NCBI GenBank assembly: GCA_934668875.1
Contig: CAKUON010000006.1
Span: 1-64,000 of the forward strand
Length of the DNA stretch: 64,000 bases
Reading direction: 5' to 3'
Source: an uncultured Collinsella sp.
GTDB lineage: Bacteria; Actinomycetota; Coriobacteriia; Coriobacteriales; Coriobacteriaceae
Position numbers and translations under genes: made by a program. The notes beneath the pieces were generated by a model that worked only from the letters and a program-made list of their open reading frames with translations, was not told the origin of the DNA and did not search any database. Shown here one piece after another: positions 1 to 64,000 of the stretch (the stretch's first letter is position 1; every line of letters starts with the position of its first letter).

Positions 1-195
1 GTCTCAAGAAGGAGTAACATCGGGATTTGCAGCGACGGACCTCAGGACGCTCTTACACCACGTCTGCGCGCGCGACCTAGATATGCCTTCAAATTGATCA
101 AAATGCCCGGTAGCATGCTTCTGTGTGCCAACGTTAATGAACATATTTACTGTTGTGTCTATTATCTTGTAAGATCGTTATGATACTACGCTAGC

Positions 196-235
196 AACAG
201 AACTCATATTTGCCGTTTTTTGTCCACAGGGTATG
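196..235 (+). repeat. Solo end related to the 58.2-kb MITE-like element
   Basis: The stretch CAG-ACTCATATTTGCC followed by a T-rich run and CCA-GGGTATG closely resembles the right terminal inverted repeat at 58388-58420. The sequence just upstream (about 150-170, containing TATTATCTT) also resembles the interior of that element. This suggests a truncated copy, but the match is short and was judged by eye. Confidence 0.45.
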
Positions 236-306
236 CCGCAGAAGATCCAACTTGCTCCAGCGTGCCGTACGCTGGCCCTCCCCTTCCGGCGAGCGCCGAC
301 ATTTCC

Positions 307-350
307 CCAGATAAAACCGACCAAAATAAACCTGTCCCTTTTCGGCAGGT
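307..350 (+). repeat. 44-bp dispersed repeat, copy 1
   Basis: This 44-bp stretch matches the reverse complement of 1904-1947 at 38 of 44 positions. It begins CCAGATAAAACC and ends GGCAGGT. The element contains short arms able to form a stem (AAACCTG with CAGGTTT in this copy). The two copies flank the DAHP synthase gene in inverted orientation. Function unknown. Confidence 0.7.
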
Positions 351-440
351 TTCGCTTGCACTTTAGCGTGCGACAGCGGATAATGCCGAGCATTCGAGAA
401 TTCGCCAATTGTTGCCGTTAATTGATAAAGGAGGACCCAT

Positions 441-1472
441 ATGGCCATGGAATTCAAGCGCAGGTTGCCGATCCCCATGGAGATCCGCGAGGAAATGCCG
501 CTTTCCGCCGAGCTTACCGCCAAAAAGCAGGCATTCGACGCCGAGGTCGCCAAGGTCTTTACCGGCGAGGACGCACGCAAAGCGCTCATCATCGGCCCGT
601 GCTCTGCCGACCGCGAGGACTCGGTGCTTGAGTACATGAACCGACTGGCCAAGGTCGCCGAAGAGGTCAAGGACAAACTCATCATCATTCCGCGCGTCTA
701 CACCAACAAGCCGCGCACCAAGGGCACTGGCTACAAAGGCCTGCTGCACAACCCCGACCCCGAGGCGCCCGATGACCTGCTCGAAGGCGTCAAGGCCATC
801 CGCCATATGCACCTGCGCGTCATCGAGGAGACGGGCTTCTTCACCGCCGACGAGATGCTCTATCCCTCCAACTACCAGTACCTCGTCGACCTGCTGAGCT
901 ACGTCGCCGTGGGCGCGCGCTCGGTCGAGAACCAGGAGCATCGTCTGGTGTCGAGCGGCATTTCGGTGCCCGTGGGCATGAAGAATCCCACCGCCGGCTC
1001 TACCACCGTCATGCTCAACTCTATTTACGCCGCTCAGGCTCACCAGAGCTTTATCTTCCGTAACTGGGAGGTCGAGTGCGACGGCAACCCGCTCGCACAC
1101 GCCGTCATGCGTGGCTACATCGGTCTCGACGGTCGCACCTACCCCAACTACCACTACGAGCACCTGGAGCGCCTGGCCGAGCGCTATACCGAGCATGCCG
1201 GCTACGCCAACCCGGCGGCGGTCATCGACTGCAACCACGACAACTCGGGCAAGCGCCCGCTGGAGCAGTACCGCATCTGCAAGGAGGTGCTCGACAGCTG
1301 CCGCCGCAACGAGTCCATCTCTAAGCTGGTCAAGGGCTTTATGATCGAGTCTTACCTGGAAGACGGCAACCAGCCGGTCGACGGCGGCGTCTTCGGCAAG
1401 TCGATCACCGACCCGTGCCTAGGCTGGGAAAAAACCGATTACCTCATCCACGAGATCGCAGAGCGTATTTAG
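441..1472 (+). CDS. 3-deoxy-7-phosphoheptulonate (DAHP) synthase, AroF/AroG/AroH class
   Basis: A 343-residue class I (AroG-type) DAHP synthase. It condenses phosphoenolpyruvate with erythrose-4-phosphate in the first step of the shikimate pathway, in the cytosol. Family signatures are visible in order: GPCSADRED near residue 53, RVYTNKPRTKGTGYKGL near 90 (PEP and substrate binding), KNPTAGSTT near 180, DCNHDNSGK near 254 and ESYLEDGNQ near 305. Length is normal for the family. The ATG at 441 follows an AAAGGAGG ribosome binding site at 7-bp spacing. The gene stands alone, with no other aro gene in the window. A two-copy structured element begins immediately after its stop codon. Which paralogue (tyrosine-, phenylalanine- or tryptophan-sensitive) it represents cannot be told from the sequence. 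Confidence 0.95.
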   Translation: MAMEFKRRLPIPMEIREEMPLSAELTAKKQAFDAEVAKVFTGEDARKALIIGPCSADREDSVLEYMNRLAKVAEEVKDKLIIIPRVYTNKPRTKGTGYKGLLHNPDPEAPDDLLEGVKAIRHMHLRVIEETGFFTADEMLYPSNYQYLVDLLSYVAVGARSVENQEHRLVSSGISVPVGMKNPTAGSTTVMLNSIYAAQAHQSFIFRNWEVECDGNPLAHAVMRGYIGLDGRTYPNYHYEHLERLAERYTEHAGYANPAAVIDCNHDNSGKRPLEQYRICKEVLDSCRRNESISKLVKGFMIESYLEDGNQPVDGGVFGKSITDPCLGWEKTDYLIHEIAERI

Positions 1473-1615
1473 TTACGCGGTTTTACCAAGCCGCGTAACG
1501 GCTCGACGCTGCAAACCCGCCAGAGCGGCAACCTGCCTTTCAGCTTCGACGGCATGACCAGAAGGTCAATGCCGCCTCGCTTCAAGGCACCTTGCTCGCT
1601 CTGGCGGGTTTTCGC
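1472..1615 (+). ncRNA. Structured element, copy A (candidate RNA)
   Basis: The element starts at the stop codon of the DAHP synthase gene. It contains a 9-bp hairpin (1472-1480 with 1491-1499), then GGCTCGACGCTGC, a perfect 15-bp outer stem (1513-1527 with 1597-1611), an imperfect inner stem, and an apical hairpin GGCAT-GACC-agaa-GGTC-A-ATGCC (1551-1573) with a bulged A. The same architecture is at 26215-26360 with different stem bases that keep pairing. It could be a 3'-UTR RNA, a terminator-like structure or a small mobile repeat. Confidence 0.55.
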
Positions 1616-1647
1616 TGTCTGCGCCAAAACATCGGCGTTGCCGGAGT

Positions 1648-1732
1648 GGTCGTTGGGGACGTTCTTAAACGACTAGTCGTTGGGGACGTTCTTGTTTGAC
1701 TAGTCGTTTAAGAACGTCCCCAACGACTACCC
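1648..1732. repeat. Inverted and direct repeat cluster (GTCGTTGGGGACGTTCTT family)
   Basis: A 28-bp arm beginning GTCGTTGGGGACG (about 1648-1675) is the reverse complement of the arm ending at about 1729. A third copy of the same unit sits in direct orientation between them. Related fragments with GGGGAC and ACTAGTCGTTG occur at 22386-22412 and 43493-43515. This looks like a dispersed palindromic repeat family of unknown function. Confidence 0.75.
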
Positions 1733-1903
1733 CTTGCGTATCGTATGCGCGCCGGGCTTCGGGGGCCAGGCGCACTCTGTTAAACATGCCCTCGGGTCGC
1801 ACGGTTCCCTTCGAATCGATCATACAAGCCCCCAATCTGTTCGGTTTCCCCAGATTGTGAGCCCGCACGCCCAGGGCGCACGGCCCGCCGTTCAGCTGAA
1901 ACC

Positions 1904-1947
1904 ACCTACCAAAAAGGGACGAGTTTATTTAGGTAGGTTTTATCTGG
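1904..1947 (-). repeat. 44-bp dispersed repeat, copy 2
   Basis: This is the inverted partner of 307-350, with 6 differences in 44 positions. In this copy CCTACC and GGTAGG can pair to close a hairpin around an A/T-rich loop. Confidence 0.7.
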
Positions 1948-1958
1948 GCAAACGTTAA

Positions 1959-1994
1959 AACCGCCGTAAGGGAGCTGCCTTCCCTCGCGGCGGT
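1959..1994 (+). terminator. GC-rich hairpin in the 1473-2234 intergenic region
   Basis: CCGCCG and CGGCGG arms with an inner AGGGA/TCCCT pairing form a stem-loop, followed by a short T-containing stretch. It could terminate plus-strand transcripts coming from the DAHP synthase side. Confidence 0.4.
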
Positions 1995-2007
1995 CTTCCA
2001 GCAGAAA

Positions 2008-2131
2008 AACCAAGTGAGTAGGCTTTTAGCAGGAAGCCAAGCACACCCCAAAACACCACGGCTCTGACCTGCGGTTTTATTGATCATTTGTCGCGATGTG
2101 CTCGGCATATCTAAATAAGTCTACTCACTTG
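2008..2131. repeat. Core-plus-variable-arms element, copy 1
   Basis: Inverted arms (2011-2025 and 2117-2131, 14 of 15 pairing, reading CAAGTGAGTAG) enclose a core with ACCTGCGGTTTTATT and GTGCTCGGC. The same core occurs at 36513-36555, where it is enclosed by inverted arms of a completely different sequence. No gene is seen inside. Confidence 0.6.
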
Positions 2132-2154
2132 CATCCGAGACGCACCAGATAGGC

Positions 2155-2199
2155 AAAAAATACCGCCGCGAAAGGCGCCTGGCCCCCTTCGCGGCAGTT
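2155..2199 (-). terminator. Terminator of the ABC permease gene
   Basis: Read on the minus strand, CTGCCGCGAA pairs with TTCGCGGCGG across a GC-rich loop and is followed by a run of six T. It lies 36 bp past the stop of the permease gene. Confidence 0.85.
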
Positions 2200-2234
2200 A
2201 TTTGCTCTGGTTTTGCGACTATTTTGCTCGCTTG

Positions 2235-4448
2235 TTACTCGCTGTAGCGGGTGGCGATGGCAGCTTGTACCATGCCGGCGCTCATGAGGTACGTTACCAA
2301 GAAGTAGCCGCCGTAGGCCGCCAGGAAAATCGCGCAGGTGAGGCCCACGGTGCCGGCGATGCTCATATCGCCGAATACGCTCACCAGCTCGATGATCACC
2401 TTGAGCGCCACAAAGGAGTGCGCCAGGCCCACTGCCAGCGGGAACAGGAAGAATACCGCTTGCTGCGCCATCACCGAATGGCGAATCTGGCGGTCATCAC
2501 AGCCGATCTGTGCCAGCACACGATAGCTGCGGCTGCCGTCGGCCACATTGGAGAGCTGCTGGATCGACAGAATCGCCGCACATGCAACGACCAGCACAAA
2601 GCCAATGTAGATGGCTAGATAGCTAATCATGCCGTTCATCTGCGCTGCTTGCGTGTACATCTCGGAACGCGTGATGAAGACTCCCCACGACCCCGGCTCC
2701 TTGCCGTCAACGAGCAGATTGTCGAGCAAGGTGTATTTAATGTTCTCGTCTGCCTCGGTCGTATCCATCCCCTGTTTGTAGTTAACGAGCAGATTACTGG
2801 CATACGGCTGCAGATTAAGTTGGGACAACAGCTCATCGGCTACGACCACGGTACCGGGATTGCTGCCCATCGCCGAGTTGGCGATGGCCGCCGTGTCCTC
2901 GTCCGACTTATCGGTTGCGGGCTTGAGCTCATGCCCGCCCAAGGTGAGGGTATGGCCGCCGGCCATATATTTGGTGTACAGGTCGCCCAGCTCACCGCCC
3001 ATATCACACGTAAGCAAGTACTGGTCCCGGCCAATGCTCACCGGCTCCTCGCCCATCATCTGGCGCAATTTGTTGTACTGGCTCGCCGGCGTCACAAACA
3101 GACCCATCGCATCGGCGTTGCTTCCCTCGAGCGCCTTGGGAAGTTTTTCGCCCATGGCCTTGCACATCTCACCCGCCACCACCGAAGGGCCCGAGCCGCC
3201 AAGCGGGTAACTCAGATACGAATCGATCTGCACATGCTCACCGGCAACATCGGCGATATTGACCTTTTTGCCGGTCTCGTCGTTGTTGTCCGCCGACTTG
3301 CGCTCGCCATGCCATGCAGCGTACAAATCGACCGTTGCATCGGCCAGCACCATGCGATCGGCCTCAGACGGATTGACATACTCCTTGTAGTAGTCGAGCG
3401 TTTCGGGCGTGTAATAGATATACGTCTGAGACACGTCAACAGGGTTATAGCGCTCCAGATTCTCGTTCATCACGTTGGCAATCGACATACCGCACGTCAC
3501 CGAGGTGATGGCGAGGAACAGGATCATCGTGATGACGCCCATCGAAAAGCACACCGTATTGACCTTGGCCGAAAGCTGACGCACGGTAAACATATTGAGG
3601 CCGCGCCAATACACACCACGCAAGCTCTGCAGCAGCTTGATAAGCATGCCCGAGAGTCCCCAGAACAGCGCAAAGGTACCCACGGTAACCATAGCGGTCG
3701 TAATGCCAAACTGGCTCATGGCCTCTTGCAGCTTGCTGTCCGTCGCGGTTAGCGGGAACCCATCACGTAGCAGACGGTAATAGGCCACGCCCACAAGCAC
3801 CACGCCCACGGCAAAGATGGCAATCGCGATCCAGGGGTTGCGTGTCTTGATGCTCTCGTTGCGACGCTCGGCACCCATGAGCTCGATAAGCTTGGTGCGG
3901 CGCACGGCGCGAAGGTTCAGCAGTAGCGTGAGCACAAACATTACGAGCATGCAGGCAAGGGTCAGGTTGAACGCATGCACCGAGAAGAAGAAGTGGAAAT
4001 TGGCGATCTGCGTCTTAAAGAGCGAGGCCGTAAAGAACGTCATGAGCTGGGAGAGCCCCACACCCAGCACGATGCCGGCAACAAAGGCGCCGATCGAGAC
4101 GATCACCGTCTCGAGCGCCATGATCGTGGCGACGCGCCCGCGGCCCATGCCGAGCACCTGGTACAGGCCAAACTCCTTTTTGCGGCGTTTCATGATGAAG
4201 TTATTGGCGTACACCATCAAAAAGGCCATGACACCGGCCAAAAAGTACGTCAGGTAGCCGAGCATGCTGCCCATAACCTGTGCCAAGCCCTCTTCATCGA
4301 TTCCGGCGATGTCGACCTGCATCGAGACGGTGTTGAAGGCATAGAAAACGGTGACGCCCAGGGTAAGCGTCAGCAGGTAGACGAGGTAGTCGCGGCCGGC
4401 GCGGCGGACGTTGCCCCAAGCGAGTTTACAGAGCATCGGAGCCCTCAC
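2235..4448 (-). CDS. ABC transporter permease, FtsX/BceB family
   Basis: A 737-residue membrane protein typical of the permeases that pair with MacB/BceA-type ATPases. An N-terminal helix is followed by a FtsX core near residues 60-190, a second set of helices near 210-330, a large extracytoplasmic domain of about 250 residues (about 345-600), and C-terminal helices near 615-730. This layout matches peptide-sensing/exporting BceB-like permeases, although a BceRS two-component system is not present next door. Its start overlaps the 3' end of the ATPase gene by 23 bp, so the two are translationally coupled. The substrate cannot be told; resistance to antimicrobial peptides or lipid II-binding antibiotics is an inference from the family. 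Confidence 0.88.
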   Translation of the reverse strand: MRAPMLCKLAWGNVRRAGRDYLVYLLTLTLGVTVFYAFNTVSMQVDIAGIDEEGLAQVMGSMLGYLTYFLAGVMAFLMVYANNFIMKRRKKEFGLYQVLGMGRGRVATIMALETVIVSIGAFVAGIVLGVGLSQLMTFFTASLFKTQIANFHFFFSVHAFNLTLACMLVMFVLTLLLNLRAVRRTKLIELMGAERRNESIKTRNPWIAIAIFAVGVVLVGVAYYRLLRDGFPLTATDSKLQEAMSQFGITTAMVTVGTFALFWGLSGMLIKLLQSLRGVYWRGLNMFTVRQLSAKVNTVCFSMGVITMILFLAITSVTCGMSIANVMNENLERYNPVDVSQTYIYYTPETLDYYKEYVNPSEADRMVLADATVDLYAAWHGERKSADNNDETGKKVNIADVAGEHVQIDSYLSYPLGGSGPSVVAGEMCKAMGEKLPKALEGSNADAMGLFVTPASQYNKLRQMMGEEPVSIGRDQYLLTCDMGGELGDLYTKYMAGGHTLTLGGHELKPATDKSDEDTAAIANSAMGSNPGTVVVADELLSQLNLQPYASNLLVNYKQGMDTTEADENIKYTLLDNLLVDGKEPGSWGVFITRSEMYTQAAQMNGMISYLAIYIGFVLVVACAAILSIQQLSNVADGSRSYRVLAQIGCDDRQIRHSVMAQQAVFFLFPLAVGLAHSFVALKVIIELVSVFGDMSIAGTVGLTCAIFLAAYGGYFLVTYLMSAGMVQAAIATRYSE

Positions 4449-5211
4449 CGCCCATCATGGCAACGACCTCCATAATGCGGTCGAAGAACTCGCGGCGGTC
4501 GGTGTCGCCGCGGCGCAGCTCGGTGAAGATCTTGCCGTCGCGGATAAACAGCACGCGGCTCGTATAGCTGGCGGCAAAGCTGTCGTGCGTGACCATGAGC
4601 ACGGTGGCGCGTAGGCGGCGGTTAAGGGCCTCCAGGCTCTCGAGCAGCAGACGGGCGCTCTTGGAATCGAGGGCGCCGGTGGGCTCGTCGGCCATGATCA
4701 TGGTGGGGTCGGTGACGAGGGCGCGAGCCGCGGCAACGCGCTGCTGCTGACCGCCGGACATCTGGTAGGGATACTTGTCGAGTACCTGACTGATGGACAG
4801 GCGCGCTGCCACATCCTGCACGCGGGTCGAGATCTCTGCCGAGTTTGTGCGGGCGATGGTGAGCGGCAGGGCAATGTTCTCGCGCGCCGTGAGCGTGTCA
4901 AGCAGGTTGGAGTCCTGGAAGATGAAGCCCAGCTCCTCGCGGCGGAACTGCGAGAGCTTGGCCTGCTTCATGCGCGTCACGTCTTGGCCATTGATGCGGA
5001 TGATGCCGCTCGTGGCGCTGTCGATAGTCGACACGCAGTTGAGCAGCGTCGACTTGCCCGAGCCCGAGGCACCCATGATGCCCACGAATTCGCCGCGGTT
5101 GACGGTAAAGCTGACGTCGTTGAGCGCGCGGGTCACGTTGCCCAGCGCGCCGTATACCTTTTCGAGATGCGCGACCTCCAGTACCGGGGTCGCTGCTTGC
5201 ATGGTTTGCAT
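4426..5211 (-). CDS. ABC transporter ATP-binding protein, BceA/MacB type
   Basis: A 261-residue ATPase of the LolD/MacB/BceA class that powers the adjacent permease. Walker A (GASGSGKST) is near residue 51, the Q-loop is FIFQDSNLLD, the signature is MSGGQQQRVAAARAL near 152, and Walker B plus D-loop are MIMADEPTGALD near 171. The H-loop is VMVTHD. The gene comes first in the operon and overlaps the permease gene. A promoter region with a dyad (5295-5312) separates it from the divergent NUDIX-Vsr gene. The ATG at 5211 follows AAGAAAGGACT; another ATG six codons downstream is less well placed. Confidence 0.93.
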   Translation of the reverse strand: MQTMQAATPVLEVAHLEKVYGALGNVTRALNDVSFTVNRGEFVGIMGASGSGKSTLLNCVSTIDSATSGIIRINGQDVTRMKQAKLSQFRREELGFIFQDSNLLDTLTARENIALPLTIARTNSAEISTRVQDVAARLSISQVLDKYPYQMSGGQQQRVAAARALVTDPTMIMADEPTGALDSKSARLLLESLEALNRRLRATVLMVTHDSFAASYTSRVLFIRDGKIFTELRRGDTDRREFFDRIMEVVAMMGGEGSDAL

Positions 5212-5294
5212 ACCGAGTCCTTTCTTGCGATTAGTCTACGGCATCTATAGTCGCAAGAAGACGAGTCGGCTACCATCGATATAGCTTACGCTTG

Positions 5295-5312
5295 CCTTAC
5301 CGTTGTGTAAGG
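5295..5312. promoter_or_regulatory. Dyad symmetric site in a divergent promoter
   Basis: CCTTAC-N6-GTAAGG is a perfect 6-bp dyad in the 144-bp gap between the ABC operon and the NUDIX-Vsr gene. It is a candidate operator for either direction. No local regulator can be assigned. Confidence 0.45.
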
Positions 5313-5355
5313 TAGCGCTGGGTAGTCACGTGTTGATGTTGAGAGAGGACTCCTG

Positions 5356-6339
5356 TTGAAGACCGTTCATGTTGCTGCTGGGATCATTCGCAAGGAAGGA
5401 TCCGACGAGCTGCTTGCCGTGCAGCGCGGCTATGGCGACATGCAGGGACTTTGGGAGTTCCCCGGCGGCAAGCTCATGCGCGGCGAGTCGCCCGAGGACG
5501 CCGTGCGCCGCGAGCTCATGGAAGAGCTGCAGGTGAAGGTCACCAACCTGCGCGATTTCTATACCGTCGAGTACGACTACCCCGATTTTCATCTCTCCAT
5601 GGAGTGCTATTACTGCTCGCTCGTCGATGAGTTCGGTGAACCCCAGAAGCACGACCGGCAGCTCGATATCCGCTGGATTCCACGCACCTCGCTGGCAACG
5701 GTAGAGTGGATGCCCGCCGACAAAGGGCTGATCGATGCGCTGATTGAGCTCAAGGAAGACCGGCTTGAGGCAAGCGCGGCCAATGACGTCGAGTCAGCGA
5801 CCGACGAGCCCACCACCAAGCCCAAGCGCAAAACCAAGCGCCGCTCCAAAAAGCGCACCAAGCCCGGCTTGCTCGACGGCATCGACACCTCGGACCTCTC
5901 CGCCGACGAGCGTGAACTAGTGCGCCGTCGCGCCGCCATCAAAAAGTCCATGAAGGGCAACAAGCGCGCCAACACCAAGCCCGAGCTGCTCGTTCGCCAG
6001 CGTCTACGTGCTGCTGGCCTTACGGGTTATCGCTTGGAATGGAAAGTCCCCGGCAAGCCCGACATCGCCTTCCCCGGGCGCAAGATCGCCATCTTCGTCA
6101 ACGGCTGCTTTTGGCATCGCTGCCCCAAGTGCAATCCGAGCCAGCCCAAGCGCAACGTTGAGTTTTGGGAGGCAAAGTTCCGCCGCAACGTCGAGCGCGA
6201 CCGCGCCGCCGTGGCAGCGCTCACCGAAATGGGCTGGACACCCATAACTATCTGGGAATGCGAACTCAAAAAGGACCGCATCGACGCCACCATGGAAAAG
6301 GTCATCGAGCAGGTTCGCGCCGCGACCCCGCAGCGCTAA
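5356..6339 (+). CDS. NUDIX hydrolase fused to a Vsr-like endonuclease
   Basis: A 327-residue two-domain protein. Residues 1-135 are a MutT-type NUDIX domain with the box at 38-60 (G..5..E..7..REL.EE); the usual glycine near the end of the box is Q59. A lysine/arginine-rich linker (about 153-205) leads to a very-short-patch-repair (Vsr) type nuclease at about 206-325, with TKPELLVRQRLRAAG, the catalytic-type PD (D236), NGCFWHRCPKC (H254) and an IWECEL end. MutT proteins hydrolyse oxidised nucleotides; Vsr nicks T:G mismatches and normally accompanies a cytosine methyltransferase, none of which is visible here. The start is TTG after a GAGAGAGGA ribosome binding site. The frame is continuous, so the fusion is seen directly; a joint DNA-repair role is inference. 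Confidence 0.9.
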   Translation: MKTVHVAAGIIRKEGSDELLAVQRGYGDMQGLWEFPGGKLMRGESPEDAVRRELMEELQVKVTNLRDFYTVEYDYPDFHLSMECYYCSLVDEFGEPQKHDRQLDIRWIPRTSLATVEWMPADKGLIDALIELKEDRLEASAANDVESATDEPTTKPKRKTKRRSKKRTKPGLLDGIDTSDLSADERELVRRRAAIKKSMKGNKRANTKPELLVRQRLRAAGLTGYRLEWKVPGKPDIAFPGRKIAIFVNGCFWHRCPKCNPSQPKRNVEFWEAKFRRNVERDRAAVAALTEMGWTPITIWECELKKDRIDATMEKVIEQVRAATPQR

Positions 6340-6590
6340 AACGAGCCATTCACAGACCCCGCACGCGCGCGCCACATCCGCGCCACAAACCTTAGAAAGC
6401 CCTTAAGCTCAAAACCTTTCAAGAGTGTTACTCAGCACCTCTGACCTGCTGTTTCATCGTACCATCAAACCTCATTAAGCCTTTCTTTAGCGCTTCTTTG
6501 CAACGACCGCGGCATAATACTGCCAACGCACGGGACCTAGCAGCACACCCCGTGCGCAACCTTTTGGTGGACATCGAGGAGGCCGCACGC

Positions 6591-6797
6591 ATGCATTCTT
6601 CCAATGACGCAGCACAGCCATCCCTAAAACATGCGGACCTTTTCTCCTTCCCCCCGACACAGAGAGACGGTCTCCTCGACTCCTCCACCACAAAAGCCAA
6701 ACGCTCAACTAATCAGAACCTCAACTTACGAGCATCCTTCGAAAAGCTCCAAGCATCCCTAGACAAGGCGTTCCCCGAACAGGCAAGGGCAATCTAA
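6591..6797 (+). CDS. Small hypothetical protein, 68 residues
   Basis: An ATG at 6591 is preceded by GAGGAGG at 8-bp spacing and opens a 68-codon frame ending just before the AraC-type regulator gene. The product is hydrophilic, with a possible amphipathic helix near its C-terminus (LRASFEKLQASLDKAF). No family is recognised. The strong ribosome binding site is the main support. The surrounding DNA is less GC-rich than the neighbouring housekeeping genes. Confidence 0.4.
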   Translation: MHSSNDAAQPSLKHADLFSFPPTQRDGLLDSSTTKAKRSTNQNLNLRASFEKLQASLDKAFPEQARAI

Positions 6798-6822
6798 GCC
6801 CATCGCGCTTTATACTGATGCC

Positions 6823-7755
6823 ATGCGAAACATGGATCACATAGAATTGCACCGCGGAGGACGCGAGGAAGCGTTTCCCGAGACCGCCGAAGACTGGCCC
6901 TATATTGCCGAACGCGCAGAATTCGCTCGCTATCCGGGCAATTCCGTCCCCTGGCACTGGCATTCCGAAGTTGAGCTTTTCTACATGGAGCAGGGAGCGA
7001 TTGACTATCGAGCGCACGCGGCTCATGAGCACGTACGCTTTGAGGAAGGGTCCGCCGGCTTTATCAACGGCGGCGTTTTGCATAGCACGCTGCAATCACC
7101 CAATTCGGCGCCAGCCATTCAAATGCTGCATATCTTTCAGCCGTCGATGCTCGGCGATCCCGCGGGACGTCTCCAAAAGCGCTACATCAACCCATTGCTT
7201 CAATGTCGAGGCGTCGATATACTCAAATGGTCGCCCACCAACCCCGACGATATGCCCTTTATCGATTTGCTGAAGAGCTCCTTCAGCCACGATCTTCAAC
7301 AGCCGCAGAACGATATGGCGCTTCGAAATAGCCTGTCAGAACTCTGGATTCAGATCTATGCCAAGGCTGAACCACAATTCGCTTTGAACAATAGTTCTTT
7401 GATGACCAGCCGCGATATTCGGTTCAGGGAAATTCTGGACTACATCCGCACACACTATGCAGACAGCATAGATGTTCCCCAAATTGCGTCCGCAGTCGGC
7501 ATCAGCGAAAGAGATTGTTATCGCACCATCAAAGCTTGCGCGGGAACAACCCCAGCCGCGTATCTACGCGCATACCGCATCACCCGCGCTTGCACGCTCT
7601 TGACGCACACCACGCGAACGGTACAGACGATCGCTCACCAATGCGGCTTTGCAACGGCAAGCCACCTTGGGCAGGTATTCAAGGAACAAATTGGCTGCAC
7701 CCCTTCTGAGTATCGAGCCATGAGGCAGAATTTCGATACTACGGGGCAGAAATAA
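6823..7755 (+). CDS. AraC family transcriptional regulator
   Basis: A 310-residue regulator with an N-terminal cupin-type sensor domain (about 30-110, including PWHWHSEVELFYMEQG) and a C-terminal AraC double helix-turn-helix (about 205-303). The second helix-turn-helix shows the family ending VQTIAHQCGFATASHLGQVFKEQIGCTPSEYR pattern. AraC proteins of this type usually sense a sugar or related small molecule and activate a nearby operon. The HAD phosphatase gene starts 59 bp downstream and may be co-transcribed. The codon use is more relaxed than in the flanking genes, suggesting more recent acquisition. Its target is not evident. AraC proteins bind direct repeats about 21 bp apart, which makes it one candidate for the 21-bp repeat motif seen upstream of the sugar operons; that link is speculative. 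Confidence 0.9.
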   Translation: MRNMDHIELHRGGREEAFPETAEDWPYIAERAEFARYPGNSVPWHWHSEVELFYMEQGAIDYRAHAAHEHVRFEEGSAGFINGGVLHSTLQSPNSAPAIQMLHIFQPSMLGDPAGRLQKRYINPLLQCRGVDILKWSPTNPDDMPFIDLLKSSFSHDLQQPQNDMALRNSLSELWIQIYAKAEPQFALNNSSLMTSRDIRFREILDYIRTHYADSIDVPQIASAVGISERDCYRTIKACAGTTPAAYLRAYRITRACTLLTHTTRTVQTIAHQCGFATASHLGQVFKEQIGCTPSEYRAMRQNFDTTGQK

Positions 7756-7814
7756 CGCTAGCGCTTCCACCTCACCTATCACACACTATCAGACAGATGA
7801 GAGAAAGGAATGCC

Positions 7815-8438
7815 ATGAAACAATTCGACCATGTCGTGTTTGACGTTGATGGGACATTGGCAGATACAGAAGAAAGCGTGCTGTCATCGCTTGCCCAGAT
7901 TGTCCAAGAAGAGACCGGCAAAACGCTCCCCCGAAACGAGCTTGAGTTTGCCCTCGGCATACCCGGCAAGGATGCTCTTGTGAAGCTTGGAATCTACTCG
8001 CAAGCAACGTTGGATCGCTGGTGCCACGTTGCCGCCAGCTTTAAAAGCACCATCAGCGTGTTTCCAGGTTTGCTTGAAGTCATCGCAAAACTCGCCGATA
8101 GCGGTTGCAATCTTGGCATTGTCTCCTCACGTGCGCGCGACGAATACGCAGAAGAAATAGCACCCCTTGGCTTCGATACGTATTTTGAGCACATCATCCT
8201 TGTCGAAGACACAACCGAACACAAACCCGCACCCGCACCCATGCTCGAATATCTCCGACGTACGGGCGCAAACCCCGACAGCGTCATCTACGTTGGCGAC
8301 ACCGTCTACGACGAACAATGCGCAACTTCAGCAGGGGTCAATTTTGCCCGAGCAGCATGGGGATCCCACCAAGAAATCCCCAACGCCACCTACAACCTAA
8401 AAACCCCTACAGACCTGCTAACCCTAACAACCAAGTAA
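7815..8438 (+). CDS. HAD superfamily hydrolase (phosphoglycolate phosphatase-like)
   Basis: A 207-residue haloacid dehalogenase-like phosphatase. Motif I is DVDGTLADTE near residue 9 (nucleophile and acid aspartates), motif II is SSRARDE near residue 103, the lysine motif is HKPAPAP near 137, and motif III is VGDTVYDE near 160. An alpha-helical cap lies between motifs I and II, as in Gph and beta-phosphoglucomutase relatives. The ATG at 7815 follows AGAAAGGA; an in-frame ATG six codons upstream has no ribosome binding site. The substrate is not predictable. The gene lies downstream of the AraC regulator on the same strand, and the pair is followed by the giant hairpin at 8488-8638. Confidence 0.88.
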   Translation: MKQFDHVVFDVDGTLADTEESVLSSLAQIVQEETGKTLPRNELEFALGIPGKDALVKLGIYSQATLDRWCHVAASFKSTISVFPGLLEVIAKLADSGCNLGIVSSRARDEYAEEIAPLGFDTYFEHIILVEDTTEHKPAPAPMLEYLRRTGANPDSVIYVGDTVYDEQCATSAGVNFARAAWGSHQEIPNATYNLKTPTDLLTLTTK

Positions 8439-8487
8439 CCCTTCCATCCCAAATTATCAGCCTTAACGCCACAAGGGCGACTGAGCA

Positions 8488-8638
8488 GGACGGCTTGGGC
8501 GGGTCCCGTACTTAGTTTCCAAAATCATTCCGCAGCGCGAAGGCCCCCGTTGTCAACGCTTCGAAGAAGCGAGACAACGGGGGCCTTCATGCGCGAGGAC
8601 GTTTTGGAAACTAAGTACGGGACCCGCCCAAGCCGTCC
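8488..8638. repeat. 151-nt near-continuous hairpin between convergent genes
   Basis: The outer arms are perfect 37-bp reverse complements (8488-8524 and 8602-8638). A perfect 16-bp inner stem (8539-8554 with 8573-8588) and a 6-bp apical stem (8557-8562 with 8566-8571) sit inside. Only a short mismatched internal stretch interrupts the structure. It separates the HAD gene from the convergent aldolase gene and could serve as a bidirectional terminator, but its length is far beyond a normal terminator. Confidence 0.9.
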
Positions 8639-8662
8639 GGTGGGATCGGAGCACCCTTGCTG

Positions 8663-9520
8663 TTACTCTGCTTTGCCCACAGAGTTGAGGTTGGTCATGC
8701 GGATCTTAACCAGCTCGGTAATCTCGCGCATGCCCTCCTTAGCAGGCTTCTTGGGATCGAAGCAGCCGGGGTTCTCGGCCATGTAGGCCATGAAGCCCTT
8801 GGTGTAGGCCTGACGCAGCTCGGTGGCGTAGTTGACCTTGCAGATGCCGTTCTTCACAGCCTCGGCAACCTGCTCGTCGGGCACACCGGAGGTGCCGTGC
8901 AGGACCAGCGGCACGTCGACGGCGTCGCGGATGGCCTTGACCACGGACTGCTCGATGTGCGGATCGCTCGTGTACACGCCGTGGCTGGTGCCAACGCCAA
9001 TAGCGAGGGAGGTGCAGCCAGTGCGCTCGACGAACTCCTTGGCCTCGGCGGGGTCGGTGTAGGGGCTCTCGCCCTCAACCGCGGGACCGTCGTCCTCCTT
9101 GCCGCCAACCTTGCCGAGCTCGGCCTCAACGGGCACGCCCATGGCGCGGCCAGCGTCGGCGACGGACTTGGTCAGGGCGATGTTGTCCTCGAAGGACTCG
9201 TGCGAACCGTCGATCATGACAGAGGTGTAGCCCGTGCGGAAAGCCTGCATGCAGCGGTCATAGCCATCGCCGTGATCGAGGTGCAGGGCGACGGGCACGG
9301 AAGCGCGCTCGGCGGCAGCCTTGACCATGCCGTAGAAGTAGTCCAGACCAGCGGTCTTGATGGTGCCCGGGGTGGTCTGCATGATGACGGGGGACTTGGT
9401 CTCCTCGGCAGCGGCCAGAACGGCCATAACAAACTCGAGGTTCTCGACGTTGAACGCGCCGACGGCGTAGTGGCCGGCCTGAGCGTCCTTGAGCATCTTT
9501 TCGGTGGTAACAAGTGCCAT
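8663..9520 (-). CDS. Class II ketose-bisphosphate aldolase (fructose- or tagatose-1,6-bisphosphate)
   Basis: A 285-residue zinc-dependent class II aldolase of the FbaA/GatY/AgaY family. Zinc-ligand and catalytic motifs are visible: LHLDHGDGYD near residue 80, EAELGKVGG near 132, GVGTSHGVY near 177 and LHGTSGVPDEQV near 207. Class II members cleave fructose-1,6-bisphosphate, while GatY-type members cleave tagatose-1,6-bisphosphate; sequence inspection alone does not decide. No LacD (class I tagatose-bisphosphate aldolase) is in the window although LacA, LacB and two LacC proteins are, so this enzyme may complete the tagatose-6-phosphate route. The ATG at 9520 follows GGGAGAGGAG; longer upstream frames lack a ribosome binding site. 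It is divergent from a DeoR regulator gene. Confidence 0.92.
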   Translation of the reverse strand: MALVTTEKMLKDAQAGHYAVGAFNVENLEFVMAVLAAAEETKSPVIMQTTPGTIKTAGLDYFYGMVKAAAERASVPVALHLDHGDGYDRCMQAFRTGYTSVMIDGSHESFEDNIALTKSVADAGRAMGVPVEAELGKVGGKEDDGPAVEGESPYTDPAEAKEFVERTGCTSLAIGVGTSHGVYTSDPHIEQSVVKAIRDAVDVPLVLHGTSGVPDEQVAEAVKNGICKVNYATELRQAYTKGFMAYMAENPGCFDPKKPAKEGMREITELVKIRMTNLNSVGKAE

Positions 9521-9854
9521 GAGCGTTTGCTCCTCTCCCTCGCCCGCATCTGGACATCGGGCGTAGTTGTTCACAAGGCGTTTTACCTTGCGTTTTGCTG
9601 CGCTCATTGTATGAAATTCAGCGGGTATGAATGTGCGGGATGTTGTCACTCCGCAGGGCAAGACTCTCAATTTTGAAAAGCAAACGGAAGGGTTTTGTGC
9701 CGAGTGCACGTGTTCGATATTGAGTTTTGAGCCTTGTTCGCCTTTCTTTTATAGAAAAGATAAGTATTCGAAAGGCGTTTTCTTACTCAAAAAGAAAATG
9801 AACGAAAATGGACTCAACACAATTCCTGCAAATATTGCTGAGAATGGAGCTGAC

Positions 9855-10658
9855 ATGGTCCAAGTTGCAACCCGAGCTTTTGCCGACGAACGCCGTGCCG
9901 CCATCATGGAAATGCTCGAGCACAATGCCTCGGTTCAGGTAGCAGAAATCGCCCAGACCTTTGGCGTGTCCTCCGTCACGGCCCGCGCCGACTTGGACGC
10001 GCTCGCCGAGGCTGGCAAGCTGCGCCGCACGCACGGCGGCGCCGTGTCGCTCCACAAGCGCCTGACGGTCTCCACGCAGGACCGGCGTATTAACGTCAAC
10101 GTGGCCGCAAAGCAGGCCATCGCCCAAAGCGCCATTGAGCTCGTCAGCGACGGTGACACGCTGCTCGTCGACTCGGGCACCACCGCGCTCGAATTTGTCC
10201 GCCTGCTCGACCAACGCGACGGCATCACCGTCATCACGGCCGACATTACCATCGCCGATTACATCGACGAGAGCATGCCCTCGGTCGACGTCGTCATGCT
10301 GGGCGGCGCGCTGCGCAAAGGCCACCGCTATCTGTACGGTCCGCTCACCATGCAGGCGCTGCAGATGGTTCATGCCGACCTCGCCATCATGTGCCCCGGC
10401 GCCTTTGTCCCGGGTTGCGGCTTTACCACGGACTTTCCGCAAATGGCCGAAACCAAAACGGCCATGATCGTCGCCGCCCGTCAAGGCGTTGCCCTCATGG
10501 ACGCCAGCAAGGTCAACGGACGCGGCATGTACCGCTTTGCCGAGCTGACCGACGTCAACGCCATCGTGATGGACCGTGACCCCGATCACGCCGTCGCCAC
10601 CTCAATCGCCGAGATCGCCGACACCGACGCCCCAACCCTCATCATCGCCAACGCCTAA
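9855..10658 (+). CDS. DeoR family transcriptional regulator
   Basis: A 267-residue DeoR-type repressor. The N-terminal winged helix-turn-helix (about 10-62, VAEIAQTFGVSSVTARADLDAL, with the RRTHGGA tail typical of the family) is followed by a DeoR sensor domain containing DSGTTALEF near residue 107, the sugar-phosphate-binding signature. DeoR regulators respond to phosphorylated sugars. It lies divergent from the class II aldolase, which makes that gene a plausible target. The ATG at 9855 is preceded by ATGGAGC at suitable spacing; an ATG at 9798 would add 19 residues but has no clear ribosome binding site. A hairpin terminator follows the stop codon. Confidence 0.88.
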   Translation: MVQVATRAFADERRAAIMEMLEHNASVQVAEIAQTFGVSSVTARADLDALAEAGKLRRTHGGAVSLHKRLTVSTQDRRINVNVAAKQAIAQSAIELVSDGDTLLVDSGTTALEFVRLLDQRDGITVITADITIADYIDESMPSVDVVMLGGALRKGHRYLYGPLTMQALQMVHADLAIMCPGAFVPGCGFTTDFPQMAETKTAMIVAARQGVALMDASKVNGRGMYRFAELTDVNAIVMDRDPDHAVATSIAEIADTDAPTLIIANA

Positions 10659-10665
10659 AAAGAAA

Positions 10666-10705
10666 AAACCACCACAAAGGGAACAGGCACCTTTGTGGTG
10701 GTTTT
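10666..10705. terminator. Bidirectional terminator
   Basis: AAACCACCACAAAGG pairs perfectly with CCTTTGTGGTGGTTT, with A-run and T-run flanks. It serves the DeoR gene (plus) and the flavodiiron gene (minus), which converge here. Confidence 0.88.
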
Positions 10706-10726
10706 GACGGTGAAAGTGGAGTGTTG

Positions 10727-11887
10727 TTACTTGGACAGCTCGTCGGCGAGGGCTTCGATTTGGGCGCGCGATGCGTCGTTGAGCGAACCCAGGACGGTCA
10801 CCTTGTTCTGCGCCAGGGTGATGTCCTTCATGCCCTCGAGCTCCTTGGTCATGACCTTGGCAGCGGCGGGTGCCCAAGAGCCGGCCTCGACAAGCGCCAC
10901 GGTGCGGTTCTGGTAGGCATGCTCGGCGAGCGTGTGGATGAAGGTGCTCATGAACGGGAAGATCTCGCCCTGATAGGTAATGGAGGCAAGCACCAGGCGG
11001 TCGTAGCGGAACGCATCCTCAACAGCCTCGGCCATATCGTCGCGAGCAAGGTCAAAGACGGAGACCTTCTGGCCGCGAGCCTCGAGTGCGGCGGCGAGCT
11101 CCTCGACGGCAGCCTTCAGATGACCGTAGACGCTCGCGTAGGCAATGGTGATGCCCTCGTCCTCGGGCTGATAGCTCGACCAGGTGTTGTAGGTGTCGAG
11201 GTAGTAGCCAAGGTTCTCGGTCAGCACGGGGCCGTGGAGCGGGCAGATAATCTGAATGTCCAGATCGGCAGCCTTCTTGAGCACGGCCTGCACGAACTTG
11301 CCGAACTTGCCGACAATACCAAAGTAGTAACGGCGCGCCTCGCAGGCCCAGCCTTCCGGGTCCTCGATGTCGTTGGCGCCGAACTTGCCAAAGCCGTCAG
11401 CGCTAAAGAGCACCTTGTCGGTGGCCTCGTAGGAGAAGAGCACCTCGGGCCAGTGCACGTTGGGGGCGCCGACGAAGGTCAGGCTGTGGCCGCCCAGGTC
11501 GAGCACGTCGCCCTCTTTGACGACCATCTTGCGCTCGGGGTAGTCGGTGCCAAAGTAGTTGACCATCATGCGGAAGGCGCCCATGCTGGCCACGATCTGG
11601 GCCTGGGGATAGCGCTCCATAAAGGCGGCGATGCCAGCGGAGTGATCGGGCTCCATGTGGTGAACGACCAGATAATCGGGCGTACGACCATCGAGCACGC
11701 TCTCGATGTTGTCGAGCCACTCATCAACAAAACCACCGTCAACCGAATCGGCGACAGCGATCTTCTCGCCCAAGATAACGTAGCTGTTGTATGCCATACC
11801 GTTCTCGGACACATCGTACTGGCCCTCGAACAGGTCAATGTCATGATCGTCGACGCCAACGTAGCGGATATCCTTGGTGATCTCCAT
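10727..11887 (-). CDS. Flavodiiron protein (FprA/A-type flavoprotein)
   Basis: A 386-residue cytosolic flavodiiron protein. The N-terminal metallo-beta-lactamase-like domain (about 1-245) carries the di-iron ligands HMEPDHS near residue 79, NVHWPE near 145 and CPLHGPV near 225. The C-terminal flavodoxin domain (about 250-386) begins IAYASVYGHLKAA. Such enzymes reduce O2 to water and/or NO to N2O, protecting strict anaerobes, and take electrons from rubredoxin or F420 depending on lineage. The ATG at 11887 follows AGGAGG; the upstream in-frame extension lacks one. It appears monocistronic and converges with the DeoR gene at a shared terminator. Confidence 0.93.
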   Translation of the reverse strand: MEITKDIRYVGVDDHDIDLFEGQYDVSENGMAYNSYVILGEKIAVADSVDGGFVDEWLDNIESVLDGRTPDYLVVHHMEPDHSAGIAAFMERYPQAQIVASMGAFRMMVNYFGTDYPERKMVVKEGDVLDLGGHSLTFVGAPNVHWPEVLFSYEATDKVLFSADGFGKFGANDIEDPEGWACEARRYYFGIVGKFGKFVQAVLKKAADLDIQIICPLHGPVLTENLGYYLDTYNTWSSYQPEDEGITIAYASVYGHLKAAVEELAAALEARGQKVSVFDLARDDMAEAVEDAFRYDRLVLASITYQGEIFPFMSTFIHTLAEHAYQNRTVALVEAGSWAPAAAKVMTKELEGMKDITLAQNKVTVLGSLNDASRAQIEALADELSK

Positions 11888-12016
11888 CAGGCAAAGCCTC
11901 CTAGATAGACAAAAGAACCCGTCTATCATAGCACTCGGCTGCATTCCAACAGCTATCTGCCGGCATCCTTACCGTTTGTTATTGAAGCGCGGCAACACGC
12001 CGTTGACCTGCGCAAA

Positions 12017-13048
12017 CTACGCGCGCGGTGCCGCCGTGGTATGTCGAACAATGAGCTGGCCCGGGATGCGAATCGCAACGGTCTTACCCGGCGTCCCCTC
12101 CTTAGGGACCGCATGCTCAAACACCTCGCGTCCGCGCTGATGCAGATCGAACCGCACGGTCGTGAGTTCGTTGTGTGCGACAAAGTCGTCAAGCGAATCG
12201 TCGACACCCACCACGCTCACGTCCTCGGGCACGCGCAGGCCGCTATCGCGCAGCGCGGCGATGGCACCATTTGCCATCTGATCGTTTGCCGCATAGATCG
12301 CCGTCATGGCGCGGTCGTGTTCTGCCAGATACCTGCCGGCCTCGTAGCCGCTGTTGGCAGACCAGTCGCCCTCGAGCGGCTCTGCCGGCTCGATATGCCT
12401 GCGCTCGAGCGCGTCTTGCCAACCGGCGCGGCGGAATTGCTCGTCCACCGAGAAGGATGGACCGCCGATATATCGAATCTGCTCGTGGCCAAGCTCAAAC
12501 AGATGGTCCATAAGCAGCAGCGAGCAGCCGTAATGGTCGGAATCGACCGTGGTCACGCGCGGATGCGCATACATGGTAACGATAACCGTGCCGATCCCCG
12601 GCAGTGGATCAAACGTCTCAAAGTCGGGCGCCATACGGCTCATGCCGATGATGATGCCATCGACCGGCAGGGCCGCCATGCGACGCGTGGCTTCGGCAAG
12701 CGAAAACTCCTCGGTCTTGGACATCTCGACTAGCGTGATGGCACAGCCGTGCTCGCGAGCGGCGCTGGCGATGCCGTCGATCATCGTCAGATTCCCAAAC
12801 TTGGTGACATCGTTAACGCATAGGCCGACCGAATGGTAGCGACCGTCGCGCAGCGAACGGCCGGCATAGCTCGGGCGAAAGCCGAGCTCTTGCATGGCAG
12901 CCTGTACGCGCTGGCGCGTCTGCTCGTTCACATTGGGCAGGCCGTTGGCGACGCGCGAGACCGTCTGCTGCGAAACGCCAGCAGCACGGGCGACGTCGGC
13001 CATGGAAACCGGACGCGAGCCTGTATCGTTGGAGGGGCGCCTTGCCAC
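12017..13048 (-). CDS. LacI family regulator of galKT (LacI-1)
   Basis: A 343-residue LacI/GalR repressor. The helix-turn-helix with hinge is at about 14-65 (SMADVARAAGVSQQTVSRVANG), followed by the periplasmic-binding-protein-like sensor domain. It is divergent from galK-galT. Three copies of GTTAACGTACTC lie in the gap between them, one of them close to the galK start, so autoregulation and galKT control are likely. The GTG at 13048 follows GAAGGTGAT and places the helix-turn-helix at the usual distance from the N-terminus; a much longer open frame upstream would be atypical. The ligand is probably galactose or a derivative, by context. Confidence 0.9.
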   Translation of the reverse strand: MARRPSNDTGSRPVSMADVARAAGVSQQTVSRVANGLPNVNEQTRQRVQAAMQELGFRPSYAGRSLRDGRYHSVGLCVNDVTKFGNLTMIDGIASAAREHGCAITLVEMSKTEEFSLAEATRRMAALPVDGIIIGMSRMAPDFETFDPLPGIGTVIVTMYAHPRVTTVDSDHYGCSLLLMDHLFELGHEQIRYIGGPSFSVDEQFRRAGWQDALERRHIEPAEPLEGDWSANSGYEAGRYLAEHDRAMTAIYAANDQMANGAIAALRDSGLRVPEDVSVVGVDDSLDDFVAHNELTTVRFDLHQRGREVFEHAVPKEGTPGKTVAIRIPGQLIVRHTTAAPRA

Positions 13049-13385
13049 AAGATCACCTTCACCCTTGCAAGATCGGAATAGCGTGCATGCCCTCCGCGCG
13101 GGAATTTGGCCCGCGCGGAGGACCGCTATCGTCGGACGCATGTTAACGTACTCTACTTTTTCTAGCTGCAGCTCTTCTGCTCTATAAGTCCATACGGCAC
13201 TACCGTTCACGGTCGAATTTCGACCGATTACCAGATTCTCAAAAAGTAATAAGCGTTGTGTTATGAGTACGTTAACATAGCCCTTAACGTGCGGCATCGT
13301 AGATGCTGAGTTCACACCGCTTCAAATTGTTAACGTACTCATAACGACGCAAAACTCCCCTGTTCGCGCCAAAGAAAGGACCCTC
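13049..13385. promoter_or_regulatory. LacI-1 / galK divergent control region
   Basis: No gene is seen. The region holds GTTAACGTACTC at 13142-13153, its reverse complement at 13265-13276 and another forward copy at 13329-13340. The last two extend to a 17-bp inverted pair (13261-13277 and 13328-13344). The central ACGT with partial dyad is typical of LacI-family operators. A copy of the 21-bp-spaced ACCGTTCAC repeat lies at 13202-13231. The galK ribosome binding site is AAAGGA at 13375. Confidence 0.8.
13202..13231 (+). promoter_or_regulatory. 21-bp-spaced direct repeat (ACCGTTCAC / ACCGATTAC)
   Basis: ACCGTTCAC at 13202-13210 and ACCGATTAC at 13223-13231 are spaced by exactly 21 bp with a TTTCG-ending spacer. 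This matches the motif found upstream of several other sugar operons in the window. Confidence 0.6.
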
Positions 13386-14591
13386 ATGACCGCCCCCGAC
13401 GAAAAGACGCTCGCCACGCTCACCAAGCTGTTTGAGGAGGAGTTTGGCCCCATCGGCGACCGCCAGGTGCTCTACGTGCACGCGCCCGGCCGCTCCGAGA
13501 TCAGCGGCAACCACACCGACCACGAGGGCGGCCACGTTATCGCCGGCTCGCTCGACGTTGCCGTTGACGGCATCGCCGTGGCAACCGACACCAACAAGGT
13601 CCGCGTTGCCGACGAGGGCTATCCCACCTTTGAGATCACGCTCGACACGCTAGACGTTCAGGAGTCCGAGAAGGGCACGTCCGCGAGCCTCGTCCGCGGC
13701 ATGGCCCACGAGGTCGCAGCCCTGGGCGTTGAGCCCCACGGCTTCGACTTTGCCTTCACCTGCTCCGTCCCCTCGGGCGGCGGCCTTTCCAGCTCCGCTG
13801 CCGTCGAGGCCGCATACGGCCGCGCTATGGAGACGCTCTGGGGCGCGCCCGCCATTGAGCCCGTCGCGCTCGCGCAGATGAGCCAGCGCACCGAGAACAA
13901 CTACTACGGCAAGCCCTGCGGCCTGATGGACCAGGCTGCCGTGTGCCTGGGCGGCCTTGCCTACATGGATTTTGAGGACCAGGCTCAGCCTAAAACTCAG
14001 AAGCTCGAGCTCAACTTTGAGGATCACGGCTATGCGCTCGTGCTCGTTAAGGTGGGCGCCGACCATGTGGCAGCTACCGACGACTACGCTGCCGTTCCGC
14101 GCGAGATGCAAGACGTTGCCGCCGAGTTTGGCAAGGCACGTCTGTGCGAGGTCGACGTTGCCGACTTTGATGCCAAGCTGCCCGAGCTGCGCGCCAAGCT
14201 GGGCGACCGCGCCTGCCTGCGCGCCGTTCACTACTGGTACGAGAACGGCCTGGTCGACAAGCGCTGGACGGCTCTTAACGCCGGCGACATCGACCAGTTC
14301 CTGGTCCTGACGCGCGAGTCCGGCGCCAGCTCTGCCATGTACCTGCAGAATGTCGTTGCCAAGCTGGGCTCCGAGCAGCCCTCCATGTATGCCTTGGCGC
14401 TGGCCGAGCACGTGCTCGACGGTCGCGGCGCCGTTCGCATCCACGGTGGCGGTTTTGGCGGCACCATTCAGGCCTTCGTGCCGCTCGATTTGGTCGACAC
14501 TTTCATTGCCAAGATGAACGGCTGGCTTGGCGAGGGTTCCGCCCGTCACTACGCTATCTCTGACAAGGGGGCATACGCGGCATGGCTGTAA
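13386..14591 (+). CDS. galK: Galactokinase
   Basis: A 401-residue GHMP-family galactokinase that phosphorylates galactose to galactose-1-phosphate with ATP (Leloir pathway, cytosol). The galactokinase signature appears as GRSEISGNHTDHEGG near residue 35, the GHMP ATP-binding loop as PSGGGLSSSAAVE near 136, and the C-terminal glycine-rich motif as RIHGGGFGGTIQAF near 357. The ATG at 13386 follows AAAGGA. Its 3' end overlaps galT by 10 bp. Expression is probably controlled by the divergent LacI-1 through the GTTAACGTACTC sites. GalE is not in the window. Confidence 0.96.
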   Translation: MTAPDEKTLATLTKLFEEEFGPIGDRQVLYVHAPGRSEISGNHTDHEGGHVIAGSLDVAVDGIAVATDTNKVRVADEGYPTFEITLDTLDVQESEKGTSASLVRGMAHEVAALGVEPHGFDFAFTCSVPSGGGLSSSAAVEAAYGRAMETLWGAPAIEPVALAQMSQRTENNYYGKPCGLMDQAAVCLGGLAYMDFEDQAQPKTQKLELNFEDHGYALVLVKVGADHVAATDDYAAVPREMQDVAAEFGKARLCEVDVADFDAKLPELRAKLGDRACLRAVHYWYENGLVDKRWTALNAGDIDQFLVLTRESGASSAMYLQNVVAKLGSEQPSMYALALAEHVLDGRGAVRIHGGGFGGTIQAFVPLDLVDTFIAKMNGWLGEGSARHYAISDKGAYAAWL

Positions 14592-16210
14592 TGACCGACG
14601 TGCGCGAGGCCGCGCAGAACCTGATCGAGTACGCCATCCACCGGTCCATGATCGGACAGGACGACCGCATCTGGGCCTACAACACCATTCTGGAGTGCAT
14701 TGGCGCCACGGGCCCCGCGCTCGACATGGCCTGGGCGCTGCAGACTGAGAAGATTTCGCTTCTGCACCCCGATACCCTCCCCGACTTTGATCTGGAGGGC
14801 ACGCTCGCCGCGCTTTCCGAGACCGCCGTCGCCAACGGTGCCGCCGAGGACACGGCGTCGGGCCGCGACCGTATCGCCATGCGCATCATGGGCGCACTTA
14901 TGCCGAGGCCTTCGGTTGTAAACGAGGAGTTCAATGGGCGCATGGGCGTCAACGAGCCCCGCGCCGCGACCGACTGGTTCTACGGCCTGTGCTGCGACGC
15001 CGGCTATGTGCGCCGCGCCGCCATCGCGCGCAACATCAAATGGAGCACCCCCACCAACTGGGGCGATCTCGAGATAACCATCAACCTGTCCAAGCCCGAG
15101 AAGGACCCGCGCGACATTGCCGCAGCCGGTGCCGCCAAGAACACGGGCGAGAAGTATCCCGCCTGCCAGCTCTGCATCGAAAACGAGGGGTACCCCGGAC
15201 GCTCCGCTGCAGCCGACGGCGGTGCTCACCCCGCTCGCCAGAACCTGCGCGTTATCCCGATCCAGCTCGACGGCGAGCGCTGGGGCTTCCAGTACAGCCC
15301 GTACGCGTACTTTAACGAGCATTGCATTGCCATGAGCTCCGAGCATCGTCCAATGCACGTCGATCGCAAAGGCCTCTCCTGCCTGCTCGACTTTGTGGAT
15401 CTGTTCCCGCACTACTTTATCGGCTCCAACGCCGACCTGCCCATCGTGGGCGGCTCGATCCTGTCGCACGACCACTTCCAGGGCGGCGCGCACGAGTTCC
15501 CGATGATGCACGCGGCCGAAGTCTCGCAGTTTAGCGTGCCCGGCTTTGACCAGGTCACCGGCACCGTGCTGCAGTGGCCGCTCTCGGTGCTGCGACTGCG
15601 CTCGCACGACCGAGCTCAGCTGCTCGATGCCGCCGAGAAGATCATTCTCGCCTGGCGCGAGTGGACCGACGAGTCCGTGGGCGTCATCGCGCACACGGCC
15701 GACGGCGTGGCGCACAACACCGTGACGCCCGTCATCCGCCGCGTGGACTCCCGCGGCAACGCCGGCGGCGAGATCTACGAGGCCTACCTGGCACTTCGCT
15801 GCAACATTACGACCGACGAGCATCCGCTGGGCGTGTTCCATCCGCATGCCGAGTATCACCACATTAAGAAGGAGAACATCGGCCTGATTGAGGTCATGGG
15901 CCTGGCCATTCTTCCGCCGCGCCTGGTCCCCGAGCTCGGCGCCGTCCGCGAGCACCTGCTGGCCGCCAAGGTCGACACAAGCTACGACCTTGCCACTGCG
16001 CTCGAGGGCGACGACCTTTGCCGCAGCCACGCCGCGTGGGCCCTGGACGTCTTTGCCCGTCGTGCCGATGAGCTCACGGCGGATGACGCCATCGATATCC
16101 TGCACGAAGAGGTCGGCGTGGTGTTTGCCCACGTGCTCGACAACGCCGGCGTCTTTAAGTGGGACGAAGCCGGCCGCGCCGCCCAACAGCGCTTTATCGA
16201 CTCGCTGTAG
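14582..16210 (+). CDS. galT: UDP-glucose--hexose-1-phosphate uridylyltransferase, type 2 (Firmicutes type)
   Basis: A 542-residue GalT of the long type found in Firmicutes and Coriobacteriia, unrelated in architecture to the short HPHPQ-type E. coli enzyme. It exchanges UMP between UDP-glucose and galactose-1-phosphate. Signature segments are SHDHFQGG near residue 298 and HPHAEYHHIKKENIGLIEVMGL near 420. The ATG at 14582 overlaps the end of galK by 10 bp; a second ATG at 14591 overlaps the galK stop and is a possible alternative. A strong hairpin terminator follows at 16259-16296. Confidence 0.95.
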   Translation: MAVMTDVREAAQNLIEYAIHRSMIGQDDRIWAYNTILECIGATGPALDMAWALQTEKISLLHPDTLPDFDLEGTLAALSETAVANGAAEDTASGRDRIAMRIMGALMPRPSVVNEEFNGRMGVNEPRAATDWFYGLCCDAGYVRRAAIARNIKWSTPTNWGDLEITINLSKPEKDPRDIAAAGAAKNTGEKYPACQLCIENEGYPGRSAAADGGAHPARQNLRVIPIQLDGERWGFQYSPYAYFNEHCIAMSSEHRPMHVDRKGLSCLLDFVDLFPHYFIGSNADLPIVGGSILSHDHFQGGAHEFPMMHAAEVSQFSVPGFDQVTGTVLQWPLSVLRLRSHDRAQLLDAAEKIILAWREWTDESVGVIAHTADGVAHNTVTPVIRRVDSRGNAGGEIYEAYLALRCNITTDEHPLGVFHPHAEYHHIKKENIGLIEVMGLAILPPRLVPELGAVREHLLAAKVDTSYDLATALEGDDLCRSHAAWALDVFARRADELTADDAIDILHEEVGVVFAHVLDNAGVFKWDEAGRAAQQRFIDSL

Positions 16211-16258
16211 CACGCGGGCCCGGACGCTCGTGCCCAACAAATAGCGCCTACACGACAA

Positions 16259-16296
16259 CGGCGCCCGCCGGCAACATCGCCGGCGGGCGCCGTTTT
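16259..16296 (+). terminator. galKT terminator
   Basis: A perfect 14-bp stem CGGCGCCCGCCGGC/GCCGGCGGGCGCCG with a 6-nt loop is followed by TTTT. Confidence 0.9.
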
Positions 16297-16328
16297 CTGA
16301 TGCAAGGGTAGCTAGTTTGCACCAAAAC

Positions 16329-16367
16329 AAGGAGTGTCCCAAACTGCCGGCAGAAAAGGAACGTCCC
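16329..16367 (+). repeat. 39-bp dispersed repeat with CTGCCGGCAG palindrome, copy 1
   Basis: The unit runs AAGGAGTGTCCC, AAACTGCCGGCAG, AAAAGGAACGTCCC. An identical copy lies at 17840-17878 on the other side of the DUF4143 ATPase gene and a diverged copy at 22415-22453. No terminal target duplication was recognised. Confidence 0.85.
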
Positions 16368-16387
16368 CAGGTGCCGACCTAAACCCA

Positions 16388-16475
16388 CACATTATTCGAT
16401 GGAAAAACGTGGTTTTCTCCCACATTATTCGATGGAAAAACGTGGTTCACTCCCACATTTTCCGATGGAAAAACC
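16388..16475 (+). promoter_or_regulatory. 33-bp tandem repeats upstream of the DUF4143 ATPase
   Basis: Two nearly identical 33-bp units (16388-16420 and 16421-16453, starting CACATTATTCGATGGAAAAA) and a diverged third (16454-16475) end about 40 bp before the ATPase start codon. Phased repeats placed here look like operator sites or a transcription-control region for the ATPase gene. Confidence 0.65.
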
Positions 16476-16514
16476 AAAACAGTCTTATACTAACCATGAT
16501 CGTTAGGAGGCAGT

Positions 16515-17816
16515 ATGCAGCGACAGCTAATGGACGAACTCATCGCTTGGAAATCTAGAGCAAACCGCAAGCCCCTCCTGCTTAAGGGGGCCCGCCAGAC
16601 GGGAAAAACCTGGCTTCTCAACGAATTCGCAGGCCAGCAGTATCAAAACGTCATCCGTTTTGACTTTATGCTCGAACCGGGCGCACGTTCGCTGTTCGAC
16701 GGAAGCCTTGACCCCAAACGCATCATCTCCCAGATAGAGCTCCTGCGCGGCCAGACCATAACGCCGACAGACACACTCATCATCTTCGACGAAATCCAAG
16801 AGGCACCGCGTGGCATCACCTCGCTCAAATACTTCAACGAGCTGGCGCCGGAATACCATATTGTGGCAGCCGGTTCCTATATGGGACTCGCGCTCCGACG
16901 CGAAAACGAGTCGTTCCCCGTCGGCAAAATCGACCAGCTCACCATGCGCCCCATGGGGTTTGTCGAGTTCGTTCGTGCCGTCGATGGCGATCCGCTCGCA
17001 GATGCCATCCTTGCCGCAGGCATGGACCTGCTGGCAAACGTTTCCGAAAAGCTCGAGCGCTTGCTCAAGGAATACCTCGTTGTCGGTGGCATGCCAGAAG
17101 CTGTCTCCGCTTTCGCCGCCTCCCACGATTTCATCGAGGCCCGCAGGCTTCAGCAGCAAATCATCGAAGCTTACGAATCCGATTTTGGCAAGCATGCGCC
17201 AGCCCGCATCGTCGAGCGCATGAGGCTGGTTTGGAAATCCCTTCCCGGCCAGCTCGCAAAGGAAAACAAGAAGTTCGTCTACGGCGCGCTTCGTCCCGGG
17301 GCGCGCGCACGCGATTTTGAGGAAAGCCTCCAGTGGCTCATGGACTATGGAATCGTTCATAAGGTACCACGTGTTTCCGCCTTAAGAGCACCGCTCACAA
17401 GCTACGAGGATCTCTCGGGCTTCAAGCTGTTCTGCATCGACACCGGCATCCTCGGAGCACTCTCCGGCCTCTCGCCGGCCATTGTTCTGAACGGGCCCGC
17501 CGTTTTTACGGAGTTCAAAGGCTCGCTGACCGAGCAATACGTCGCACAGGAGCTTTTGCTCCAAGGCAAAACTCCCGCGTATTGGTCATCCTCCTCCGGC
17601 AATGCAGAGACTGACTTTGCCATCGACCATGCGGGGACCGTGCTTCCGCTCGAGGTCAAGGCGGCAGAGAATCTCAAAGCAAAGAGTCTGAGGATTGCCT
17701 GCGAGAAGTTCAAGCTCGAGCGCTGCGTGAGAACATCGTTAGCGGCATATAGAGACGAGGGCACGCTCGTCAACATACCGCTCTGGGAGATTGGGCAAAT
17801 CGACAAACTGGCATAG
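16515..17816 (+). CDS. AAA_14/DUF4143 family ATP-binding protein
   Basis: A 433-residue protein of the large prokaryotic family combining an N-terminal AAA_14 ATPase with a C-terminal DUF4143 domain. Walker A is KGARQTGKTW near residue 24, Walker B is LIIFDEIQ near 88, and a sensor-like AAGSYMGLALR follows near 117. The C-terminus contains ETDFAI and PLEVKAAEN near residues 367-383, which resembles a PD-(D/E)xK nuclease-like core. The function of the family is not established; members are common on genomic islands and often occur singly. It is preceded by 33-bp tandem repeats and bracketed by identical 39-bp repeats, consistent with a mobile or stress-related cassette. The ATG follows TTAGGAGGCAGT. 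Confidence 0.88.
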   Translation: MQRQLMDELIAWKSRANRKPLLLKGARQTGKTWLLNEFAGQQYQNVIRFDFMLEPGARSLFDGSLDPKRIISQIELLRGQTITPTDTLIIFDEIQEAPRGITSLKYFNELAPEYHIVAAGSYMGLALRRENESFPVGKIDQLTMRPMGFVEFVRAVDGDPLADAILAAGMDLLANVSEKLERLLKEYLVVGGMPEAVSAFAASHDFIEARRLQQQIIEAYESDFGKHAPARIVERMRLVWKSLPGQLAKENKKFVYGALRPGARARDFEESLQWLMDYGIVHKVPRVSALRAPLTSYEDLSGFKLFCIDTGILGALSGLSPAIVLNGPAVFTEFKGSLTEQYVAQELLLQGKTPAYWSSSSGNAETDFAIDHAGTVLPLEVKAAENLKAKSLRIACEKFKLERCVRTSLAAYRDEGTLVNIPLWEIGQIDKLA

Positions 17817-17839
17817 GCGCTGTGGGGGGGGTGCCCCGC

Positions 17840-17878
17840 AAGGAGTGTCCCAAACTGCCGGCAGAAAAGGAACGTCCC
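17840..17878 (+). repeat. 39-bp dispersed repeat with CTGCCGGCAG palindrome, copy 2
   Basis: Identical over 39 bp to 16329-16367, in the same orientation, 24 bp after the ATPase stop codon. The two copies therefore bracket the gene as direct repeats. Confidence 0.85.
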
Positions 17879-17895
17879 TATCTGCCGCATCAAAC

Positions 17896-17959
17896 GAGCG
17901 TGGAAAATCTCCCACTTTGGGCTCGTATGGGCACCAAAAGTGGGAGATTATCCACGCTC
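17896..17959. terminator. Long hairpin downstream of lacC and the ATPase gene
   Basis: A 23-24-bp arm pair reading GAGCGTGGAAAATCTCCCAC and its near-perfect complement is separated by 17 bp. It lies between two convergent genes (ATPase and lacC-1). It may terminate transcription in both directions, or be a repeat element. Confidence 0.6.
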
Positions 17960-17981
17960 ATTCTATTAGGAGCCGCAACCG

Positions 17982-18917
17982 CTACAACTCTGTAACCTCA
18001 ACGCTGTTATAGACCTCGTCCCAGCGGTCCATGACCAGGTGGCCGGTCTTGGGATCCATGGCGTTGAGCTTGCCACAGGTGTTGGCGGTCTTGAGCACCG
18101 TGACATCATCGGCGCCGGCAGCAATGGCGTGTGCAAAGCCGGCGATCGTCGAGTCGCCGGAACCCGTCGCGTTGACAGCGGCAATCGCGGGCGTCTTGGC
18201 ACGGAACGCGTGACCCTCATGGAAGCCTACCGAACCGGCAGCACCCATCGAGACGACAACCCAGGGAATACCGGCAAAGCGGCCGTCGGCGGCAAGCGCC
18301 TCGCGCAGCGCGTCGACGTCGTCGGTCGTAAAGGACGTGCCCAGCAGGCCGTTAATCTCGGTCAGGTTGGGCTTCACGAGCTCGGGCTTGGCGTCGGATG
18401 CCAGCGCGGCCTCCAGCGAAGCGCCCGAGGTATCGAGCAGCACCTTGGCGCCCGCCTCCTCGGCAATCTTGACGAGCTCGGCATAGTAGCCGGCATCGAC
18501 GCCACGCGGCAGCGAGCCCGAAAGCGTCACGACGTCAGCCTTCGCAGCGAGCTCGGCGAACTTGGCCGTGAAGGTATCGAGCTCGGCAGGAGCGATCTGC
18601 GGGCCGCTCTCCAGCAGCTCGGTCTGATTGCCCTCGTGCAGGATGTTCAGGCAAATGCGCGTCTCGCCGGCGATGGGCACAAAGTCGTTCTTGACGCCGT
18701 CGGCATCCATAAGCTCGGCCATATAGGCACCCATGTGGCCGCCGAGCAGACCGGTTGCGAGCACGTCATCGCCCAGCTGCAGCAGCACACGGCTCACGTT
18801 GAGGCCCTTGCCGCCAGCGGTCTTTTCGGGCGTCACGCGATTCACGTCGTCGATAATCAGCTTGTCGAGCTGATAGCGCGTATCAATCGACGGGTTCATG
18901 GTAACGGTCAAAATCAT
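17982..18917 (-). CDS. lacC: Tagatose-6-phosphate kinase (LacC-1)
   Basis: A 311-residue PfkB-family kinase, closest in appearance to LacC/FruK. It would phosphorylate tagatose-6-phosphate to tagatose-1,6-bisphosphate. It begins MILTVTMNPSIDTRYQLD, has the PfkB motif GGKGLNVSRVL near residue 36 and the C-terminal catalytic signature NATGSGDSTIAGF near 247 with its aspartate base. Assignment to tagatose-6-phosphate rather than fructose-1-phosphate rests on the neighbouring lacA and lacB. The ATG at 18917 follows AACAGGAG. It is the last gene of a lacA-lacB-lacX-lacC operon. A second, very similar copy lies at 38247-39182. Confidence 0.92.
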   Translation of the reverse strand: MILTVTMNPSIDTRYQLDKLIIDDVNRVTPEKTAGGKGLNVSRVLLQLGDDVLATGLLGGHMGAYMAELMDADGVKNDFVPIAGETRICLNILHEGNQTELLESGPQIAPAELDTFTAKFAELAAKADVVTLSGSLPRGVDAGYYAELVKIAEEAGAKVLLDTSGASLEAALASDAKPELVKPNLTEINGLLGTSFTTDDVDALREALAADGRFAGIPWVVVSMGAAGSVGFHEGHAFRAKTPAIAAVNATGSGDSTIAGFAHAIAAGADDVTVLKTANTCGKLNAMDPKTGHLVMDRWDEVYNSVEVTEL

Positions 18918-18973
18918 GTTGAACTCCTGTTTCCGGGGCACGATGTGTGCGACCCCAAACATACGATAGCTCT

Positions 18974-19855
18974 TTATAGAATCTCGATCTCAAAGCCGCG
19001 GATGACGGTCTCCCCCGGCTTGGCCACCAGACAGCCGCGCTTGTGCTCCAGGACATCGTCCTCGTCGGAGCAGGTGGACAGGCCGCCCCACGGTTCCACC
19101 GCCACAAAGTCGCCCTCGGGCTTGCTCCACACAATCAGATACGGCATATCGGGGAATGTCAGACGCACGCCCTTGTCCTCGGTCTTCTTGGTTAGCGTGA
19201 CCACACGACTCTCGAGCACATCAAAGATGGTCTCGGCAAAGTCGAAGAGCTCGTGGGTAAGCGGCAGGTCGTGGCCAACCATCGGGTTCTTACTACGATG
19301 CTCAACATCGATCAGGCCCGTCGAGGGAACGGCGGTGCAGAGCTCTGCCGCCTCACGCTGCTCAAATCGAAGCTCGTAATCGTCGTAGGACTCACCCTCG
19401 TCGAGCGGGCACTTAAAGCCGGGATGGCCGCCCACAAAGAACGGCATGTCCTCGGTTCCCTCGTTGGTCACCTCGTACGACACGGCCACCTTTGCCGCAT
19501 CGATCGTGTAGCGTGCAACGATCTTAAACGGATACGGATACTGCTCGAGCAGCTCGGCGTGGTCGGCAGAGCTCAGGCTCAGCGCAACCATGCTGTCGCC
19601 CTGCTCCTCGAGCTTCCACTCCTGCTTGCGGGCGAAACCATGACGCGCGAGGTTGATCTCGTGGCCGGCGCGCGTCATAGCGCGGCCATCGCGCAGACCG
19701 CCGCAGATGGGAAAGCAGATCGGGGCCTGACCCGACCACACCGCCGGGTCGCCCTGCCACAAATACTCACGACCGTTAGCCGCAATAGAGGTAAACGATC
19801 CGCCTGCTGTGCTTAGAGCCACGCGAATAGAACCGTTATCAAGAACAAACTCCAT
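18974..19855 (-). CDS. lacX: LacX-like aldose 1-epimerase family protein (LacX-1)
   Basis: A 293-residue member of the galactose-mutarotase-like fold, of the LacX/YihR branch. The internal RHGFARK and GGHPGFKCPL motifs are characteristic, and LacX genes accompany tagatose-pathway genes in lactic acid bacteria. It probably interconverts anomers of galactose-6-phosphate or a related sugar; the exact reaction of LacX is not firmly established. The ATG at 19855 is preceded by AAAGGGAAGG; an upstream extension of 30 codons has no support. It sits between lacB and lacC-1 in one operon. A paralogue lies at 39242-40123. Confidence 0.88.
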   Translation of the reverse strand: MEFVLDNGSIRVALSTAGGSFTSIAANGREYLWQGDPAVWSGQAPICFPICGGLRDGRAMTRAGHEINLARHGFARKQEWKLEEQGDSMVALSLSSADHAELLEQYPYPFKIVARYTIDAAKVAVSYEVTNEGTEDMPFFVGGHPGFKCPLDEGESYDDYELRFEQREAAELCTAVPSTGLIDVEHRSKNPMVGHDLPLTHELFDFAETIFDVLESRVVTLTKKTEDKGVRLTFPDMPYLIVWSKPEGDFVAVEPWGGLSTCSDEDDVLEHKRGCLVAKPGETVIRGFEIEIL

Positions 19856-19973
19856 AGGAGCCTTCCCTTTCTTACGCCAGCCCGTCGAGTCAATTGGGCC
19901 GATAGAAAACCGGCCCGCGCCCCTCACAGAAACGCGAGCCGTCAACGGACTAGTTAATTACGCCGGATACCCG

Positions 19974-20498
19974 CTAATCATGGTATTCGCCACGGTCCCA
20001 CTTCTCCAAGAACTCGTCGAAGAAATGCGGGTCGGCCTGAGCCTCGGCGTCGACCTTGTTGCAGGCATCGATCTTGGCGATCAGGGCGTCGTGCTCGGGA
20101 GTCTGCTCGTAGGGCTCCTCCAGGAAGGCAAGCATAATGTCGGCCATCAGGAACTCGCCGGTGATCTTACCGCCAAAGCCCACGATGTTGGCGTTGAGCT
20201 CGCGGCGGGCATACAGGGCAGAGGTCATGTCGCGGACCAGGGCGCAACGGGCGCCGGGAACCTTGTTGACAGCGTTGGTGATGCCGATACCGGTGCCGCA
20301 CAGGGCCACGCCAAAGTCGGCCTTGCCGCTGGCAACGGCCTCGCCCACGGCCTTGCCGTAGATGGGATAGTGCGTGCGGCTGTGGCTGTAGGTACCGCAG
20401 TCGAGCACCTGGTAGCCGGCCTGCTCAAGACGGTCGGCCAGATAGATCTTCTCGTCCGTAACGATATGGTCGCAACCGATTGCGATGGTCTTCTTCAT
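19974..20498 (-). CDS. lacB: Galactose-6-phosphate isomerase subunit LacB
   Basis: A 174-residue RpiB/LacAB-family protein. Together with LacA it isomerises galactose-6-phosphate to tagatose-6-phosphate. It starts [17 protein letters not shown], and the [22 protein letters not shown] segment near residue 67 contains the RpiB-type active-site cysteine. The long C-terminal region distinguishes LacB from LacA. The start codon follows GAAAGGACG. The gene lies 63 bp downstream of lacA on the same strand. Confidence 0.95.
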
Positions 20499-20561
20499 CA
20501 GAACGTCCTTTCGTCTGAATTCACAAGTTGAGGTAGAAGTTCGAGTTCTCGGTGGCTCTCG

Positions 20562-20990
20562 TTAGGCCATCTTGTTGAGCATGTCGACACGGATCTGGTG
20601 ACGACCGCCGGCGTACTGGGCGCGCAGGAACTCGCGAGCGATCTTCTTGGCGACCTCGGTGCCCACGACGCCCGGGCCCATGGTGACCATGCGCGAACCG
20701 TTGTGCTCGCGGGTCATATAGGCGGAGCGCTCGTCGGAAATGTTGGCGACGACCATGCCCTTCATCTTGACGGCGGCCATATAGGAACCGACGCCGTACT
20801 TATCGAAGGCAAAGCCCTGGGAATCCTTGTGCTCCAGCAGGTCCTTGGCGACGGCGGTCGCGGAGTCGACAAAGTCCGCGGCAGGGGTCTCGGAATAGTC
20901 GACGACCTCGTGACCGTCGGCGATGAGCATCTCCTTGATGGACTCCTTCATCGACATACCGTCGGCATCGGAAGCGATTACAACCCTCAT
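20562..20990 (-). CDS. lacA: Galactose-6-phosphate isomerase subunit LacA
   Basis: A 142-residue LacA subunit. It begins MRVVIASDADGMSMKE and carries the FDKYGVGSYMAAVKMKGMV segment in place of the RpiB cysteine motif, as expected for the non-cysteine subunit. It pairs with LacB to make the heteromeric isomerase. The ATG follows AAGGAGGATGTC. As first gene of the operon it sits below a 305-bp control region with LacR-like and 21-bp-repeat sites. Confidence 0.95.
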   Translation of the reverse strand: MRVVIASDADGMSMKESIKEMLIADGHEVVDYSETPAADFVDSATAVAKDLLEHKDSQGFAFDKYGVGSYMAAVKMKGMVVANISDERSAYMTREHNGSRMVTMGPGVVGTEVAKKIAREFLRAQYAGGRHQIRVDMLNKMA

Positions 20991-21100
20991 GACATCCTCC
21001 TTGAGAGATACGCAGGTGCGTAGTTTCTGTTTGGAAGTGTTGAATCGCGTTCAGGTCCGGGCATCTGAATGTGCGGTTCTTCACTGTTCATGTTTATTTG

Positions 21101-21114
21101 AACACATTCGAACA
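21101..21114 (+). promoter_or_regulatory. Candidate LacR site AACA-N4-CGAACA, copy 1
   Basis: AACACATTCGAACA lies 111 bp upstream of lacA. The same ten fixed bases recur at 23035-23048 (before lacF) and 35110-35123 (before the DeoR-2 gene). This points to control by DeoR-2. Confidence 0.55.
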
Positions 21115-21225
21115 GCGACTGCAACAACTATTTGTTTGTCTTTGTTCTTTTTTGAACAATTACCGTTCACGGGTGTTTGCCGACCGTTTGGGCCTGACGG
21201 AGGCATGGACGGTCACGCGCTCAAC

Positions 21226-21263
21226 AAAAAGGGCGACCGAGAACGCATCTCGGTCGCCCTTTC
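21226..21263. terminator. Hairpin between lacA region and the 21296 gene
   Basis: GGGCGACCGAG pairs with CTCGGTCGCCC across a 7-nt loop. An A-run on the left and T-run on the right make it usable in both directions. It lies 33 bp past the stop of the minus-strand membrane-protein gene. Confidence 0.8.
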
Positions 21264-21295
21264 GGAGATATGGATCAGCAAAACGATCCTTTTAG

Positions 21296-22297
21296 CTACT
21301 CAGTCTGCCCGCCCTTCTTAGCGTGCTTGGAGGGGGCGCTCAGAAAACGACCCGTCAGATAATTCGTCGGGCCGGAGATATCAATCCCCAGCAGTACGTG
21401 CCCCAGCCACAGGAATGCCACGAGTACCAGCAGCGGAATCACGCACGAGGTCACAATCATCACGATGACGCCTTCGATTAGATCGGTCACCTGCTGTACA
21501 ACCTCGTCGGTCATCGACTTGGCGCTATCGGTCACCGAAGTCAGCAGACTCGAGGCGCCTTCGGTCAGTTGCTCAAGCACGTTCTTGTCTGTTTTGGTTT
21601 CAGATTTCTTTTCGCTCTTTGACGAGCTCTCATCAGCCGCGCTTGCCGCCTTTTGCTCGGCCTGTTCGATGCTCACCTGGTACGTCTCGTCGACCTTTTG
21701 CGACACCCACACGCTCGCGGGCACCAACGCCATGCCGATCATGGCGACCACCAGTACGCGCGTTGCCACACGGCGCAGGACAGCGCTGGTGCTCCAGCGT
21801 CCGTGGATGCCAAGCGACACCGCGAAGAGTACGAGCGAGAACGGGATCAGGATGCCCAAGCCCACCGACCATAATATAGTGAGCAGGTATTTCTCGAGGT
21901 AGAGCACGGCAAGCACGATACCCAGGTTGCCCGAAAGCTGGGCGAGCTGCTCGGCGACCGGTGTTCCTGTGTCGCCCGGCAGCGCGGTAATGCCCGCAGA
22001 CAGCGCCACGCACGACGTCGTGAGCGCCAACACGTTACCCTTCTTTTGGTCGATGACCTCGATAGTTGAGTCCCAGGTCTTGGTGTCGGCAAAATGCGGG
22101 CGCGCAACAAAACCCGACAGAAGCGCCAGTACCACGAGCGCAACGATGAACCCGATCTGCAACTTTTTGTTTGCACACACGACATCGGACAGGCTGGGTT
22201 GCAGCTCCGCCACCGTCGTATGCTCGGTTATTTGGACGGGGCGCCCGTGAGCCATCTCGCGCGGGCCCCTCTTTTGAATCGATCCGTTGTCCGGCAT
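21296..22297 (-). CDS. Hypothetical multi-pass membrane protein
   Basis: A 333-residue protein of unrecognised family. A hydrophilic N-terminus (about 1-45) precedes hydrophobic segments near 47-66, 88-108, 120-175 and 188-207. A Ser/Glu/Lys-rich, probably coiled segment lies at about 215-255, followed by further membrane segments near 278-312. The C-terminus is basic. The strong ribosome binding site GAGGAGGTATCC supports the start. The gene is flanked by terminators on both sides and seems monocistronic. Nothing in it points to a function. Confidence 0.75.
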   Translation of the reverse strand: MPDNGSIQKRGPREMAHGRPVQITEHTTVAELQPSLSDVVCANKKLQIGFIVALVVLALLSGFVARPHFADTKTWDSTIEVIDQKKGNVLALTTSCVALSAGITALPGDTGTPVAEQLAQLSGNLGIVLAVLYLEKYLLTILWSVGLGILIPFSLVLFAVSLGIHGRWSTSAVLRRVATRVLVVAMIGMALVPASVWVSQKVDETYQVSIEQAEQKAASAADESSSKSEKKSETKTDKNVLEQLTEGASSLLTSVTDSAKSMTDEVVQQVTDLIEGVIVMIVTSCVIPLLVLVAFLWLGHVLLGIDISGPTNYLTGRFLSAPSKHAKKGGQTE

Positions 22298-22414
22298 TTG
22301 GATACCTCCTCATTCCGGCCTGTATTGCGGATGGAAGTATACCCAGCGAGCGAAGAACCGAACGGCAGGGTGGGCGTTTGACCCAAGAGTGTCCCCAATG
22401 ACTAGTTGATGACT

Positions 22415-22453
22415 AAGGACTGTCCCTAACTGCCGGCAGAAAAGGAACGTCCC
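22415..22453 (+). repeat. 39-bp dispersed repeat, diverged copy 3
   Basis: It matches the 16329/17840 copies except for a few bases (AAGGACTGTCCCTAACTGCC at the left end). It is followed by TAAGTGCCG, similar to the flank of the other copies. A fragment of the GGGGAC/ACTAGT repeat family precedes it at 22386-22412. Confidence 0.8.
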
Positions 22454-22466
22454 TAAGTGCCGCAAA

Positions 22467-22499
22467 AAAGCCCTGTCGCGGGGTTGCGGCAGGGTTTTT
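22467..22499. terminator. lacF terminator
   Basis: GCCCTG-T-CGC pairs with GCG-G-CAGGGT. A-runs lie on the left and T-runs on the right, so the structure can work for the minus-strand lacF transcript. Confidence 0.7.
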
Positions 22500-22526
22500 G
22501 GAAGGGGACTTGGTTGTGGGGGCTCG

Positions 22527-22865
22527 TTAGGCGAGCTTGGCCTCGAGATCGGCGATACGCTTGTAGGCATCGATGGTAAAGCGGGTCTGCTTCTCCAGGA
22601 TCATGGTGGTCATAAGGGTGTCCTGAGCATGAGCCATGATGAAGGTCATCTCCATCTCGCCGCCGCCGGCCTCCTGCGAAAGCAGCTTGGTCTGCGTGTC
22701 GTGGGCACCGATGAGAGCGTCGCTGGCATCCTTGTGCAGCTGCTCGGCCTTCTCAAAATCACCCTCGCGGGCAGCATCGAGTGCAGCGAGCAGGTCGGTC
22801 TGGGCGTCACCCGCGTATGCGACGATCTCGAATCCAACCATCGAGATTTCTTCTTTGGTTGCCAT
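22527..22865 (-). CDS. lacF: PTS lactose/cellobiose-family IIA component
   Basis: A 112-residue IIA of the lactose family. It passes phosphate from HPr to the IIB domain of LacE. The phosphorylated histidine is H79 in IMAHAQDTLM. The two helices before it are typical of the three-helix bundle. It is the only lactose-type IIA in the window and must serve both LacE proteins, unless other copies exist elsewhere. The ATG follows GAAAGGAACG. Upstream are the AACA-N4-CGAACA motif and a 21-bp-spaced ACCGTTCA repeat on the same strand as the gene. Confidence 0.94.
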   Translation of the reverse strand: MATKEEISMVGFEIVAYAGDAQTDLLAALDAAREGDFEKAEQLHKDASDALIGAHDTQTKLLSQEAGGGEMEMTFIMAHAQDTLMTTMILEKQTRFTIDAYKRIADLEAKLA

Positions 22866-22989
22866 ATTGCGTTCCTTTCACATATGAACCAATGGAGAGC
22901 ATCGCGTCCGGGCATACGCGCTGCGTTGTGTATGCCAGAAACATTAACATTCAAACAAAAAAGAACAATCCAAAACGCAATTTGAAGCT

Positions 22990-23019
22990 ATGAACGGTCG
23001 ATTTTAGCCTGTGAACGGT
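22990..23019 (-). promoter_or_regulatory. 21-bp-spaced direct repeat upstream of lacF
   Basis: On the minus strand ACCGTTCAC (23019-23011) is followed at exactly 21 bp by ACCGTTCAT (22998-22990), with a spacer ending AAAATCG. The site is about 125 bp above the lacF start. Confidence 0.65.
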
Positions 23020-23034
23020 TTTTAAACCATTCTG

Positions 23035-23048
23035 AACAATATCGAACA
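23035..23048 (+). promoter_or_regulatory. Candidate LacR site AACA-N4-CGAACA, copy 2
   Basis: AACAATATCGAACA lies between lacF and the convergent end of the LacI-2 gene. It shares its fixed bases with the sites at 21101 and 35110. Confidence 0.55.
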
Positions 23049-23079
23049 CATAAATCGACAACTCAAACAGGTCCGCACC

Positions 23080-24084
23080 CTAGCGCAAATCGCACACCGT
23101 ATCGCCCTCGACGAGCACGCCGGGGATCAGCATGTGCTCCACGCCCAGTGCGACGTCCTCGGCGCCGGCAATCTTGTCGACCGCCCACATGCCAACGCGC
23201 TTGTTATCAAAACGTACCGTTGTCAGGCGACGATCGGGCACGATATCGCCCAGGCTATCGTCAACGCCCGCCACGCTCACGTCCTCGGGCACTCGCTTTC
23301 CGCGCGACTCGAGCCCGCGAATGCAGCCATAGGCCATAGCATCGTTCGAAGCATAGATAGCCGTGCAGCTCGAATCGTCCGCCAACGCCTGCCCGGCGGC
23401 ATATCCGCTCTGCGCCGTCCAGTCACCGCGGATAAGCCGCGGCGGCTCGACGCCATGCGCACGCAGGGTCTCACGCCAGCCCTCCTCGCGCTGCATGCCC
23501 GAAAGCGAGCGCTCGGGGCATGAGATAAAGTGCACGGTCTTGTGCCCCTGCTCCAGCAAGTACTCGACCACCTGGCGCGAGCAATCGAACTGGTCGTTAT
23601 CGACCGTCGAGCATAGCGGGTGCTCCAGCATGGTAACGAGCACCGTCTGCATACCGGGCAGCGGCTCAAAGGTGCCAAAGTCCGCCGGCATGCGATTCAT
23701 GATCACAACCATGCCATCCACCGGCAGTGCGCTCATGCGCGACGATGCACTCTCGAGGGTATACGGATGCCCGTCAACTTTAGTGAGGGTAATGGCATAG
23801 CCGTGTTTGTCGGCCGCGGCAGCAAAACCCTCCATGCGGTCGAGGTTTCCGGTACCGGTGATGTTGAACATGGCGACGCCGACGGTCTTGAACTTGCCGC
23901 GGCGCAGCGACCGGCCGGCAAAATTGGGTCGATACCCGAGCTCGCGCATGGCGGCACGCACGCGCTCCTTGGTCTCGGGACGTACGCTGGGCGAATCGTG
24001 CACGGTGCGCGAGACCGTCTGCTCCGAGACGCCCGCAAGACGCGCCACGTCCTTAACGGATACCGATTTTTTAACAGCGGCCAT
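23080..24084 (-). CDS. LacI family regulator (LacI-2)
   Basis: A 334-residue LacI/GalR repressor. The helix-turn-helix SVKDVARLAGVSEQTVSRTVHD is at about 8-30, with the hinge and sugar-binding domain after it. It is divergent from lacE-1. The gap between them has two inverted copies of an 18-bp motif AATGTTRACGTTGCCATT with a LacI-type central ACGT, so it probably represses lacE-1/lacG-1 and itself. The whole protein resembles LacI-1 (12017-13048) and LacI-3 (28051-29061), which suggests paralogous expansion. The ribosome binding site is weak (AAAGATCG). Confidence 0.9.
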   Translation of the reverse strand: MAAVKKSVSVKDVARLAGVSEQTVSRTVHDSPSVRPETKERVRAAMRELGYRPNFAGRSLRRGKFKTVGVAMFNITGTGNLDRMEGFAAAADKHGYAITLTKVDGHPYTLESASSRMSALPVDGMVVIMNRMPADFGTFEPLPGMQTVLVTMLEHPLCSTVDNDQFDCSRQVVEYLLEQGHKTVHFISCPERSLSGMQREEGWRETLRAHGVEPPRLIRGDWTAQSGYAAGQALADDSSCTAIYASNDAMAYGCIRGLESRGKRVPEDVSVAGVDDSLGDIVPDRRLTTVRFDNKRVGMWAVDKIAGAEDVALGVEHMLIPGVLVEGDTVCDLR

Positions 24085-24440
24085 AGGTCGATCTTTCTAT
24101 GTCAACGATGCCATCGCGGGCATCCCAACAGACAAAATGAACGCCTTCAAGTATATCCAACGCCTCCTCCGCCATACGCTCACCACCCAAAACCTACCGT
24201 TCACCGACAATCCTGCGTCCCCGAACGGCTTTTGTCGCCCAAATGTTAACGTTGCCATTGTGCAAACACAGAGCCACCGGGCGGCTCAAACGTTTACGCG
24301 CAAGGAATCGACGGTCCACAGGCACAGGGGCCACCGGTTCGCGTCTTTTTTTGTGTCACAAAATGGCAACGTCAACATTTTGGCAAACAAGGTCCAAACG
24401 TTACCATCGTTGCTAACCCACCGACTCTTAGGAGCTTTGC
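24085..24440. promoter_or_regulatory. LacI-2 / lacE-1 divergent control region
   Basis: No gene is seen. It contains a 21-bp-spaced repeat at 24175-24204 (TACGCTCAC then ACCGTTCAC) and the LacI-2 operator candidates at 24242-24259 and, inverted, at 24362-24379. A partial third ACGTT-containing site lies near 24396. The lacE-1 ribosome binding site is TTAGGAGC. Confidence 0.75.
24242..24379. promoter_or_regulatory. Inverted pair of LacI-2 operator candidates
   Basis: AATGTTAACGTTGCCATT (24242-24259) and, on the other strand, AATGTTGACGTTGCCATT (24379-24362) differ at one base. They are 120 bp apart, a spacing that would permit looping. Confidence 0.7.
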
Positions 24441-26213
24441 ATGGAGCAACTCATCGCCACCATCGAAAAGGGCCAGCCCCTTTTCAACGCGATCGCCCGC
24501 AACAAGTACCTCAAGGCGATCCGCGACGGCTTTATCTCCGTCATCCCCATCATCATCTTCTCGTCCATCTTCTGCCTGGTGGCCTCGGTCCCCAACATCT
24601 GGGGTTTCTACTGGCCCGATGACATCAACAACGCCCTGTGGAAGTGCTACAACTACTCCATGGGCATCCTGGCCATCGCCTGCGCTGCCACCACCGCCAA
24701 GCACTTCGCCGACGCTCAGAACCGCGATCTGCCCAAGAACAACCAGATCAACTTTATTTCCTGCATGTGCGCGGCCATCATCGGCTTCCTGCTGCTCTCG
24801 AGCGACACCATTTCCACGGACGTCGCCAGCGGCTTCAACACCACCTACCTTGGCTCCAAGGGCCTGTTGACCGCCTTCATCGCTGCGTTTGTGACCGGCA
24901 TCATCTACAAGTTCTTCATTAAGCGCAACATCACCGTCAAGATGCCCGAGCAGGTTCCGCCCAACATCTCGCAGACCTTTAAGGACATCATCCCCTTCTC
25001 CGTCTGCATCACCGTCTTTTGGGTCTTTGACATCGTCTTCCGCTCTGCCTTTGGCTTCTGCTTTGCCCAGGGCGTCATCCAGGTGTTCCAGCCCCTGTTC
25101 ACCGCCGCCGACGGCTACATCGGCCTCGCTGTGATCTACGGCGCCATGAGCCTCTTCTGGTTCGTCGGTGTCCACGGCCCCTCGATCGTCGAGCCTGCCA
25201 TCGCCGCCGCCCTCGTTGCCAACATGACCGACAACCTGGCTGCTTACCAGGCCGGTCAACACGCTTCTGCCGTCCTGACGCAGGGCGCCCAGTACTTCGT
25301 CGTCTGCATGGGCGGCACCGGCGCCACGCTCGTCCTCGTCTTTATGTTCTGCTTCCTGGCTAAGTCCCAGGAGATGCGTGCGGTCGGTAAGGCCTCCATC
25401 GTCCCGGTCTGCTTCGCCGTCAACGAGCCGCTGCTGTTCGCCGCGCCCATCGTGCTCAACCCCGTCTTCTTTGTCCCGTTTGTCTTTGCCCCGATCGCCA
25501 ACGTCTGGATCCTCAAGGTCTTTATCGACTTCCTGGGCATGAACGGCTTTATGTACACCCTGCCTTGGACCGTCCCCGGCCCCATCGGCACCATCATGGG
25601 CCTGGGCTTCCAGCCGCTCGCCTTTGTGATGCTCGCCATCATCCTGGTCGTCGACTTCCTTCTGTACTACCCGTTCTTCCGTGCCTATGACGCCCAGAAG
25701 TGCGCCGAGGAGGCCGAGATCTCCCAGGAGGAGCTCGCCGCCAAGAACGCCGAAAAGGCCGCCAAGCTCAACGATGCCTTCCAGGGCAAGACCGATGCCA
25801 AGAGCGTTGCAGACGGCGCTGCCGCCGAGGCCGTGAAGGCCGACGCCCCCGCCGCCGCAGCCCCCGCTGCCGAGGCCACGGCCGCCAGCGACCTCAACGG
25901 CAAGCGCGTGCTCGTGCTCTGCCAGGGCGGCGGCACCTCGGGCCTGCTCGCCAACGCGCTGGCCAAGGCCGCCAAGGAGCGCGGCATCGATCTGGAGACC
26001 GCTGCCGACGCCTACGGCAACCACGTCGACATGCTCCCTGACTTTGACCTGGTCGTCCTGGCCCCGCAGGCCGCGAGCTACCTCGCCGACCTGCAGAAGG
26101 ACTGCGAGCGCGTGGGCAACAAGTGCGTCGCCTGCCGCGGCAAGCAGTACATCGAGCTCTCCCAGAACGGCGACAAGTCTCTCGCCTTCGTCTCCGAGCA
26201 GCTCTCCCTTTAG
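24441..26213 (+). CDS. lacE: PTS lactose-family IICB (LacE-1)
   Basis: A 590-residue fused IIC-IIB transporter of the lactose family. The IIC membrane domain (about 1-420) has the family motifs FVGVHGPSIVEP near 237 and FAVNEPLLFAAP near 326. An alanine-rich linker with low complexity (about 430-485) joins it to the IIB domain, whose phosphorylated cysteine is C494 in VLVLCQGGGTSG. It imports a beta-galactoside and phosphorylates it at C6 of galactose. The ATG follows AGGAGC. lacG-1 follows after a 196-bp gap holding the second copy of the structured element. Confidence 0.94.
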   Translation: MEQLIATIEKGQPLFNAIARNKYLKAIRDGFISVIPIIIFSSIFCLVASVPNIWGFYWPDDINNALWKCYNYSMGILAIACAATTAKHFADAQNRDLPKNNQINFISCMCAAIIGFLLLSSDTISTDVASGFNTTYLGSKGLLTAFIAAFVTGIIYKFFIKRNITVKMPEQVPPNISQTFKDIIPFSVCITVFWVFDIVFRSAFGFCFAQGVIQVFQPLFTAADGYIGLAVIYGAMSLFWFVGVHGPSIVEPAIAAALVANMTDNLAAYQAGQHASAVLTQGAQYFVVCMGGTGATLVLVFMFCFLAKSQEMRAVGKASIVPVCFAVNEPLLFAAPIVLNPVFFVPFVFAPIANVWILKVFIDFLGMNGFMYTLPWTVPGPIGTIMGLGFQPLAFVMLAIILVVDFLLYYPFFRAYDAQKCAEEAEISQEELAAKNAEKAAKLNDAFQGKTDAKSVADGAAAEAVKADAPAAAAPAAEATAASDLNGKRVLVLCQGGGTSGLLANALAKAAKERGIDLETAADAYGNHVDMLPDFDLVVLAPQAASYLADLQKDCERVGNKCVACRGKQYIELSQNGDKSLAFVSEQLSL

Positions 26214-26214
26214 T

Positions 26215-26360
26215 CCGCTGTTCTAACGAACAGCGGCCGGCTCGACGCTGCGCGGCGCCCAGCCGGCCAGATTGCCGCTCAACTTCGGCGGCGCGACCAC
26301 AAGGTCAGCGCCGCCTTGTTCCGGGGCAATCTGACTCGCCTGGACGCCGCTCGCTGACTT
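26215..26360 (+). ncRNA. Structured element, copy B (candidate RNA)
   Basis: It begins 2 bp after the lacE-1 stop codon. A 9-bp hairpin (26215-26223 with 26228-26236) leads to GGCTCGACGCTGC (26239-26251). Then come an outer stem, an inner stem AGATTGCC/GGCAATCT and an apical hairpin GGCGC-GACC-acaa-GGTC-A-GCGCC (26290-26312). All parts match copy A at 1472-1615 in order, with compensatory changes in the apical stem. Here it separates lacE-1 from lacG-1 and might tune downstream expression. Confidence 0.55.
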
Positions 26361-26409
26361 TGACCCGCTCTGCACCATTGCCATCGCTCAAATGATTGGA
26401 TCCTTCATC

Positions 26410-27849
26410 ATGTCCGTTAACCCCGCCAGCGTCACCAACCCGCCCGCGCAGTTTCCCGAGGGCTTTGTCTTTGGCGGCGCCACCGCTGCCTACCAGGTAG
26501 AGGGCGAGACCCGCACTCACGGTAAGGGCAAGGTTGCCTGGGACGACTTCCTGGAGGCCCAGGGCCGCTTCTCCCCCGATCCCGCTTCCGACTTCTACAA
26601 CCAGTACCCCGTCGATCTGGAGCTGTGCGAGGAGTTCGGCATCAACGGCATCCGCCTCTCCATCGCCTGGAGCCGCATCTTCCCCAACGGCACCGGCGAG
26701 ATCAACCCCGAGGGTGTGCAGTTCTACCACGACCTCTTCGCCGAGTGCCATAAGCACCACGTCGAGCCGTTCGTCACGCTGCACCACTTCGATACGCCGC
26801 TCCCCCTCTTTGAGAAGGGCGACTTCCTCAACCGCGATACCATCGACGCCTTTGTGGACTTTGCCACCTTCTGCTTTAAGGAGTACGCCGACCAGGTGAC
26901 CTACTGGTTCACCTTTAACGAGATCTGGGCCGACGCCTCCAACACCTACATCGAGGGCACCTTCCCCGGCGGCGTTAAGGCACATCTGGCCGAGGCCTTC
27001 CAGTGCGAGCACAACATGATGCTCGCCCACGCCAAGGCAGTGCTCGCCTTCCACAACGGCGGCTTTAAGGGCAAGATCGGCGTCATCCAGTCGCTGGAGT
27101 TTAAGTACCCGCTCAACGAGAACGACCCTGCCGACATCAAGGCAGCCAACAACGAGCACGTGCTGCAGAACCAGTTCCTGCTCGACGCCACCTTCCGCGG
27201 CGACTACGCGCCCGACACGCTCGAGTGTGCCAACCGCCTGGCTGCCGTCTCGGGCGGCACCATCGAGATCCTGGACGAGGACCTCGAGATCATGCGCGAG
27301 GCTGCGCTCTACAACGACTACCTGGGCGTTAACAACTACCAGTGCCGCTTCCTCAAGGCATATGATGGCGAGAACGACCTGCACCACAACGGTACGGGCG
27401 AGAAGGGCACCGGCCGCTGGCGCGTCAAGGGCATTGGCGAGCACGTGAACAAGCCCGGTATCCCCACCACCGACTGGGACTGGATCATCTATCCCGAGGG
27501 CCTGTTCGACCTGCTCGTCTACATTAAGCAGCGCTACCCCAACTACAAGCAGATCTTCATCACCGAGAACGGCATGGGCTACAAGGACCCCTACAAGGAC
27601 GGCTTTGTGGACGACCAGCCGCGCATCGACTACATCGAGCAGCACCTGCGCTGGCTGCTCAAGGCCATGGAGGTCGGCGTCAACGTGGGCGGCTACTTCC
27701 TGTGGAGCCTGCAGGACCAGTTCTCCTGGACCAACGGCTACAACAAGCGCTACGGCTTCTTCTACGTAGACTTTGAGACCCAGAAGCGCACGCCCAAGGC
27801 AAGCGCCTACTGGTACAAGCACGTGGCCGAGACCCGTCGCCTGGACTAG
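26410..27849 (+). CDS. lacG: 6-phospho-beta-galactosidase (LacG-1)
   Basis: A 479-residue glycoside hydrolase family 1 enzyme. It hydrolyses lactose-6-phosphate and related phosphorylated beta-galactosides delivered by LacE. The acid/base glutamate is in FTFNEIWAD near residue 163 and the nucleophile glutamate is in ITENGMGYKD near 383. The N-terminal FPEGFVFGGATAAYQVEG is the usual GH1 start. Assignment to phospho-beta-galactosidase rather than phospho-beta-glucosidase rests on neighbouring LacE and lacAB. The ATG at 26410 has a modest GGAT upstream; an ATG at 26392 would add six residues. Confidence 0.93.
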   Translation: MSVNPASVTNPPAQFPEGFVFGGATAAYQVEGETRTHGKGKVAWDDFLEAQGRFSPDPASDFYNQYPVDLELCEEFGINGIRLSIAWSRIFPNGTGEINPEGVQFYHDLFAECHKHHVEPFVTLHHFDTPLPLFEKGDFLNRDTIDAFVDFATFCFKEYADQVTYWFTFNEIWADASNTYIEGTFPGGVKAHLAEAFQCEHNMMLAHAKAVLAFHNGGFKGKIGVIQSLEFKYPLNENDPADIKAANNEHVLQNQFLLDATFRGDYAPDTLECANRLAAVSGGTIEILDEDLEIMREAALYNDYLGVNNYQCRFLKAYDGENDLHHNGTGEKGTGRWRVKGIGEHVNKPGIPTTDWDWIIYPEGLFDLLVYIKQRYPNYKQIFITENGMGYKDPYKDGFVDDQPRIDYIEQHLRWLLKAMEVGVNVGGYFLWSLQDQFSWTNGYNKRYGFFYVDFETQKRTPKASAYWYKHVAETRRLD

Positions 27850-27904
27850 CGGCTGGCTACTGGCGGGGTCTGACCCGCTCACATAACCTGCTCCCCATTT
27901 CTCA

Positions 27905-27949
27905 ACCCGGGGGCGGCACGCTGCATGACGTGCCGCCCCCGGGTTTTTG
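27905..27949 (+). terminator. lacE-1/lacG-1 terminator
   Basis: A perfect 16-bp GC-rich stem ACCCGGGGGCGGCACG with its complement and an 8-nt loop is followed by TTTTT. Confidence 0.92.
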
Positions 27950-27976
27950 TTTGAGCGGGTGGGAGGTGGGGCGTTT

Positions 27977-28033
27977 GTCTCAATCTGTAACATCTAGCAG
28001 GGATTTTCGGCCCTACCTGTTACAGATCGAGAC
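27977..28033. repeat. 57-bp palindromic repeat (GTCTCAATCTGTAACA family), copy 1
   Basis: 16-bp arms (GTCTCAATCTGTAACA and its complement with one mismatch) plus inner CAGGG/CCCT pairing form a long hairpin. It is located between lacG-1 and the convergent LacI-3 gene. Two further copies lie at 32689-32745 and 32770-32826. Confidence 0.88.
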
Positions 28034-28050
28034 GAACAGGCCGAGCACGT

Positions 28051-29061
28051 CTACGCCCGCAGGTCCTTTACGCTAGAACGCTCGACCAACACGCCCGAGA
28101 CGAGTGTACGGCTCCTGGAGCCCGGAGCTTCCAGACCTGAGACGACCTCGTTAAGCGCACGGATGCCCAGCTCGCGGTGGCGAAACTTTACCGACGTCAG
28201 AATCGAATTGGGAATCGTCTTGTAGAGCTCATCGTCGAAGCCGATCACGGACACGTCGTCGGGCACACTGAGCCCTTTGTCACGTAGAGCCATCATCACG
28301 CCGTTTGCCATGCAGTCGTTAGCAGCGAGGACCGCCGTGCAATCAGGTTTGTCGGCAAGCGCGAGACCTGCGGCATAGCCACTATCCGCATTCCAATCAC
28401 CCTGTAGCGGCTCGGGCGGCTCAATGCCACGTGCCTCGAGCGCTGCGCGCCAGCCCTTCATACGGCACTGACTCGACAGCGATTCTTCCTTACCGGCAAC
28501 GAAGTACACATTCTTGTGCCCGTGATTCAAAAAGTACTCGCACGCCATACGCGCGCCGCCCTCTTGGTCGTCACTGACGGTAGAGCAGGTGGGATGCTCC
28601 ATGGGCGTGATAATCACGGTCTTGAGATCCTTCGGCGCCTCAAACGTATCGAAGTCATCGACCATCTGACGCAAGTTGAAGATCATGCCATCGACAGGCA
28701 GCTGTGACATCCTGCGCGCTGCATCGGCAAGGGTCATCTTCTCCCCCGCCCGCTTCTTGATCATCGTAAGCGCAAAGCCGCGCTCCTCGGCGGCATCGGC
28801 GATACCGTCGATCATGTCCACGGCGCCGCCCGACAAGTGGAACATCACCACGCCGATGCACCCGTAACGGCCCAACTTAAGTGAACGCGCGGCAAAGTTC
28901 GCCCGGAACCCAAGCTCCTCCATGGCCGCATGGACCCTATCGCGCGTCGACTCTCGTACGCTATCGGGCTCGTTGATCACGCGCGACACCGTCTTGAGAG
29001 AAACACCCGCGGCAACTGCCACATCATTCATTGAGACATTTTTCTTGTCCATCGTTGCCAC
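28051..29061 (-). CDS. LacI family regulator (LacI-3)
   Basis: A 336-residue LacI/GalR repressor. The helix-turn-helix SMNDVAVAAGVSLKTVSRVINE is near residues 10-32 and a periplasmic-binding-like sensor domain follows. It is divergent from lacE-2/lacG-2. The gap contains a perfect 20-bp palindrome with central ACGT, a very likely operator. The start is uncertain: GTG at 29061 has GGAG at 5-bp spacing, while the ATG at 29052 lies too far from it. Confidence 0.9.
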   Translation of the reverse strand: MATMDKKNVSMNDVAVAAGVSLKTVSRVINEPDSVRESTRDRVHAAMEELGFRANFAARSLKLGRYGCIGVVMFHLSGGAVDMIDGIADAAEERGFALTMIKKRAGEKMTLADAARRMSQLPVDGMIFNLRQMVDDFDTFEAPKDLKTVIITPMEHPTCSTVSDDQEGGARMACEYFLNHGHKNVYFVAGKEESLSSQCRMKGWRAALEARGIEPPEPLQGDWNADSGYAAGLALADKPDCTAVLAANDCMANGVMMALRDKGLSVPDDVSVIGFDDELYKTIPNSILTSVKFRHRELGIRALNEVVSGLEAPGSRSRTLVSGVLVERSSVKDLRA

Positions 29062-29135
29062 TACTTCTCCAGTCGGTTTCCTGTCGCTCGTTTTCTGCGT
29101 TCTAGCATACACTACCTGCTCAACTGATAAATCAA

Positions 29136-29165
29136 CCGTTAACCGGACAATATCGACCGCTCACC
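29136..29165 (+). promoter_or_regulatory. 21-bp-spaced direct repeat upstream of lacE-2
   Basis: ACCGTTAAC (29136-29144) and ACCGCTCAC (29157-29165) are spaced by exactly 21 bp, and the spacer ends AATATCG. Confidence 0.6.
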
Positions 29166-29214
29166 CGTAAATCCTTGTTACGCTTTCAATAATGTCTTAC
29201 GTTGTCATTAACGA

Positions 29215-29234
29215 AATGACAACGTTGTCATTTC
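29215..29234. promoter_or_regulatory. LacI-3 operator candidate, perfect palindrome
   Basis: AAATGACAACGTTGTCATTT is a perfect 20-bp palindrome with the central ACGT usual for LacI-family operators. It sits about 104 bp before lacE-2. Confidence 0.82.
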
Positions 29235-29337
29235 ACACATGCCTTCCTTACACAGGAAGGCTTCCGGGCAGTCCTGACCATCCATCGACGAACAGTTCCA
29301 TCCACATGCATCGCGCACCAAGCAGCAAAGGAGCTCT

Positions 29338-31095
29338 ATGGACGCCATCGTAAAGATGCTCGAAAAGCATCAACCGTTCTTTGAGAAAATCTCGAGGAAC
29401 ATCTACCTCCAGGCCATCAAGGACGGATTCCTTGGGTGCATGCCCATCGTCCTCACCTCTTCGATCTTCCTGCTGATCGCCACGCTTCCCGGCGTGGTCG
29501 GCATCACGTTGCCTCAACCGCTCATCGACTGGTGCAACAAGCTGTACAACTTCACCATGGGTGTCATGGGTATCATGGTCGCCGGCACCACCGCCAAGAA
29601 CTTCACGGCATCCATGAACCGCCGTATGCCCGCCGGCAAGGTGCTCAACGACGGCTCCACCATGGTTGCTGCCCAGTGCAGCATGCTTTTGCTCGCCGTT
29701 ACGCAGTTCACCACCAAGCTCGACGGCTCCGAGCTCTCGGTCTTCGATTGCACCAGCATGGGTACGCGCGGTCTGTTCTCGGCCTATATCGCCGCGTTCA
29801 TTACCGTGTGGGTCTATAAGTTCTGCGTCTCGCGCGATCTGACCATTAAGCTGCCCAAGGAGGTTCCGGGCGCCATCGCTCAGAACTTCCGCGACATTAT
29901 CCCCTTTGGCGGCGCCGTCATCATCTGCGGCATCATCGATGTCGTCGTGCGCAACCTCATGGGCGTTCCGTTCTCCGAGCTGCTTATCAAACTGCTCTCC
30001 CCGCTCTTTACCGCTGCAGAAACCTATCCTGGCCTTATCCTTATCCAGGCAGCCACCGCGTTCTTCTGGTTCATTGGCGTCCACGGCCCCTCGATCGTCC
30101 AGCCGGGCATCGACCCCATCCGTCTTGCCAACCAGGCCGAGAACCTGCAGGTTCTGCTTGCCGGTGGCCACCCTGCCCACTCCCTCACCTTTAACATGTC
30201 GCTCGTGGGTGAGTTCGGCGGCACCGGCGCCACGTTCATCGTGCCGCTTCTGCTGATTCTCTTTATGAAGTCCAAGCAGCTCAAGGCCGTCGGTAAGGCC
30301 TCGATTGTTCCTGTTGCCTTTGCTGTCAACGAGCCGCTGCTCTTTGGCGCTCCCATGATCCTCAACCCCTACATGCTCATCCCCTTTGTTGCCGCCGGCT
30401 GCGTCAACGTGAGTGTCGCCAAGTTCTTTATCGATAACGTGGGCATGAACGGCTTCTCCTTCGTGGTGCCTTGGGCCACCCCCGCCCCCATCGGTATCTT
30501 CATCACCACGAACTTCCAACTTATTGCCCTGGTATTTGTCGCGATCATCATCTTGCTGGACGCCATCATCTACCTGCCGTTCTTGAAGGCATACGATAAG
30601 CTGCTCTGCGACCAGGAGGCCGAGCGCGCTGCCGAGCTGGGTCTCGAGTCCGATGGTGCTGCCACCATCGCTGCCAGCACCCCTGCGCCCGCCATCGAGC
30701 CGACCGCCGCTGCCGTCGACAGCGAGCCTGTCGCCGATCAGCCCGAGCCCGCCGCCGACGCATCCGCTAAGAAGGACGTCGATGGCCTGAAGGTCCTCGT
30801 CCTGTGCGCCGGCGCCGGCACCTCTGCCATGCTTGCCAATGCCATCAAGGAGGGTGCTGCACAGACCGGAGAGAACATCGCCTCCTCCGCAGGTGCCTAT
30901 GGCCAGCACACCGCCATCATGGATCAGTACGACGTTATCGTGCTTGCCCCGCAGGTCCGTAGCTACTACAACGACATGAAGGCCGACACCGATCGCCTGG
31001 GCATTAAGCTGCTCGCCCCGCGCGGCAAGGAATATATCGACCTTACCCGCGACCCCGCTGGCGCCATCAAGTGGCTCCGCGAGAACCTCGACTAG
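29338..31095 (+). CDS. lacE: PTS lactose-family IICB (LacE-2)
   Basis: A 585-residue IICB paralogue of LacE-1. IIC motifs FIGVHGPSIVQP near residue 241 and FAVNEPLLFGAP near 326 are present. The alanine/glutamate-rich linker (about 430-480) precedes the IIB domain with C490 in VLVLCAGAGTSA. It probably imports another beta-galactoside or lactose analogue; the different LacI regulator suggests a different inducer. Its operon with lacG-2 contains no lacF, so it depends on LacF from 22527-22865 or elsewhere. Confidence 0.93.
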   Translation: MDAIVKMLEKHQPFFEKISRNIYLQAIKDGFLGCMPIVLTSSIFLLIATLPGVVGITLPQPLIDWCNKLYNFTMGVMGIMVAGTTAKNFTASMNRRMPAGKVLNDGSTMVAAQCSMLLLAVTQFTTKLDGSELSVFDCTSMGTRGLFSAYIAAFITVWVYKFCVSRDLTIKLPKEVPGAIAQNFRDIIPFGGAVIICGIIDVVVRNLMGVPFSELLIKLLSPLFTAAETYPGLILIQAATAFFWFIGVHGPSIVQPGIDPIRLANQAENLQVLLAGGHPAHSLTFNMSLVGEFGGTGATFIVPLLLILFMKSKQLKAVGKASIVPVAFAVNEPLLFGAPMILNPYMLIPFVAAGCVNVSVAKFFIDNVGMNGFSFVVPWATPAPIGIFITTNFQLIALVFVAIIILLDAIIYLPFLKAYDKLLCDQEAERAAELGLESDGAATIAASTPAPAIEPTAAAVDSEPVADQPEPAADASAKKDVDGLKVLVLCAGAGTSAMLANAIKEGAAQTGENIASSAGAYGQHTAIMDQYDVIVLAPQVRSYYNDMKADTDRLGIKLLAPRGKEYIDLTRDPAGAIKWLRENLD

Positions 31096-31109
31096 CTCCT
31101 CCCTCTGTT

Positions 31110-31136
31110 GGTGCCCGGATCCCCAGTTCGGGCACC
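31110..31136 (+). other. Stem-loop between lacE-2 and lacG-2
   Basis: GGTGCCCG and CGGGCACC form a perfect 8-bp stem in the 75-bp gap. No T-run follows, so it is more likely an mRNA-stability or processing element than a terminator. Confidence 0.5.
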
Positions 31137-31170
31137 TCTCCCTATTCGTATCCCATAGAAAGGATGACTC

Positions 31171-32592
31171 ATGACCAATCCCATGCAGTTCCCCGACGGC
31201 TTCGTGTTTGGCGGCGCCACCGCCGCTTACCAGGTTGAGGGCGAGACCCGCACGCACGGCAAGGGCAAAGTGCCCTGGGACGATTTCCTGGCTGCTCAGG
31301 GTCGCTTCTCCCCCGACCCCGCAAGCGATTTCTACAACAAGTACCCGGTCGATATCGACCTGTGCCAGCGCTTCGGCATCAACGGTATCCGTGTCTCCAT
31401 CGCTTGGAGCCGTATCTTCCCCAACGGCACTGGTGAGATTAACCCCGAGGGTGTTGCCTTCTATCACGAGCTCTTTGCCACCTGCAATAAAGCCGGCGTT
31501 ATCCCCTATGTCACGCTCGATCACTTTGATACGCCCGAGGCCTTCTACCAGGACGGCGGCGAGGGCTTCCTGACGCGCACGACGATCGACGCCTTTGTCG
31601 AGTACGCCAAGTTCTGCTTTGCCGAGTTCACCGAGGTCAAGCACTGGTTTACCTTTAACGAGATCCCCGCGACCGCCGAGGGCAGCTTTATCGTCGGCAA
31701 CTGGCCGCACGGCGAGAAGTATCGCCTGGACAAGGCCTTCCAGCTTATGCACAACATGATGGTGGCCCATGCCAAGGCCGTCGTCGCCTTCCACGAGGGC
31801 GGCTTTGAGGGCGAGATCGGCATTGTCCAGAACCTGGAGCCCAAGTATCCCCTCGATCCCAACAGTGCTGCCGACTGCGAGGCCGCCCGCATGGCCGACG
31901 TCATCAACAACCGCTGGGTACTCGACGCCACCTTCCGCGGCCACTATGCAGCCGACACCATGGAGGCTGCGACCAAGCTGGCCCATATCGCCGGCGGCGA
32001 GCTCGACGTCCGCGACGAGGACATCGCCGCGCTGACCGCCGCGCTCCCCTACAACGACTGCCTGGGCGTCAATACCTACAAGTGCCAGTTCCTGCGTGCC
32101 GCCGAGGGCGAAAACGACATCAACCACAATGGCACTGGCGACAAGGGCTCCTCGCGCTGGTTCCTCAAGGGCGTTGGTGAGTCATGCGTGCGCGAAGGCG
32201 TACCCACCACCGATTGGGACTGGATTATCTATCCCGAGGGCCTGTACGATCTGCTGCTCCGCATTAAGAACGATTACCCCAACTACAAGAAGATTTACAT
32301 CACCGAGAACGGCATGGGCTATAAGGACGACTTCGAGGACGGCTTTATCGACGACGCCCCTCGCATCGACTACATGCGTCAGCATCTCGCGTGGATCCTC
32401 AAGGCAATCGACGGCGGCGTGAACGTCGACGGCTACTTTGTGTGGTCGCTGCAGGACCAGTTCTCCTGGACCAACGGCTACAACAAGCGCTATGGCCTGT
32501 TCTACATCGACTTTGAGACCCAGAAGCGCTATCCCAAGGCAAGCGCGTACTGGTACAAGAACGTCGCGGAGACCGGCCTGCTCATGGCCTAG
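31171..32592 (+). CDS. lacG: 6-phospho-beta-galactosidase (LacG-2)
   Basis: A 473-residue GH1 enzyme, closely similar to LacG-1 along its length. The acid/base glutamate is in FTFNEIPAT near residue 160 and the nucleophile in ITENGMGYKDD near 375. It hydrolyses phosphorylated beta-galactosides imported by LacE-2. The ATG follows AAAGGATGACTC. A terminator and two palindromic repeats lie downstream. Confidence 0.93.
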   Translation: MTNPMQFPDGFVFGGATAAYQVEGETRTHGKGKVPWDDFLAAQGRFSPDPASDFYNKYPVDIDLCQRFGINGIRVSIAWSRIFPNGTGEINPEGVAFYHELFATCNKAGVIPYVTLDHFDTPEAFYQDGGEGFLTRTTIDAFVEYAKFCFAEFTEVKHWFTFNEIPATAEGSFIVGNWPHGEKYRLDKAFQLMHNMMVAHAKAVVAFHEGGFEGEIGIVQNLEPKYPLDPNSAADCEAARMADVINNRWVLDATFRGHYAADTMEAATKLAHIAGGELDVRDEDIAALTAALPYNDCLGVNTYKCQFLRAAEGENDINHNGTGDKGSSRWFLKGVGESCVREGVPTTDWDWIIYPEGLYDLLLRIKNDYPNYKKIYITENGMGYKDDFEDGFIDDAPRIDYMRQHLAWILKAIDGGVNVDGYFVWSLQDQFSWTNGYNKRYGLFYIDFETQKRYPKASAYWYKNVAETGLLMA

Positions 32593-32614
32593 TCCCGCTT
32601 GCATACCCCCTGTC

Positions 32615-32657
32615 GGCCGCATGCGAATCCCCCACGGGCTCGCATGCGGCCTTTTTG
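32615..32657 (+). terminator. lacE-2/lacG-2 terminator
   Basis: GGCCGCATGCGA pairs with TCGCATGCGGCC and is followed by TTTTTG. Confidence 0.9.
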
Positions 32658-32688
32658 TTTTCGCTTGGGCGGGTCGCACTGCACGTTT

Positions 32689-32745
32689 GTCTCAATCTGT
32701 AACATTTAGCAGGGTTTTTCGGTCCTAACTGTTACAGATCGAGAC
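32689..32745. repeat. 57-bp palindromic repeat, copy 2
   Basis: The same 57-nt hairpin-forming repeat as at 27977-28033, again just downstream of a lacG terminator. Confidence 0.88.
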
Positions 32746-32769
32746 AAAGGTCACAGCCCGAGCCGAAAC

Positions 32770-32826
32770 ATCTCAATCTGTAACATCTAGCTGAGAATTT
32801 CGGCCCTACCTGTTACAGATTGAGAC
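32770..32826. repeat. 57-bp palindromic repeat, copy 3
   Basis: A third copy, 24 bp after copy 2. Its arms pair perfectly apart from the first base, while its internal bases differ, which shows that the arms are the conserved part. Confidence 0.88.
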
Positions 32827-32884
32827 AATAAGACGGTGAAACCAAGGCCTTCCAAGCAGCTACGACGCGCACTTCTATCCTTGG

Positions 32885-32959
32885 TTTCGGTATCACGAAC
32901 AAGCTTTCGGTATCATTTCATGGTATTATGATACCGAAAGTATGTTCGTGATACCGAAA
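32885..32959. promoter_or_regulatory. Four-half-site operator before the Fic gene
   Basis: TTTCGGTATCA occurs at 32885-32895 and 32905-32915, and its reverse complement at 32929-32939 and 32949-32959. Half-sites within each pair are 20 bp apart, and the whole is a large dyad. The last half-site abuts the Fic ribosome binding site GAAAGGAAC, so binding would block expression. Confidence 0.82.
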
Positions 32960-32967
32960 GGAACCTC

Positions 32968-34200
32968 ATGCGCCAGTTCGATTACGCCACAGTTCCAGCG
33001 GAACTCGAAGCAACTCCAATCACCAACCTCCTTCTCTCAATACGAGAACATAAAGGCAGACAGCTTGTCCTGAGTCAAGTTAAACCCGAGCTTCTATCGT
33101 CCCTTATGGAGGAGGCCAAGATCCAAAGCACCCAATCCTCCAACGGGCTTGAGGGAATTGTTACCACCCAAAAAAGACTCAAAGCGATCATGGCGTATTC
33201 CGCCAAGCCAAACTCCCGCGCAGAGGAAGAAATCGCCGGATACCGAGATGTGCTTTCGCTTATTCACGAGCAACATGGCTCCATTCCCATTACGCCGTCG
33301 GTCATTCTGCAGCTGCATCGTGACCTTATGGCACACACGGCAATCTCGTATGGGGGCCGTTGGAAAGACAGCGATAACGAAATCGTCTCTATCGACGATC
33401 AAGGTAATCGATTTGTGCGCTTTAGGCCCCCTTCGGCCCTAGCAACCCCGGGGCTTATCGAAGAAGCCTGTCAATCCCTCAACGATGCTTTATCTCGCCA
33501 AGTCTGCGACCCCCTCCTTATATCATTCCGCTTCATCTTCGATTTTGTCAGCATTCATCCCTTCAACGATGGCAATGGCAGGATGAGCCGACTCCTCACA
33601 ACGCTGTTGCTCGAAAAGACCGGATACGACGTTGCGCGTTACATCAGCATCGAACGACTCATAGAAGACAACAAGGCGCTTTATTACGACGCCCTCGCCG
33701 CGAGCTCCGCTGGATGGGATGAAAATCAAAACATCGAGGCACCCTTTATCCGCTTCATGCTTGGAACCACCCTGGCCGCCTACCGACAACTCGAGCAGCG
33801 CACCTTGATAGACTCCAGCACGCGCCCTATATCGAAGCAAGCACGTATCGCCGCTCTATTCCAGCAGAGACCTGGTGTCATAAAGAAATCCGACATTCAG
33901 TCCAACTGTCCCGATATCAGCGAGGTGACCGTAAAACGGACCCTCAGCCAGCTTGTTGGTTGCGGTGCAATCGAAAAAACAGGAGCAGGTCGTTCAACGG
34001 GCTACATAATCAAAGACGACCACGCTCTGGAATTATTCATGCAATCCACAACACCCGATGGCGAGCGCGCAATTACAAAAGAATCCCCAAAGGATAAGCT
34101 CCTTGAGCGCATGAACCGAGCCGAGGACGAAAGCAGCGAGGGGCTCTACGAAGACTACGATTCATTCTCAAGGGACATCAGGGCAAAATACGGAATCTAG
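32968..34200 (+). CDS. Fic family protein with C-terminal winged helix
   Basis: A 410-residue Fic-domain protein. The catalytic motif HPFNDGNGRMSR starts at H197 and is intact, so AMP transfer to a target protein is expected. An N-terminal inhibitory-helix motif SxxxEG (S58-G63) suggests class II autoinhibition within the same chain. Residues about 288-345 form a winged-helix domain (ISKQARIAALFQQ through TVKRTLSQLVGCGAIEK), so the protein may bind DNA. The four-half-site operator immediately upstream fits autoregulation. The C-terminal tail (about 360-410) is charged. The codon use is less GC-biased than in neighbours. It may be a stand-alone regulator or part of a toxin-like stress system. 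Confidence 0.93.
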   Translation: MRQFDYATVPAELEATPITNLLLSIREHKGRQLVLSQVKPELLSSLMEEAKIQSTQSSNGLEGIVTTQKRLKAIMAYSAKPNSRAEEEIAGYRDVLSLIHEQHGSIPITPSVILQLHRDLMAHTAISYGGRWKDSDNEIVSIDDQGNRFVRFRPPSALATPGLIEEACQSLNDALSRQVCDPLLISFRFIFDFVSIHPFNDGNGRMSRLLTTLLLEKTGYDVARYISIERLIEDNKALYYDALAASSAGWDENQNIEAPFIRFMLGTTLAAYRQLEQRTLIDSSTRPISKQARIAALFQQRPGVIKKSDIQSNCPDISEVTVKRTLSQLVGCGAIEKTGAGRSTGYIIKDDHALELFMQSTTPDGERAITKESPKDKLLERMNRAEDESSEGLYEDYDSFSRDIRAKYGI

Positions 34201-34308
34201 TCATTTCTCGGAACAACCTCGTTCTTGCTATCTGCCCACATTTGCGCGTCATGGTGAAGCGGTTATCCTCGCGCCGGCAGGGGGCAGAAGTATCGCCTGT
34301 TGCGCTAG

Positions 34309-35073
34309 TTAGCAAATGACCTGCGTGTGCTCCTCGATGGCGGTGCGGTCCTCGGCGGTGATGCTCGGCTCGCATACTACGGCGTCCAGGCTGTCCAGGC
34401 GGCAGAAGGTGTAGAAGTCGCGCTTGCCGATCTTGCTAGAGTCGGCGATGAGGTAGCGCGAATCGGCCTTGCTAAAGGCGAGCTGCTGGATGCGGCCCTC
34501 GTCCATGTTGGACGTGGACACGTCGCCGTCCAGAATGCCGTTGGCGCCGATAAAGGCCGCGTCAATCCCCAGCGCGCGCAGAGTGTCCTCGGCCGTGGGG
34601 CCCACAAAAGCAGCGGTACGGCGACGGTACATGCCGCCCACGAGACACAGATCGCAGTCCTCGCGCTCCTCGAGCAGGTTAAAAACCGAAAGCGAGTTGG
34701 TCACGATGCGCAAACGGCACGCCGGCAGCATCGAGGCCATCTGTTCAACCGTGGTGCCCGTGCCCAAAAAGATGGTCGAGCCTTCCTCGATGAGCTCCAC
34801 GGCACGGCGCGCGATCTGCAACTTTTCCTCAGCGTGCTTGGACCGCTTTTCGCTATGAGAGTACTCGTGACGCAGCATCGCATGGGGGCGACCCTGCGCG
34901 CTGCGGGCACCGCCGTGCACGCGCTCGATCTCGCCCAGGTTCGCGAGCTCCTCAAGGTCGCGACGGATCGTCATGTCCGAGACGCCCAGCGCGTCCGAAA
35001 TCTCCTTGACTGAGACCGTTCCCTGCTCCTCGAGCAGCTGACGAACCCTATCCTGTCGCTCTGCCTTAATCAC
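34309..35073 (-). CDS. DeoR family regulator, LacR-like (DeoR-2)
   Basis: A 254-residue DeoR-type repressor. The N-terminal helix-turn-helix (about 5-57, VKEISDALGVSDMTIRRDLEEL, then VHGGA) precedes a sugar-phosphate sensor domain with FLGTGTTVEQMA near residue 103. The family includes LacR, the tagatose-6-phosphate-responsive repressor of lac operons. A motif AACA-N4-CGAACA occurs upstream of this gene, lacA and lacF, which makes it the best LacR candidate in the window. GTG at 35073 has GAGGA at good spacing and gives the usual MIKAERQ start; a GTG seven codons upstream is also open. It is divergent from galM. Confidence 0.88.
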   Translation of the reverse strand: MIKAERQDRVRQLLEEQGTVSVKEISDALGVSDMTIRRDLEELANLGEIERVHGGARSAQGRPHAMLRHEYSHSEKRSKHAEEKLQIARRAVELIEEGSTIFLGTGTTVEQMASMLPACRLRIVTNSLSVFNLLEEREDCDLCLVGGMYRRRTAAFVGPTAEDTLRALGIDAAFIGANGILDGDVSTSNMDEGRIQQLAFSKADSRYLIADSSKIGKRDFYTFCRLDSLDAVVCEPSITAEDRTAIEEHTQVIC

Positions 35074-35109
35074 GATGAGTCCTCGCTGTTCCACGCGTAC
35101 ATCAATTCA

Positions 35110-35123
35110 AACAGTAACGAACA
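35110..35123 (+). promoter_or_regulatory. Candidate LacR site AACA-N4-CGAACA, copy 3
   Basis: AACAGTAACGAACA lies 37 bp above the start of the DeoR-2 gene, in the gap shared with galM. It suggests autoregulation. Confidence 0.55.
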
Positions 35124-35278
35124 AATTGTATCAGATTCGCGCGGACCAAAAATGAACGCTTCAACTGCGCCTTCATTACTTTTTTTAAGAAAAATACCCC
35201 CTGCTTTAGTGAGGTGTAGTGATAATCTCGCCTGTTCGCGCTACAGTTTGTCCGAAATACCTCGATGTTAGGAACCAA

Positions 35279-36331
35279 ATGATCACTTCCGAGCTTTTCG
35301 GCACCGCGCCGTGCGGTACCCCCGTTCATCGTTACACCCTCAACGGGCCCGAGATCTGCGTTCGCATTATGGACTATGGCGCCACCGTACTGGGCATCGA
35401 CGTGCCCGACATCCCCGGCAACGTGCGCGATGTGGTGCTGGGCTTCGATAAGCTCGAGGATTACTTTGACAACCCCGCCTGCTTTGGCGCGACCATCGGA
35501 CCTGTGGCCAACCGCACCGCGGGCGCTACGATCACCATCGACGGCACGGACTGGCATATGCCGGCCAATGAGGGTGTCAACAACCTACACAGCGACCTTG
35601 AGCATGGCCTGCACAAGCGCGTGTGGGACGCCGAGCTCGATGAGGCCCACAATGCCGTGCGCATGACCACTTCGCTCGAGGACGGCGAGCTGGGACTTCC
35701 CGGCAACCGCACGTTTACGGCCGTGTTTACCGTGACGCCGACGGGCCGTTTCCGCATCGAGTACGGCTGCGAGAGCGACCGCGGCACCTACGTGTCCATG
35801 ACCAACCACACGTACTTTAACCTTGCCGGCCACAATGCCGGCATGGACTGCGAGCACTTCTTTGTGGCCAACGCCGCCCACTACCTGCCCATCGACGACC
35901 AGAACATCCCCACCGGCGAGATTGCTTCAGTCGAGGGCACGCCGTTTGACTTCCGTGAGCTGCGCCCCGTCGCGCCCGGTATGGAAGCCGACGATCTGCA
36001 GATTAAGCAGGCCCGCGGCTACGACCACTGCCTGTGCATCGGCGGCTACCAGTACGGCCGCAACTTGCGACGCGCCCTGCACGTCGAGGAGATGTGGACC
36101 GGCCGCGAAATGGATTACTACACCACCGCGCCGGGCGTGCAGCTCTACACCGGCAACTGGCTGGGCGACGAGCACGCCAAGGACGACGCCAACTATGGCT
36201 GGGGCGCCGGCTTTGCCCTCGAGGCCGAGATGTATCCCGACACGCCGCACCATGTGCTGTTCCCCCAGGGCATCGTGGGCCCGGGTCACCCCTACAGCAA
36301 TGTGATCGAGTATCACTTTATGAGGCACTAA
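35279..36331 (+). CDS. galM: Aldose 1-epimerase (galactose mutarotase)
   Basis: A 350-residue GalM. It interconverts alpha and beta anomers of galactose or glucose before phosphorylation. Family motifs are NRTAGATITIDG near residue 77, SMTNHTYFNLAGH near 175 (catalytic histidine), and the C-terminal VQLYTGNWL followed by an LEAEMYPDTPHH segment near 310-335 with the catalytic glutamate. The ATG at 35279 is preceded by TTAGGAAC. It differs from the two shorter LacX-type proteins in this window. A terminator follows. Confidence 0.93.
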   Translation: MITSELFGTAPCGTPVHRYTLNGPEICVRIMDYGATVLGIDVPDIPGNVRDVVLGFDKLEDYFDNPACFGATIGPVANRTAGATITIDGTDWHMPANEGVNNLHSDLEHGLHKRVWDAELDEAHNAVRMTTSLEDGELGLPGNRTFTAVFTVTPTGRFRIEYGCESDRGTYVSMTNHTYFNLAGHNAGMDCEHFFVANAAHYLPIDDQNIPTGEIASVEGTPFDFRELRPVAPGMEADDLQIKQARGYDHCLCIGGYQYGRNLRRALHVEEMWTGREMDYYTTAPGVQLYTGNWLGDEHAKDDANYGWGAGFALEAEMYPDTPHHVLFPQGIVGPGHPYSNVIEYHFMRH

Positions 36332-36357
36332 GCCCACTACGCGACATATCGCACATC

Positions 36358-36395
36358 AGCGTCCGCCGGCACCACCGCCGACGGGCGCTTTTTCA
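36358..36395 (+). terminator. galM terminator
   Basis: AGCGTCCGCCGGC pairs with GCCGACGGGCGCT (imperfect) and is followed by TTTTTC. Confidence 0.85.
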
Positions 36396-36437
36396 TTCTT
36401 TTGGCTTATTATTGCTGCTACTGAATTGATGGCATAA

Positions 36438-36592
36438 CAAAACTATGCCTGTTTACTACGATAAACCCGCGATATCCGACCACACGCTGGTTTTTAGGAA
36501 ATGAACACCCCGTCTACCTGCGGTTTTATTTTTCACATATTCGGCGTGCTCGGCGATTGACAATTCACCGTAGTAAACCGGCATAGTTTTGG
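36438..36592. repeat. Core-plus-variable-arms element, copy 2
   Basis: Inverted arms of 23-24 bp (36438-36460 and 36569-36592, CAAAACTATGCC...TTTACTACG, two mismatches) enclose a core with ACCTGCGGTTTTATT and GTGCTCGGC. The core matches that at 2066-2107, but the arms do not resemble the arms there. Confidence 0.65.
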
Positions 36593-36657
36593 CAGGCGGC
36601 GCAACACTGCCCCTCTATGTGGGCTAAATGATCCGTTTTTCCTCCGCCCCCAGGGGA

Positions 36658-37140
36658 TCACGTGAGCAGGTTCTCGATGGGATCGGGGTCGGAGCCGGGG
36701 AGATAACGGATTTCTAGCTCTATGCCGAGTTCTTGTAACTCTTTGAGGGCGGCGACGTCCGTATCGTTTACAGCGACTGCGGGCGTTACGGGACGCTTGC
36801 CCTCCCCTGCCTGCATGTGACCGATACTGATCTTGGTGATAGGCACGCCGCCCTTAACCAGCGCCAGTGCGTCCGCAGGCGACGCTACCATGATCAGGAT
36901 CCATTGGCGCGGCGTTGCCGCATGAATAACGTCAATCGTCCTTTGCACCGAGAAGAAACGCGTCCATACGCCATCGGGCGCCGCCACCCTCATGGGTGCC
37001 CACTTGCGCGAATCCGCCGCAATCTCGTCGTTAACGATCAGGACGAGATTGCTGCCCACGGCCTCGTTCCACAGCTCGACATCCTGCCCATAGATAAAGC
37101 GGTCATCGATTCGCGTAAGGAAAATCTTGGGTTGAGCCAT
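36658..37140 (-). CDS. Orphan PTS mannose-family IIB-like protein lacking the active histidine
   Basis: A 160-residue protein that aligns along its whole length with the intact IIB at 46386-46868. The phosphorylation-site histidine of the family lies in the motif DRLIHGQV; here it reads DRFIYGQD, with Y17 (codon TAT) in place of H17. The protein therefore should not accept phosphate from IIA. No IIA, IIC or IID gene is adjacent. It could be a decaying paralogue or a regulatory/sensory IIB relative; the frame is intact and the rest of the fold-defining sequence is kept. The ATG at 37140 follows GAATGGGGCAGCG, a weak ribosome binding site. Confidence 0.85.
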   Translation of the reverse strand: MAQPKIFLTRIDDRFIYGQDVELWNEAVGSNLVLIVNDEIAADSRKWAPMRVAAPDGVWTRFFSVQRTIDVIHAATPRQWILIMVASPADALALVKGGVPITKISIGHMQAGEGKRPVTPAVAVNDTDVAALKELQELGIELEIRYLPGSDPDPIENLLT

Positions 37141-37297
37141 CGCTGCCCCATTCTGTTCGAGGCCCGTAAGAGCAAGACATCGCGTCTCCAATATTAGTGC
37201 ATTTAAAGTGAGAAAAGCCGTCACAACACTTGCGCGGATTTGCGATGTCCCGTATCATAGACAGCCGTTGACGCCTCAGTTGCGTCACCACATGGCC

Positions 37298-37373
37298 GCC
37301 AGCGTAGCTCAGTTGGTAGAGCACCGCTCTCGTAAAGCGGGGGTCACCGGTTCGAGCCCGGTCGCTGGCTCCA
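37298..37373 (+). tRNA. tRNA-Thr (CGT anticodon)
   Basis: A complete cloverleaf. The acceptor arm is GCCAGCG with CGCTGGC, the D-arm has GCTCAGTTGGTAGAGC, the anticodon stem-loop is CCGCT-CTCGTAA-AGCGG with anticodon CGT at 37331-37333, and the T-arm contains GGTTCGAGCC. The encoded CCA end is at 37371-37373. It reads ACG codons. A terminator follows directly. Confidence 0.96.
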
Positions 37374-37384
37374 TTGCACAAGAC

Positions 37385-37407
37385 AGCCGCCTTCGGGCGG
37401 CTTTTTT
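37385..37407 (+). terminator. tRNA-Thr terminator
   Basis: AGCCGCC-ttc-GGGCGGCT stem with a run of T immediately after. Confidence 0.92.
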
Positions 37408-37476
37408 GGTGCCGATTTCTGGCGAACATCCGCCAATCCAAGCACAACGCCGCCGACAACTCCCCTACTCAACAAC

Positions 37477-37524
37477 AAGCCCCGCTAACCGCAATCCCCA
37501 AAGGAACCGCGATCAGCGGGGCTT
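37477..37524 (-). terminator. Terminator of the YhcH gene
   Basis: AAGCCCCGCT and AGCGGGGCTT form a 10-bp stem with additional inner pairing. On the minus strand it is followed by a T-rich stretch. It lies 45 bp after the YhcH stop codon. Confidence 0.7.
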
Positions 37525-37569
37525 AAACGCGCTCCCCAAGGGGAATCACGCTAGCTCACGAGCGGCGCG

Positions 37570-38043
37570 TTACTCCTCCCAGTAGGCGTCGGCAAGCAGC
37601 TTAAAGCAGATCTTCTTGACCGGCTGTGCGCCATCGCCCGGGAACTCGAGCGTGGGCATATGAGGCTCGCCGGCAACGAACAGCGCAAACTTGTCGTCGG
37701 CCAGATCACCGGCGATCGAGGCGTCGGAATCGACCAGATCGTAGTCGTCCTTCTCGTCAAACTCCTGGACCAGCGTCAGGCTGCCCGTGGCGACCTTAAA
37801 GGCCTCGCGACCCTCAACGTCAATCTGCAGGTCGTGATAGCGCTGATGCGTCTCGTAGTGAGCATCGGCCTCGGGACGCGTCGTGGGAGCCATGACGTTC
37901 GCAAAGACCTTGTCGCCCAGAATCGGATGGCTGCCGACCTCGAGCTCCGCCGGATCGTTCTCCTCGAGCCAATCGATCAGCACGTCGAGGCCCTTGAGCA
38001 TGCCGCGGTATTCCTCGATATCGCCCAGTGCACCGTAAATCAT
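37570..38043 (-). CDS. YhcH/YjgK/YiaL (EbgC) family protein
   Basis: A 157-residue cupin-fold protein of the family containing E. coli YhcH/NanQ, YiaL and EbgC. It starts MIYGALGDIEEY, and the central HYETHQRYHDLQIDVEG with HMPTLEFPGDGAQPVKKICFKL near the C-terminus contains the conserved metal-binding histidines and glutamate. Some members act as anomerases for sialic acid or other sugars. Here it follows the lacC-2 region and a nagA remnant on the same strand, which fits a role in amino-sugar or galactose catabolism. Its substrate is not predictable. Confidence 0.88.
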   Translation of the reverse strand: MIYGALGDIEEYRGMLKGLDVLIDWLEENDPAELEVGSHPILGDKVFANVMAPTTRPEADAHYETHQRYHDLQIDVEGREAFKVATGSLTLVQEFDEKDDYDLVDSDASIAGDLADDKFALFVAGEPHMPTLEFPGDGAQPVKKICFKLLADAYWEE

Positions 38044-38075
38044 CTAAATCCCCTCTCGGATCGTCTCTTTGGCAG

Positions 38076-38240
38076 CTACTCGGTAAACGCGTTACCGACG
38101 CTGTTGCCGCCCACATACGTCTCGACCAGGGTAAGGTCGGGATTGAACACGACAAAGTCGGCGTCGCGCCCCGGTATAATGCTACCGCACTTGTCGTCCA
38201 CACGGACAAACAAGGAGCGAGCAATACCGAGGCGCAACCC
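38076..38240 (-). pseudogene. 3' remnant of a nagA gene
   Basis: In one minus-strand frame, directly after the lacC-2 stop codon, about 50 residues match the C-terminus of the full NagA at 40939-42108: DDKCGSI, then PGRDADFVVF, then LTLVETYVGG and SVGNAFTE followed by TAG. The rest of the gene is absent and there is no proper start. It is a leftover of a duplication or insertion event that placed lacC-2/lacX-2 here. Confidence 0.85.
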
Positions 38241-38246
38241 AAACTC

Positions 38247-39182
38247 TTACAGCTCGGTCACGACAACGCCGTTGTAGACCTCGTCCCAACGGTCCATGAC
38301 CAGATGACCGGTCATGGGATCCATGGCGTTGAGCTTGCCGCAGGTGTTGGCGGTACGCAGCACCGTCTCGTCATCCGCGCCGGCTGCGATGGCGTGCGCG
38401 AAGCCCGCGATAGTGGAGTCGCCAGAGCCCGTAGCGTTAACGGCGGGGATATCGGGGGTCTTGGCGCGGAATGCACGGCCGTTATGGAAGCCAACGGAGC
38501 CGGCAGCGCCCATGGACACGACGACCCAGGGGATATCGGAAAAGCGGGCGTCGGAGGCAAGCGCGGCGCGGAGCTCGTCCACATCGTCGGTGGTAAAGCT
38601 CGTGCCCAGAAGGCCGTTGATCTCGGTCAGGTTAGGCTTAACCAGCTCGGGCTTGACCTCGGACTTAAGGGCTGCCTCGAGCGAAGCACCCGAGGTATCG
38701 AGCAGCACCTTGGCACCGGCGTTCTCGGCAATGCCCGTGATCTTGGCATAGTAGTCTGCCTCGACACCGCGGGGCAGCGAACCCGAGATGGTGACGACGT
38801 CGGCCTTGCCCGCAAGCTCGGTAAACTTGGCGGTAAAGGCATCGAGCTCCTCGGGGGCAATTGTCGGGCCGCTCTCGAGCAGCTCGGTCTGGTTGCCGGC
38901 GTGGAGGATGTTAAGGCAAATACGGGTCTCGCCCTTGATGGGTACAAAGTCGTTGTTAATACCATTGGCGTCCATGAGCTCGGCCATGTAGGCGCCCATG
39001 TGACCGCCGAGCAGACCGGTAGCAACAACATCGTCGCCCAGCTGGCCCAGGACACGAGCCACGTTGAGGCCCTTGCCGCCGGCGGTCTTTTCGGGCGTCA
39101 CGCGGTTGACGTCGTCGATAACAAGCTCGTCGAGCTGATAGCGCGTATCGACGGACGGATTCATCGTAACGGTGAGGATCAT
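38247..39182 (-). CDS. lacC: Tagatose-6-phosphate kinase (LacC-2)
   Basis: A 311-residue PfkB-family kinase, nearly colinear with LacC-1 (17982-18917) and of identical length. The PfkB motifs GGKGLNVARVL near residue 36 and NATGSGDSTIAGF near 247 are intact. In this setting its substrate, tagatose-6-phosphate, would come from AgaS (42226-43392) as well as from LacAB. It lies 59 bp downstream of lacX-2 on the same strand, and is followed by a nagA fragment. Confidence 0.92.
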   Translation of the reverse strand: MILTVTMNPSVDTRYQLDELVIDDVNRVTPEKTAGGKGLNVARVLGQLGDDVVATGLLGGHMGAYMAELMDANGINNDFVPIKGETRICLNILHAGNQTELLESGPTIAPEELDAFTAKFTELAGKADVVTISGSLPRGVEADYYAKITGIAENAGAKVLLDTSGASLEAALKSEVKPELVKPNLTEINGLLGTSFTTDDVDELRAALASDARFSDIPWVVVSMGAAGSVGFHNGRAFRAKTPDIPAVNATGSGDSTIAGFAHAIAAGADDETVLRTANTCGKLNAMDPMTGHLVMDRWDEVYNGVVVTEL

Positions 39183-39241
39183 TTTTAGCTCCTTATCTCG
39201 CAGGCTCCTTATGCCTCGCGATACGAGTCGACAAAACGGAA

Positions 39242-40123
39242 TTACAGAATCTCAATCGTGAACGAACGGACGACGGTCTCCTTGGGCTTGGCGACAAGGC
39301 AGCCGCGTTTGTGTTCAAGCACGTCATCCTCATCAGAGCAGGTCGAAAGACCGCCCCAAGGCTCAACCGCCACAAAATCGCCCTCGGGTTTGCTCCACAC
39401 AATGAGGTACGGGAAGCCCTCAAAGCTCAGGCTAACGCCCTTGTCCTCGCCCTTCTTGGAGAGCGTGACCTGACGGCTTTCGAGCACGTCAAAGATGGTC
39501 TCCGCAAAGTCGAAGAGCTCATGTGACAGCGGCAGGGTCTTTCCTACCATGGGGTTCTTGGAGCGGTTGTCCACGTCGATCAAACCGGTCGAGGGAACGG
39601 CGGTGCAAAGCTCCGCGGCCTCGTCCTTCTCAAACCGCAGCTCGTAGTCCGTATAGGCCTCGCCCTCGTCGAGCGGGCACCTAAAACCGGGATGACCGCC
39701 AATAAAGAACGGCATGTCCTCGGTACCCTCGTTGGTCACCTCGTAGGAGACGCGCACGGCAGTGCCCTCGAGCGTATAGCGGGCAACGAGCTTAAACGGA
39801 TACGGATAGTCGCTCAGCAACGCGGCGTTATCCTCCGAAGCCAGGCACATCGCCAGCTCGCTCTCGCTTTGGCTCAGCAGCTTCCACTCCTGCTTGCGCG
39901 CAAACCCGTGACGGGCGAGCTTCACGTGATGTCCGGCAAACGTCATGGCATTGCCATCGCGCAGGCCTCCGCAAATCGGGAAGCAGATCGGCGCCTGACC
40001 GGACCACACGGCAGGGTCGCCCTGCCACAGATACTCGCGACCGTCGGCGTCGATTGAGGTGAACGAGCCGCCAGCCGTGGAAACCTTAATAGAAATCGAA
40101 TCGTTGGAAAGAGCGTATTCCAT
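39242..40123 (-). CDS. lacX: LacX-like aldose 1-epimerase family protein (LacX-2)
   Basis: A 293-residue paralogue of LacX-1 with the same length and the same RHGFARK and GGHPGFRCPL motifs. The lacX-lacC order of the 19-kb operon is kept, so the two genes were probably duplicated together. The ATG at 40123 follows AAAGGATGGGC. Confidence 0.88.
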   Translation of the reverse strand: MEYALSNDSISIKVSTAGGSFTSIDADGREYLWQGDPAVWSGQAPICFPICGGLRDGNAMTFAGHHVKLARHGFARKQEWKLLSQSESELAMCLASEDNAALLSDYPYPFKLVARYTLEGTAVRVSYEVTNEGTEDMPFFIGGHPGFRCPLDEGEAYTDYELRFEKDEAAELCTAVPSTGLIDVDNRSKNPMVGKTLPLSHELFDFAETIFDVLESRQVTLSKKGEDKGVSLSFEGFPYLIVWSKPEGDFVAVEPWGGLSTCSDEDDVLEHKRGCLVAKPKETVVRSFTIEIL

Positions 40124-40279
40124 TGCCCATCCTTTCGAACAACTGCCCTTTACTCGCAAGCACCCATCTCAGTCCAAGCCAAAAGACAAACCTGCACGTT
40201 CATCGATGTGTCCGGTATCCCAGCTATCCAACGGGGTACCATATTGACATTGACTTCATTACAGCTGAAAGGCCTTCTC

Positions 40280-40864
40280 ATGCGAACCATCATCCTCTAC
40301 GCCTCGCGCCACCACGGCAACACGAAAAAGCTCGTGGACGCCATTGTCGAGGCGCATCCCGAAATCGATACCCTCGATGTAAAGACACTCGGTAAAAACG
40401 AGTACCCCGACCTGCACGAGTACCATTTGATTGGTGTGGCCACGGGCATCTATTACTCCGAGATCGACAAGGACATGGCACGTGTGCTCACCAACGTGCT
40501 GCAGCCGCAAGACAAGGTGTTTGGCCTTATGACCTACGGCGGTAAAAACAAGTGGTACGGCAAGGATATCGATGGGATCTGCCGCATGAGGCAAGCCATC
40601 TTTATGGGCGTCTACGGCTGCCCCGGCTTTGACACGTGGGGGCCGTTTAAGCTCACGGGCGGCGTCCAGAAGGGACACCCGACCGCAGAGGAAATTAAGG
40701 GAGCCGTCGATTTCTTCGATAAGATCGAAGACGAGTATGGCGACATCATCGTCGAAGAGTACGCCAAACGCGAGAAGCGTCTTGCCTATGAAAAGGAGCA
40801 TCCTGCGGGAGGCCTGGTGGCCGGCGTCAAGCGCACGGCAAAGAAGATCGCTAACAAGCTGTAA
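40280..40864 (+). CDS. Flavodoxin family protein
   Basis: A 194-residue protein. The N-terminal flavodoxin fold starts MRTIILYASRHHGNTKKL, where SRHHGNTKK is the FMN-phosphate loop. The segment FGLMTYGGKNKWYG near residue 85 would bind the isoalloxazine ring. A basic, probably helical C-terminal extension (about 165-194) is present. It may carry electrons or act as an NAD(P)H-independent quinone/flavin redox protein. It is divergent from lacX-2 and followed by a terminator. The ATG has a GAAAGG upstream. Confidence 0.85.
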   Translation: MRTIILYASRHHGNTKKLVDAIVEAHPEIDTLDVKTLGKNEYPDLHEYHLIGVATGIYYSEIDKDMARVLTNVLQPQDKVFGLMTYGGKNKWYGKDIDGICRMRQAIFMGVYGCPGFDTWGPFKLTGGVQKGHPTAEEIKGAVDFFDKIEDEYGDIIVEEYAKREKRLAYEKEHPAGGLVAGVKRTAKKIANKL

Positions 40865-40894
40865 CTGTGAAGGTGCTTTTGAGCGTTAACCCAT

Positions 40895-40933
40895 ACGGCG
40901 GGTCCGAGCAAATTCGGGCCCGCCGTCTTTTTC
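40895..40933. terminator. Terminator between flavodoxin and nagA
   Basis: ACGGCGGG-TC-CGA pairs with TCG-GG-CCCGCCGT and is followed by a T-rich run on the plus strand. It separates convergent genes. Confidence 0.85.
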
Positions 40934-40938
40934 TGTCG

Positions 40939-42108
40939 TTACTCGGTAAATGCGTTGCCGACGCTCTGGCCGCCAACGTAGGTCTCAACGAGGGTGAGCT
41001 CGTGGTCGAACACGACAAAGTCGGCGTCGCGACCCGGCATGATGCTGCCGCACTTATCCTCGATGTGCGCGGAACGAGCCGGCACCTCGGTCGCCATGCG
41101 GATGGCGATATCGGCGCTGGCGATGCCCCAATCAACGATGTTCTTGACGCCCTGGGCAAGCGTGAGCACCGAGCCGGCGATGCTCTTGCCGTCGGCGAGC
41201 CAGCACAGGTTGTCCTTCATGATGACATCCATGCCACCGCTGGTGTAGCTGCCCTCGGGCATGCCACCGCAGCCCAGGCAGTCGGTGATAAGCACCGTGT
41301 GCTGCCAGCCCTTTGCCTGCAGCAGCGCCTTGATTGCAGCAGGGTTCACATGCTTGCCGTCGCAGATGATCTCGGCGTAGGTCTCGGGGGTGGTCATAGC
41401 GGCACCCACAACACCGGGCTCGCGATGATGCAGGCCGCGCTGGCCGTTGTAGGTGTGCGTAAAGCAGCTGGCACCGGCGTTGATGGCGGCGATGCACTCA
41501 TCGTAGGTGGCGTCGGAGTGGCCAATGCTGGTCACCACGCCCTTCGCGTTCAGAGCGGCAGCATAGGCGGCGGCACCGTCGCGCTCGGCAGCCATGGCGC
41601 TCTTAACGATGCGCCCGCCAGCAGCCTCCTGCCACTGGTCAAAGACCTCCTCGGAGGGGTCGATCAGATAGGCGGGGTTCTGCGCACCCACGTGCTTCAT
41701 GGTAAAGAAGGGACCCTCCAGGTAGATGCCCTGGATACGGGCGCCGCAGAAGTCGGGGCCGCGGCCTTCATCGGCCTGGGCGATGGCGGCGCAGGCATCC
41801 TTGATCTGCTCAACGCCGTCGGTAAACGTCGTGGGCAGCCAGCTGGTGGTGCCGCGACGGGCGAGCTCGGTCGAGCTGATATCGATGCCCTCGGGGTCGT
41901 TATCGGTAGTCGAATGATTATAGAATCCATGGATGTGAGTGTCGACCATGCCCGGCGCGATCCACGATCCCGTGTAGTCCTTGATCTCGCAGGAGGGCTC
42001 GTTGGCCTGCCAGGCGCCAAAGACGCCGTCCTCGACCATGAGATAGCCGCCCAGCTGCGGGCCTGCCGGCAAGAAGAACTTGTCAGCCTTAATTGCGTAC
42101 GTGCTCAT
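40939..42108 (-). CDS. nagA: N-acetylglucosamine-6-phosphate / N-acetylgalactosamine-6-phosphate deacetylase
   Basis: A 389-residue amidohydrolase of the NagA/AgaA family. It removes acetate from N-acetylhexosamine-6-phosphates. Metal and catalytic motifs: DTHIHGFYNH near residue 56, EGPFF near 131, GHSDATYDE near 192, THTYNGQRGLHHREPG near 212 and the catalytic aspartate in ITDCLGCGG near 272. Beside AgaS and a mannose-family PTS, GalNAc-6-phosphate is the likely substrate (AgaA role), but GlcNAc-6-phosphate cannot be excluded. The ATG at 42108 follows AAGGAG; an overlapping GTG two codons upstream is less likely. Confidence 0.93.
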   Translation of the reverse strand: MSTYAIKADKFFLPAGPQLGGYLMVEDGVFGAWQANEPSCEIKDYTGSWIAPGMVDTHIHGFYNHSTTDNDPEGIDISSTELARRGTTSWLPTTFTDGVEQIKDACAAIAQADEGRGPDFCGARIQGIYLEGPFFTMKHVGAQNPAYLIDPSEEVFDQWQEAAGGRIVKSAMAAERDGAAAYAAALNAKGVVTSIGHSDATYDECIAAINAGASCFTHTYNGQRGLHHREPGVVGAAMTTPETYAEIICDGKHVNPAAIKALLQAKGWQHTVLITDCLGCGGMPEGSYTSGGMDVIMKDNLCWLADGKSIAGSVLTLAQGVKNIVDWGIASADIAIRMATEVPARSAHIEDKCGSIMPGRDADFVVFDHELTLVETYVGGQSVGNAFTE

Positions 42109-42165
42109 ATGCACTCCTTGCTTCTAAAGCAGTTAACTGTGGTGATGCTTATACCCAGCTCACGT

Positions 42166-42211
42166 AAAACAAAAAGCGCCCGCCCGCCGTTATGAGCGGA
42201 CGGGCGCCCTT
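42166..42211 (-). terminator. agaS terminator
   Basis: On the minus strand GGGCGCCCGTCCGC pairs with GCGGGCGGGCGCTT (one bulge), followed by TTTGTTTT. Confidence 0.85.
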
Positions 42212-42225
42212 ACAGGGGGACGCGA

Positions 42226-43392
42226 TTAAGCGGTGAAGGGGTGAATCGTCACGCCCTTAACCACGCGGTTGACCGTGCCGGTGGGGCTCGGCGTATCGGG
42301 CGTGTTGCCCACGCGCACAGAGTTGAGCAGGCTGATGGCCTGGGCAAACATCACGAACGGCAGGGCGAGGTAGCCCTCGGGGAGTGCCTCATAGCCCTTA
42401 AAGGTGAAAGACTCACCCTCATAGACGGTGGCACCCTCCTGCTGAACGGCGACGGTGTGCTGAGCGATCTCGTCGCCACCGATCTCGTTAAGGATGTCGA
42501 TGTCGTACTGACGGGTGTAGGCGTCGTTGTTGACGAAGACGAACACGAGGGTCTTGTCGTCGACGAAGGACTTGGGTCCGTGACGATAGCCCATGGAGGT
42601 GTCGTAAGAGGTGGCAACCAGGCCGTGAGCGAGCTCGAGGATCTTGAGCTGGCTCTCCTGAGCAAGGCCACCGAAGGAGCCGGAGCCCAGATAGGTCACG
42701 CGGTTGAAGTCGCCAGCCAGGATGTCGGCAATCTCGGGCTCGCGGGAGATAACCTCCTCGCCCATCTTGGCGATGGTCTCGACCCACTCGGCCTTCTGCT
42801 CGTCGGAAGCCTCGTCAAAGATGAGGGTGGAGAGCAGGGTCATGCAGGTGTAGGAACCGGTCATGGCGAAGCCCTTGTCGTTGGCGCGCGGGATGAGCAG
42901 CGTCAGCGCGTTGGGGTCATCGGCAGACTCGACGGCGAGCTTGCCCTCGGGGGCGCAGGTGATGTTGAGGAACTTGACGTTGTGGACGAGCTCCTTGGCC
43001 ACGGCGACGGCGGCAAGGCTCTCGGGGCTGTTGCCGGAGCGGGCGAAGGAAACCACGAGCGTGGGATCCTCGGCGCGCAGGAAGTCGCGCGGAGCGCTCA
43101 CGATGTCGGTCGTGGCGATGGGCTTAAAGTCGTAGAGATCAGTGTTGCCGGCGTGACGCAGGTACGGAGCGCAGGTATCACCCACATAGTCGGACGTACC
43201 GGCACCAGTGAAGACAACGGACAGGCGACCCTCGCCCATGGCGCGAGCCTCAGCCAAGAAGGCCTCGATGGCCTCTTTGTTCTCGCGATAGATGTTGAGC
43301 GTATCACGCCAAAGCTCGGGCTGCTGGGCAATCTCGGCCGTGGTGATCTGGGCGCCGAGCTCGGTGAGCTCCTCGACACTCTTCTCGAACAT
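42226..43392 (-). CDS. agaS: AgaS-type sugar isomerase/deaminase (SIS domain)
   Basis: A 388-residue protein with two SIS domains (about 50-200 and 220-370). FTGAGTSDYVGD near residue 61 and VSFARSGNSPESLA near 113 are the phosphosugar-binding loops; the YRHGPKSFVDD segment near 270 is typical of AgaS. AgaS-type enzymes deaminate/isomerise galactosamine-6-phosphate to tagatose-6-phosphate. This connects the amino-sugar PTS with the tagatose kinase LacC-2. Upstream is a perfect GntR-type operator candidate (43454-43469). The ATG follows GAGAGAGG. Confidence 0.92.
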   Translation of the reverse strand: MFEKSVEELTELGAQITTAEIAQQPELWRDTLNIYRENKEAIEAFLAEARAMGEGRLSVVFTGAGTSDYVGDTCAPYLRHAGNTDLYDFKPIATTDIVSAPRDFLRAEDPTLVVSFARSGNSPESLAAVAVAKELVHNVKFLNITCAPEGKLAVESADDPNALTLLIPRANDKGFAMTGSYTCMTLLSTLIFDEASDEQKAEWVETIAKMGEEVISREPEIADILAGDFNRVTYLGSGSFGGLAQESQLKILELAHGLVATSYDTSMGYRHGPKSFVDDKTLVFVFVNNDAYTRQYDIDILNEIGGDEIAQHTVAVQQEGATVYEGESFTFKGYEALPEGYLALPFVMFAQAISLLNSVRVGNTPDTPSPTGTVNRVVKGVTIHPFTA

Positions 43393-43453
43393 TTCTAATA
43401 CCTCTCTCTAGAAGTAAACCTCTGACGTGCAATTATACACTTCGGTTGGTTAT

Positions 43454-43469
43454 CTGGTAGTAACCAGTT
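43454..43469. promoter_or_regulatory. GntR operator candidate before agaS
   Basis: TCTGGTAGTAACCAGT contains the dyad CTGGT-AGTA-ACCAG. It matches 47745-47760 in front of the PTS operon at 13 of 16 positions. It lies 62 bp above the agaS start. Confidence 0.78.
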
Positions 43470-43506
43470 AAATGCAAAGAATCATCACATGCAAACGTTG
43501 GGGACA

Positions 43507-44238
43507 CTAGTCGTTGCGCTGGTGATAGACCTTGTATTTAAACTGATCGGCACGAGCAACCGAGAGCGTATACTCCACAACCTCGTTTGACTCGTTATAC
43601 GTCGTACGGACCAGATCGAGCACAGGCGAGCCCTCGACGATTCCCAAAAGATGGGCATCGGTGGGACGAGCTATGCTCGCATAGAATTCCTCTTCGGCCA
43701 CGCGTATCTTTTGCTGAAAGTCTTGTTCGATCACGTCGTAAAGCGGCTTGCGCTCAAGAAGCGGACGCTTTAAAGACAAAAACTGACGAACCGGTAGATA
43801 GCTGCGTTCGACCATCATGGGCATGTTGTCGGCAGAACGAAGGCGCTTGAGCTTAAATATGCGATCGCCAATACGCAATCCCATATGCTCAGCCAGATTT
43901 TTATCGGCCTCCATCTCGCAAAACTCGAGAATCGTAGTCTCTGGATCGCGACCCATCGCACGCATCTGCTCGGTAAAGCTGTAGGACTGCATAAGGTTGG
44001 TTGCCTTTGCCGAACGGTCGGTCACAAAGGTACCGCGACCGTGCTGCCGAACCACCAGTCCCAGACGTTCCAGCTCCTGCAGAGCCAGACGCACCGTGGT
44101 GCGCGAGAGACCATAGCGCTCAGAAAGTTCGCGCTCGGAAGGAATCATGTCACCGGCGTGATATTCGTGGTCAATCTTTTCGGTCAGAATATCGACCAGC
44201 TGATCGTACAGCGGTTGCTTACGCGCTCCGATCGCCAT
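43507..44238 (-). CDS. GntR family regulator (HutC/NagR type, UTRA domain)
   Basis: A 243-residue regulator. The N-terminal GntR winged helix (about 8-75, with ELSERYGLSRTTVRLALQELERLGLVVRQHGRGTFV) precedes a UTRA ligand-binding domain (about 95-235). Members such as NagR/YvoA and AgaR2-like proteins sense amino-sugar phosphates. It lies between the PTS operon and agaS. The shared 16-bp dyads before both transcription units are its likely sites, and a weaker match (44264-44273) lies in front of its own gene. The ATG follows GGGAGGATAGG. A fragment of the GGGGAC/ACTAGTCGTTG repeat overlaps its stop codon. Confidence 0.92.
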   Translation of the reverse strand: MAIGARKQPLYDQLVDILTEKIDHEYHAGDMIPSERELSERYGLSRTTVRLALQELERLGLVVRQHGRGTFVTDRSAKATNLMQSYSFTEQMRAMGRDPETTILEFCEMEADKNLAEHMGLRIGDRIFKLKRLRSADNMPMMVERSYLPVRQFLSLKRPLLERKPLYDVIEQDFQQKIRVAEEEFYASIARPTDAHLLGIVEGSPVLDLVRTTYNESNEVVEYTLSVARADQFKYKVYHQRND

Positions 44239-44323
44239 CCTATCCTCCCATTTACTCGAACTCGGCTACTACCTAGGGTGTTTAGCATTATCTGTCTGCT
44301 GCACCCCGAATCATCAAGAAAAC

Positions 44324-44357
44324 AAAAGCCGCGTGCCCTTTCGAGCACGCGGCTTTT
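44324..44357. terminator. Terminator at the end of the PTS operon
   Basis: AAAAGCCGCGTGC pairs perfectly with GCACGCGGCTTTT. It lies between the IID stop codon and the GntR promoter region, usable on the minus strand. Confidence 0.9.
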
Positions 44358-44423
44358 AACATACACATGGCTTAAGGGGTCGGGGTGTGAGCCGCGTAGG
44401 GACACACCCCTCAAGCTAGAGCC

Positions 44424-45506
44424 TTACCAGATGCTCGGCCAGAGACCAAGCGGGCCAGCGCCCAGGATGCCCAGGACGAAGAGCAGGAGAATGCCCTTGG
44501 TCGGGGTCCAGCTGTGCTTAGCGAACATGTAGTAAAGCAGCAGCGTAAGCATAAGCGGGACGAGCTTGGGGACGATGGTGTTGAGGGTGTCGGCAACAGA
44601 GAAGTTGACCGGGGTCTCAGTAACGGTACCGTAGGTCACGGACTCCATGCCGTTGCCCAGATCGGTGACGCCGCACTCGACAGCGTTGCCGTCTGCATCG
44701 GTGGCGGTGAGGGCGTTGCCGTCCTCATCGGTCATGGCCATGGTGCCAGCCTCGGCGGTCTCGGTGTTGATGCCGTCCATACCGGTGAAGTTCTCGGCAT
44801 CCTTCTCGGAGACGATCACGGTGTTGGCGGAAAGACCACGAGTGGTGCCGTTGGGGATCTGGAGGTTGATCTGGGTGCCACCCATGGTGACGACCAGGCA
44901 ACCGACGACGAAGACGCCCATGATGGAAGCGGCACGCGTGAAGGCCTGCATGTTGGCGGTCAGAGCGTCAATAGCGCTGGTGCCAAGCTTGTAGGACCAG
45001 TTCATGAGCCAGAAGCGCAGAGCGAACTGGACGGCGTTGAAGATCACCAGGAAGATGATCGGCGCAGCGGCGTTGCCGTTGATGGCCATGTTGGAGGTGA
45101 TGCCGGCCGTGATAGGCACGAGCGTCAGCCAGAACAGGGCGTCACCGATACCACCGAGCGGGCCCATTGCGGCGACGCGGACGGCGCGGATCGTGGGGAT
45201 GTCAACCTTGTTCTGCTCGAGCGAAAGCACGATGCCCATAACGAAGGTGACGAGGAACGGGTGGGTGTTGAAGAACTCCAGGTTGTGGCTCATGGAAGCC
45301 GCGAGGTCGTTCTTGTTGGTGTGGATCTTCTCCAGACCGGGGATGATGGAGTAGAGCCAGCCAGCGGCCTGCATACGCTCGTAGTTGAACGATGCCTGCA
45401 GGAAGCAGGAGCGCCAAGCCATCTTGTTGAGGGTCTTCTGGTCGAGCTGCGGAGCAGGAGTGAGATCCTCGTAGTGCTCCGGGATCACATACTCATTAGA
45501 TGCCAT
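44424..45506 (-). CDS. PTS mannose/fructose/sorbose-family IID component with a large loop insertion
   Basis: A 360-residue IID subunit of a mannose-family PTS, longer than the usual 270-300. Residues 1-210 follow the family (DQKTLNKMAWRSCFLQASFNYERMQAAGW near 22-50, AAMGPLGGIGDALFWLTL near 112). Residues about 215-300 are an acidic, glycine- and threonine-rich insert with DEDGNALTATDADGNA-like pseudo-repeats, probably extracytoplasmic. Residues 305-360 form the closing membrane part. The ATG at 45506 overlaps the IIC stop by 11 bp and follows GGAGG. It is the last gene of the operon. Confidence 0.92.
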   Translation of the reverse strand: MASNEYVIPEHYEDLTPAPQLDQKTLNKMAWRSCFLQASFNYERMQAAGWLYSIIPGLEKIHTNKNDLAASMSHNLEFFNTHPFLVTFVMGIVLSLEQNKVDIPTIRAVRVAAMGPLGGIGDALFWLTLVPITAGITSNMAINGNAAAPIIFLVIFNAVQFALRFWLMNWSYKLGTSAIDALTANMQAFTRAASIMGVFVVGCLVVTMGGTQINLQIPNGTTRGLSANTVIVSEKDAENFTGMDGINTETAEAGTMAMTDEDGNALTATDADGNAVECGVTDLGNGMESVTYGTVTETPVNFSVADTLNTIVPKLVPLMLTLLLYYMFAKHSWTPTKGILLLFVLGILGAGPLGLWPSIW

Positions 45507-46296
45507 CTTCGAAGTCACCTCCGTCAGAAACAGCTGCACCCTTCAGCTCGGTCTGCTGCTGGAAGTCCCAGAAAGCGATGCCGAAGCCGATGAGAGCAAG
45601 GATGAGCAGGGCAGGGGTTGCCAGAGAATCGTTGGCAACGGTGATGAGCGCGAGGCCAAAGCCCATGAGGAAGAAGCCCCACATATCGCGGTTCATCATA
45701 ACCTTGAGCAGGACGGCGAAGCCGACGAAGCGCATCATGCCGCCTGCAGCGGAGAGACCGGTCTGCAGCCAGGTCGGGATGGCGGAAGCGATGGTCTGAC
45801 CGATGGTGGCGCCAGCGATGAAGAACAGGGTGACGACGACAGCGAAGATCAGGCCAAGCAGAGCCATGGCGAAGTAGTTCAGACGCTCGATACCCTTGGT
45901 GTCAGCGTTGTGAGCCATGTTGTCCGCGGAGGACATGAGCGGCGACATAAGGGTGAAGACGAGGGTAACGCCGAGCTGACCAAGCAGAGCGAACGGGATG
46001 GCAAGGCCGACAGCCGCGTTGGGCTCGAGGCCCGTGGCGATTGCGAGAATGGCTGCCATGATGCCGCCGATAACGGGGTTAGGCGGCTGAGCGCCTCCGA
46101 TCGGCATGTTGCCGATCGTCATGAGCTGATAGGTACCACCCACGAGAAGACCGGTGTTGAGGTCGCCAAGGATAAGACCGATGACGGCGCCGGTGACGAT
46201 GGGCTGATAGAGAGACTCGAGGAAGTTGAACTGGTCGATTGCCGCGATGAACGTGACGATGAAGACCAGAGCGACCTGGATGATCGAGTATTCCAT
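45496..46296 (-). CDS. PTS mannose-family IIC component (GalNAc/galactosamine type)
   Basis: A 266-residue membrane subunit that forms the sugar channel together with IID. It has the family features NFLESLYQPIVTG near residue 24, GGTYQLMTIGNMPIGGAQPPNPVIGG near 53 and several hydrophobic segments up to residue 245, ending in an acidic tail. The gene context with agaS and nagA suggests N-acetylgalactosamine or galactosamine as the sugar, but mannose-family IIC proteins cannot be assigned from sequence alone. The ATG follows AAAGGAGGAG. Confidence 0.92.
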   Translation of the reverse strand: MEYSIIQVALVFIVTFIAAIDQFNFLESLYQPIVTGAVIGLILGDLNTGLLVGGTYQLMTIGNMPIGGAQPPNPVIGGIMAAILAIATGLEPNAAVGLAIPFALLGQLGVTLVFTLMSPLMSSADNMAHNADTKGIERLNYFAMALLGLIFAVVVTLFFIAGATIGQTIASAIPTWLQTGLSAAGGMMRFVGFAVLLKVMMNRDMWGFFLMGFGLALITVANDSLATPALLILALIGFGIAFWDFQQQTELKGAAVSDGGDFEDGI

Positions 46297-46385
46297 CTTG
46301 CTCCTCCTTTCAAAATGTATGTACGCACTTGGATATCACGTACAGAATGTCAGGGTTTCACTCCTGACAACGTGGATCACGAGGA

Positions 46386-46868
46386 TTACGAGAAGAGCTT
46401 GCTCGTATCCTCAACAGGCGTGCTCGGAACGCGCCTGATCTCCAACTCCACCCCCAATTCCTGCAGCTCTTTAAACGCAGCGACATCCTCGTCGTTAACT
46501 GCGACGGAGGTGGCGACTTGGCGCTTTCCTTCCGACATGTGCATGTTGCCGATGTTTACCTTCTTTATAGGCACACCGCCCTTGACGAGCGTAAGCACGT
46601 CTTCCGGTGTTTCGGCCACGATGAAGATCTTCTGGCGCGGGCTCGCCTTGCCAATGACGTCGATGGTCTTCTGCAGGGAGAAGAAACGCGTAGCGACGCC
46701 GGTGGGAGCGGCCATCTTCATGAGGTTCTGGCGCATGGTGTTGGTCGACACGTCGTCGTTGGCGACGAGGATGAGGTTGGAGCCCAGGGTGGAGTTCCAC
46801 TGGGTGGCAACCTGACCATGAATCAGTCGGTTATCGATGCGGGTAAGAAGAATGTTGGGTTCTGCCAT
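46386..46868 (-). CDS. PTS mannose-family IIB component
   Basis: A 160-residue IIB. The phosphorylated histidine is H17 in DNRLIHGQVA. It takes phosphate from IIA (47186-47629) and passes it to the sugar in the IIC-IID channel. It is the functional counterpart of the histidine-less paralogue at 36658-37140. The ATG follows GAAAGGAAGC. Confidence 0.94.
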   Translation of the reverse strand: MAEPNILLTRIDNRLIHGQVATQWNSTLGSNLILVANDDVSTNTMRQNLMKMAAPTGVATRFFSLQKTIDVIGKASPRQKIFIVAETPEDVLTLVKGGVPIKKVNIGNMHMSEGKRQVATSVAVNDEDVAAFKELQELGVELEIRRVPSTPVEDTSKLFS

Positions 46869-46904
46869 GTTGATCAGCTTCCTTTCGTTGATTGCTGACG
46901 ACAG

Positions 46905-47186
46905 TTACTTGATCTCCTGAATCGCGTAACGCGAAACATCTACGACGGCACCGGATCGAACTTTGATCTGGACCTTTTCGCCTTCGATGCCTTTGACGGT
47001 TCCGTAGATACCGCCGGCGAAAAGAACCTCCTGACCCGGCTTGAGCTCGGTGTGAAGCTCTTTAAAGTACTTCTGCTTCTTCTTCATGTTGATCTGGGAC
47101 CAGATGGTGTAAATAACACCCATGATGACAAGAAGACCTAAAAGAGCGATCGAAGAGCTCAGGATGCTGGCTCCAAAGTCGGCCAT
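46905..47186 (-). CDS. yajC: YajC-like protein within the PTS operon
   Basis: A 93-residue protein with one membrane helix (about 8-28) and the YajC core FKELHTELKPGQEVLFAGGIYGTV. YajC is an accessory subunit of the SecDF complex. Here the gene lies between PTS IIA and IIB, with its ATG overlapping the IIA stop codon by one base. A YajC-like gene in mannose-family PTS operons is also known from streptococcal hyaluronan-utilisation loci, so this is a recurring association whose role is unclear. It could help insert or stabilise the PTS membrane subunits. Confidence 0.88.
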   Translation of the reverse strand: MADFGASILSSSIALLGLLVIMGVIYTIWSQINMKKKQKYFKELHTELKPGQEVLFAGGIYGTVKGIEGEKVQIKVRSGAVVDVSRYAIQEIK

Positions 47187-47629
47187 TAGATGCCGTCCTC
47201 GTCGCCGAAGATATCCTCTTCCTCGGCACCAGCGACGGAGGCGACCGTCTGGGCGGTGATGCCCGTCTGGCCAACGGTCACGGCCTGCTCGCCAAGCTCG
47301 GCAAGCGTAGCGTTGCCGCGGAGGAACAGGAGCTCAATAACCATGGGAAGGTTGGTGCCGGTCAGAACCTCGACGTTGTCGACATCCTGGGCGATCATCA
47401 TCGACTGGTTGAAGGGGGTACCGCCAAGCAGGTCGGTAAAGACGAGCACGCCATCGCACTCCTCACGCATAGCGGTAATGGCGGCGCGAAGATCCTCACC
47501 GTAGGAGGCAGCCTGGTCGCCCTCGAAAGGAACGACGGTAAAAGCGGGCTGGTCGCCAGCGACCATAGCGATAGCGCTTGCAAGGCCGGGTGCGAACTGT
47601 CCATGACCGGTAAGAATAAAGCCAACCAT
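47186..47629 (-). CDS. PTS mannose-family IIA component
   Basis: A 147-residue IIA. The active histidine is H9 in ILTGHGQFAPG, and the second conserved segment is TDLLGGTPFN near residue 65. It accepts phosphate from HPr. It is the first gene of the IIA-yajC-IIB-IIC-IID operon and overlaps yajC by one base. The ATG follows GAAGGGAA. Confidence 0.94.
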   Translation of the reverse strand: MVGFILTGHGQFAPGLASAIAMVAGDQPAFTVVPFEGDQAASYGEDLRAAITAMREECDGVLVFTDLLGGTPFNQSMMIAQDVDNVEVLTGTNLPMVIELLFLRGNATLAELGEQAVTVGQTGITAQTVASVAGAEEEDIFGDEDGI

Positions 47630-47744
47630 TCAAATTTCCCTTCCGAAGGTGTGTACGATCTGAGTTCGATGGTTTTCGGAAGCCAGCGGGCGGGTGCCCT
47701 TAAAGCTTCTTTGAAAGCGTTCTTTGAAGACCAGTGGTCTCTCA

Positions 47745-47760
47745 ACTGGTAGTAACCACG
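47745..47760. promoter_or_regulatory. GntR operator candidate before the PTS operon
   Basis: ACTGGTAGTAACCACG shares the CTGGTAGTAACCA core with the site before agaS. Confidence 0.75.
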
Positions 47761-47832
47761 TGACGTGTTGTTGTCACTATATCACCCCAGAAGAGGTCGC
47801 TTTCGTTGATTCATACAGTAAAACGTTTTTGC

Positions 47833-47862
47833 ACCGCTCACGGCAAAAAATCGACCGTTTAC
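47833..47862 (+). promoter_or_regulatory. 21-bp-spaced direct repeat upstream of the PTS operon
   Basis: ACCGCTCAC (47833-47841) and ACCGTTTAC (47854-47862) are spaced exactly 21 bp, with a spacer ending AAAATCG. Confidence 0.6.
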
Positions 47863-48240
47863 CGCTCATTAACACTTCTACCTGCGGTTTTGAAACCGTT
47901 TCGAAATGATTGGGCGAAAGATCGGAACTTTCTTTGCGTCTAAACAACGCAGGGCGGCTAAAAATAGCTTGTAGAAAAATTGCAGGTCATTATGAAGATT
48001 TGTGAATTGGTCTTTTTGACTTAATACCAGTTTGAACCAGTTTCGAAAATATCGGTGAACGGTAGTTTTTGACCGTTCACCGGTCATTTGCAATCGTTTA
48101 CAGGGTGTTTTCCCATATGAATTGAGGAAAGTTACCAGGCCCTCAGCGTTCGTGCTGCCCCGTCCGTCGCGGTCTACAGGGCTAACGATATGGCACCGTG
48201 GGGCCACACGTATGCCAATTCTGGTCTAGCAGAGCCAAAT

Positions 48241-48280
48241 AAAAACGGGACAAGTGATGTAGCTCACTTGTCCCGTTTTT
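48241..48280. terminator. Terminator of the 48283 hypothetical gene
   Basis: AAAAACGGGACAAGTGA pairs perfectly (17 bp) with TCACTTGTCCCGTTTTT. It is bidirectional in form and lies next to the stop codon of the minus-strand gene. Confidence 0.92.
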
Positions 48281-48282
48281 AT

Positions 48283-48648
48283 TTATTTTCGAAGAGCATC
48301 GACCAGCCGCAGAATTGAAACCATCGAATGATAGGCGAGCTTCACCTTTTCACCCGCAAGCAGTCGTTTTGAGCTAGCCTCATCTAGCCCCACAAGCCGA
48401 GAAAACAGCAAGCTGCTCATCATGCCCTCGTCAATAGAGTCATTTATGATTTTAAGAACGTCCGCATCGTTAAGCGATGCCGAGCTGTAAGGGGCAACAC
48501 GAGCGGAACTCTCAATTAACGATGAGACAAAAGGATGGAGATGCTTTGGGCATAGCCCATCAAACACCACATCCCCATTGTCATTCGAGCCGACCAAGCG
48601 CCAAGTATAATGTTCGACCCAATCATCCCCGTCATATATGGTGTCCAC
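48283..48648 (-). CDS. Hypothetical protein, 121 residues
   Basis: An acidic, mostly helical soluble protein of no recognised family. The N-terminal part (MDTIYDGDDWVEHYTWRLVG) looks like beta strands and the C-terminal part (about 55-121) is helical. The gene lies in an AT-richer stretch that also holds other small orphan genes. Its ribosome binding site (GGGAGGTCGCTCGTGGACACC) is strong but spaced far, so an upstream GTG might be used. It ends directly at a strong terminator. Confidence 0.6.
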   Translation of the reverse strand: MDTIYDGDDWVEHYTWRLVGSNDNGDVVFDGLCPKHLHPFVSSLIESSARVAPYSSASLNDADVLKIINDSIDEGMMSSLLFSRLVGLDEASSKRLLAGEKVKLAYHSMVSILRLVDALRK

Positions 48649-48671
48649 GAGCGACCTCCCGACTAAACTTG

Positions 48672-48920
48672 CTATCTCAAAATCCCGCTACCAATATGGT
48701 CAAGCTTGACTGTTCCTCCATCTCCCTTAAAAGTGGCAAGGGGATTTACCCCAGACTGAGAGTCAGCGTCACCATCCTTAGCGGTTATCAGTAGGCTGCC
48801 CGTATAAGACTGCTGAGGCTCACCTTCAGGACAGGCAGCCTCAGCCCAAGAAGGGTTGCTCAGACAGAACAGTCCAAGCAGCATCATTACTAACAAAAGA
48901 AAACCCTTAGATCTTTTCAT
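48672..48920 (-). CDS. Small secreted protein with signal peptide
   Basis: An 82-residue protein. MKRSKGFLLLVMMLLGLFCLSNPSWAEA is a clear signal peptide (residues 1-28, cleavage near AEA). The mature part is about 54 residues, hydrophilic, with one cysteine. No family is recognised. The ATG follows GGGGATATAG. It is probably transcribed with the downstream 121-residue gene 23 bp away. Confidence 0.65.
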   Translation of the reverse strand: MKRSKGFLLLVMMLLGLFCLSNPSWAEAACPEGEPQQSYTGSLLITAKDGDADSQSGVNPLATFKGDGGTVKLDHIGSGILR

Positions 48921-49137
48921 CTATATCCCCAACATCTCTCAGTATTTGTATATTGTGACTATTTTAGATCTATATAAACAACTCGCGCCCCTAGCAAGTC
49001 AATTGCTGAAGCAGGTTATATTTCTTTTGGCTCTGTTAAACCAGACGTTACCATCTTATTATCTGCAACTATTTATCGTTTATCGTTAATTATATAGTAA
49101 GATACAGGTATCAACTGAAGTAATGATTGGAGGAGCT

Positions 49138-49776
49138 ATGATCCGCTGGAACGTATCCAAATCGAGTGAAGCCATCGACCGTGAACAGGCAATAGCCAAA
49201 CTGAGGAAGCTCACTCGCTACTGCAAATGGGCCACAATCTGCACCACCGTGGCGCTCGCTCTGGGACTCCTCGCAGTCATTGCAATCGAACTTCTACTCA
49301 TATTGCCTAGCCTCTCCCAAGGGTTCTGTCTCCAATCCGTAGAGCTTGAGGCTGGCGAAGGGCCAATTCTCGCTCTCGTCGGCGCCAATGAACAGACCCC
49401 TCTTATGCTTGTCGCGCACGACGGTCATACTGCCATAGGGAGCGTCATGATGATATGCCTCGCGCTTGCCATCGTGCTAAGCGCATACAGGTTTTTCTCC
49501 GCCATTGAAAAGGCGGGCAAGCCCTTTGACCTCGAATGCATCCGCATACTACGTCAAGTAGGACATTTGTTCTTTATCGGCGGCGCCGCCGTGAAACCTT
49601 TTGGTGCCATAGTCACAGGGCTGATACTCTCAGGATTTGGCGGTAACTTTACGGATGCGCTTAACGACCAGCTGCTCGACCTCTCTATGCTCTTTGCGGG
49701 CCTGATTTTTAGCCTGCTTGCCACCGTCTTCCAGTACGGGTGTATCCTGCAAAAACAAGATGACGAGTTGCTCTAG
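49138..49776 (+). CDS. DUF2975-type membrane protein
   Basis: A 212-residue membrane protein with four predicted helices (about 34-57, 100-122, 147-172 and 182-203), ending YGCILQKQDDELL, a typical DUF2975 ending. Members are regularly encoded directly before a small XRE/Cro-type regulator, as here (the next gene starts 9 bp after this stop). The pair may form a membrane-sensing regulatory unit; no signal is known. The ATG at 49138 follows GGAGGAGCT. Confidence 0.82.
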   Translation: MIRWNVSKSSEAIDREQAIAKLRKLTRYCKWATICTTVALALGLLAVIAIELLLILPSLSQGFCLQSVELEAGEGPILALVGANEQTPLMLVAHDGHTAIGSVMMICLALAIVLSAYRFFSAIEKAGKPFDLECIRILRQVGHLFFIGGAAVKPFGAIVTGLILSGFGGNFTDALNDQLLDLSMLFAGLIFSLLATVFQYGCILQKQDDELL

Positions 49777-49785
49777 GGGGAATCC

Positions 49786-50025
49786 ATGATTATTCTGCGG
49801 CTCGACCGCATGCTTGCCGAACGCAAGATCTCATCCAAAGAGCTTGCGGAACGCGTGGGCATCTCCCAGGTCAATATGTCGCGCATCAAGACGGGCAAGG
49901 TTTCTGCCGTGCGCTTTTCAACTCTTGACGCGATATGCCGAGCGCTCGACTGCCAACCGGGCGATGTACTGGAATATATATCCGACGATGAAGCCGATAG
50001 CCTTTTTGGACTTAAGGATGAATAG
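49786..50025 (+). CDS. Small XRE/Cro-type transcriptional regulator (YozG-like)
   Basis: A 79-residue protein consisting almost entirely of a Cro/C1-type helix-turn-helix (LDRMLAERKISSKELAERVGISQVNMSRIKTGKVSAVRFSTLDAICRALDCQPGDVLEY). This is the YozG-type partner of DUF2975 proteins. It is translationally close to the preceding gene (9-bp gap, ribosome binding site TAGGGGGAA). A terminator follows at 50060-50098. Confidence 0.88.
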   Translation: MIILRLDRMLAERKISSKELAERVGISQVNMSRIKTGKVSAVRFSTLDAICRALDCQPGDVLEYISDDEADSLFGLKDE

Positions 50026-50059
50026 CCATAATTAAGCCGCCAATCACGCCCTCAACGCA

Positions 50060-50098
50060 AAAAGCCCGCTAGAACGTTGTCCGTTCTAGCGGGCTTAA
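50060..50098. terminator. Bidirectional terminator
   Basis: AAGCCCGCTAGAACG pairs with CGTTCTAGCGGGCTT between convergent genes. Confidence 0.9.
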
Positions 50099-50137
50099 TC
50101 AGAAAGATCGGTTGCGCGCAGTAGTGCAGGCAAACCT

Positions 50138-51229
50138 TTACGCAAACAGGCCGTAGATGCTGATGTTGGCCTTGGCGTACAGGCCGTTGGCGTACTCGGT
50201 CCACTTGGAGCTGGCGCTCGAGGCCTGAGAGGAATACTGCTGATAAGCGGTGTAGTAGGCGGTCATGGCCTGCTTGTAGGTGGCGCTATCGGCGGTAAAG
50301 GCATCGTCGGCAAAGGCCTTGGCGTAGGTGCTGTCCTCGTCCTTCCAGGTGCCCTTTGAGCTATCCCACTCGTCGCCGGCAAGGTTGATGATGTAGTCGG
50401 CATAATCCTTGCTTGCGGTCTCCTCGTTGCCGTCGGCAGGCTCGGTCGGAGCGGTCGGCATGCTCGCGGAGGTGTCGCCCACCTTCTTCTTATAGAGCTT
50501 CTGCAGCGTCGCGGACTGGCGGACGATCTGCTTGGCCTGGTCCTTGGACACGCCATACTGCGTGGCCATGGTGTCGTAGTCCGAAGTGCCGATGGAATCC
50601 TCGGCGTACTTCTTCATCTCCTTGGAGGAAACGGTAATGCCCTCGTCCTCAGCAGCGTCGAGCAGAATCTTGTTACGCACGTAGGAAAGGATAACATCGG
50701 CGGAAGGGGCGGTGTAGTTGCCATCGCTATCCTTGACGGTATCGAGGCTGTACTGGCTCTCGATAGCCTCGCGCGCGGTGATGTCGCTCTTCTTGCCGTT
50801 GTAGCTGTAGCTTGCCACGGTCGAGTCGAGCTGGTCCTCGGTCAGGGTCGAGGAGCCAATGCCCTTGCCGCCAAAACCACCGTTGCCGATAAAGAAGCCG
50901 ACCACAGCAGCGATCACGACGGCGACCACAAAGGCAGCGATCATCGTCTTCTTGTGCTTGGATGCGTGGTCGTCCTCGTCGGTATCGACGTCGTCGTCCT
51001 CGTCCTGCGGCTCGGGCATGAGATTCTCGTCGGCAGCGTCCGCGGCGATCTGAGCCTCCAGGCGGGCGTCCTCTTCCTCGGCGGTCGTGCCAGCGGCAAT
51101 GTGCTCGGCAGACGTACCGGCGACCAGGTCGATCTTCTCTTCCTCGTCACCGTCGGGACCTTCGCCGCGTTCGATGATCTGGATGCCGTCGATCTCGTCC
51201 TTCTCGTCCTTCTTTTGAATCAGACCCAT
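50138..51229 (-). CDS. Membrane-anchored protein with a SurA/foldase-like domain
   Basis: A 363-residue protein. A very acidic cytoplasmic N-terminus (about 1-90) is followed by one membrane helix (about 95-115) and an extracytoplasmic region. Within it, residues about 130-245 resemble the N-terminal helical chaperone domain of SurA/trigger-factor-like proteins (ITAREAIESQY, VILSYVRNKILLDAAEDEGI, STTDYDTMATQYG-like segment). No parvulin isomerase domain is evident; the rest is helical and Ser/Ala/Tyr-rich. A role in extracytoplasmic protein folding is inferred weakly. The gene lies downstream of an isocitrate dehydrogenase gene but is separated by a terminator. Confidence 0.72.
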   Translation of the reverse strand: MGLIQKKDEKDEIDGIQIIERGEGPDGDEEEKIDLVAGTSAEHIAAGTTAEEEDARLEAQIAADAADENLMPEPQDEDDDVDTDEDDHASKHKKTMIAAFVVAVVIAAVVGFFIGNGGFGGKGIGSSTLTEDQLDSTVASYSYNGKKSDITAREAIESQYSLDTVKDSDGNYTAPSADVILSYVRNKILLDAAEDEGITVSSKEMKKYAEDSIGTSDYDTMATQYGVSKDQAKQIVRQSATLQKLYKKKVGDTSASMPTAPTEPADGNEETASKDYADYIINLAGDEWDSSKGTWKDEDSTYAKAFADDAFTADSATYKQAMTAYYTAYQQYSSQASSASSKWTEYANGLYAKANISIYGLFA

Positions 51230-51268
51230 AGTCAGTTACTCCTTGATGGGAAACAAAGTCCTCAATAG

Positions 51269-51297
51269 AATACGCCCGACGGAGCGCCGGGCGTATT
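51269..51297. terminator. Terminator after the isocitrate dehydrogenase gene
   Basis: AATACGCCCG pairs with CGGGCGTATT. It lies 60 bp past the stop of the minus-strand dehydrogenase gene. Confidence 0.75.
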
Positions 51298-51356
51298 GTT
51301 TCTTAGGTTAAACGCAAACACTTAAGTACTATTTAGGCGTTTGCGGGCCATTTGCT

Positions 51357-52442
51357 TTAGGCCAGGTGCGCGATAACGGCATCGGCGAAGGCCTGAGTGC
51401 CCACGGCGCCCTCAACGGAGCCGGTCTGGGCGCGACGCACGTCACCGGTAACCTGCTCGCCCTCGTCGAGCGTGGCAGAGACGGCAGCGCGGATGCGGTT
51501 GGCCGCATCGTTCTCGCCCAGATGGTCGAGCATCATGGCAGCGGAGAGGATCTCGGCCGTGGGGTTGGCGATATCCTGACCAGCGATATCGGGCGCGGAG
51601 CCGTGCGTGGCCTCGAAAATGGCGCAGTCGGCACCGATATTGGAGCCGGGGGCCATACCCAGGCCGCCCACCAGGCCGGCGCACAGGTCGCTGACGATGT
51701 CGCCGTACAGGTTGGGCAGTACCAGGACATCGAAGTCGTTGGGGTTCTGGACCAGGCCCATGCAGGTGGCGTCGACGATCTTGTCGTTGAACTCGATATC
51801 GGGATAGTTCGCGGCCACCTCGCGCGCAACGCGCAGGAACAGGCCATCGGTCGCCTTCATGATGTTGGCCTTATGCACGGCCGTCACCTTTTTGCGGCCG
51901 CAACGGCGGGCATACTCAAAGGCATACTCCACAATGCGGCGGCTCTTGGCGATGGAGATCGGCTTGATCGAGATAGCGGAATCGGCAGCAAAAGTCTTCT
52001 GGCCCGAGCGCTCGACGAGCTGCGAGAGCTCCTCGACCTCGGCAGCGCCCTCGTCGAACTCGATGCCGGCGTAGAGGTCCTCGGTGTTCTCGCGCACGAT
52101 AACCAGGTCGACGTCGCGGAAACGAGAGCCGTCGCCCGGCTGCGACAGGCAGGGGCGCACGCAGGCGTACAGGTCGAAGTGCTTGCGCAGGGCAACGTTG
52201 ACGCTGCGGAAGCCCGTGCCGACCGGCGTGGTGATGGGGCCCTTGATGGCAACCTTGGTCTCGGCGACCGCATCGAGCACGTGCTGGGGCAGCGGCGTGC
52301 CAAACTCGTCCATGACGCCAGCACCGGCCTCCTGGACGTTCCAGTTGATCTGGACACCGGTGGCCTCGACCACGCGGCGCATGGCCTGCGTAATCTCGGG
52401 ACCGATACCGTCACCGGGAATCAGGACTACATCGTGCGCCAT
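51357..52442 (-). CDS. NAD-dependent isocitrate dehydrogenase (isocitrate/isopropylmalate dehydrogenase family)
   Basis: A 361-residue beta-decarboxylating dehydrogenase. IPGDGIGPE near residue 8, the substrate serine loop [15 protein letters not shown] near 73, the [12 protein letters not shown] segment near 116 and the family signature [23 protein letters not shown] near 233 with metal-binding aspartates are present. The ENTEDLYAG segment favours isocitrate over 3-isopropylmalate as substrate, and no other leucine genes are near. It makes 2-oxoglutarate for glutamate synthesis. The HEAT-repeat gene ends 6 bp before its start, suggesting an operon. Confidence 0.88.
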
Positions 52443-52448
52443 AATCTG

Positions 52449-53147
52449 TTACTCCTCGTCTTCGGCGTCGTCAGATTTTTTAACGCTAGCACGCTTCTTC
52501 TTTTTGGAGAGATCCAGGCCAAAACGTTTAACAAGCATTTCGCAAATCTCGCTCGAACGGGCCTTGAGATAGCTGCCCTTGCCGTTCTCGGCGTCGAACT
52601 TCAGGCGCAGCGCGAGCTTCTCGGCGACTTCGGCATCGATCTCGCCCTGGCCAAACTCGTACAGGCAGCCGAGCATGTCGCGATACTCGAGGTCGCCGTG
52701 ATAGCACTGGATGGCCTCGTCCAGGATGGGCCAGGCCTCGCGCGAACGCTCGACGCTCGTGGCGCCCCATACGCACAGCAGGCGGAAGGCGGCGTAGCGC
52801 AGCGTGGAGGAAATCTCGTCGAACAGCGCGGTCTCGGCGCCCTCAAAGGCGTCGCCCATCTGCTCGGGGCAGGTGGTGGCGAGCGCCGTCAGGGCATCGA
52901 GGGCCTCCCAGCGGGTCTGGGCCTCGGGACGGTCGAGCGCCTCGATCAGCGCAGGCACGCAGGGCACGACACGCTGCGGGTCGCGCTCGGCCAGCAGGTG
53001 CAGCACGCGGGCGGCAAACTGGCGGATACGGCGCGTGGGGCAGCCGAGCTCCTGGACCAGGCGGTCGACGGCGTTCTCGTTCTCCTCTGCCAGCTGAAGC
53101 TGTGCCAGCTCCTCATCGGTAAGCTGTTCGTCTTTGTTTTCTGCCAT
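52449..53147 (-). CDS. HEAT-repeat protein
   Basis: A 232-residue helical protein. Residues about 25-150 hold HEAT-type helical pairs (GCPTRRIRQFAARVLHLLAERDPQ, ALDRPEAQTRWEALDALTALA, STLRYAAFRLLCVWGA). The C-terminus is basic followed by acidic (KKKKRASVKK then DDAEDEE), probably disordered. HEAT proteins are scaffolds; no partner can be named. The gene is sandwiched between a membrane-protein gene (12 bp upstream) and isocitrate dehydrogenase. Confidence 0.82.
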   Translation of the reverse strand: MAENKDEQLTDEELAQLQLAEENENAVDRLVQELGCPTRRIRQFAARVLHLLAERDPQRVVPCVPALIEALDRPEAQTRWEALDALTALATTCPEQMGDAFEGAETALFDEISSTLRYAAFRLLCVWGATSVERSREAWPILDEAIQCYHGDLEYRDMLGCLYEFGQGEIDAEVAEKLALRLKFDAENGKGSYLKARSSEICEMLVKRFGLDLSKKKKRASVKKSDDAEDEE

Positions 53148-53159
53148 AGTTACCTCTTC

Positions 53160-53588
53160 TTATTTCTTGGTGTGCTTGCCAGCACCCTTGCTGTCATCGG
53201 TGACCGAGATGAGCTGTCGGTCGGCAGCGCCATTGCGACGCGCACGACGGCGCTCCTCGGCGTCGCCCGCATCGGCGGCGGTGCGATGGGCCTTGTTGAC
53301 GTTAAAGACCTCGTCGTGCTTGCGCCACGGGCCCACGGACTCGCCAAAGCTCATCTTAAGGCCGGCGATAAAACCGCCGAGCCAGCCGATCGGCGCAAAC
53401 TGTACCAGCGGGAACAGCGAGAACACCCAGGTCAGCAGGATGACTGCCGCCGCACCCGCAAAGTTGGCGATCCAGTAGTCGCGCTTGGTGATCACACGCT
53501 TTTCGCAGGCCCACTGGCCGCACAAAAAGCCAATGTAGATCGCAAAGATAAAGAGCACCAGCGCGAGCAGCACGAACGTCCAGCTCAT
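53160..53588 (-). CDS. Hypothetical small membrane protein
   Basis: A 142-residue protein with two or three hydrophobic segments (about 3-22, 36-57, 60-80) and a charged cytoplasmic C-terminus. No family is recognised. The ATG at 53588 follows GAGGAGTAG, which lies within the end of the upstream oxidoreductase gene (5-bp gap). It is probably co-transcribed with the oxidoreductase, HEAT and dehydrogenase genes. Confidence 0.72.
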   Translation of the reverse strand: MSWTFVLLALVLFIFAIYIGFLCGQWACEKRVITKRDYWIANFAGAAAVILLTWVFSLFPLVQFAPIGWLGGFIAGLKMSFGESVGPWRKHDEVFNVNKAHRTAADAGDAEERRRARRNGAADRQLISVTDDSKGAGKHTKK

Positions 53589-53593
53589 GGGCG

Positions 53594-54673
53594 CTACTCC
53601 TCGTGATGGTGGCCGCAGCAGCACTCGTGGCCGTCATCGTGGCCGTGGCCGCCGCAGCACTCGTGATCCTCGCCGTGGTGGTGGCCGCAGCCGCACTCGT
53701 GGTCGTCGCCGTGCTCACCGCAACCGCAGCCGTCCTCGTGGGCGCCGTGCTCCTCGGGGCGATACTGCGACCAGTCCAGCCCGGCGGCGATGGCGTCGGC
53801 CTCCTCCTTGTAGAGCACCGTGATGGCCTGGGTGCCCAGCTTGGCGCCACCGATGGCGTCGAGCATGTCGTAGAGCGTAAAGGCCACGTCGGCACCGGGC
53901 AGCGCGAGCTCGCGGTCGTCGGCATAAGCGAGCGCCAGGCGCAGGTCCTTAATGAAGTGCTCGACCATAAAGCCGGGCTTGTAATCGCCGTCGAGCGCCT
54001 TGGGCGCCAGGCTCTCCATGGCGCCGGACTTACCGGTGCCGCCCAGGATCATCTCGCGGGTCTTCTCCAGATCCAGGCCGTTGAGCTCGGCAAATGCCAT
54101 GGCATCGGCCATGCCGACCATGCAGGCGCCCAGCGACACCTGGTTAGCGAGCTTAGCTGCCTGGCCCTTGCCGGCGCCATCGAAGCAGCAGATGTTGGCC
54201 GCGAAGGTGGCCAGGATGTCGCGGACCGGAGCGATGTCGTTCTCGGTGGCACCCACGATAGCCGTGAGCGTGCCGGCGATCGCGCCCGACTCGCCGCCGG
54301 TGACGGGGCAGTCAAACGCCATGCGACCGGAGACCTGGGCGGCCTCGGCAATGTCGCGAGCGAGCTCGGGCGAGCTCGTGGTGAGGTCGATCAGGACCGC
54401 GCCCGGCTTGGTGCAGGCCAGCAGGCCGTCGCCCGCCAGGTAGAGCTCCTCGACCTCGGAGGGATAGCCCACCATGGTAAAGACGACATCGGCGCCTGCC
54501 ACTGCCTCGGCCGGCGTATCGGCCCAGACGGCGCCGCGCTCGACGAGTGCGGCGGCCTTGGACTTGGTGCGGTTGTTGACCGTGACGGGATAGCCGGCAT
54601 CCAGGATGTGGCCGGCGATGGGGGCACCCATGATTCCGGTGCCGATGAATGCGACGGAGAGCTTGTTTGCCAT
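53594..54673 (-). CDS. 3-hydroxyisobutyrate dehydrogenase-family oxidoreductase with His/Cys-rich tail
   Basis: A 359-residue beta-hydroxyacid dehydrogenase (GarR/MmsB family). The Rossmann start FIGTGIMGAPIAGHIL is at residue 9, the substrate motif DCPVTGGESGAIAG is near 121, and the catalytic lysine is K174 in GKGQAAKLANQ. It reduces or oxidises a small 2- or 3-hydroxyacid such as tartronate semialdehyde; the exact substrate is open. Residues about 309-359 form an extra tail with 14 histidines and 9 cysteines in about 51 residues, not part of the family. It is likely a metal (nickel, zinc or copper) binding or storage segment. The frame runs through without interruption to the stop. Confidence 0.9.
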   Translation of the reverse strand: MANKLSVAFIGTGIMGAPIAGHILDAGYPVTVNNRTKSKAAALVERGAVWADTPAEAVAGADVVFTMVGYPSEVEELYLAGDGLLACTKPGAVLIDLTTSSPELARDIAEAAQVSGRMAFDCPVTGGESGAIAGTLTAIVGATENDIAPVRDILATFAANICCFDGAGKGQAAKLANQVSLGACMVGMADAMAFAELNGLDLEKTREMILGGTGKSGAMESLAPKALDGDYKPGFMVEHFIKDLRLALAYADDRELALPGADVAFTLYDMLDAIGGAKLGTQAITVLYKEEADAIAAGLDWSQYRPEEHGAHEDGCGCGEHGDDHECGCGHHHGEDHECCGGHGHDDGHECCCGHHHEE

Positions 54674-54771
54674 GAAACCTTTCCTTTTGGGTTGGGTGTT
54701 GTTACCAGGTTGAATACTCGGCGCCAGCGTTTGGGCCGTGACTTGAGGGCGCTTGCGGCCGCAGCGCCAGC

Positions 54772-55728
54772 CTACTCGCCGCGCACACGGCGCGCGATGC
54801 GGTCGGAAAGCGACGCCTTCTCAGCGCGGTTCTTGCCCCAAAACGCGCAAGCCACCATGCCGGGGCCCACGTGCGAGCCGATGGTGGGGCCCACGGAGCT
54901 GCGGATGATGGTGACGTCGGCGCAGCCATCCTCCTTGCGGATGGCGGCCTCGAGCCAATCCCCGTCCTTCTCGGCATCGGCCGTCATGATGGCGATGGGC
55001 ATGGTGCGATCGGGCACGTAGTTCTCGCGGAACGACTTGAGAATGGACTTGAGCGCCTTCTTGCGGCCGCGGTTAACGCCGATCAGCGACAGTGAGCCAG
55101 CCAAGTCATAGGAGAGCTCGGGCTTGACGTCGAGCTTTGCCGTGAGCTGCGCCGCCGCGGGCGGAATGCGGCCGCCGGCCGCCAGCGCGTCAAAGCTCTC
55201 GAGCGTAAAGTAACCGTGGACGTAGGTCTTGGCCTCGTTTGCCCATTCGACCAGCTGCTTGGCGGTCAGACCCGCCGAGCGCTGACGGACGGCCTCGAGC
55301 GCCAGGAGCTCGCCGGTCGCGCAGGGCAGGGCGTTGTCCACCACGTACAGCTCAAAGTTGGGATACTCGGCGCGCACGGCATCTGCCGCCTGGCACGCGG
55401 AGTTGTAGCTCGACGACAGCGCCGAGGTAAAGCACAGGTAGACCGTGGGCGTGCCCTCTTTGGCACACTCGGTAAAGAACTCGATATAGCGACCGAGCGA
55501 CACAGCCGAGGTGGACACGCGGGCACCGGCGCGCATGCGGTCGTAGAACTCCTTGGGTGTGATGCTCGACCAGATGTCATCCGTGCGCTCCTCGCCATCG
55601 ATAATGAAGGGGAAACCCAAGATATCGACATCGAGGTTCGCGGCGACCTCGGGGCTAAAGTCGCAGCAGGTATCGACGACGATGCGGCAACGGTCCGAAT
55701 GACCGGCGGATGCGGCCTTGTCCATCAA
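54772..55728 (-). CDS. DegV family fatty-acid-binding protein
   Basis: A 318-residue DegV protein. The N-terminal part has IVVDTCCDFSPEVAANLDVDILGFPFIIDGEE near residue 15. The central STSAVSLGRYIEFF segment near 77 and LCFTSALSSSYNSACQAA near 98 form the lipid head-group loops, and the C-terminal domain ends with HVGPGMVACAFWGK near 290. DegV/FakB-type proteins present fatty acids to kinase FakA; no fakA is in the window. An unusually conventional, monocistronic gene with a start at ATG 55728 (GGAGTCGCTTTG upstream). Confidence 0.9.
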   Translation of the reverse strand: MMDKAASAGHSDRCRIVVDTCCDFSPEVAANLDVDILGFPFIIDGEERTDDIWSSITPKEFYDRMRAGARVSTSAVSLGRYIEFFTECAKEGTPTVYLCFTSALSSSYNSACQAADAVRAEYPNFELYVVDNALPCATGELLALEAVRQRSAGLTAKQLVEWANEAKTYVHGYFTLESFDALAAGGRIPPAAAQLTAKLDVKPELSYDLAGSLSLIGVNRGRKKALKSILKSFRENYVPDRTMPIAIMTADAEKDGDWLEAAIRKEDGCADVTIIRSSVGPTIGSHVGPGMVACAFWGKNRAEKASLSDRIARRVRGE

Positions 55729-55745
55729 AGCGACTCCTTACGTAA

Positions 55746-55776
55746 AAAGGCGGCCACCCGCATGGGATGGCCGCCA
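55746..55776 (-). terminator. hpf terminator
   Basis: GGCGGCCA-N11-TGGCCGCC type stem, followed by a T-run on the minus strand. It lies 30 bp after the HPF stop codon. Confidence 0.85.
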
Positions 55777-55804
55777 ACCGTTAACTCATGCAAGTTAACG
55801 TATT

Positions 55805-56389
55805 TTACTCGTCAAGTGTTTCGATACGGGGCTTGATGATGCCATATCCACCATTCTTACGGTGATACACCACATTGATGAGGCCAGTCGTCGCGTTCTC
55901 GAACACGTAGAAGTCGTGGCCGAGCAGATCGGTCTGCACCAGCGCCTGCTCCTCAGTCATCGGGGTGACATCGATGACCTTCTCGCGGACGAGCAGGTCG
56001 TCGTCCTCCTCGGGCAGCAGCAGGTCGGCCAGATCCTCGACACGCTCGACCGGTGCAACATCCGCTGCGCTGGCACCACCCTGGCGGTTGTCCACGACCT
56101 TGGTCTTGAACTTGCGCAGCTGGCGGGTGACCTTATCGGCGGAGAGGTCGATGGCGGCGTACATATCTGCACCATGCTCGGCAACGCGAATCACCGAACC
56201 GCGGGCGCGAACCGTAACCTCGACGATTGCCGGGTTGGGGTTCGAGGGGTTCTTCTCATAGCGAAGTACAACGTCGACCGTCATGGGCTCGATATCGAAA
56301 ACCTTGAGCGCCTCGCCGATCTTCTCATCCACATGCGCACGCAGAGCATCGGTTACCGTCGTCTTGCGTCCAGAAACCTTGATATCCAT
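55805..56389 (-). CDS. hpf: Ribosome hibernation-promoting factor, long form
   Basis: A 194-residue long HPF. The N-terminal domain (about 1-100) starts MDIKVSGRKTTVTDALRAHVDEKI and sits on the 30S subunit; the C-terminal domain (about 138-194), with EEQALVQTDLLGHDFYVFENATTGLINVVYHRKNGGYGIIKP, mediates 100S dimer formation. The acidic linker DLLLPEEDDD separates the two. The ATG at 56389 is preceded by TTGGAG at good spacing. It is expressed on its own, ending at the 55746 terminator. Confidence 0.95.
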   Translation of the reverse strand: MDIKVSGRKTTVTDALRAHVDEKIGEALKVFDIEPMTVDVVLRYEKNPSNPNPAIVEVTVRARGSVIRVAEHGADMYAAIDLSADKVTRQLRKFKTKVVDNRQGGASAADVAPVERVEDLADLLLPEEDDDLLVREKVIDVTPMTEEQALVQTDLLGHDFYVFENATTGLINVVYHRKNGGYGIIKPRIETLDE

Positions 56390-56706
56390 ACGTGGCTCCA
56401 ATCTGCCTCGGGGACTTACTGTACTGGCTATGTACCCATTGCCGTGCATTTAATCACGCGGATTCCCAAAGACCCGAATAACGATTGCTTGATACCGCAT
56501 ACCGAAGTCTCGCACTTTTCTGTGGCAAAGTGCGCTATAGGAGGGAGCCGGCGACTTTGTATTTGGTCCCGAAAATTGGCTTTGACCTGCTGGTTTTATA
56601 GAGATGAAAAAGCCGGGCTCCCCTATTGGGGAAGCCCAGCAGTGCGTGTTGAAACCGTGAAGAGGCGTCTCTCCTAGCGCATAGGAGACGCCACCCCTAG
56701 CAATAA
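56390..56706. other. Intergenic region upstream of hpf
   Basis: No gene is seen in this 317-bp gap. It contains a GCACTTT/AAAGTGC stem-loop near 56515, the lipoprotein-gene terminator (56611-56640) and a GGCGTCTC/GAGACGCC stem-loop near 56663-56690. Confidence 0.6.
56611..56640 (-). terminator. Terminator of the solute-binding lipoprotein gene
   Basis: On the minus strand GCTGGGCTTCCCC pairs with GGGGAGCCCGGC and is followed by TTTTT. Confidence 0.85.
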
Positions 56707-57699
56707 CTAGCTATTAAGCTTGTTAATGTCGTCGTCGGTGATGGTGTCTTCCTGGCTGGACGATTTGTCTTCGGAGGATGCGGTCTCATTGTTGGAATCG
56801 GAGGACTCGCTGCCGGAGGATGCGGAGCCAGACGACTGAAGGTTGACACCAGATACTGTCTTGGTGGTGAGGTCGTAGGGCATCGTGCCATACCAGACGC
56901 AGTGGACCGCCTCGAGCGTACCGTCGACCGTGATGCCGTCGAGGGCATCGCTCACGGCACGACACAGTTCGTCATTGGACGAGGCGCCCGCAACACCAAG
57001 CGTCGAGGGCGCCTCGAGCGCACCGACATAGGAGATCTCGCTCATCAGGCGCGCAAGGTAACCGCCGGCGGTGGAGTCGCAGATCACGTAGTCGACTTCG
57101 CCGGACTCGAGCGCCTCAAAGCACTCGTTGATGTTGGGGTAGGTCTTTTGGTTGGCAGTGATGCTCTGCTTAGCAAGCGCCTCCTGCGAGGCCGAGGACA
57201 TCTGGACACCCAGAGTAGACGTGTTAAGGGTATCGGTGGAAACGTTTAGCGACCCACCATCGCTGGTTCTACCGAACACGGAAGCGGCATCGTACAGGCA
57301 GGTGCCGAGCGAGCTAACGTCCCCGTCCGTGGAGTTGATCTCGCCGATAAAGATGTCAGCCTTTTTGTCGCCGAGCGCGGAACCTGCCGAGGACGCATCG
57401 ACAAAGGCGACCTTAAGGCCCATGCGGCTTGCGAGGGCGCGGGCAGCGTCGACTGCATACCCCGTGAGCTCGCCGTCAGCGCCCTGCATGGCCTGCGGCG
57501 CATCGGAGGTATCGAGGGCGACCGTCAGGGTACCGGGAGTGACCAGGGCATCATCCGACACCGTGGGCGTGACGGTCTCGTACTCGATCTGGTCAATCGT
57601 GGGAGTCGTGAACGTAGACAGCGGGTTGAACGCGCATCCGCTCAGGCCCAAAACGGCGATGACCGCTGCGGTCCCAGCACCTAACCGAGCCGCGTGCAT
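56707..57699 (-). CDS. Amino-acid-type solute-binding lipoprotein (SBP_bac_3 family)
   Basis: A 330-residue extracytoplasmic lipoprotein. MHAARLGAGTAAVIAVLGLSGC is a lipoprotein signal with lipobox LSGC at residues 19-22. Residues about 50-280 are a type 3 periplasmic-binding domain (TPGTLTVALDTSDAPQ, ELTGYAVDAARALASRMGLKVAFVDA). The last 50 residues are Ser/Glu/Asp-rich and likely disordered. No permease or ATPase gene is adjacent, so it is an orphan receptor. The ATG at 57699 follows GAGGGG; the frame stays open for 133 codons upstream, so a longer start cannot be fully excluded, but the lipobox position argues for this one. Confidence 0.85.
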   Translation of the reverse strand: MHAARLGAGTAAVIAVLGLSGCAFNPLSTFTTPTIDQIEYETVTPTVSDDALVTPGTLTVALDTSDAPQAMQGADGELTGYAVDAARALASRMGLKVAFVDASSAGSALGDKKADIFIGEINSTDGDVSSLGTCLYDAASVFGRTSDGGSLNVSTDTLNTSTLGVQMSSASQEALAKQSITANQKTYPNINECFEALESGEVDYVICDSTAGGYLARLMSEISYVGALEAPSTLGVAGASSNDELCRAVSDALDGITVDGTLEAVHCVWYGTMPYDLTTKTVSGVNLQSSGSASSGSESSDSNNETASSEDKSSSQEDTITDDDINKLNS

Positions 57700-58149
57700 C
57701 AAGCTGCCCCTCACCATGTCCACTACCCTGCCTTCTGTGTCGTATACGATCCGTGCGTTGCGCGGAATATCAGATTGTTCCCACCAGCTGACCTGGTATT
57801 TGACCCCACACTTGCGCACCGGGGTGTTTGCTCGGGAGGCCGCAGCCACCTTCACGACTGGCCCGCTCGTCCGCGAGGCGGTATTGCCCCAAAGAAAGTA
57901 GAACGGACGGTGCGGCTTACATCTAGGACGCGCCATGATCGCGCCGCGCGCACGCGGTCGCTTACGTGGATCCCTTTGACCGCGTCTGTCTTGGACTAGG
58001 ACGGGCATTTCGTCCGTCCGCAACCACAGCCTGGTAGGAACGTAGCGCATTATAGCTAAGTTCAAGCTAAAGTTTAAGGTTAGGGGCGTCATTCGCATCG
58101 CGAGTACAGATTTCGCAGGTCGGAGTGGGCTATTCGTGCCCCTGTGAAG

Positions 58150-58178
58150 CCCGGAGCTCCCCTATGGGGAGCTCCGGG
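58150..58178. repeat. Perfect 13-bp hairpin
   Basis: CCCGGAGCTCCCC-tat-GGGGAGCTCCGGG. No T-run follows on either side, so it is not a typical terminator. A similar CTCCCCTAT motif is in the hairpin at 56611-56640. Confidence 0.75.
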
Positions 58179-58198
58179 GCACCCTTCCTAGGGTGCTG

Positions 58199-58415
58199 TG
58201 GCCAAAAAATGGCAAATATGAGTACTGTCACCAATTTAGTAACAGGCAATTTTGGCCTCTCGGACAGATTTTGCGCTCAGTGTCGCCAACCTGATGCTTA
58301 GTTATTCTACATTTGTATATTATCTTCTTACTTTATGCCGCCCCCGAGTCCTAAATTCCTTGATTTTGCTGTTACTGATTTAGTGACAGTACTCATATTT
58401 GCCATATTTTGGCCA
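58199..58415. mobile_element. MITE-like element with 47-bp terminal inverted repeats
   Basis: The arms 58199-58245 and 58369-58415 begin TGGCCAAAA and are reverse complements at 43 of 47 positions. The 123-bp interior has no coding capacity and is AT-richer than the flanks. Size and shape match miniature inverted-repeat elements. Target-site duplication is not obvious: the flanks read GTGC/TG and GGGCAT. Confidence 0.7.
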
Positions 58416-58449
58416 GGGCATATGATTAACCCCCTAATTTCGACGTGAA

Positions 58450-59559
58450 TTAGACCGGCTTAAGCCCAAAACACGCCCGCAGCGTGTTAAGCAACGCCTC
58501 TTGCTTCTTCCTGCGGGCATCGACACGATTCCGGTACCGCTTTCGCATACGCTGGTGGATGCGCCATGCGAGCGCTTCCATCGCTTCCATGTCGCAGAGC
58601 ATTTCGTTGTTGACCGTCGCGACCTCGATTCCCATAGTAATCAAGCCCGTGTTGCGCTTTTCATCATGGATACGTCCCCTCCGAGAGGAATGGCCCAGCT
58701 CGCCGTTGTATTCCAGGTCAAACCGGGCTGCCTCTTGATACGCATCGCAAACTGCATGGGGCATTCCCGAGATTGCCTGCGCACGATCGTTGAACTCGAT
58801 TTTGCAGTCGGTCTTAAAGGGGCCACAGGAAAAGCCGCCATAGGAAAACGGAAGAGAGAACATGGCAAGCATGATGCACTCCATGGGTGAGCGCAGGTTT
58901 TCTGACAGGTAGGGGCACAGGCGCAGCAGCCGTTTGGCATCGCTCCCCTTGCATACCGCGAGATAGTCCATCAGCCGTTCGGGCGTCAGCACCGGCTCGA
59001 CTTCGAAGTAACCCACGTCTGGTGGCTGGTCCTTGTCCTTTGCAAGTTTATTCGTAACAGGCGAGGTATAGGGAGGCAGATACTTCCCGCGGTCGCTCAG
59101 TGAAATCTTAGAGCACAGCTCCTGGGCCAGGGCAAACGCCTGGATGCAGCCGACCTCGCGCGCAACGGCAACACAAAGGGCCTCGGGAGATAGGCTGTAC
59201 ACCCCCGGTTCCACCTCTAGAATCGAGCCGGCGGGCAACCCGGAACATACGGACCAGCCTACGCCAGGCATGCGGCGGCGCTGCGCCGCAGATCCCACCA
59301 GCAAGCACAGATCTTCTTGCACCTCGCCACTTTTGGCTCCAATTCGCACCAAGTCGGGAAGATAGATATCCTCGGCCGAGGGCGACGACGCATGCAATAT
59401 ACGGCGCTCTTCATCGGGATCGAGGTCCCTCCAGCCGATATAACCCATTTGTCGACGCTCGGCGCGCATCATGCGCAGCGCTGAAGCGCCTGTTAGGATT
59501 ACGGAAGCCGCTAGCTGTTCGCCTGTCGGCTCGTTGCGCCGCTCAATCTTCACTGCCAC
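58450..59559 (-). CDS. Hypothetical protein with DUF559/Vsr-like nuclease-fold C-terminus
   Basis: A 369-residue protein. The C-terminal part (about 265-330) reads FDLEYNGELGHSSR, then HDEKRNTGLITMGIEVATV, which resembles the D-x-E-x-x-G-x-x-H ... D-x-x-R ... L-x-x-x-G core of DUF559/Vsr-type endonuclease-like domains. Residues about 60-150 may hold an AbiEi-like winged helix by analogy to other actinobacterial proteins with this layout; this is weak. The conserved ENLRSPMECIML segment near 233 is typical of the group. The GTG start at 59559 lies 11 bp after the comF stop and has AGGGGTGG upstream. A large open frame continues upstream through comF, but without support. Confidence 0.7.
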   Translation of the reverse strand: MAVKIERRNEPTGEQLAASVILTGASALRMMRAERRQMGYIGWRDLDPDEERRILHASSPSAEDIYLPDLVRIGAKSGEVQEDLCLLVGSAAQRRRMPGVGWSVCSGLPAGSILEVEPGVYSLSPEALCVAVAREVGCIQAFALAQELCSKISLSDRGKYLPPYTSPVTNKLAKDKDQPPDVGYFEVEPVLTPERLMDYLAVCKGSDAKRLLRLCPYLSENLRSPMECIMLAMFSLPFSYGGFSCGPFKTDCKIEFNDRAQAISGMPHAVCDAYQEAARFDLEYNGELGHSSRRGRIHDEKRNTGLITMGIEVATVNNEMLCDMEAMEALAWRIHQRMRKRYRNRVDARRKKQEALLNTLRACFGLKPV

Positions 59560-59569
59560 AAAACCACCC

Positions 59570-60376
59570 CTACCAAACGCGTGCGATAGCGAGGCCATCG
59601 ACGGCCGCGGCACCGGCGCGCTTGAGTTCTGCTGAAGCCGCCGCCATCGTCGCGCCCGTGGTAATAACGTCGTCGATGAGCAGCAGGCGGCGGCCCCGCA
59701 CGTCCTCGACTGTCTCGTACATGCCCCGGGCGCGCTCTCGGCGCTCCTCGCGACCGAGTTCACGTTGGTCGCCATGACCGTACTTAACGAGGGCATCGAG
59801 CAGCGGTACACCCGACAGCTCGCAAAATGGACGCGCAATGGCCTCCATGTGATCAAAGCCGCGCCGCCGAAACGCCGCCGCCGTCGCAGGCACAAACACC
59901 ACCGCATCCGCACCGGACAGCACACCTCCTAAGCGTTCGGGCGCTACGACCTGGGCATGCAGGACGGTGTCGTAGAGCAGCTCCGCCAGATACGGCGCCA
60001 GGCGTCGCTCGCCCGCGTCTTTGTACGCTTTAATGATGCGCGGCAGCGGATGCGCATAGACGGCGCACGCCAGGCACCGATCGAGCGCTTCAGCCATTGC
60101 CGAGGACGCACCCTCGACCGAGCACTCGGTGCATAGCAGATCACCAAACGGGGCGCCGCATCGAGTGCAGCTATGACGCGGATCGATGAGCGTTAGCGCC
60201 GACAAGCAGTCCTGGCAAATAAGCGCGCCGGCGCGCTCGCAGCCGGCGCATCGCGTGGGCGACAACGCCTCAAGCGCCTCGTGCGCCGCGCGCTCGGCAA
60301 ACGGTAGCAATTCGTCCGCAAACGGTAGGGCACCGACGCTTTGTAGGCAACCCAACACATTCAAATGTCTCTTCAC
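59570..60376 (-). CDS. comF: ComF family protein (phosphoribosyltransferase-like)
   Basis: A 268-residue ComF. The N-terminal zinc-binding region has CxxC pairs (CAGC, CQDC, CTRC, CTEC between about 42 and 85). The C-terminal phosphoribosyltransferase domain has the PRPP-loop LLLIDDVITTGATM near residue 233 and the FVPATAAAFRRRGFDHME segment near 167. ComF participates in DNA uptake in competent bacteria; here its role may differ. The start is GTG at 60376 with AGGGAGGG at 8-bp spacing. That ribosome binding site lies in the 3' arm of a perfect 12-bp hairpin (60380-60415), which could hide it. Confidence 0.88.
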   Translation of the reverse strand: MKRHLNVLGCLQSVGALPFADELLPFAERAAHEALEALSPTRCAGCERAGALICQDCLSALTLIDPRHSCTRCGAPFGDLLCTECSVEGASSAMAEALDRCLACAVYAHPLPRIIKAYKDAGERRLAPYLAELLYDTVLHAQVVAPERLGGVLSGADAVVFVPATAAAFRRRGFDHMEAIARPFCELSGVPLLDALVKYGHGDQRELGREERRERARGMYETVEDVRGRRLLLIDDVITTGATMAAASAELKRAGAAAVDGLAIARVW

Positions 60377-60379
60377 GAC

Positions 60380-60415
60380 ACAACCCTCCCTATGCAAAGG
60401 CAGAGGGAGGGTTGT
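60380..60415 (-). promoter_or_regulatory. Hairpin over the comF ribosome binding site
   Basis: ACAACCCTCCCT and AGGGAGGGTTGT form a perfect 12-bp stem with a 12-nt loop. In the minus-strand transcript the downstream arm is the comF Shine-Dalgarno. It may serve as the ricT terminator, a translation control element, or both. Confidence 0.7.
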
Positions 60416-60478
60416 TGATTCAGCGCTATGATACCCCGATGCGCTCGGGGCAAGGCAGGTTAAATCCGCTCGCGGGCG

Positions 60479-62179
60479 CTATTCGCCGGCAGGCGGTTGC
60501 GGTGCGGACGAGCCCAGGGTCGAGCCCTCGCCACCATCCTGGCGCGGCTTACGGGAGCGGCGACGGCGACGGCGCTTCTGGCCCTGGTCGGCAGAGCCCT
60601 CGCCACCGCGATCCTCGCGCGGCTCGTGCTCGTCGCGGGCGGCGCCGCGCGCGGCCTTGGCAGCCGCACCTCCGCCGTCACCGGGACGACGACGCGTGAC
60701 CTTGACCTCGCCATCCGAAACCTGATCGGCCACGGAAGGCACCGAAGGCTTCTGCTGCGTGCCCGAGGAATGGCGACGGCGCGGACGCGGAGCGCGCTCC
60801 TCCTCGCCACGCGGCTTGCCGCCCTTGTCGGCAGGTGTGTCGGAACCCGAGCCGCCCTTGGGAGCGGCACCGGCCTCGCGAGCGGCTGCGGCGCGGAAAG
60901 CATCCTCGCGCTCCTCACTCGACAGATGACGGCGACGACGGCGCGTGGGATTCATGCCACCGCCACGGTTTTGCTGCTGGGGCTGCTGAGCCTCGCGCTC
61001 GCGTGAGGCATTCTTGCCTGCAGCCGCGGTCTCGCCGGCATCGCCCGAGCCCGCACGCTTGCGACGGCGGCGGCCACCGGCGGCCTCCTCGGCCTCGGGC
61101 GCCTCGGCCTTACCGCGACCCTTACCGCGGCCACGGCCCTCGCCCTGACTCTGAGCAGCGCGGGCATCGGCATCTGCATCGCGGCGACGGCGCTTGGGCA
61201 TCGACGTGCCCGTCAGACGATCGGCGCTCGACAGGCCATCGCCCACGTCGACGCCGTTCTCGCGGTCGAGCTCCATGAGCGCCAGGCGCATCTCGGGCGA
61301 CTCGATGCGCTCGAGCACATCGCGCGTCACGCAGTCGGGGCGGCAGTTGCAGCCCTGCTCGGCGGCTTTCTTCTTGCAGCCCTCGGAGCAGGTCATGTCG
61401 GCCAGGTTGACCTTAAAGACCTTGCCGTTCTCCAGGCGCAGCACCAGCTGTTCGCGCGGGGTGTCGTATTCCTGGATACGCGCCTTGCCGAGCGGCGTAT
61501 CGATGAGCGTCTTCTTTTTGGGCGCGCGGCTCTTAAAGTCCTTGTACGCCTCGAACTCGTAGCGCAGGCAGCACATCAGGCGGCCACACACTCCGCTGAT
61601 CTTGGACGAGTTGAGCGGCAGGTCCTGCTCTTTTGCCATGCGGATCGAAACCGGCTCAAACTGTCCGCCAAAGCGCGTGCAGCAGAGCTCCTGGCCGCAC
61701 TGGGCATAGCCGCCCACCAGGCGGGTCTCGTCGCGCACACCGATCTGGCGCATGTCGACGCGAATGTGCAGCGTCGAGGACAGATCCTTGACGAGCTGGC
61801 GAAAATCGACGCGCTCCTCGGCCGCAAAGTAGAACACGGCCTTCTCACCGCCAAACAGGTACTCGACGCCCACCGGCTTCATCTCGAGGTCGAGCTCCTT
61901 GACCAGGCGACGAAAGTCGACCATAGCCTCGTCGCCCTGGATGGCCAGGTCGTCGGCAAGCTGCAGGTCGATGTCACTCGCCACGCGCAGCACGGGCTTG
62001 AGCGGCTGGCCGATCTCGTCCTGCGGCACCTCGAAGGGATCGGCCGTGACCAGGCCGATCTCGGTTCCGCGCTCGGTAGAGCAAATGGCATAATCGGCCT
62101 CGAGGATATCCAGGTCCTGCGGGTCAAACCACAGGTCGCGCGAGGCGTAGGTAAACTTAACGGGTACGACTAACGGCAT
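60479..62179 (-). CDS. ricT: PSP1 domain protein (RicT/YaaT family) with a long disordered tail
   Basis: A 566-residue protein. Residues 1-310 are the RicT (YaaT) core with PSP1: VKFTYASRDLWFDP near 7, QCGQELCCTRFG near 160, and SGVCGRLMCCLRYE near 196 with conserved cysteines; a further cysteine cluster CSEGCKKKAAEQGCNCRPDC is near 264. In Bacillus, RicT works in a complex affecting RNA maturation. Residues about 330-566 are extraordinarily rich in Arg, Lys, Gly, Ala and Glu and probably disordered and nucleic-acid-binding. Its ATG overlaps the holB stop by 10 bp, so it belongs to the tmk-holB-ricT operon. Confidence 0.9.
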   Translation of the reverse strand: MPLVVPVKFTYASRDLWFDPQDLDILEADYAICSTERGTEIGLVTADPFEVPQDEIGQPLKPVLRVASDIDLQLADDLAIQGDEAMVDFRRLVKELDLEMKPVGVEYLFGGEKAVFYFAAEERVDFRQLVKDLSSTLHIRVDMRQIGVRDETRLVGGYAQCGQELCCTRFGGQFEPVSIRMAKEQDLPLNSSKISGVCGRLMCCLRYEFEAYKDFKSRAPKKKTLIDTPLGKARIQEYDTPREQLVLRLENGKVFKVNLADMTCSEGCKKKAAEQGCNCRPDCVTRDVLERIESPEMRLALMELDRENGVDVGDGLSSADRLTGTSMPKRRRRDADADARAAQSQGEGRGRGKGRGKAEAPEAEEAAGGRRRRKRAGSGDAGETAAAGKNASREREAQQPQQQNRGGGMNPTRRRRRHLSSEEREDAFRAAAAREAGAAPKGGSGSDTPADKGGKPRGEEERAPRPRRRHSSGTQQKPSVPSVADQVSDGEVKVTRRRPGDGGGAAAKAARGAARDEHEPREDRGGEGSADQGQKRRRRRRSRKPRQDGGEGSTLGSSAPQPPAGE

Positions 62180-63297
62180 TTCAGTGCCTTCCTGATATCG
62201 AACAGCATGACCTCGATGGCCAGCTGGGGAGTAACGTTTCTGGCGATGTTGCGCTCAGCGGTGGCAACCGCCTCGAGCGCCTGGGTGGCACCCGCAACAT
62301 TCGTCGCGGCGGCAAGCCGCCCGATCGTGTCGCGCACGTCCTCGTTCACTACGTCGGCTGCCTCGTCCTGAAGCGTCAGCAGCACGTCGCGCATGAGCGT
62401 CCGCGCGCTCGCCAGCGCTTCCATGATACCCGAACGCTCGCGCGCGTTGAGTTCGCGCTTGTTGCGGTCCTCAAGCTGCTTCAATGCTCCACGCGACAGG
62501 TAGTCGGCGTTTTGCTCGAGTACCTTTTCCTGCGTGGACTTGACCTCGGCGAGCGGCGCCTTAACGGCGACAATGAGCGACTTGGCGCGACTGAGCACGT
62601 CGGCCTCGTCGGCGGCAATGAGTGAGTCGATGGCACGGACCATCTGACGGCGGGCGTCCTGGCGCTCGGCGCTCTTAAGAAACTCGATGCCGCGTGTGGG
62701 GCTTCCCGCCACGGCGACCGCCATGCGGCAACGTGCAGGGTCCTGACCGGTGGCGCGGCTCACGGCCTGCGCGGCGACGGCGGGCGATACCAGCCGAAAC
62801 GGCACGCACTGGCAACGACTCACGATAGTGGGCAACATCACGTCGGCCGAGGTGCCCAGCAAGATAAACATGACGCCCTCGGGCGGTTCCTCGAGCGTTT
62901 TGAGCAGCGCATTGGCGGTGTTGGCACGCAGCTGCTCGGCGCGATCGATGATGTAGACCTTGGCCTTGGCGCGGATGGGCGCGAGGGGCACGTCGTCGAG
63001 TAGTTCGCGGGTTTGGGCGATAAGGTAGCCCGTAGCGCTCTCGGGCGTGTAATAGTGCACGTCGGGATGCGTATGCCGAGAGACGCGCACGCAACTGTCG
63101 CATGCGCCGCAGCCGTCCTGCTCGCACAGGAAGGCTTGGGCGAGCGCCCACGCGGCGTCGAGCTTGCCCGCGCCGGGCGCACCCAAAAACAGGTAGGCGT
63201 GCGATGCGCGACCGCTAGCGACGGCATTGGTCAAAAAGTCGCGCACGCGCTCTTGGGTGTCGAGCTTGGCCAGCAGGCTTGCCTGAGCGGGGGCCAT
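62170..63297 (-). CDS. holB: DNA polymerase III subunit delta'
   Basis: A 375-residue clamp-loader subunit. The N-terminal AAA domain has GAPGAGKLDAAWALAQ near residue 40 (degenerate Walker A, as is usual for delta'), a zinc-finger CDGCGACDSCVRV-like CxxC module near 60, and the SRC motif TIVSRCQ near 157. The C-terminal part is the helical collar domain. It loads the sliding clamp in DNA replication. The ATG at 63297 lies 1 bp after the tmk stop codon with AGGAGG upstream. Its end overlaps ricT. Confidence 0.92.
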   Translation of the reverse strand: MAPAQASLLAKLDTQERVRDFLTNAVASGRASHAYLFLGAPGAGKLDAAWALAQAFLCEQDGCGACDSCVRVSRHTHPDVHYYTPESATGYLIAQTRELLDDVPLAPIRAKAKVYIIDRAEQLRANTANALLKTLEEPPEGVMFILLGTSADVMLPTIVSRCQCVPFRLVSPAVAAQAVSRATGQDPARCRMAVAVAGSPTRGIEFLKSAERQDARRQMVRAIDSLIAADEADVLSRAKSLIVAVKAPLAEVKSTQEKVLEQNADYLSRGALKQLEDRNKRELNARERSGIMEALASARTLMRDVLLTLQDEAADVVNEDVRDTIGRLAAATNVAGATQALEAVATAERNIARNVTPQLAIEVMLFDIRKALKCR

Positions 63298-63298
63298 G

Positions 63299-63982
63299 TT
63301 ACTCAGCCTCCTGGGCAAGTGCGGCGGCGACAGCACCTTGGGGGATGTCGAGGCCGTACGCGCGAACCTGCTCGACCGTCCGCGCGAAGACTTCCTCGAT
63401 GGGCGCAGTCGCGTCGATGAGCTTCACGCGGCCCGGCTCTTCGGCAGCGATGGCGCAAAAGCCCTGGTAGACGCACTCCTGGAAGGCCATCCCCTTGGCC
63501 TCCATGCGGTCTGCCGCGCCGCGGGCGGCCATACGCAGCGCCGCCTGCTCGGGTGTGATGTGATAGACGAGGGTGAGCGCCGGATGCGTACCGGCGACCG
63601 CCAGGCTATTGGCGTCGCGTACCATCTGACGGTCGAGGCCATCGGCAAACGCCTGGTAGCACGTCGTGGAATCGTAGAAGCGGTCGCACAGGACCACCTT
63701 GCCGGCCGCAAGGGCGGGTGCGATGACCTCGTGCACCAGCTGAGCGCGCGCGGCCTCGTAGAGCAACAGCTCGCAGGTATCGCCCATCGCCGTGTTGGCG
63801 GGGTCGAGCAGCAGGGCGCGGATCTTTTCGCTGATGGCAGTGCCGCCCGGCTCGCGCAGGCTCACAACCTGGTAGCCGGCAAGGCCGAGCGCGCGGGCCA
63901 GCAGGCGCGCCTGCGTGGACTTGCCGGCGCCGTCGACGCCCTCGAGCGTGATAAAGCTATGTTGAGCGGGCTCAAAAGCCAT
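63299..63982 (-). CDS. tmk: Thymidylate kinase
   Basis: A 227-residue TMP kinase that converts dTMP to dTDP. P-loop LEGVDGAGKST near residue 12, the DRFYDST motif near 95 that contains the catalytic arginine, and ADRMEAKGMAFQE near 153 forming the lid are present. Length is normal. It starts the tmk-holB-ricT operon, a common arrangement in Gram-positive bacteria. The ATG at 63982 is near the window end, and its ribosome binding site (AAGGGGC) is visible. Confidence 0.95.
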   Translation of the reverse strand: MAFEPAQHSFITLEGVDGAGKSTQARLLARALGLAGYQVVSLREPGGTAISEKIRALLLDPANTAMGDTCELLLYEAARAQLVHEVIAPALAAGKVVLCDRFYDSTTCYQAFADGLDRQMVRDANSLAVAGTHPALTLVYHITPEQAALRMAARGAADRMEAKGMAFQECVYQGFCAIAAEEPGRVKLIDATAPIEEVFARTVEQVRAYGLDIPQGAVAAALAQEAE

Positions 63983-64000
63983 GGGCGCAGCCCCTTCCTA

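Follow-up and report, generated by a model that had tools for sequence, protein, structure and literature searches.

Paired 9-bp direct repeats ahead of catabolic genes in Collinsella are candidate sites for a LytTR-type response regulator

Introduction

Regulators carrying a LytTR domain are known mostly for narrow regulons, and their general half-site consensus is (A/T)(A/C)(A/C)GTTN(A/G)(T/G). One such system is E. coli BtsS/BtsR (YehU/YehT), in which a LytTR response regulator is paired with a GAF-containing LytS-type kinase; BtsS has an LYT-type multi-pass membrane sensor domain. In the excerpted text of PMC2766830, LytTR domains bind two direct repeats of 9 bp with a 12-bp gap, and regulators of the AgrA/SilA/ComE type recognize paired 9–10-bp direct repeats with an 11–12-bp A/T-rich spacer upstream of promoters, the examples there being quorum sensing and bacteriocins. 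The BtsR oligonucleotide given in the excerpt of PMC4847170 reads ACCGCTTAC-N12-ACCACTCAG, a sequence that we located in the promoter of btsT (yjiY). The BtsSR targets form a narrow pyruvate-uptake set, according to the part of PMC7730263 that describes them.

Here we describe repeats of the same period in a 64,000-nt stretch of DNA from an uncultured Collinsella sp. (hereafter the window) and in related genomes. Collinsella and its relatives are common human gut bacteria.

Results

A preliminary description had named seven repeat pairs with a 21-bp period, and we recovered every one of them in the window sequence, each made of two directly repeated halves of about 9 bp. The coordinates of the pair ahead of lacE-2 shift by one, to 29135/29156 rather than 29136/29157, and the minus-strand positions 23019/22998 mark where the halves 23011–23019 and 22990–22998 have their 5′ ends. 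When pairs of ACCGTTCAC-like 9-mers were counted in the window, allowing at most 3 mismatches in total to two copies of ACCGTTCAC, nine occurred at offset 21 and three over the other 34 offsets within 10–44 (single pairs at 14, 28 and 38). Sixty shuffles of the window in 200-base blocks yielded no pair at offset 21 and at most two at any offset. Seven of the nine pairs are the named sites; the other two, 23011(−) and 48055(−), have a half-site in common with a named site or fall within a named region. A further candidate at 60297(−), with halves ACCGTTTGC, lies where no aligned relative spans the position and was excluded from the site list.

Four sites point toward a gene of sugar use. The galK site (13202..13231, plus strand; ACCGTTCAC-N12-ACCGATTAC) is followed 155 bp further on by galK (13386..14591, plus strand), whose galactokinase-like product has GHMP kinase and galactose-binding domains and falls below the cut-off of the NCBIfam galactokinase model; this site is also present before galK in G003, a complete genome of the genus. 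The lacF site (22990..23019, minus strand; ACCGTTCAC-N12-ACCGTTCAT) lies 125 bp ahead of lacF (22527..22865, minus strand), which encodes a lactose-type PTS IIA that scores 118.5 bits against TIGR00823 (cut-off 136.95). Two lactose/cellobiose-type PTS IICB genes, lacE-1 (24441..26213) and lacE-2 (29338..31095), both on the plus strand and both with PTS_EIIC and PTS_IIB domains and a TIGR00410 match above cut-off, begin 237 bp after TACGCTCAC-N12-ACCGTTCAC (24175..24204, plus strand) and 174 bp after ACCGTTAAC-N12-ACCGCTCAC (29135..29164, plus strand), respectively.

The earlier statement that the repeats stand upstream of most of the sugar operons is a fair one, except that at two places the repeat is directed away from the gene. 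The first is the weak site at 21162..21191 (plus strand; ACCGTTCAC-N12-ACCGTTTGG), upstream of lacA (20562..20990, minus strand), a galactose-6-phosphate isomerase subunit gene matching NCBIfam NF006380 above cut-off. The second, at 47833..47862 (plus strand; ACCGCTCAC-N12-ACCGTTTAC), lies 204 bp from the EIIA start of a mannose/sorbose-type PTS with EIIA, EIIB, EIIC and EIID (44424..47629, minus strand; Pfam PF03610, PF03830, PF03609 and PF03613), and a third half, ACCGCTCAT, comes next at 47861. The upstream region of these PTS genes also holds the site at 48072..48101 (plus strand; ACCGTTCAC-N12-ATCGTTTAC), which forms an inverted pair with a lone half-site, ACCGTTCAC, at 48055..48063 (minus strand).

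Relatives were aligned to the window at these sites. For lacF, lacE-1 and lacE-2, respectively, 20, 26 and 4 of 37 loci were kept in addition to the window; loci that were dropped had no match or a match short of the whole region. The lacF site leaves a footprint, with 99% identity to the window in the halves, 69% in the spacer and 89% in the rest across the 20 relatives. No footprint appears at lacE-2 in its 4 relatives (78% and 94% identity in the halves, 96% in the spacer and 91% elsewhere). At 21162, 10 of the 20 aligned relatives retain an intact first half, ACCGTTYAC, and the second half never has the consensus. The 47833 site aligns in loci L006, L018, L027 and L020 and the 48072 site in the first three of these; the 48055 half-site is kept in L006 and L018 and carries a single base change in L027. 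Over the alignments of relatives and 70 site families (113 sites collapsed by similarity, two E. coli loci excluded), the conserved block measures 9–11 bp and the spacer is variable. The WWTCG spacer ending proposed from the window does not generalize, as the last two letters in the 70 families are mostly C/A then T/G.

The 21-bp phasing holds in relatives. Across 43 genomes of the genus we counted 144 strict pairs with a 12-bp spacer, compared with 8 over the ten spacers of 2–11 and 16 over the eighteen spacers of 13–30, or 0.8–0.9 per non-12 spacer (24 over 28 spacers). A spacer of 12 bp falls within the 11–13 bp of LytTR-type sites. The expected intergenic placement is borne out as well: in two complete genomes, with genes called by our own codon-usage script, 39 of the 40 sites that have no more than 1 mismatch are intergenic. 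Omitting the one inside an open reading frame, 30 of the 39 have a gene in the same direction within 350 bp and 9 have none. That the pairs are chance matches or a dispersed repeat with no regulatory role has in its favor only that the 21162 site is poorly conserved; it is contradicted by the spacing controls and shuffles, by the conserved halves and diverged spacer at lacF and by the intergenic placement, and we give it next to no credence.

Across the genus, the genes behind the sites include those for PTSs, arginine deiminase, pyruvate kinase and pyruvate phosphate dikinase, among others, and this class of site precedes dozens of transcription units. The suggestion of a global control site of galactoside and amino-sugar use therefore stands in its first part and is too narrow in its scope, since many units lie beyond galactosides.

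Promoter geometry in two relatives bears on the direction of control. Hexamers matching TATAAT in at least 5 of 6 positions occur in 7 of 39 sites at offset 73±1 and in 6 of 39 at 62±1; the mean at other offsets is 0.95. These two peaks of −10-like hexamers, separated by one helical turn, and the intergenic placement suggest that the sites act by activation and not by repression. Among the sites of the window itself, none has a good −10 match at offsets 61–64 or 71–74, the best reaching 4 of 6 positions.

Which protein would bind such sites? The preliminary description pointed to AraC-type and some other activators as binders of direct repeats two helical turns apart, and an AraC-family activator on two adjacent repeats is one candidate. 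Direct repeats with a period of about 21 bp are known for AraC-family activators as well, and most genomes tested carry one to four AraC domains, the complete genomes G003 and G025 having one PF12833 match each. However, 3 of the 10 tested genomes with strict sites (G013, G015 and G228) gave no PF12833 match, and AraC-type control was set aside because of this. AraC half-sites span about 17–18 bp, whereas the conserved block here is 9–11 bp and is followed by a variable spacer. We regard an AraC-family binder as very improbable.

The arrangement of 9-bp halves and a 12-bp spacer is instead that of LytTR sites (PMC2766830, in the excerpted text). The E. coli BtsR site is the closest characterized one: it is likewise a direct repeat of 21-bp period, and one of its halves is exactly shared with the Collinsella site, as ACCGCTTAC is also found as a half-site in the genus. 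The half ACCGTTCAT matches the general LytTR consensus; a C in the last position, which is commoner, and a C in the fifth deviate from it. AgrA/SilA/ComE-type sites of Gram-positive bacteria share the paired-repeat layout but differ in half-site sequence, and the Collinsella sites precede catabolic genes.

A candidate binder, RR1, is encoded outside the window and consists of receiver and LytTR domains. Its gene adjoins that of a LytS-like kinase, HK1, with GAF, His_kinase and HATPase domains. RR1 and HK1 resemble BtsSR in their domains; they differ in that RR1 and BtsR are only 33% identical and HK1 and BtsS 28%, and a Pfam search of HK1 returned no LYT-type membrane sensor domain. Per-genome tables of RR1 matches and strict sites are complete, and percent identities cover the rows listed. 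RR1 has a match in 232 of 246 genomes of the class at E≤1e-60 and in 243 of 246 at E≤1e-15, and we dropped its presence or absence as a discriminating test because nearly all class genomes match. No convincing site lies at the RR1 operon in the loci scanned, and RR1 autoregulation was rejected on this basis. In G004, a match with 4 mismatches sits within the HK1 gene.

A second regulator, RR2, has the same domains as RR1 and is 42–46% identical to it; its neighbors are a kinase, HK2, and an amino-acid permease, and in G025 also an amidohydrolase. This kinship makes RR2 a conceivable binder, alone or with RR1, and in G025 a strict site 140 bp ahead of the permease-amidohydrolase-HK2-RR2 run would fit autoregulation. 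In G003, however, no site with at most 2 mismatches is listed near the RR2 run. Moreover, RR1 is the sole LytTR match in four genus genomes with strict sites (G004, G013, G029 and G041, with 6, 1, 2 and 1 sites) and in two genomes of a neighboring family (G158 and G239, with 1 and 3). Binding by RR2 therefore seems quite unlikely.

Site-bearing genomes contain a LytTR protein in 43 of 43 cases within the genus and in 10 of 10 others, although in G230 it is a weak match and not RR1. G230 has 4 strict sites, no RR1 match and this one weak LytTR match. The G230 assembly is 96% complete in about 100 contigs, and a gap at RR1 is possible. RR1 also occurs in genomes that lack strict sites altogether, namely G017, G022, G027, G147, 28 of the 61 genomes of family f2 and nearly all of family f3, so its presence is not predictive of sites. 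That RR1 presence is untied to sites across families, that G230 has sites and no RR1 match, and that binding by RR1 is read from sequence would all agree with a different DNA-binding family using the sites, with the LytTR likeness a coincidence. Nevertheless, the repeats match LytTR sites in the length of halves and spacer and in half sequence, and come close to the BtsR site, and we consider a different family unlikely.

Discussion

We think it likely that the Collinsella repeats are LytTR-type response-regulator sites, with RR1 the likeliest binder, activating catabolic operons when phosphorylated by HK1. We infer RR1 binding, its dependence on phosphorylation and activation over repression. 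In this mechanism, HK1 would phosphorylate RR1, and two RR1 molecules would occupy the paired half-sites, which are 9 bp each and 21 bp (two helical turns) apart around an A/T-rich center. Bound RR1 would then activate promoters whose −10 lies about 32–33 or 42–43 bp past the second half-site. PTSs, lac/gal genes, arginine deiminase and pyruvate-node enzymes would be raised together, and the effect of RR1 would be added to local control by LacI, DeoR, GntR or antiterminators. As for the signal, the targets and the analogy with BtsSR lead us to guess at a pyruvate- or energy-related cue.

The narrow target set of BtsSR contrasts with the dozens of units behind the Collinsella sites. In the latter respect the sites are like those of CRP and CcpA, a single class ahead of many sugar-use operons, added to local regulators. 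CRP and CcpA belong to other protein families and use palindromic sites, whereas Collinsella has direct repeats and, if RR1 is the binder, a two-component regulator. An argument that CcpA control is missing, drawn from the failure to find HPr kinase in 6 of 6 genomes, was set aside because the B. subtilis control, expected to be positive, gave no match. The retrieved portion of the open-licence literature held no regulon of such a kind in Collinsella or its relatives.

A broader reading, which we offer tentatively and hold to be somewhat short of an even chance, makes RR1/HK1 a master catabolic activator. The pair would sense a cue tied to energy or pyruvate and fill a role like that of CRP or CcpA, turning on genes for PTSs, lac/gal functions, arginine deiminase and the pyruvate node together. 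The families involved would be those of Collinsella and of bacteria that appear to be Atopobium-like. If this reading is true, a global network of carbon and energy use in common gut bacteria would have a LytTR regulator at its core. If the sites and RR1 work as proposed above, LytTR control, otherwise mostly of narrow regulons, would extend to one that is global and catabolic. One two-component system would then help time the use of lactose, galactosides, amino sugars and arginine, and the feeding behavior of these bacteria would become testable through one 30-bp site and one regulator.

Paired half-sites recur at a fixed 21-bp offset

The preliminary description reported seven pairs of ACCGYTYAC-like 9-bp half-sites separated by 12 bp. 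We located all seven in the window, before galK (13202), lacA (21162), lacF (22990-23019, minus strand), lacE-1 (24175), lacE-2, and PTS genes (47833 and 48072); the coordinates stood except at lacE-2, where the pair starts at 29135 rather than 29136. Allowing up to three mismatches in all, nine pairs lie at offset 21 in the window, compared to three over 34 other offsets (10 to 44), and none at offset 21 was found in 60 block shuffles of the window.

The window is assigned to Collinsella: its lacE-1 shares 96-97% identity with sequences recorded for C. aerofaciens and other members of the genus. Genome-wide counts were taken from relatives' genomes. Among 43 genus genomes, 39 carry the strict pair ACCGYTNAY-N12-ACCGYTNAY, 144 copies in total, and its backward pattern, used as a control, has no match in these 43. 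The 21-bp phasing extends to the relatives: spacers other than 12 bp give 8 pairs over ten shorter lengths (2-11) and 16 over eighteen longer ones (13-30), four of the 16 being a third half-site adjoining an existing pair. Across a class survey of 246 genomes (7 backward control matches), strict pairs are abundant in the window's own family, taken as Coriobacteriaceae (166 sites, 44/48 genomes), above chance in a second, taken as Atopobiaceae (49 sites, 33/61), and rare in a third, taken as Eggerthellaceae (3/52), and in the remaining genomes (12/85).

Deduplication reduced 113 sites to 70 families. Their half-site consensus, ACCGYTYA(C/T), has C/G and then mostly G after it, and the middle of the spacer is an A/T core; the half-site core letters are mostly fixed by the search pattern, whereas spacer and flanking letters are free of it. 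At lacF, both halves are 99% identical to the window in 20 relatives, compared to 69% for the spacer and 89% for the rest of the region. This contrast is weaker or absent at lacE-1 (halves 91% and 94%, spacer 83%, rest 80%; 26 relatives) and lacE-2 (78% and 94%, 96%, 91%; 4 relatives). The galK gene of G003, a complete genus genome, is preceded by the same site as in the window. The lacA site is poorly conserved: the first half is intact in 10/20 relatives and the second at consensus in none. Several GAACA/TGTTC repeats upstream of lacA (21060-21160, read by eye) are possibly operators of a DeoR-type regulator.

Two window regions carry additional halves. At 47833-47869, a further half, ACCGCTCAT (47861), overlaps the second member of the pair 47833/47854; such a third half is also present in four relatives (G001, G004, G019, G031). 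At 48055-48101, a third half lies in direct repeat after the inverted half-sites GTGAACGGT-N8-ACCGTTCAC, an arrangement conserved in two relative loci (L006, L018) and slightly altered in another (L027).

Sites precede a wide catabolic gene set

In G003 and G025, a second complete genome, the pattern with up to two mismatches yields 36 and 37 sites, its backward counterpart 7 and 5. The expected non-coding placement was borne out: 39/40 sites with at most one mismatch are intergenic. Thirty of these 39 have a same-direction gene start within 350 bp, five have only an opposite-direction start, and four have neither. Hexamers matching at least 5/6 letters of TATAAT cluster at 73±1 (7/39) and 62±1 (6/39) from the site start, with a mean of 0.95 elsewhere; the Poisson value for the 73±1 cluster, 6e-5, applies to one offset, uncorrected for the 93 scanned. 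Among the 70 families, possibly including distant orthologs, TANNNT occurs 11 times at offset 73 against a mean of 1.3. Because the two -10-like distances are one helical turn apart, they suggest an activator. At the favoured offsets of the window's own sites, the best TATAAT-like hexamer matches only 4/6 letters.

Several of the following gene names fall below curated cut-offs and hold at family level only. G003 sites with 0-1 mismatch precede lacF, lacE-2, galK, argininosuccinate synthase, an EIIA/antiterminator pair, rhamnulokinase, GH4, a fructose-type PTS, gluconate 5-dehydrogenase, a LicT-like antiterminator, a sulfoquinovose-isomerase-kind isomerase, and a 1128-aa FctA-domain surface protein. 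Its two-mismatch sites, some occurring by chance, precede both arginine deiminase genes, pyruvate phosphate dikinase, glucuronate isomerase, a C69 dipeptidase, and N-acetylglucosamine-type and beta-glucoside-type PTSs. G025 sites with 0-1 mismatch precede arginine deiminase, pyruvate kinase, pyruvate phosphate dikinase, mannose-type and fructose-type PTS subunits, an inositol-dehydrogenase-like protein, an amino-acid transporter, and AhpC (this site overlapping an open reading frame); two-mismatch sites precede carbamate kinase, a beta-glucoside-type PTS, a C69 dipeptidase, and a sulfoquinovose-isomerase-kind isomerase. Common to both genomes are arginine deiminase, pyruvate phosphate dikinase, the C69 dipeptidase, the isomerase, and beta-glucoside-, fructose-, and mannose-type PTSs. 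Sites in the presumed Atopobiaceae, partly read by eye, lie before genes for PTSs, a nucleobase permease, and solute-binding proteins.

In G003 locus L038, two equal-length genes (3293-4534 and 6383-7624) with identical first 45 residues flank an aminotransferase-like gene, each with a two-mismatch site 120 bp before its start; the gene at 6383-7624 matches arginine deiminase.

A LytTR response regulator as candidate

A common AraC-type regulator, one of the options raised in the preliminary description, is unlikely because PF12833 was not found in 3/10 site-bearing genomes. A search for HPr kinase (PF07475) gave no match in 6/6 genomes (G001, G003, G018, G025, G190, G239); its control is doubtful because B. 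subtilis likewise gave none.

LytTR proteins are described as binding a pair of 9-bp repeats with 12 bp between them (PMC2766830), and an E. coli BtsR oligonucleotide contains ACCGCTTAC-N12-ACCACTCAG (PMC4847170), which we found in the btsT promoter. RR1, a receiver-LytTR protein, adjoins the LytS-like kinase HK1; RR1 shares 33% identity with E. coli BtsR, and HK1 28% with BtsS across the GAF and kinase regions.

RR1 has a match at E<=1e-15 in 243/246 class genomes, with 58-100% identity among the matches listed; 11/243 do not reach 1e-60 and could represent other response regulators. It is the sole LytTR match in G004, G013, G029, G041, G158, and G239, which hold 6, 1, 2, 1, 1, and 3 strict sites. 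Counting against RR1, it occurs in genomes that lack strict sites (G017, G022, G027, G147, 28/61 Atopobiaceae genomes, and nearly all Eggerthellaceae), and G230, with 4 strict sites, gave no RR1 match and a single weak LytTR match. Six Eggerthellaceae proteins carry RDDYAYLQT where the other two families have KDDYSC(I/L)YT, a stretch aligning weakly with a DNA-contacting loop of AgrA; this difference may explain RR1 without strict sites.

In G025 locus L091 (665-6055), a strict site is followed by same-direction genes for an amino-acid permease, an amidohydrolase, and a second kinase-regulator pair (HK2, RR2), as if RR2 were under control of the same site class.

RR1 is most likely the regulator of the sites, and its action there most likely activation: we infer that RR1, presumably when phosphorylated in response to a signal, would bind the paired sites and activate catabolic genes. 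The proposal of a global control site is upheld in that these LytTR-type sites are real, genus-wide, and placed before a broad range of catabolic genes.
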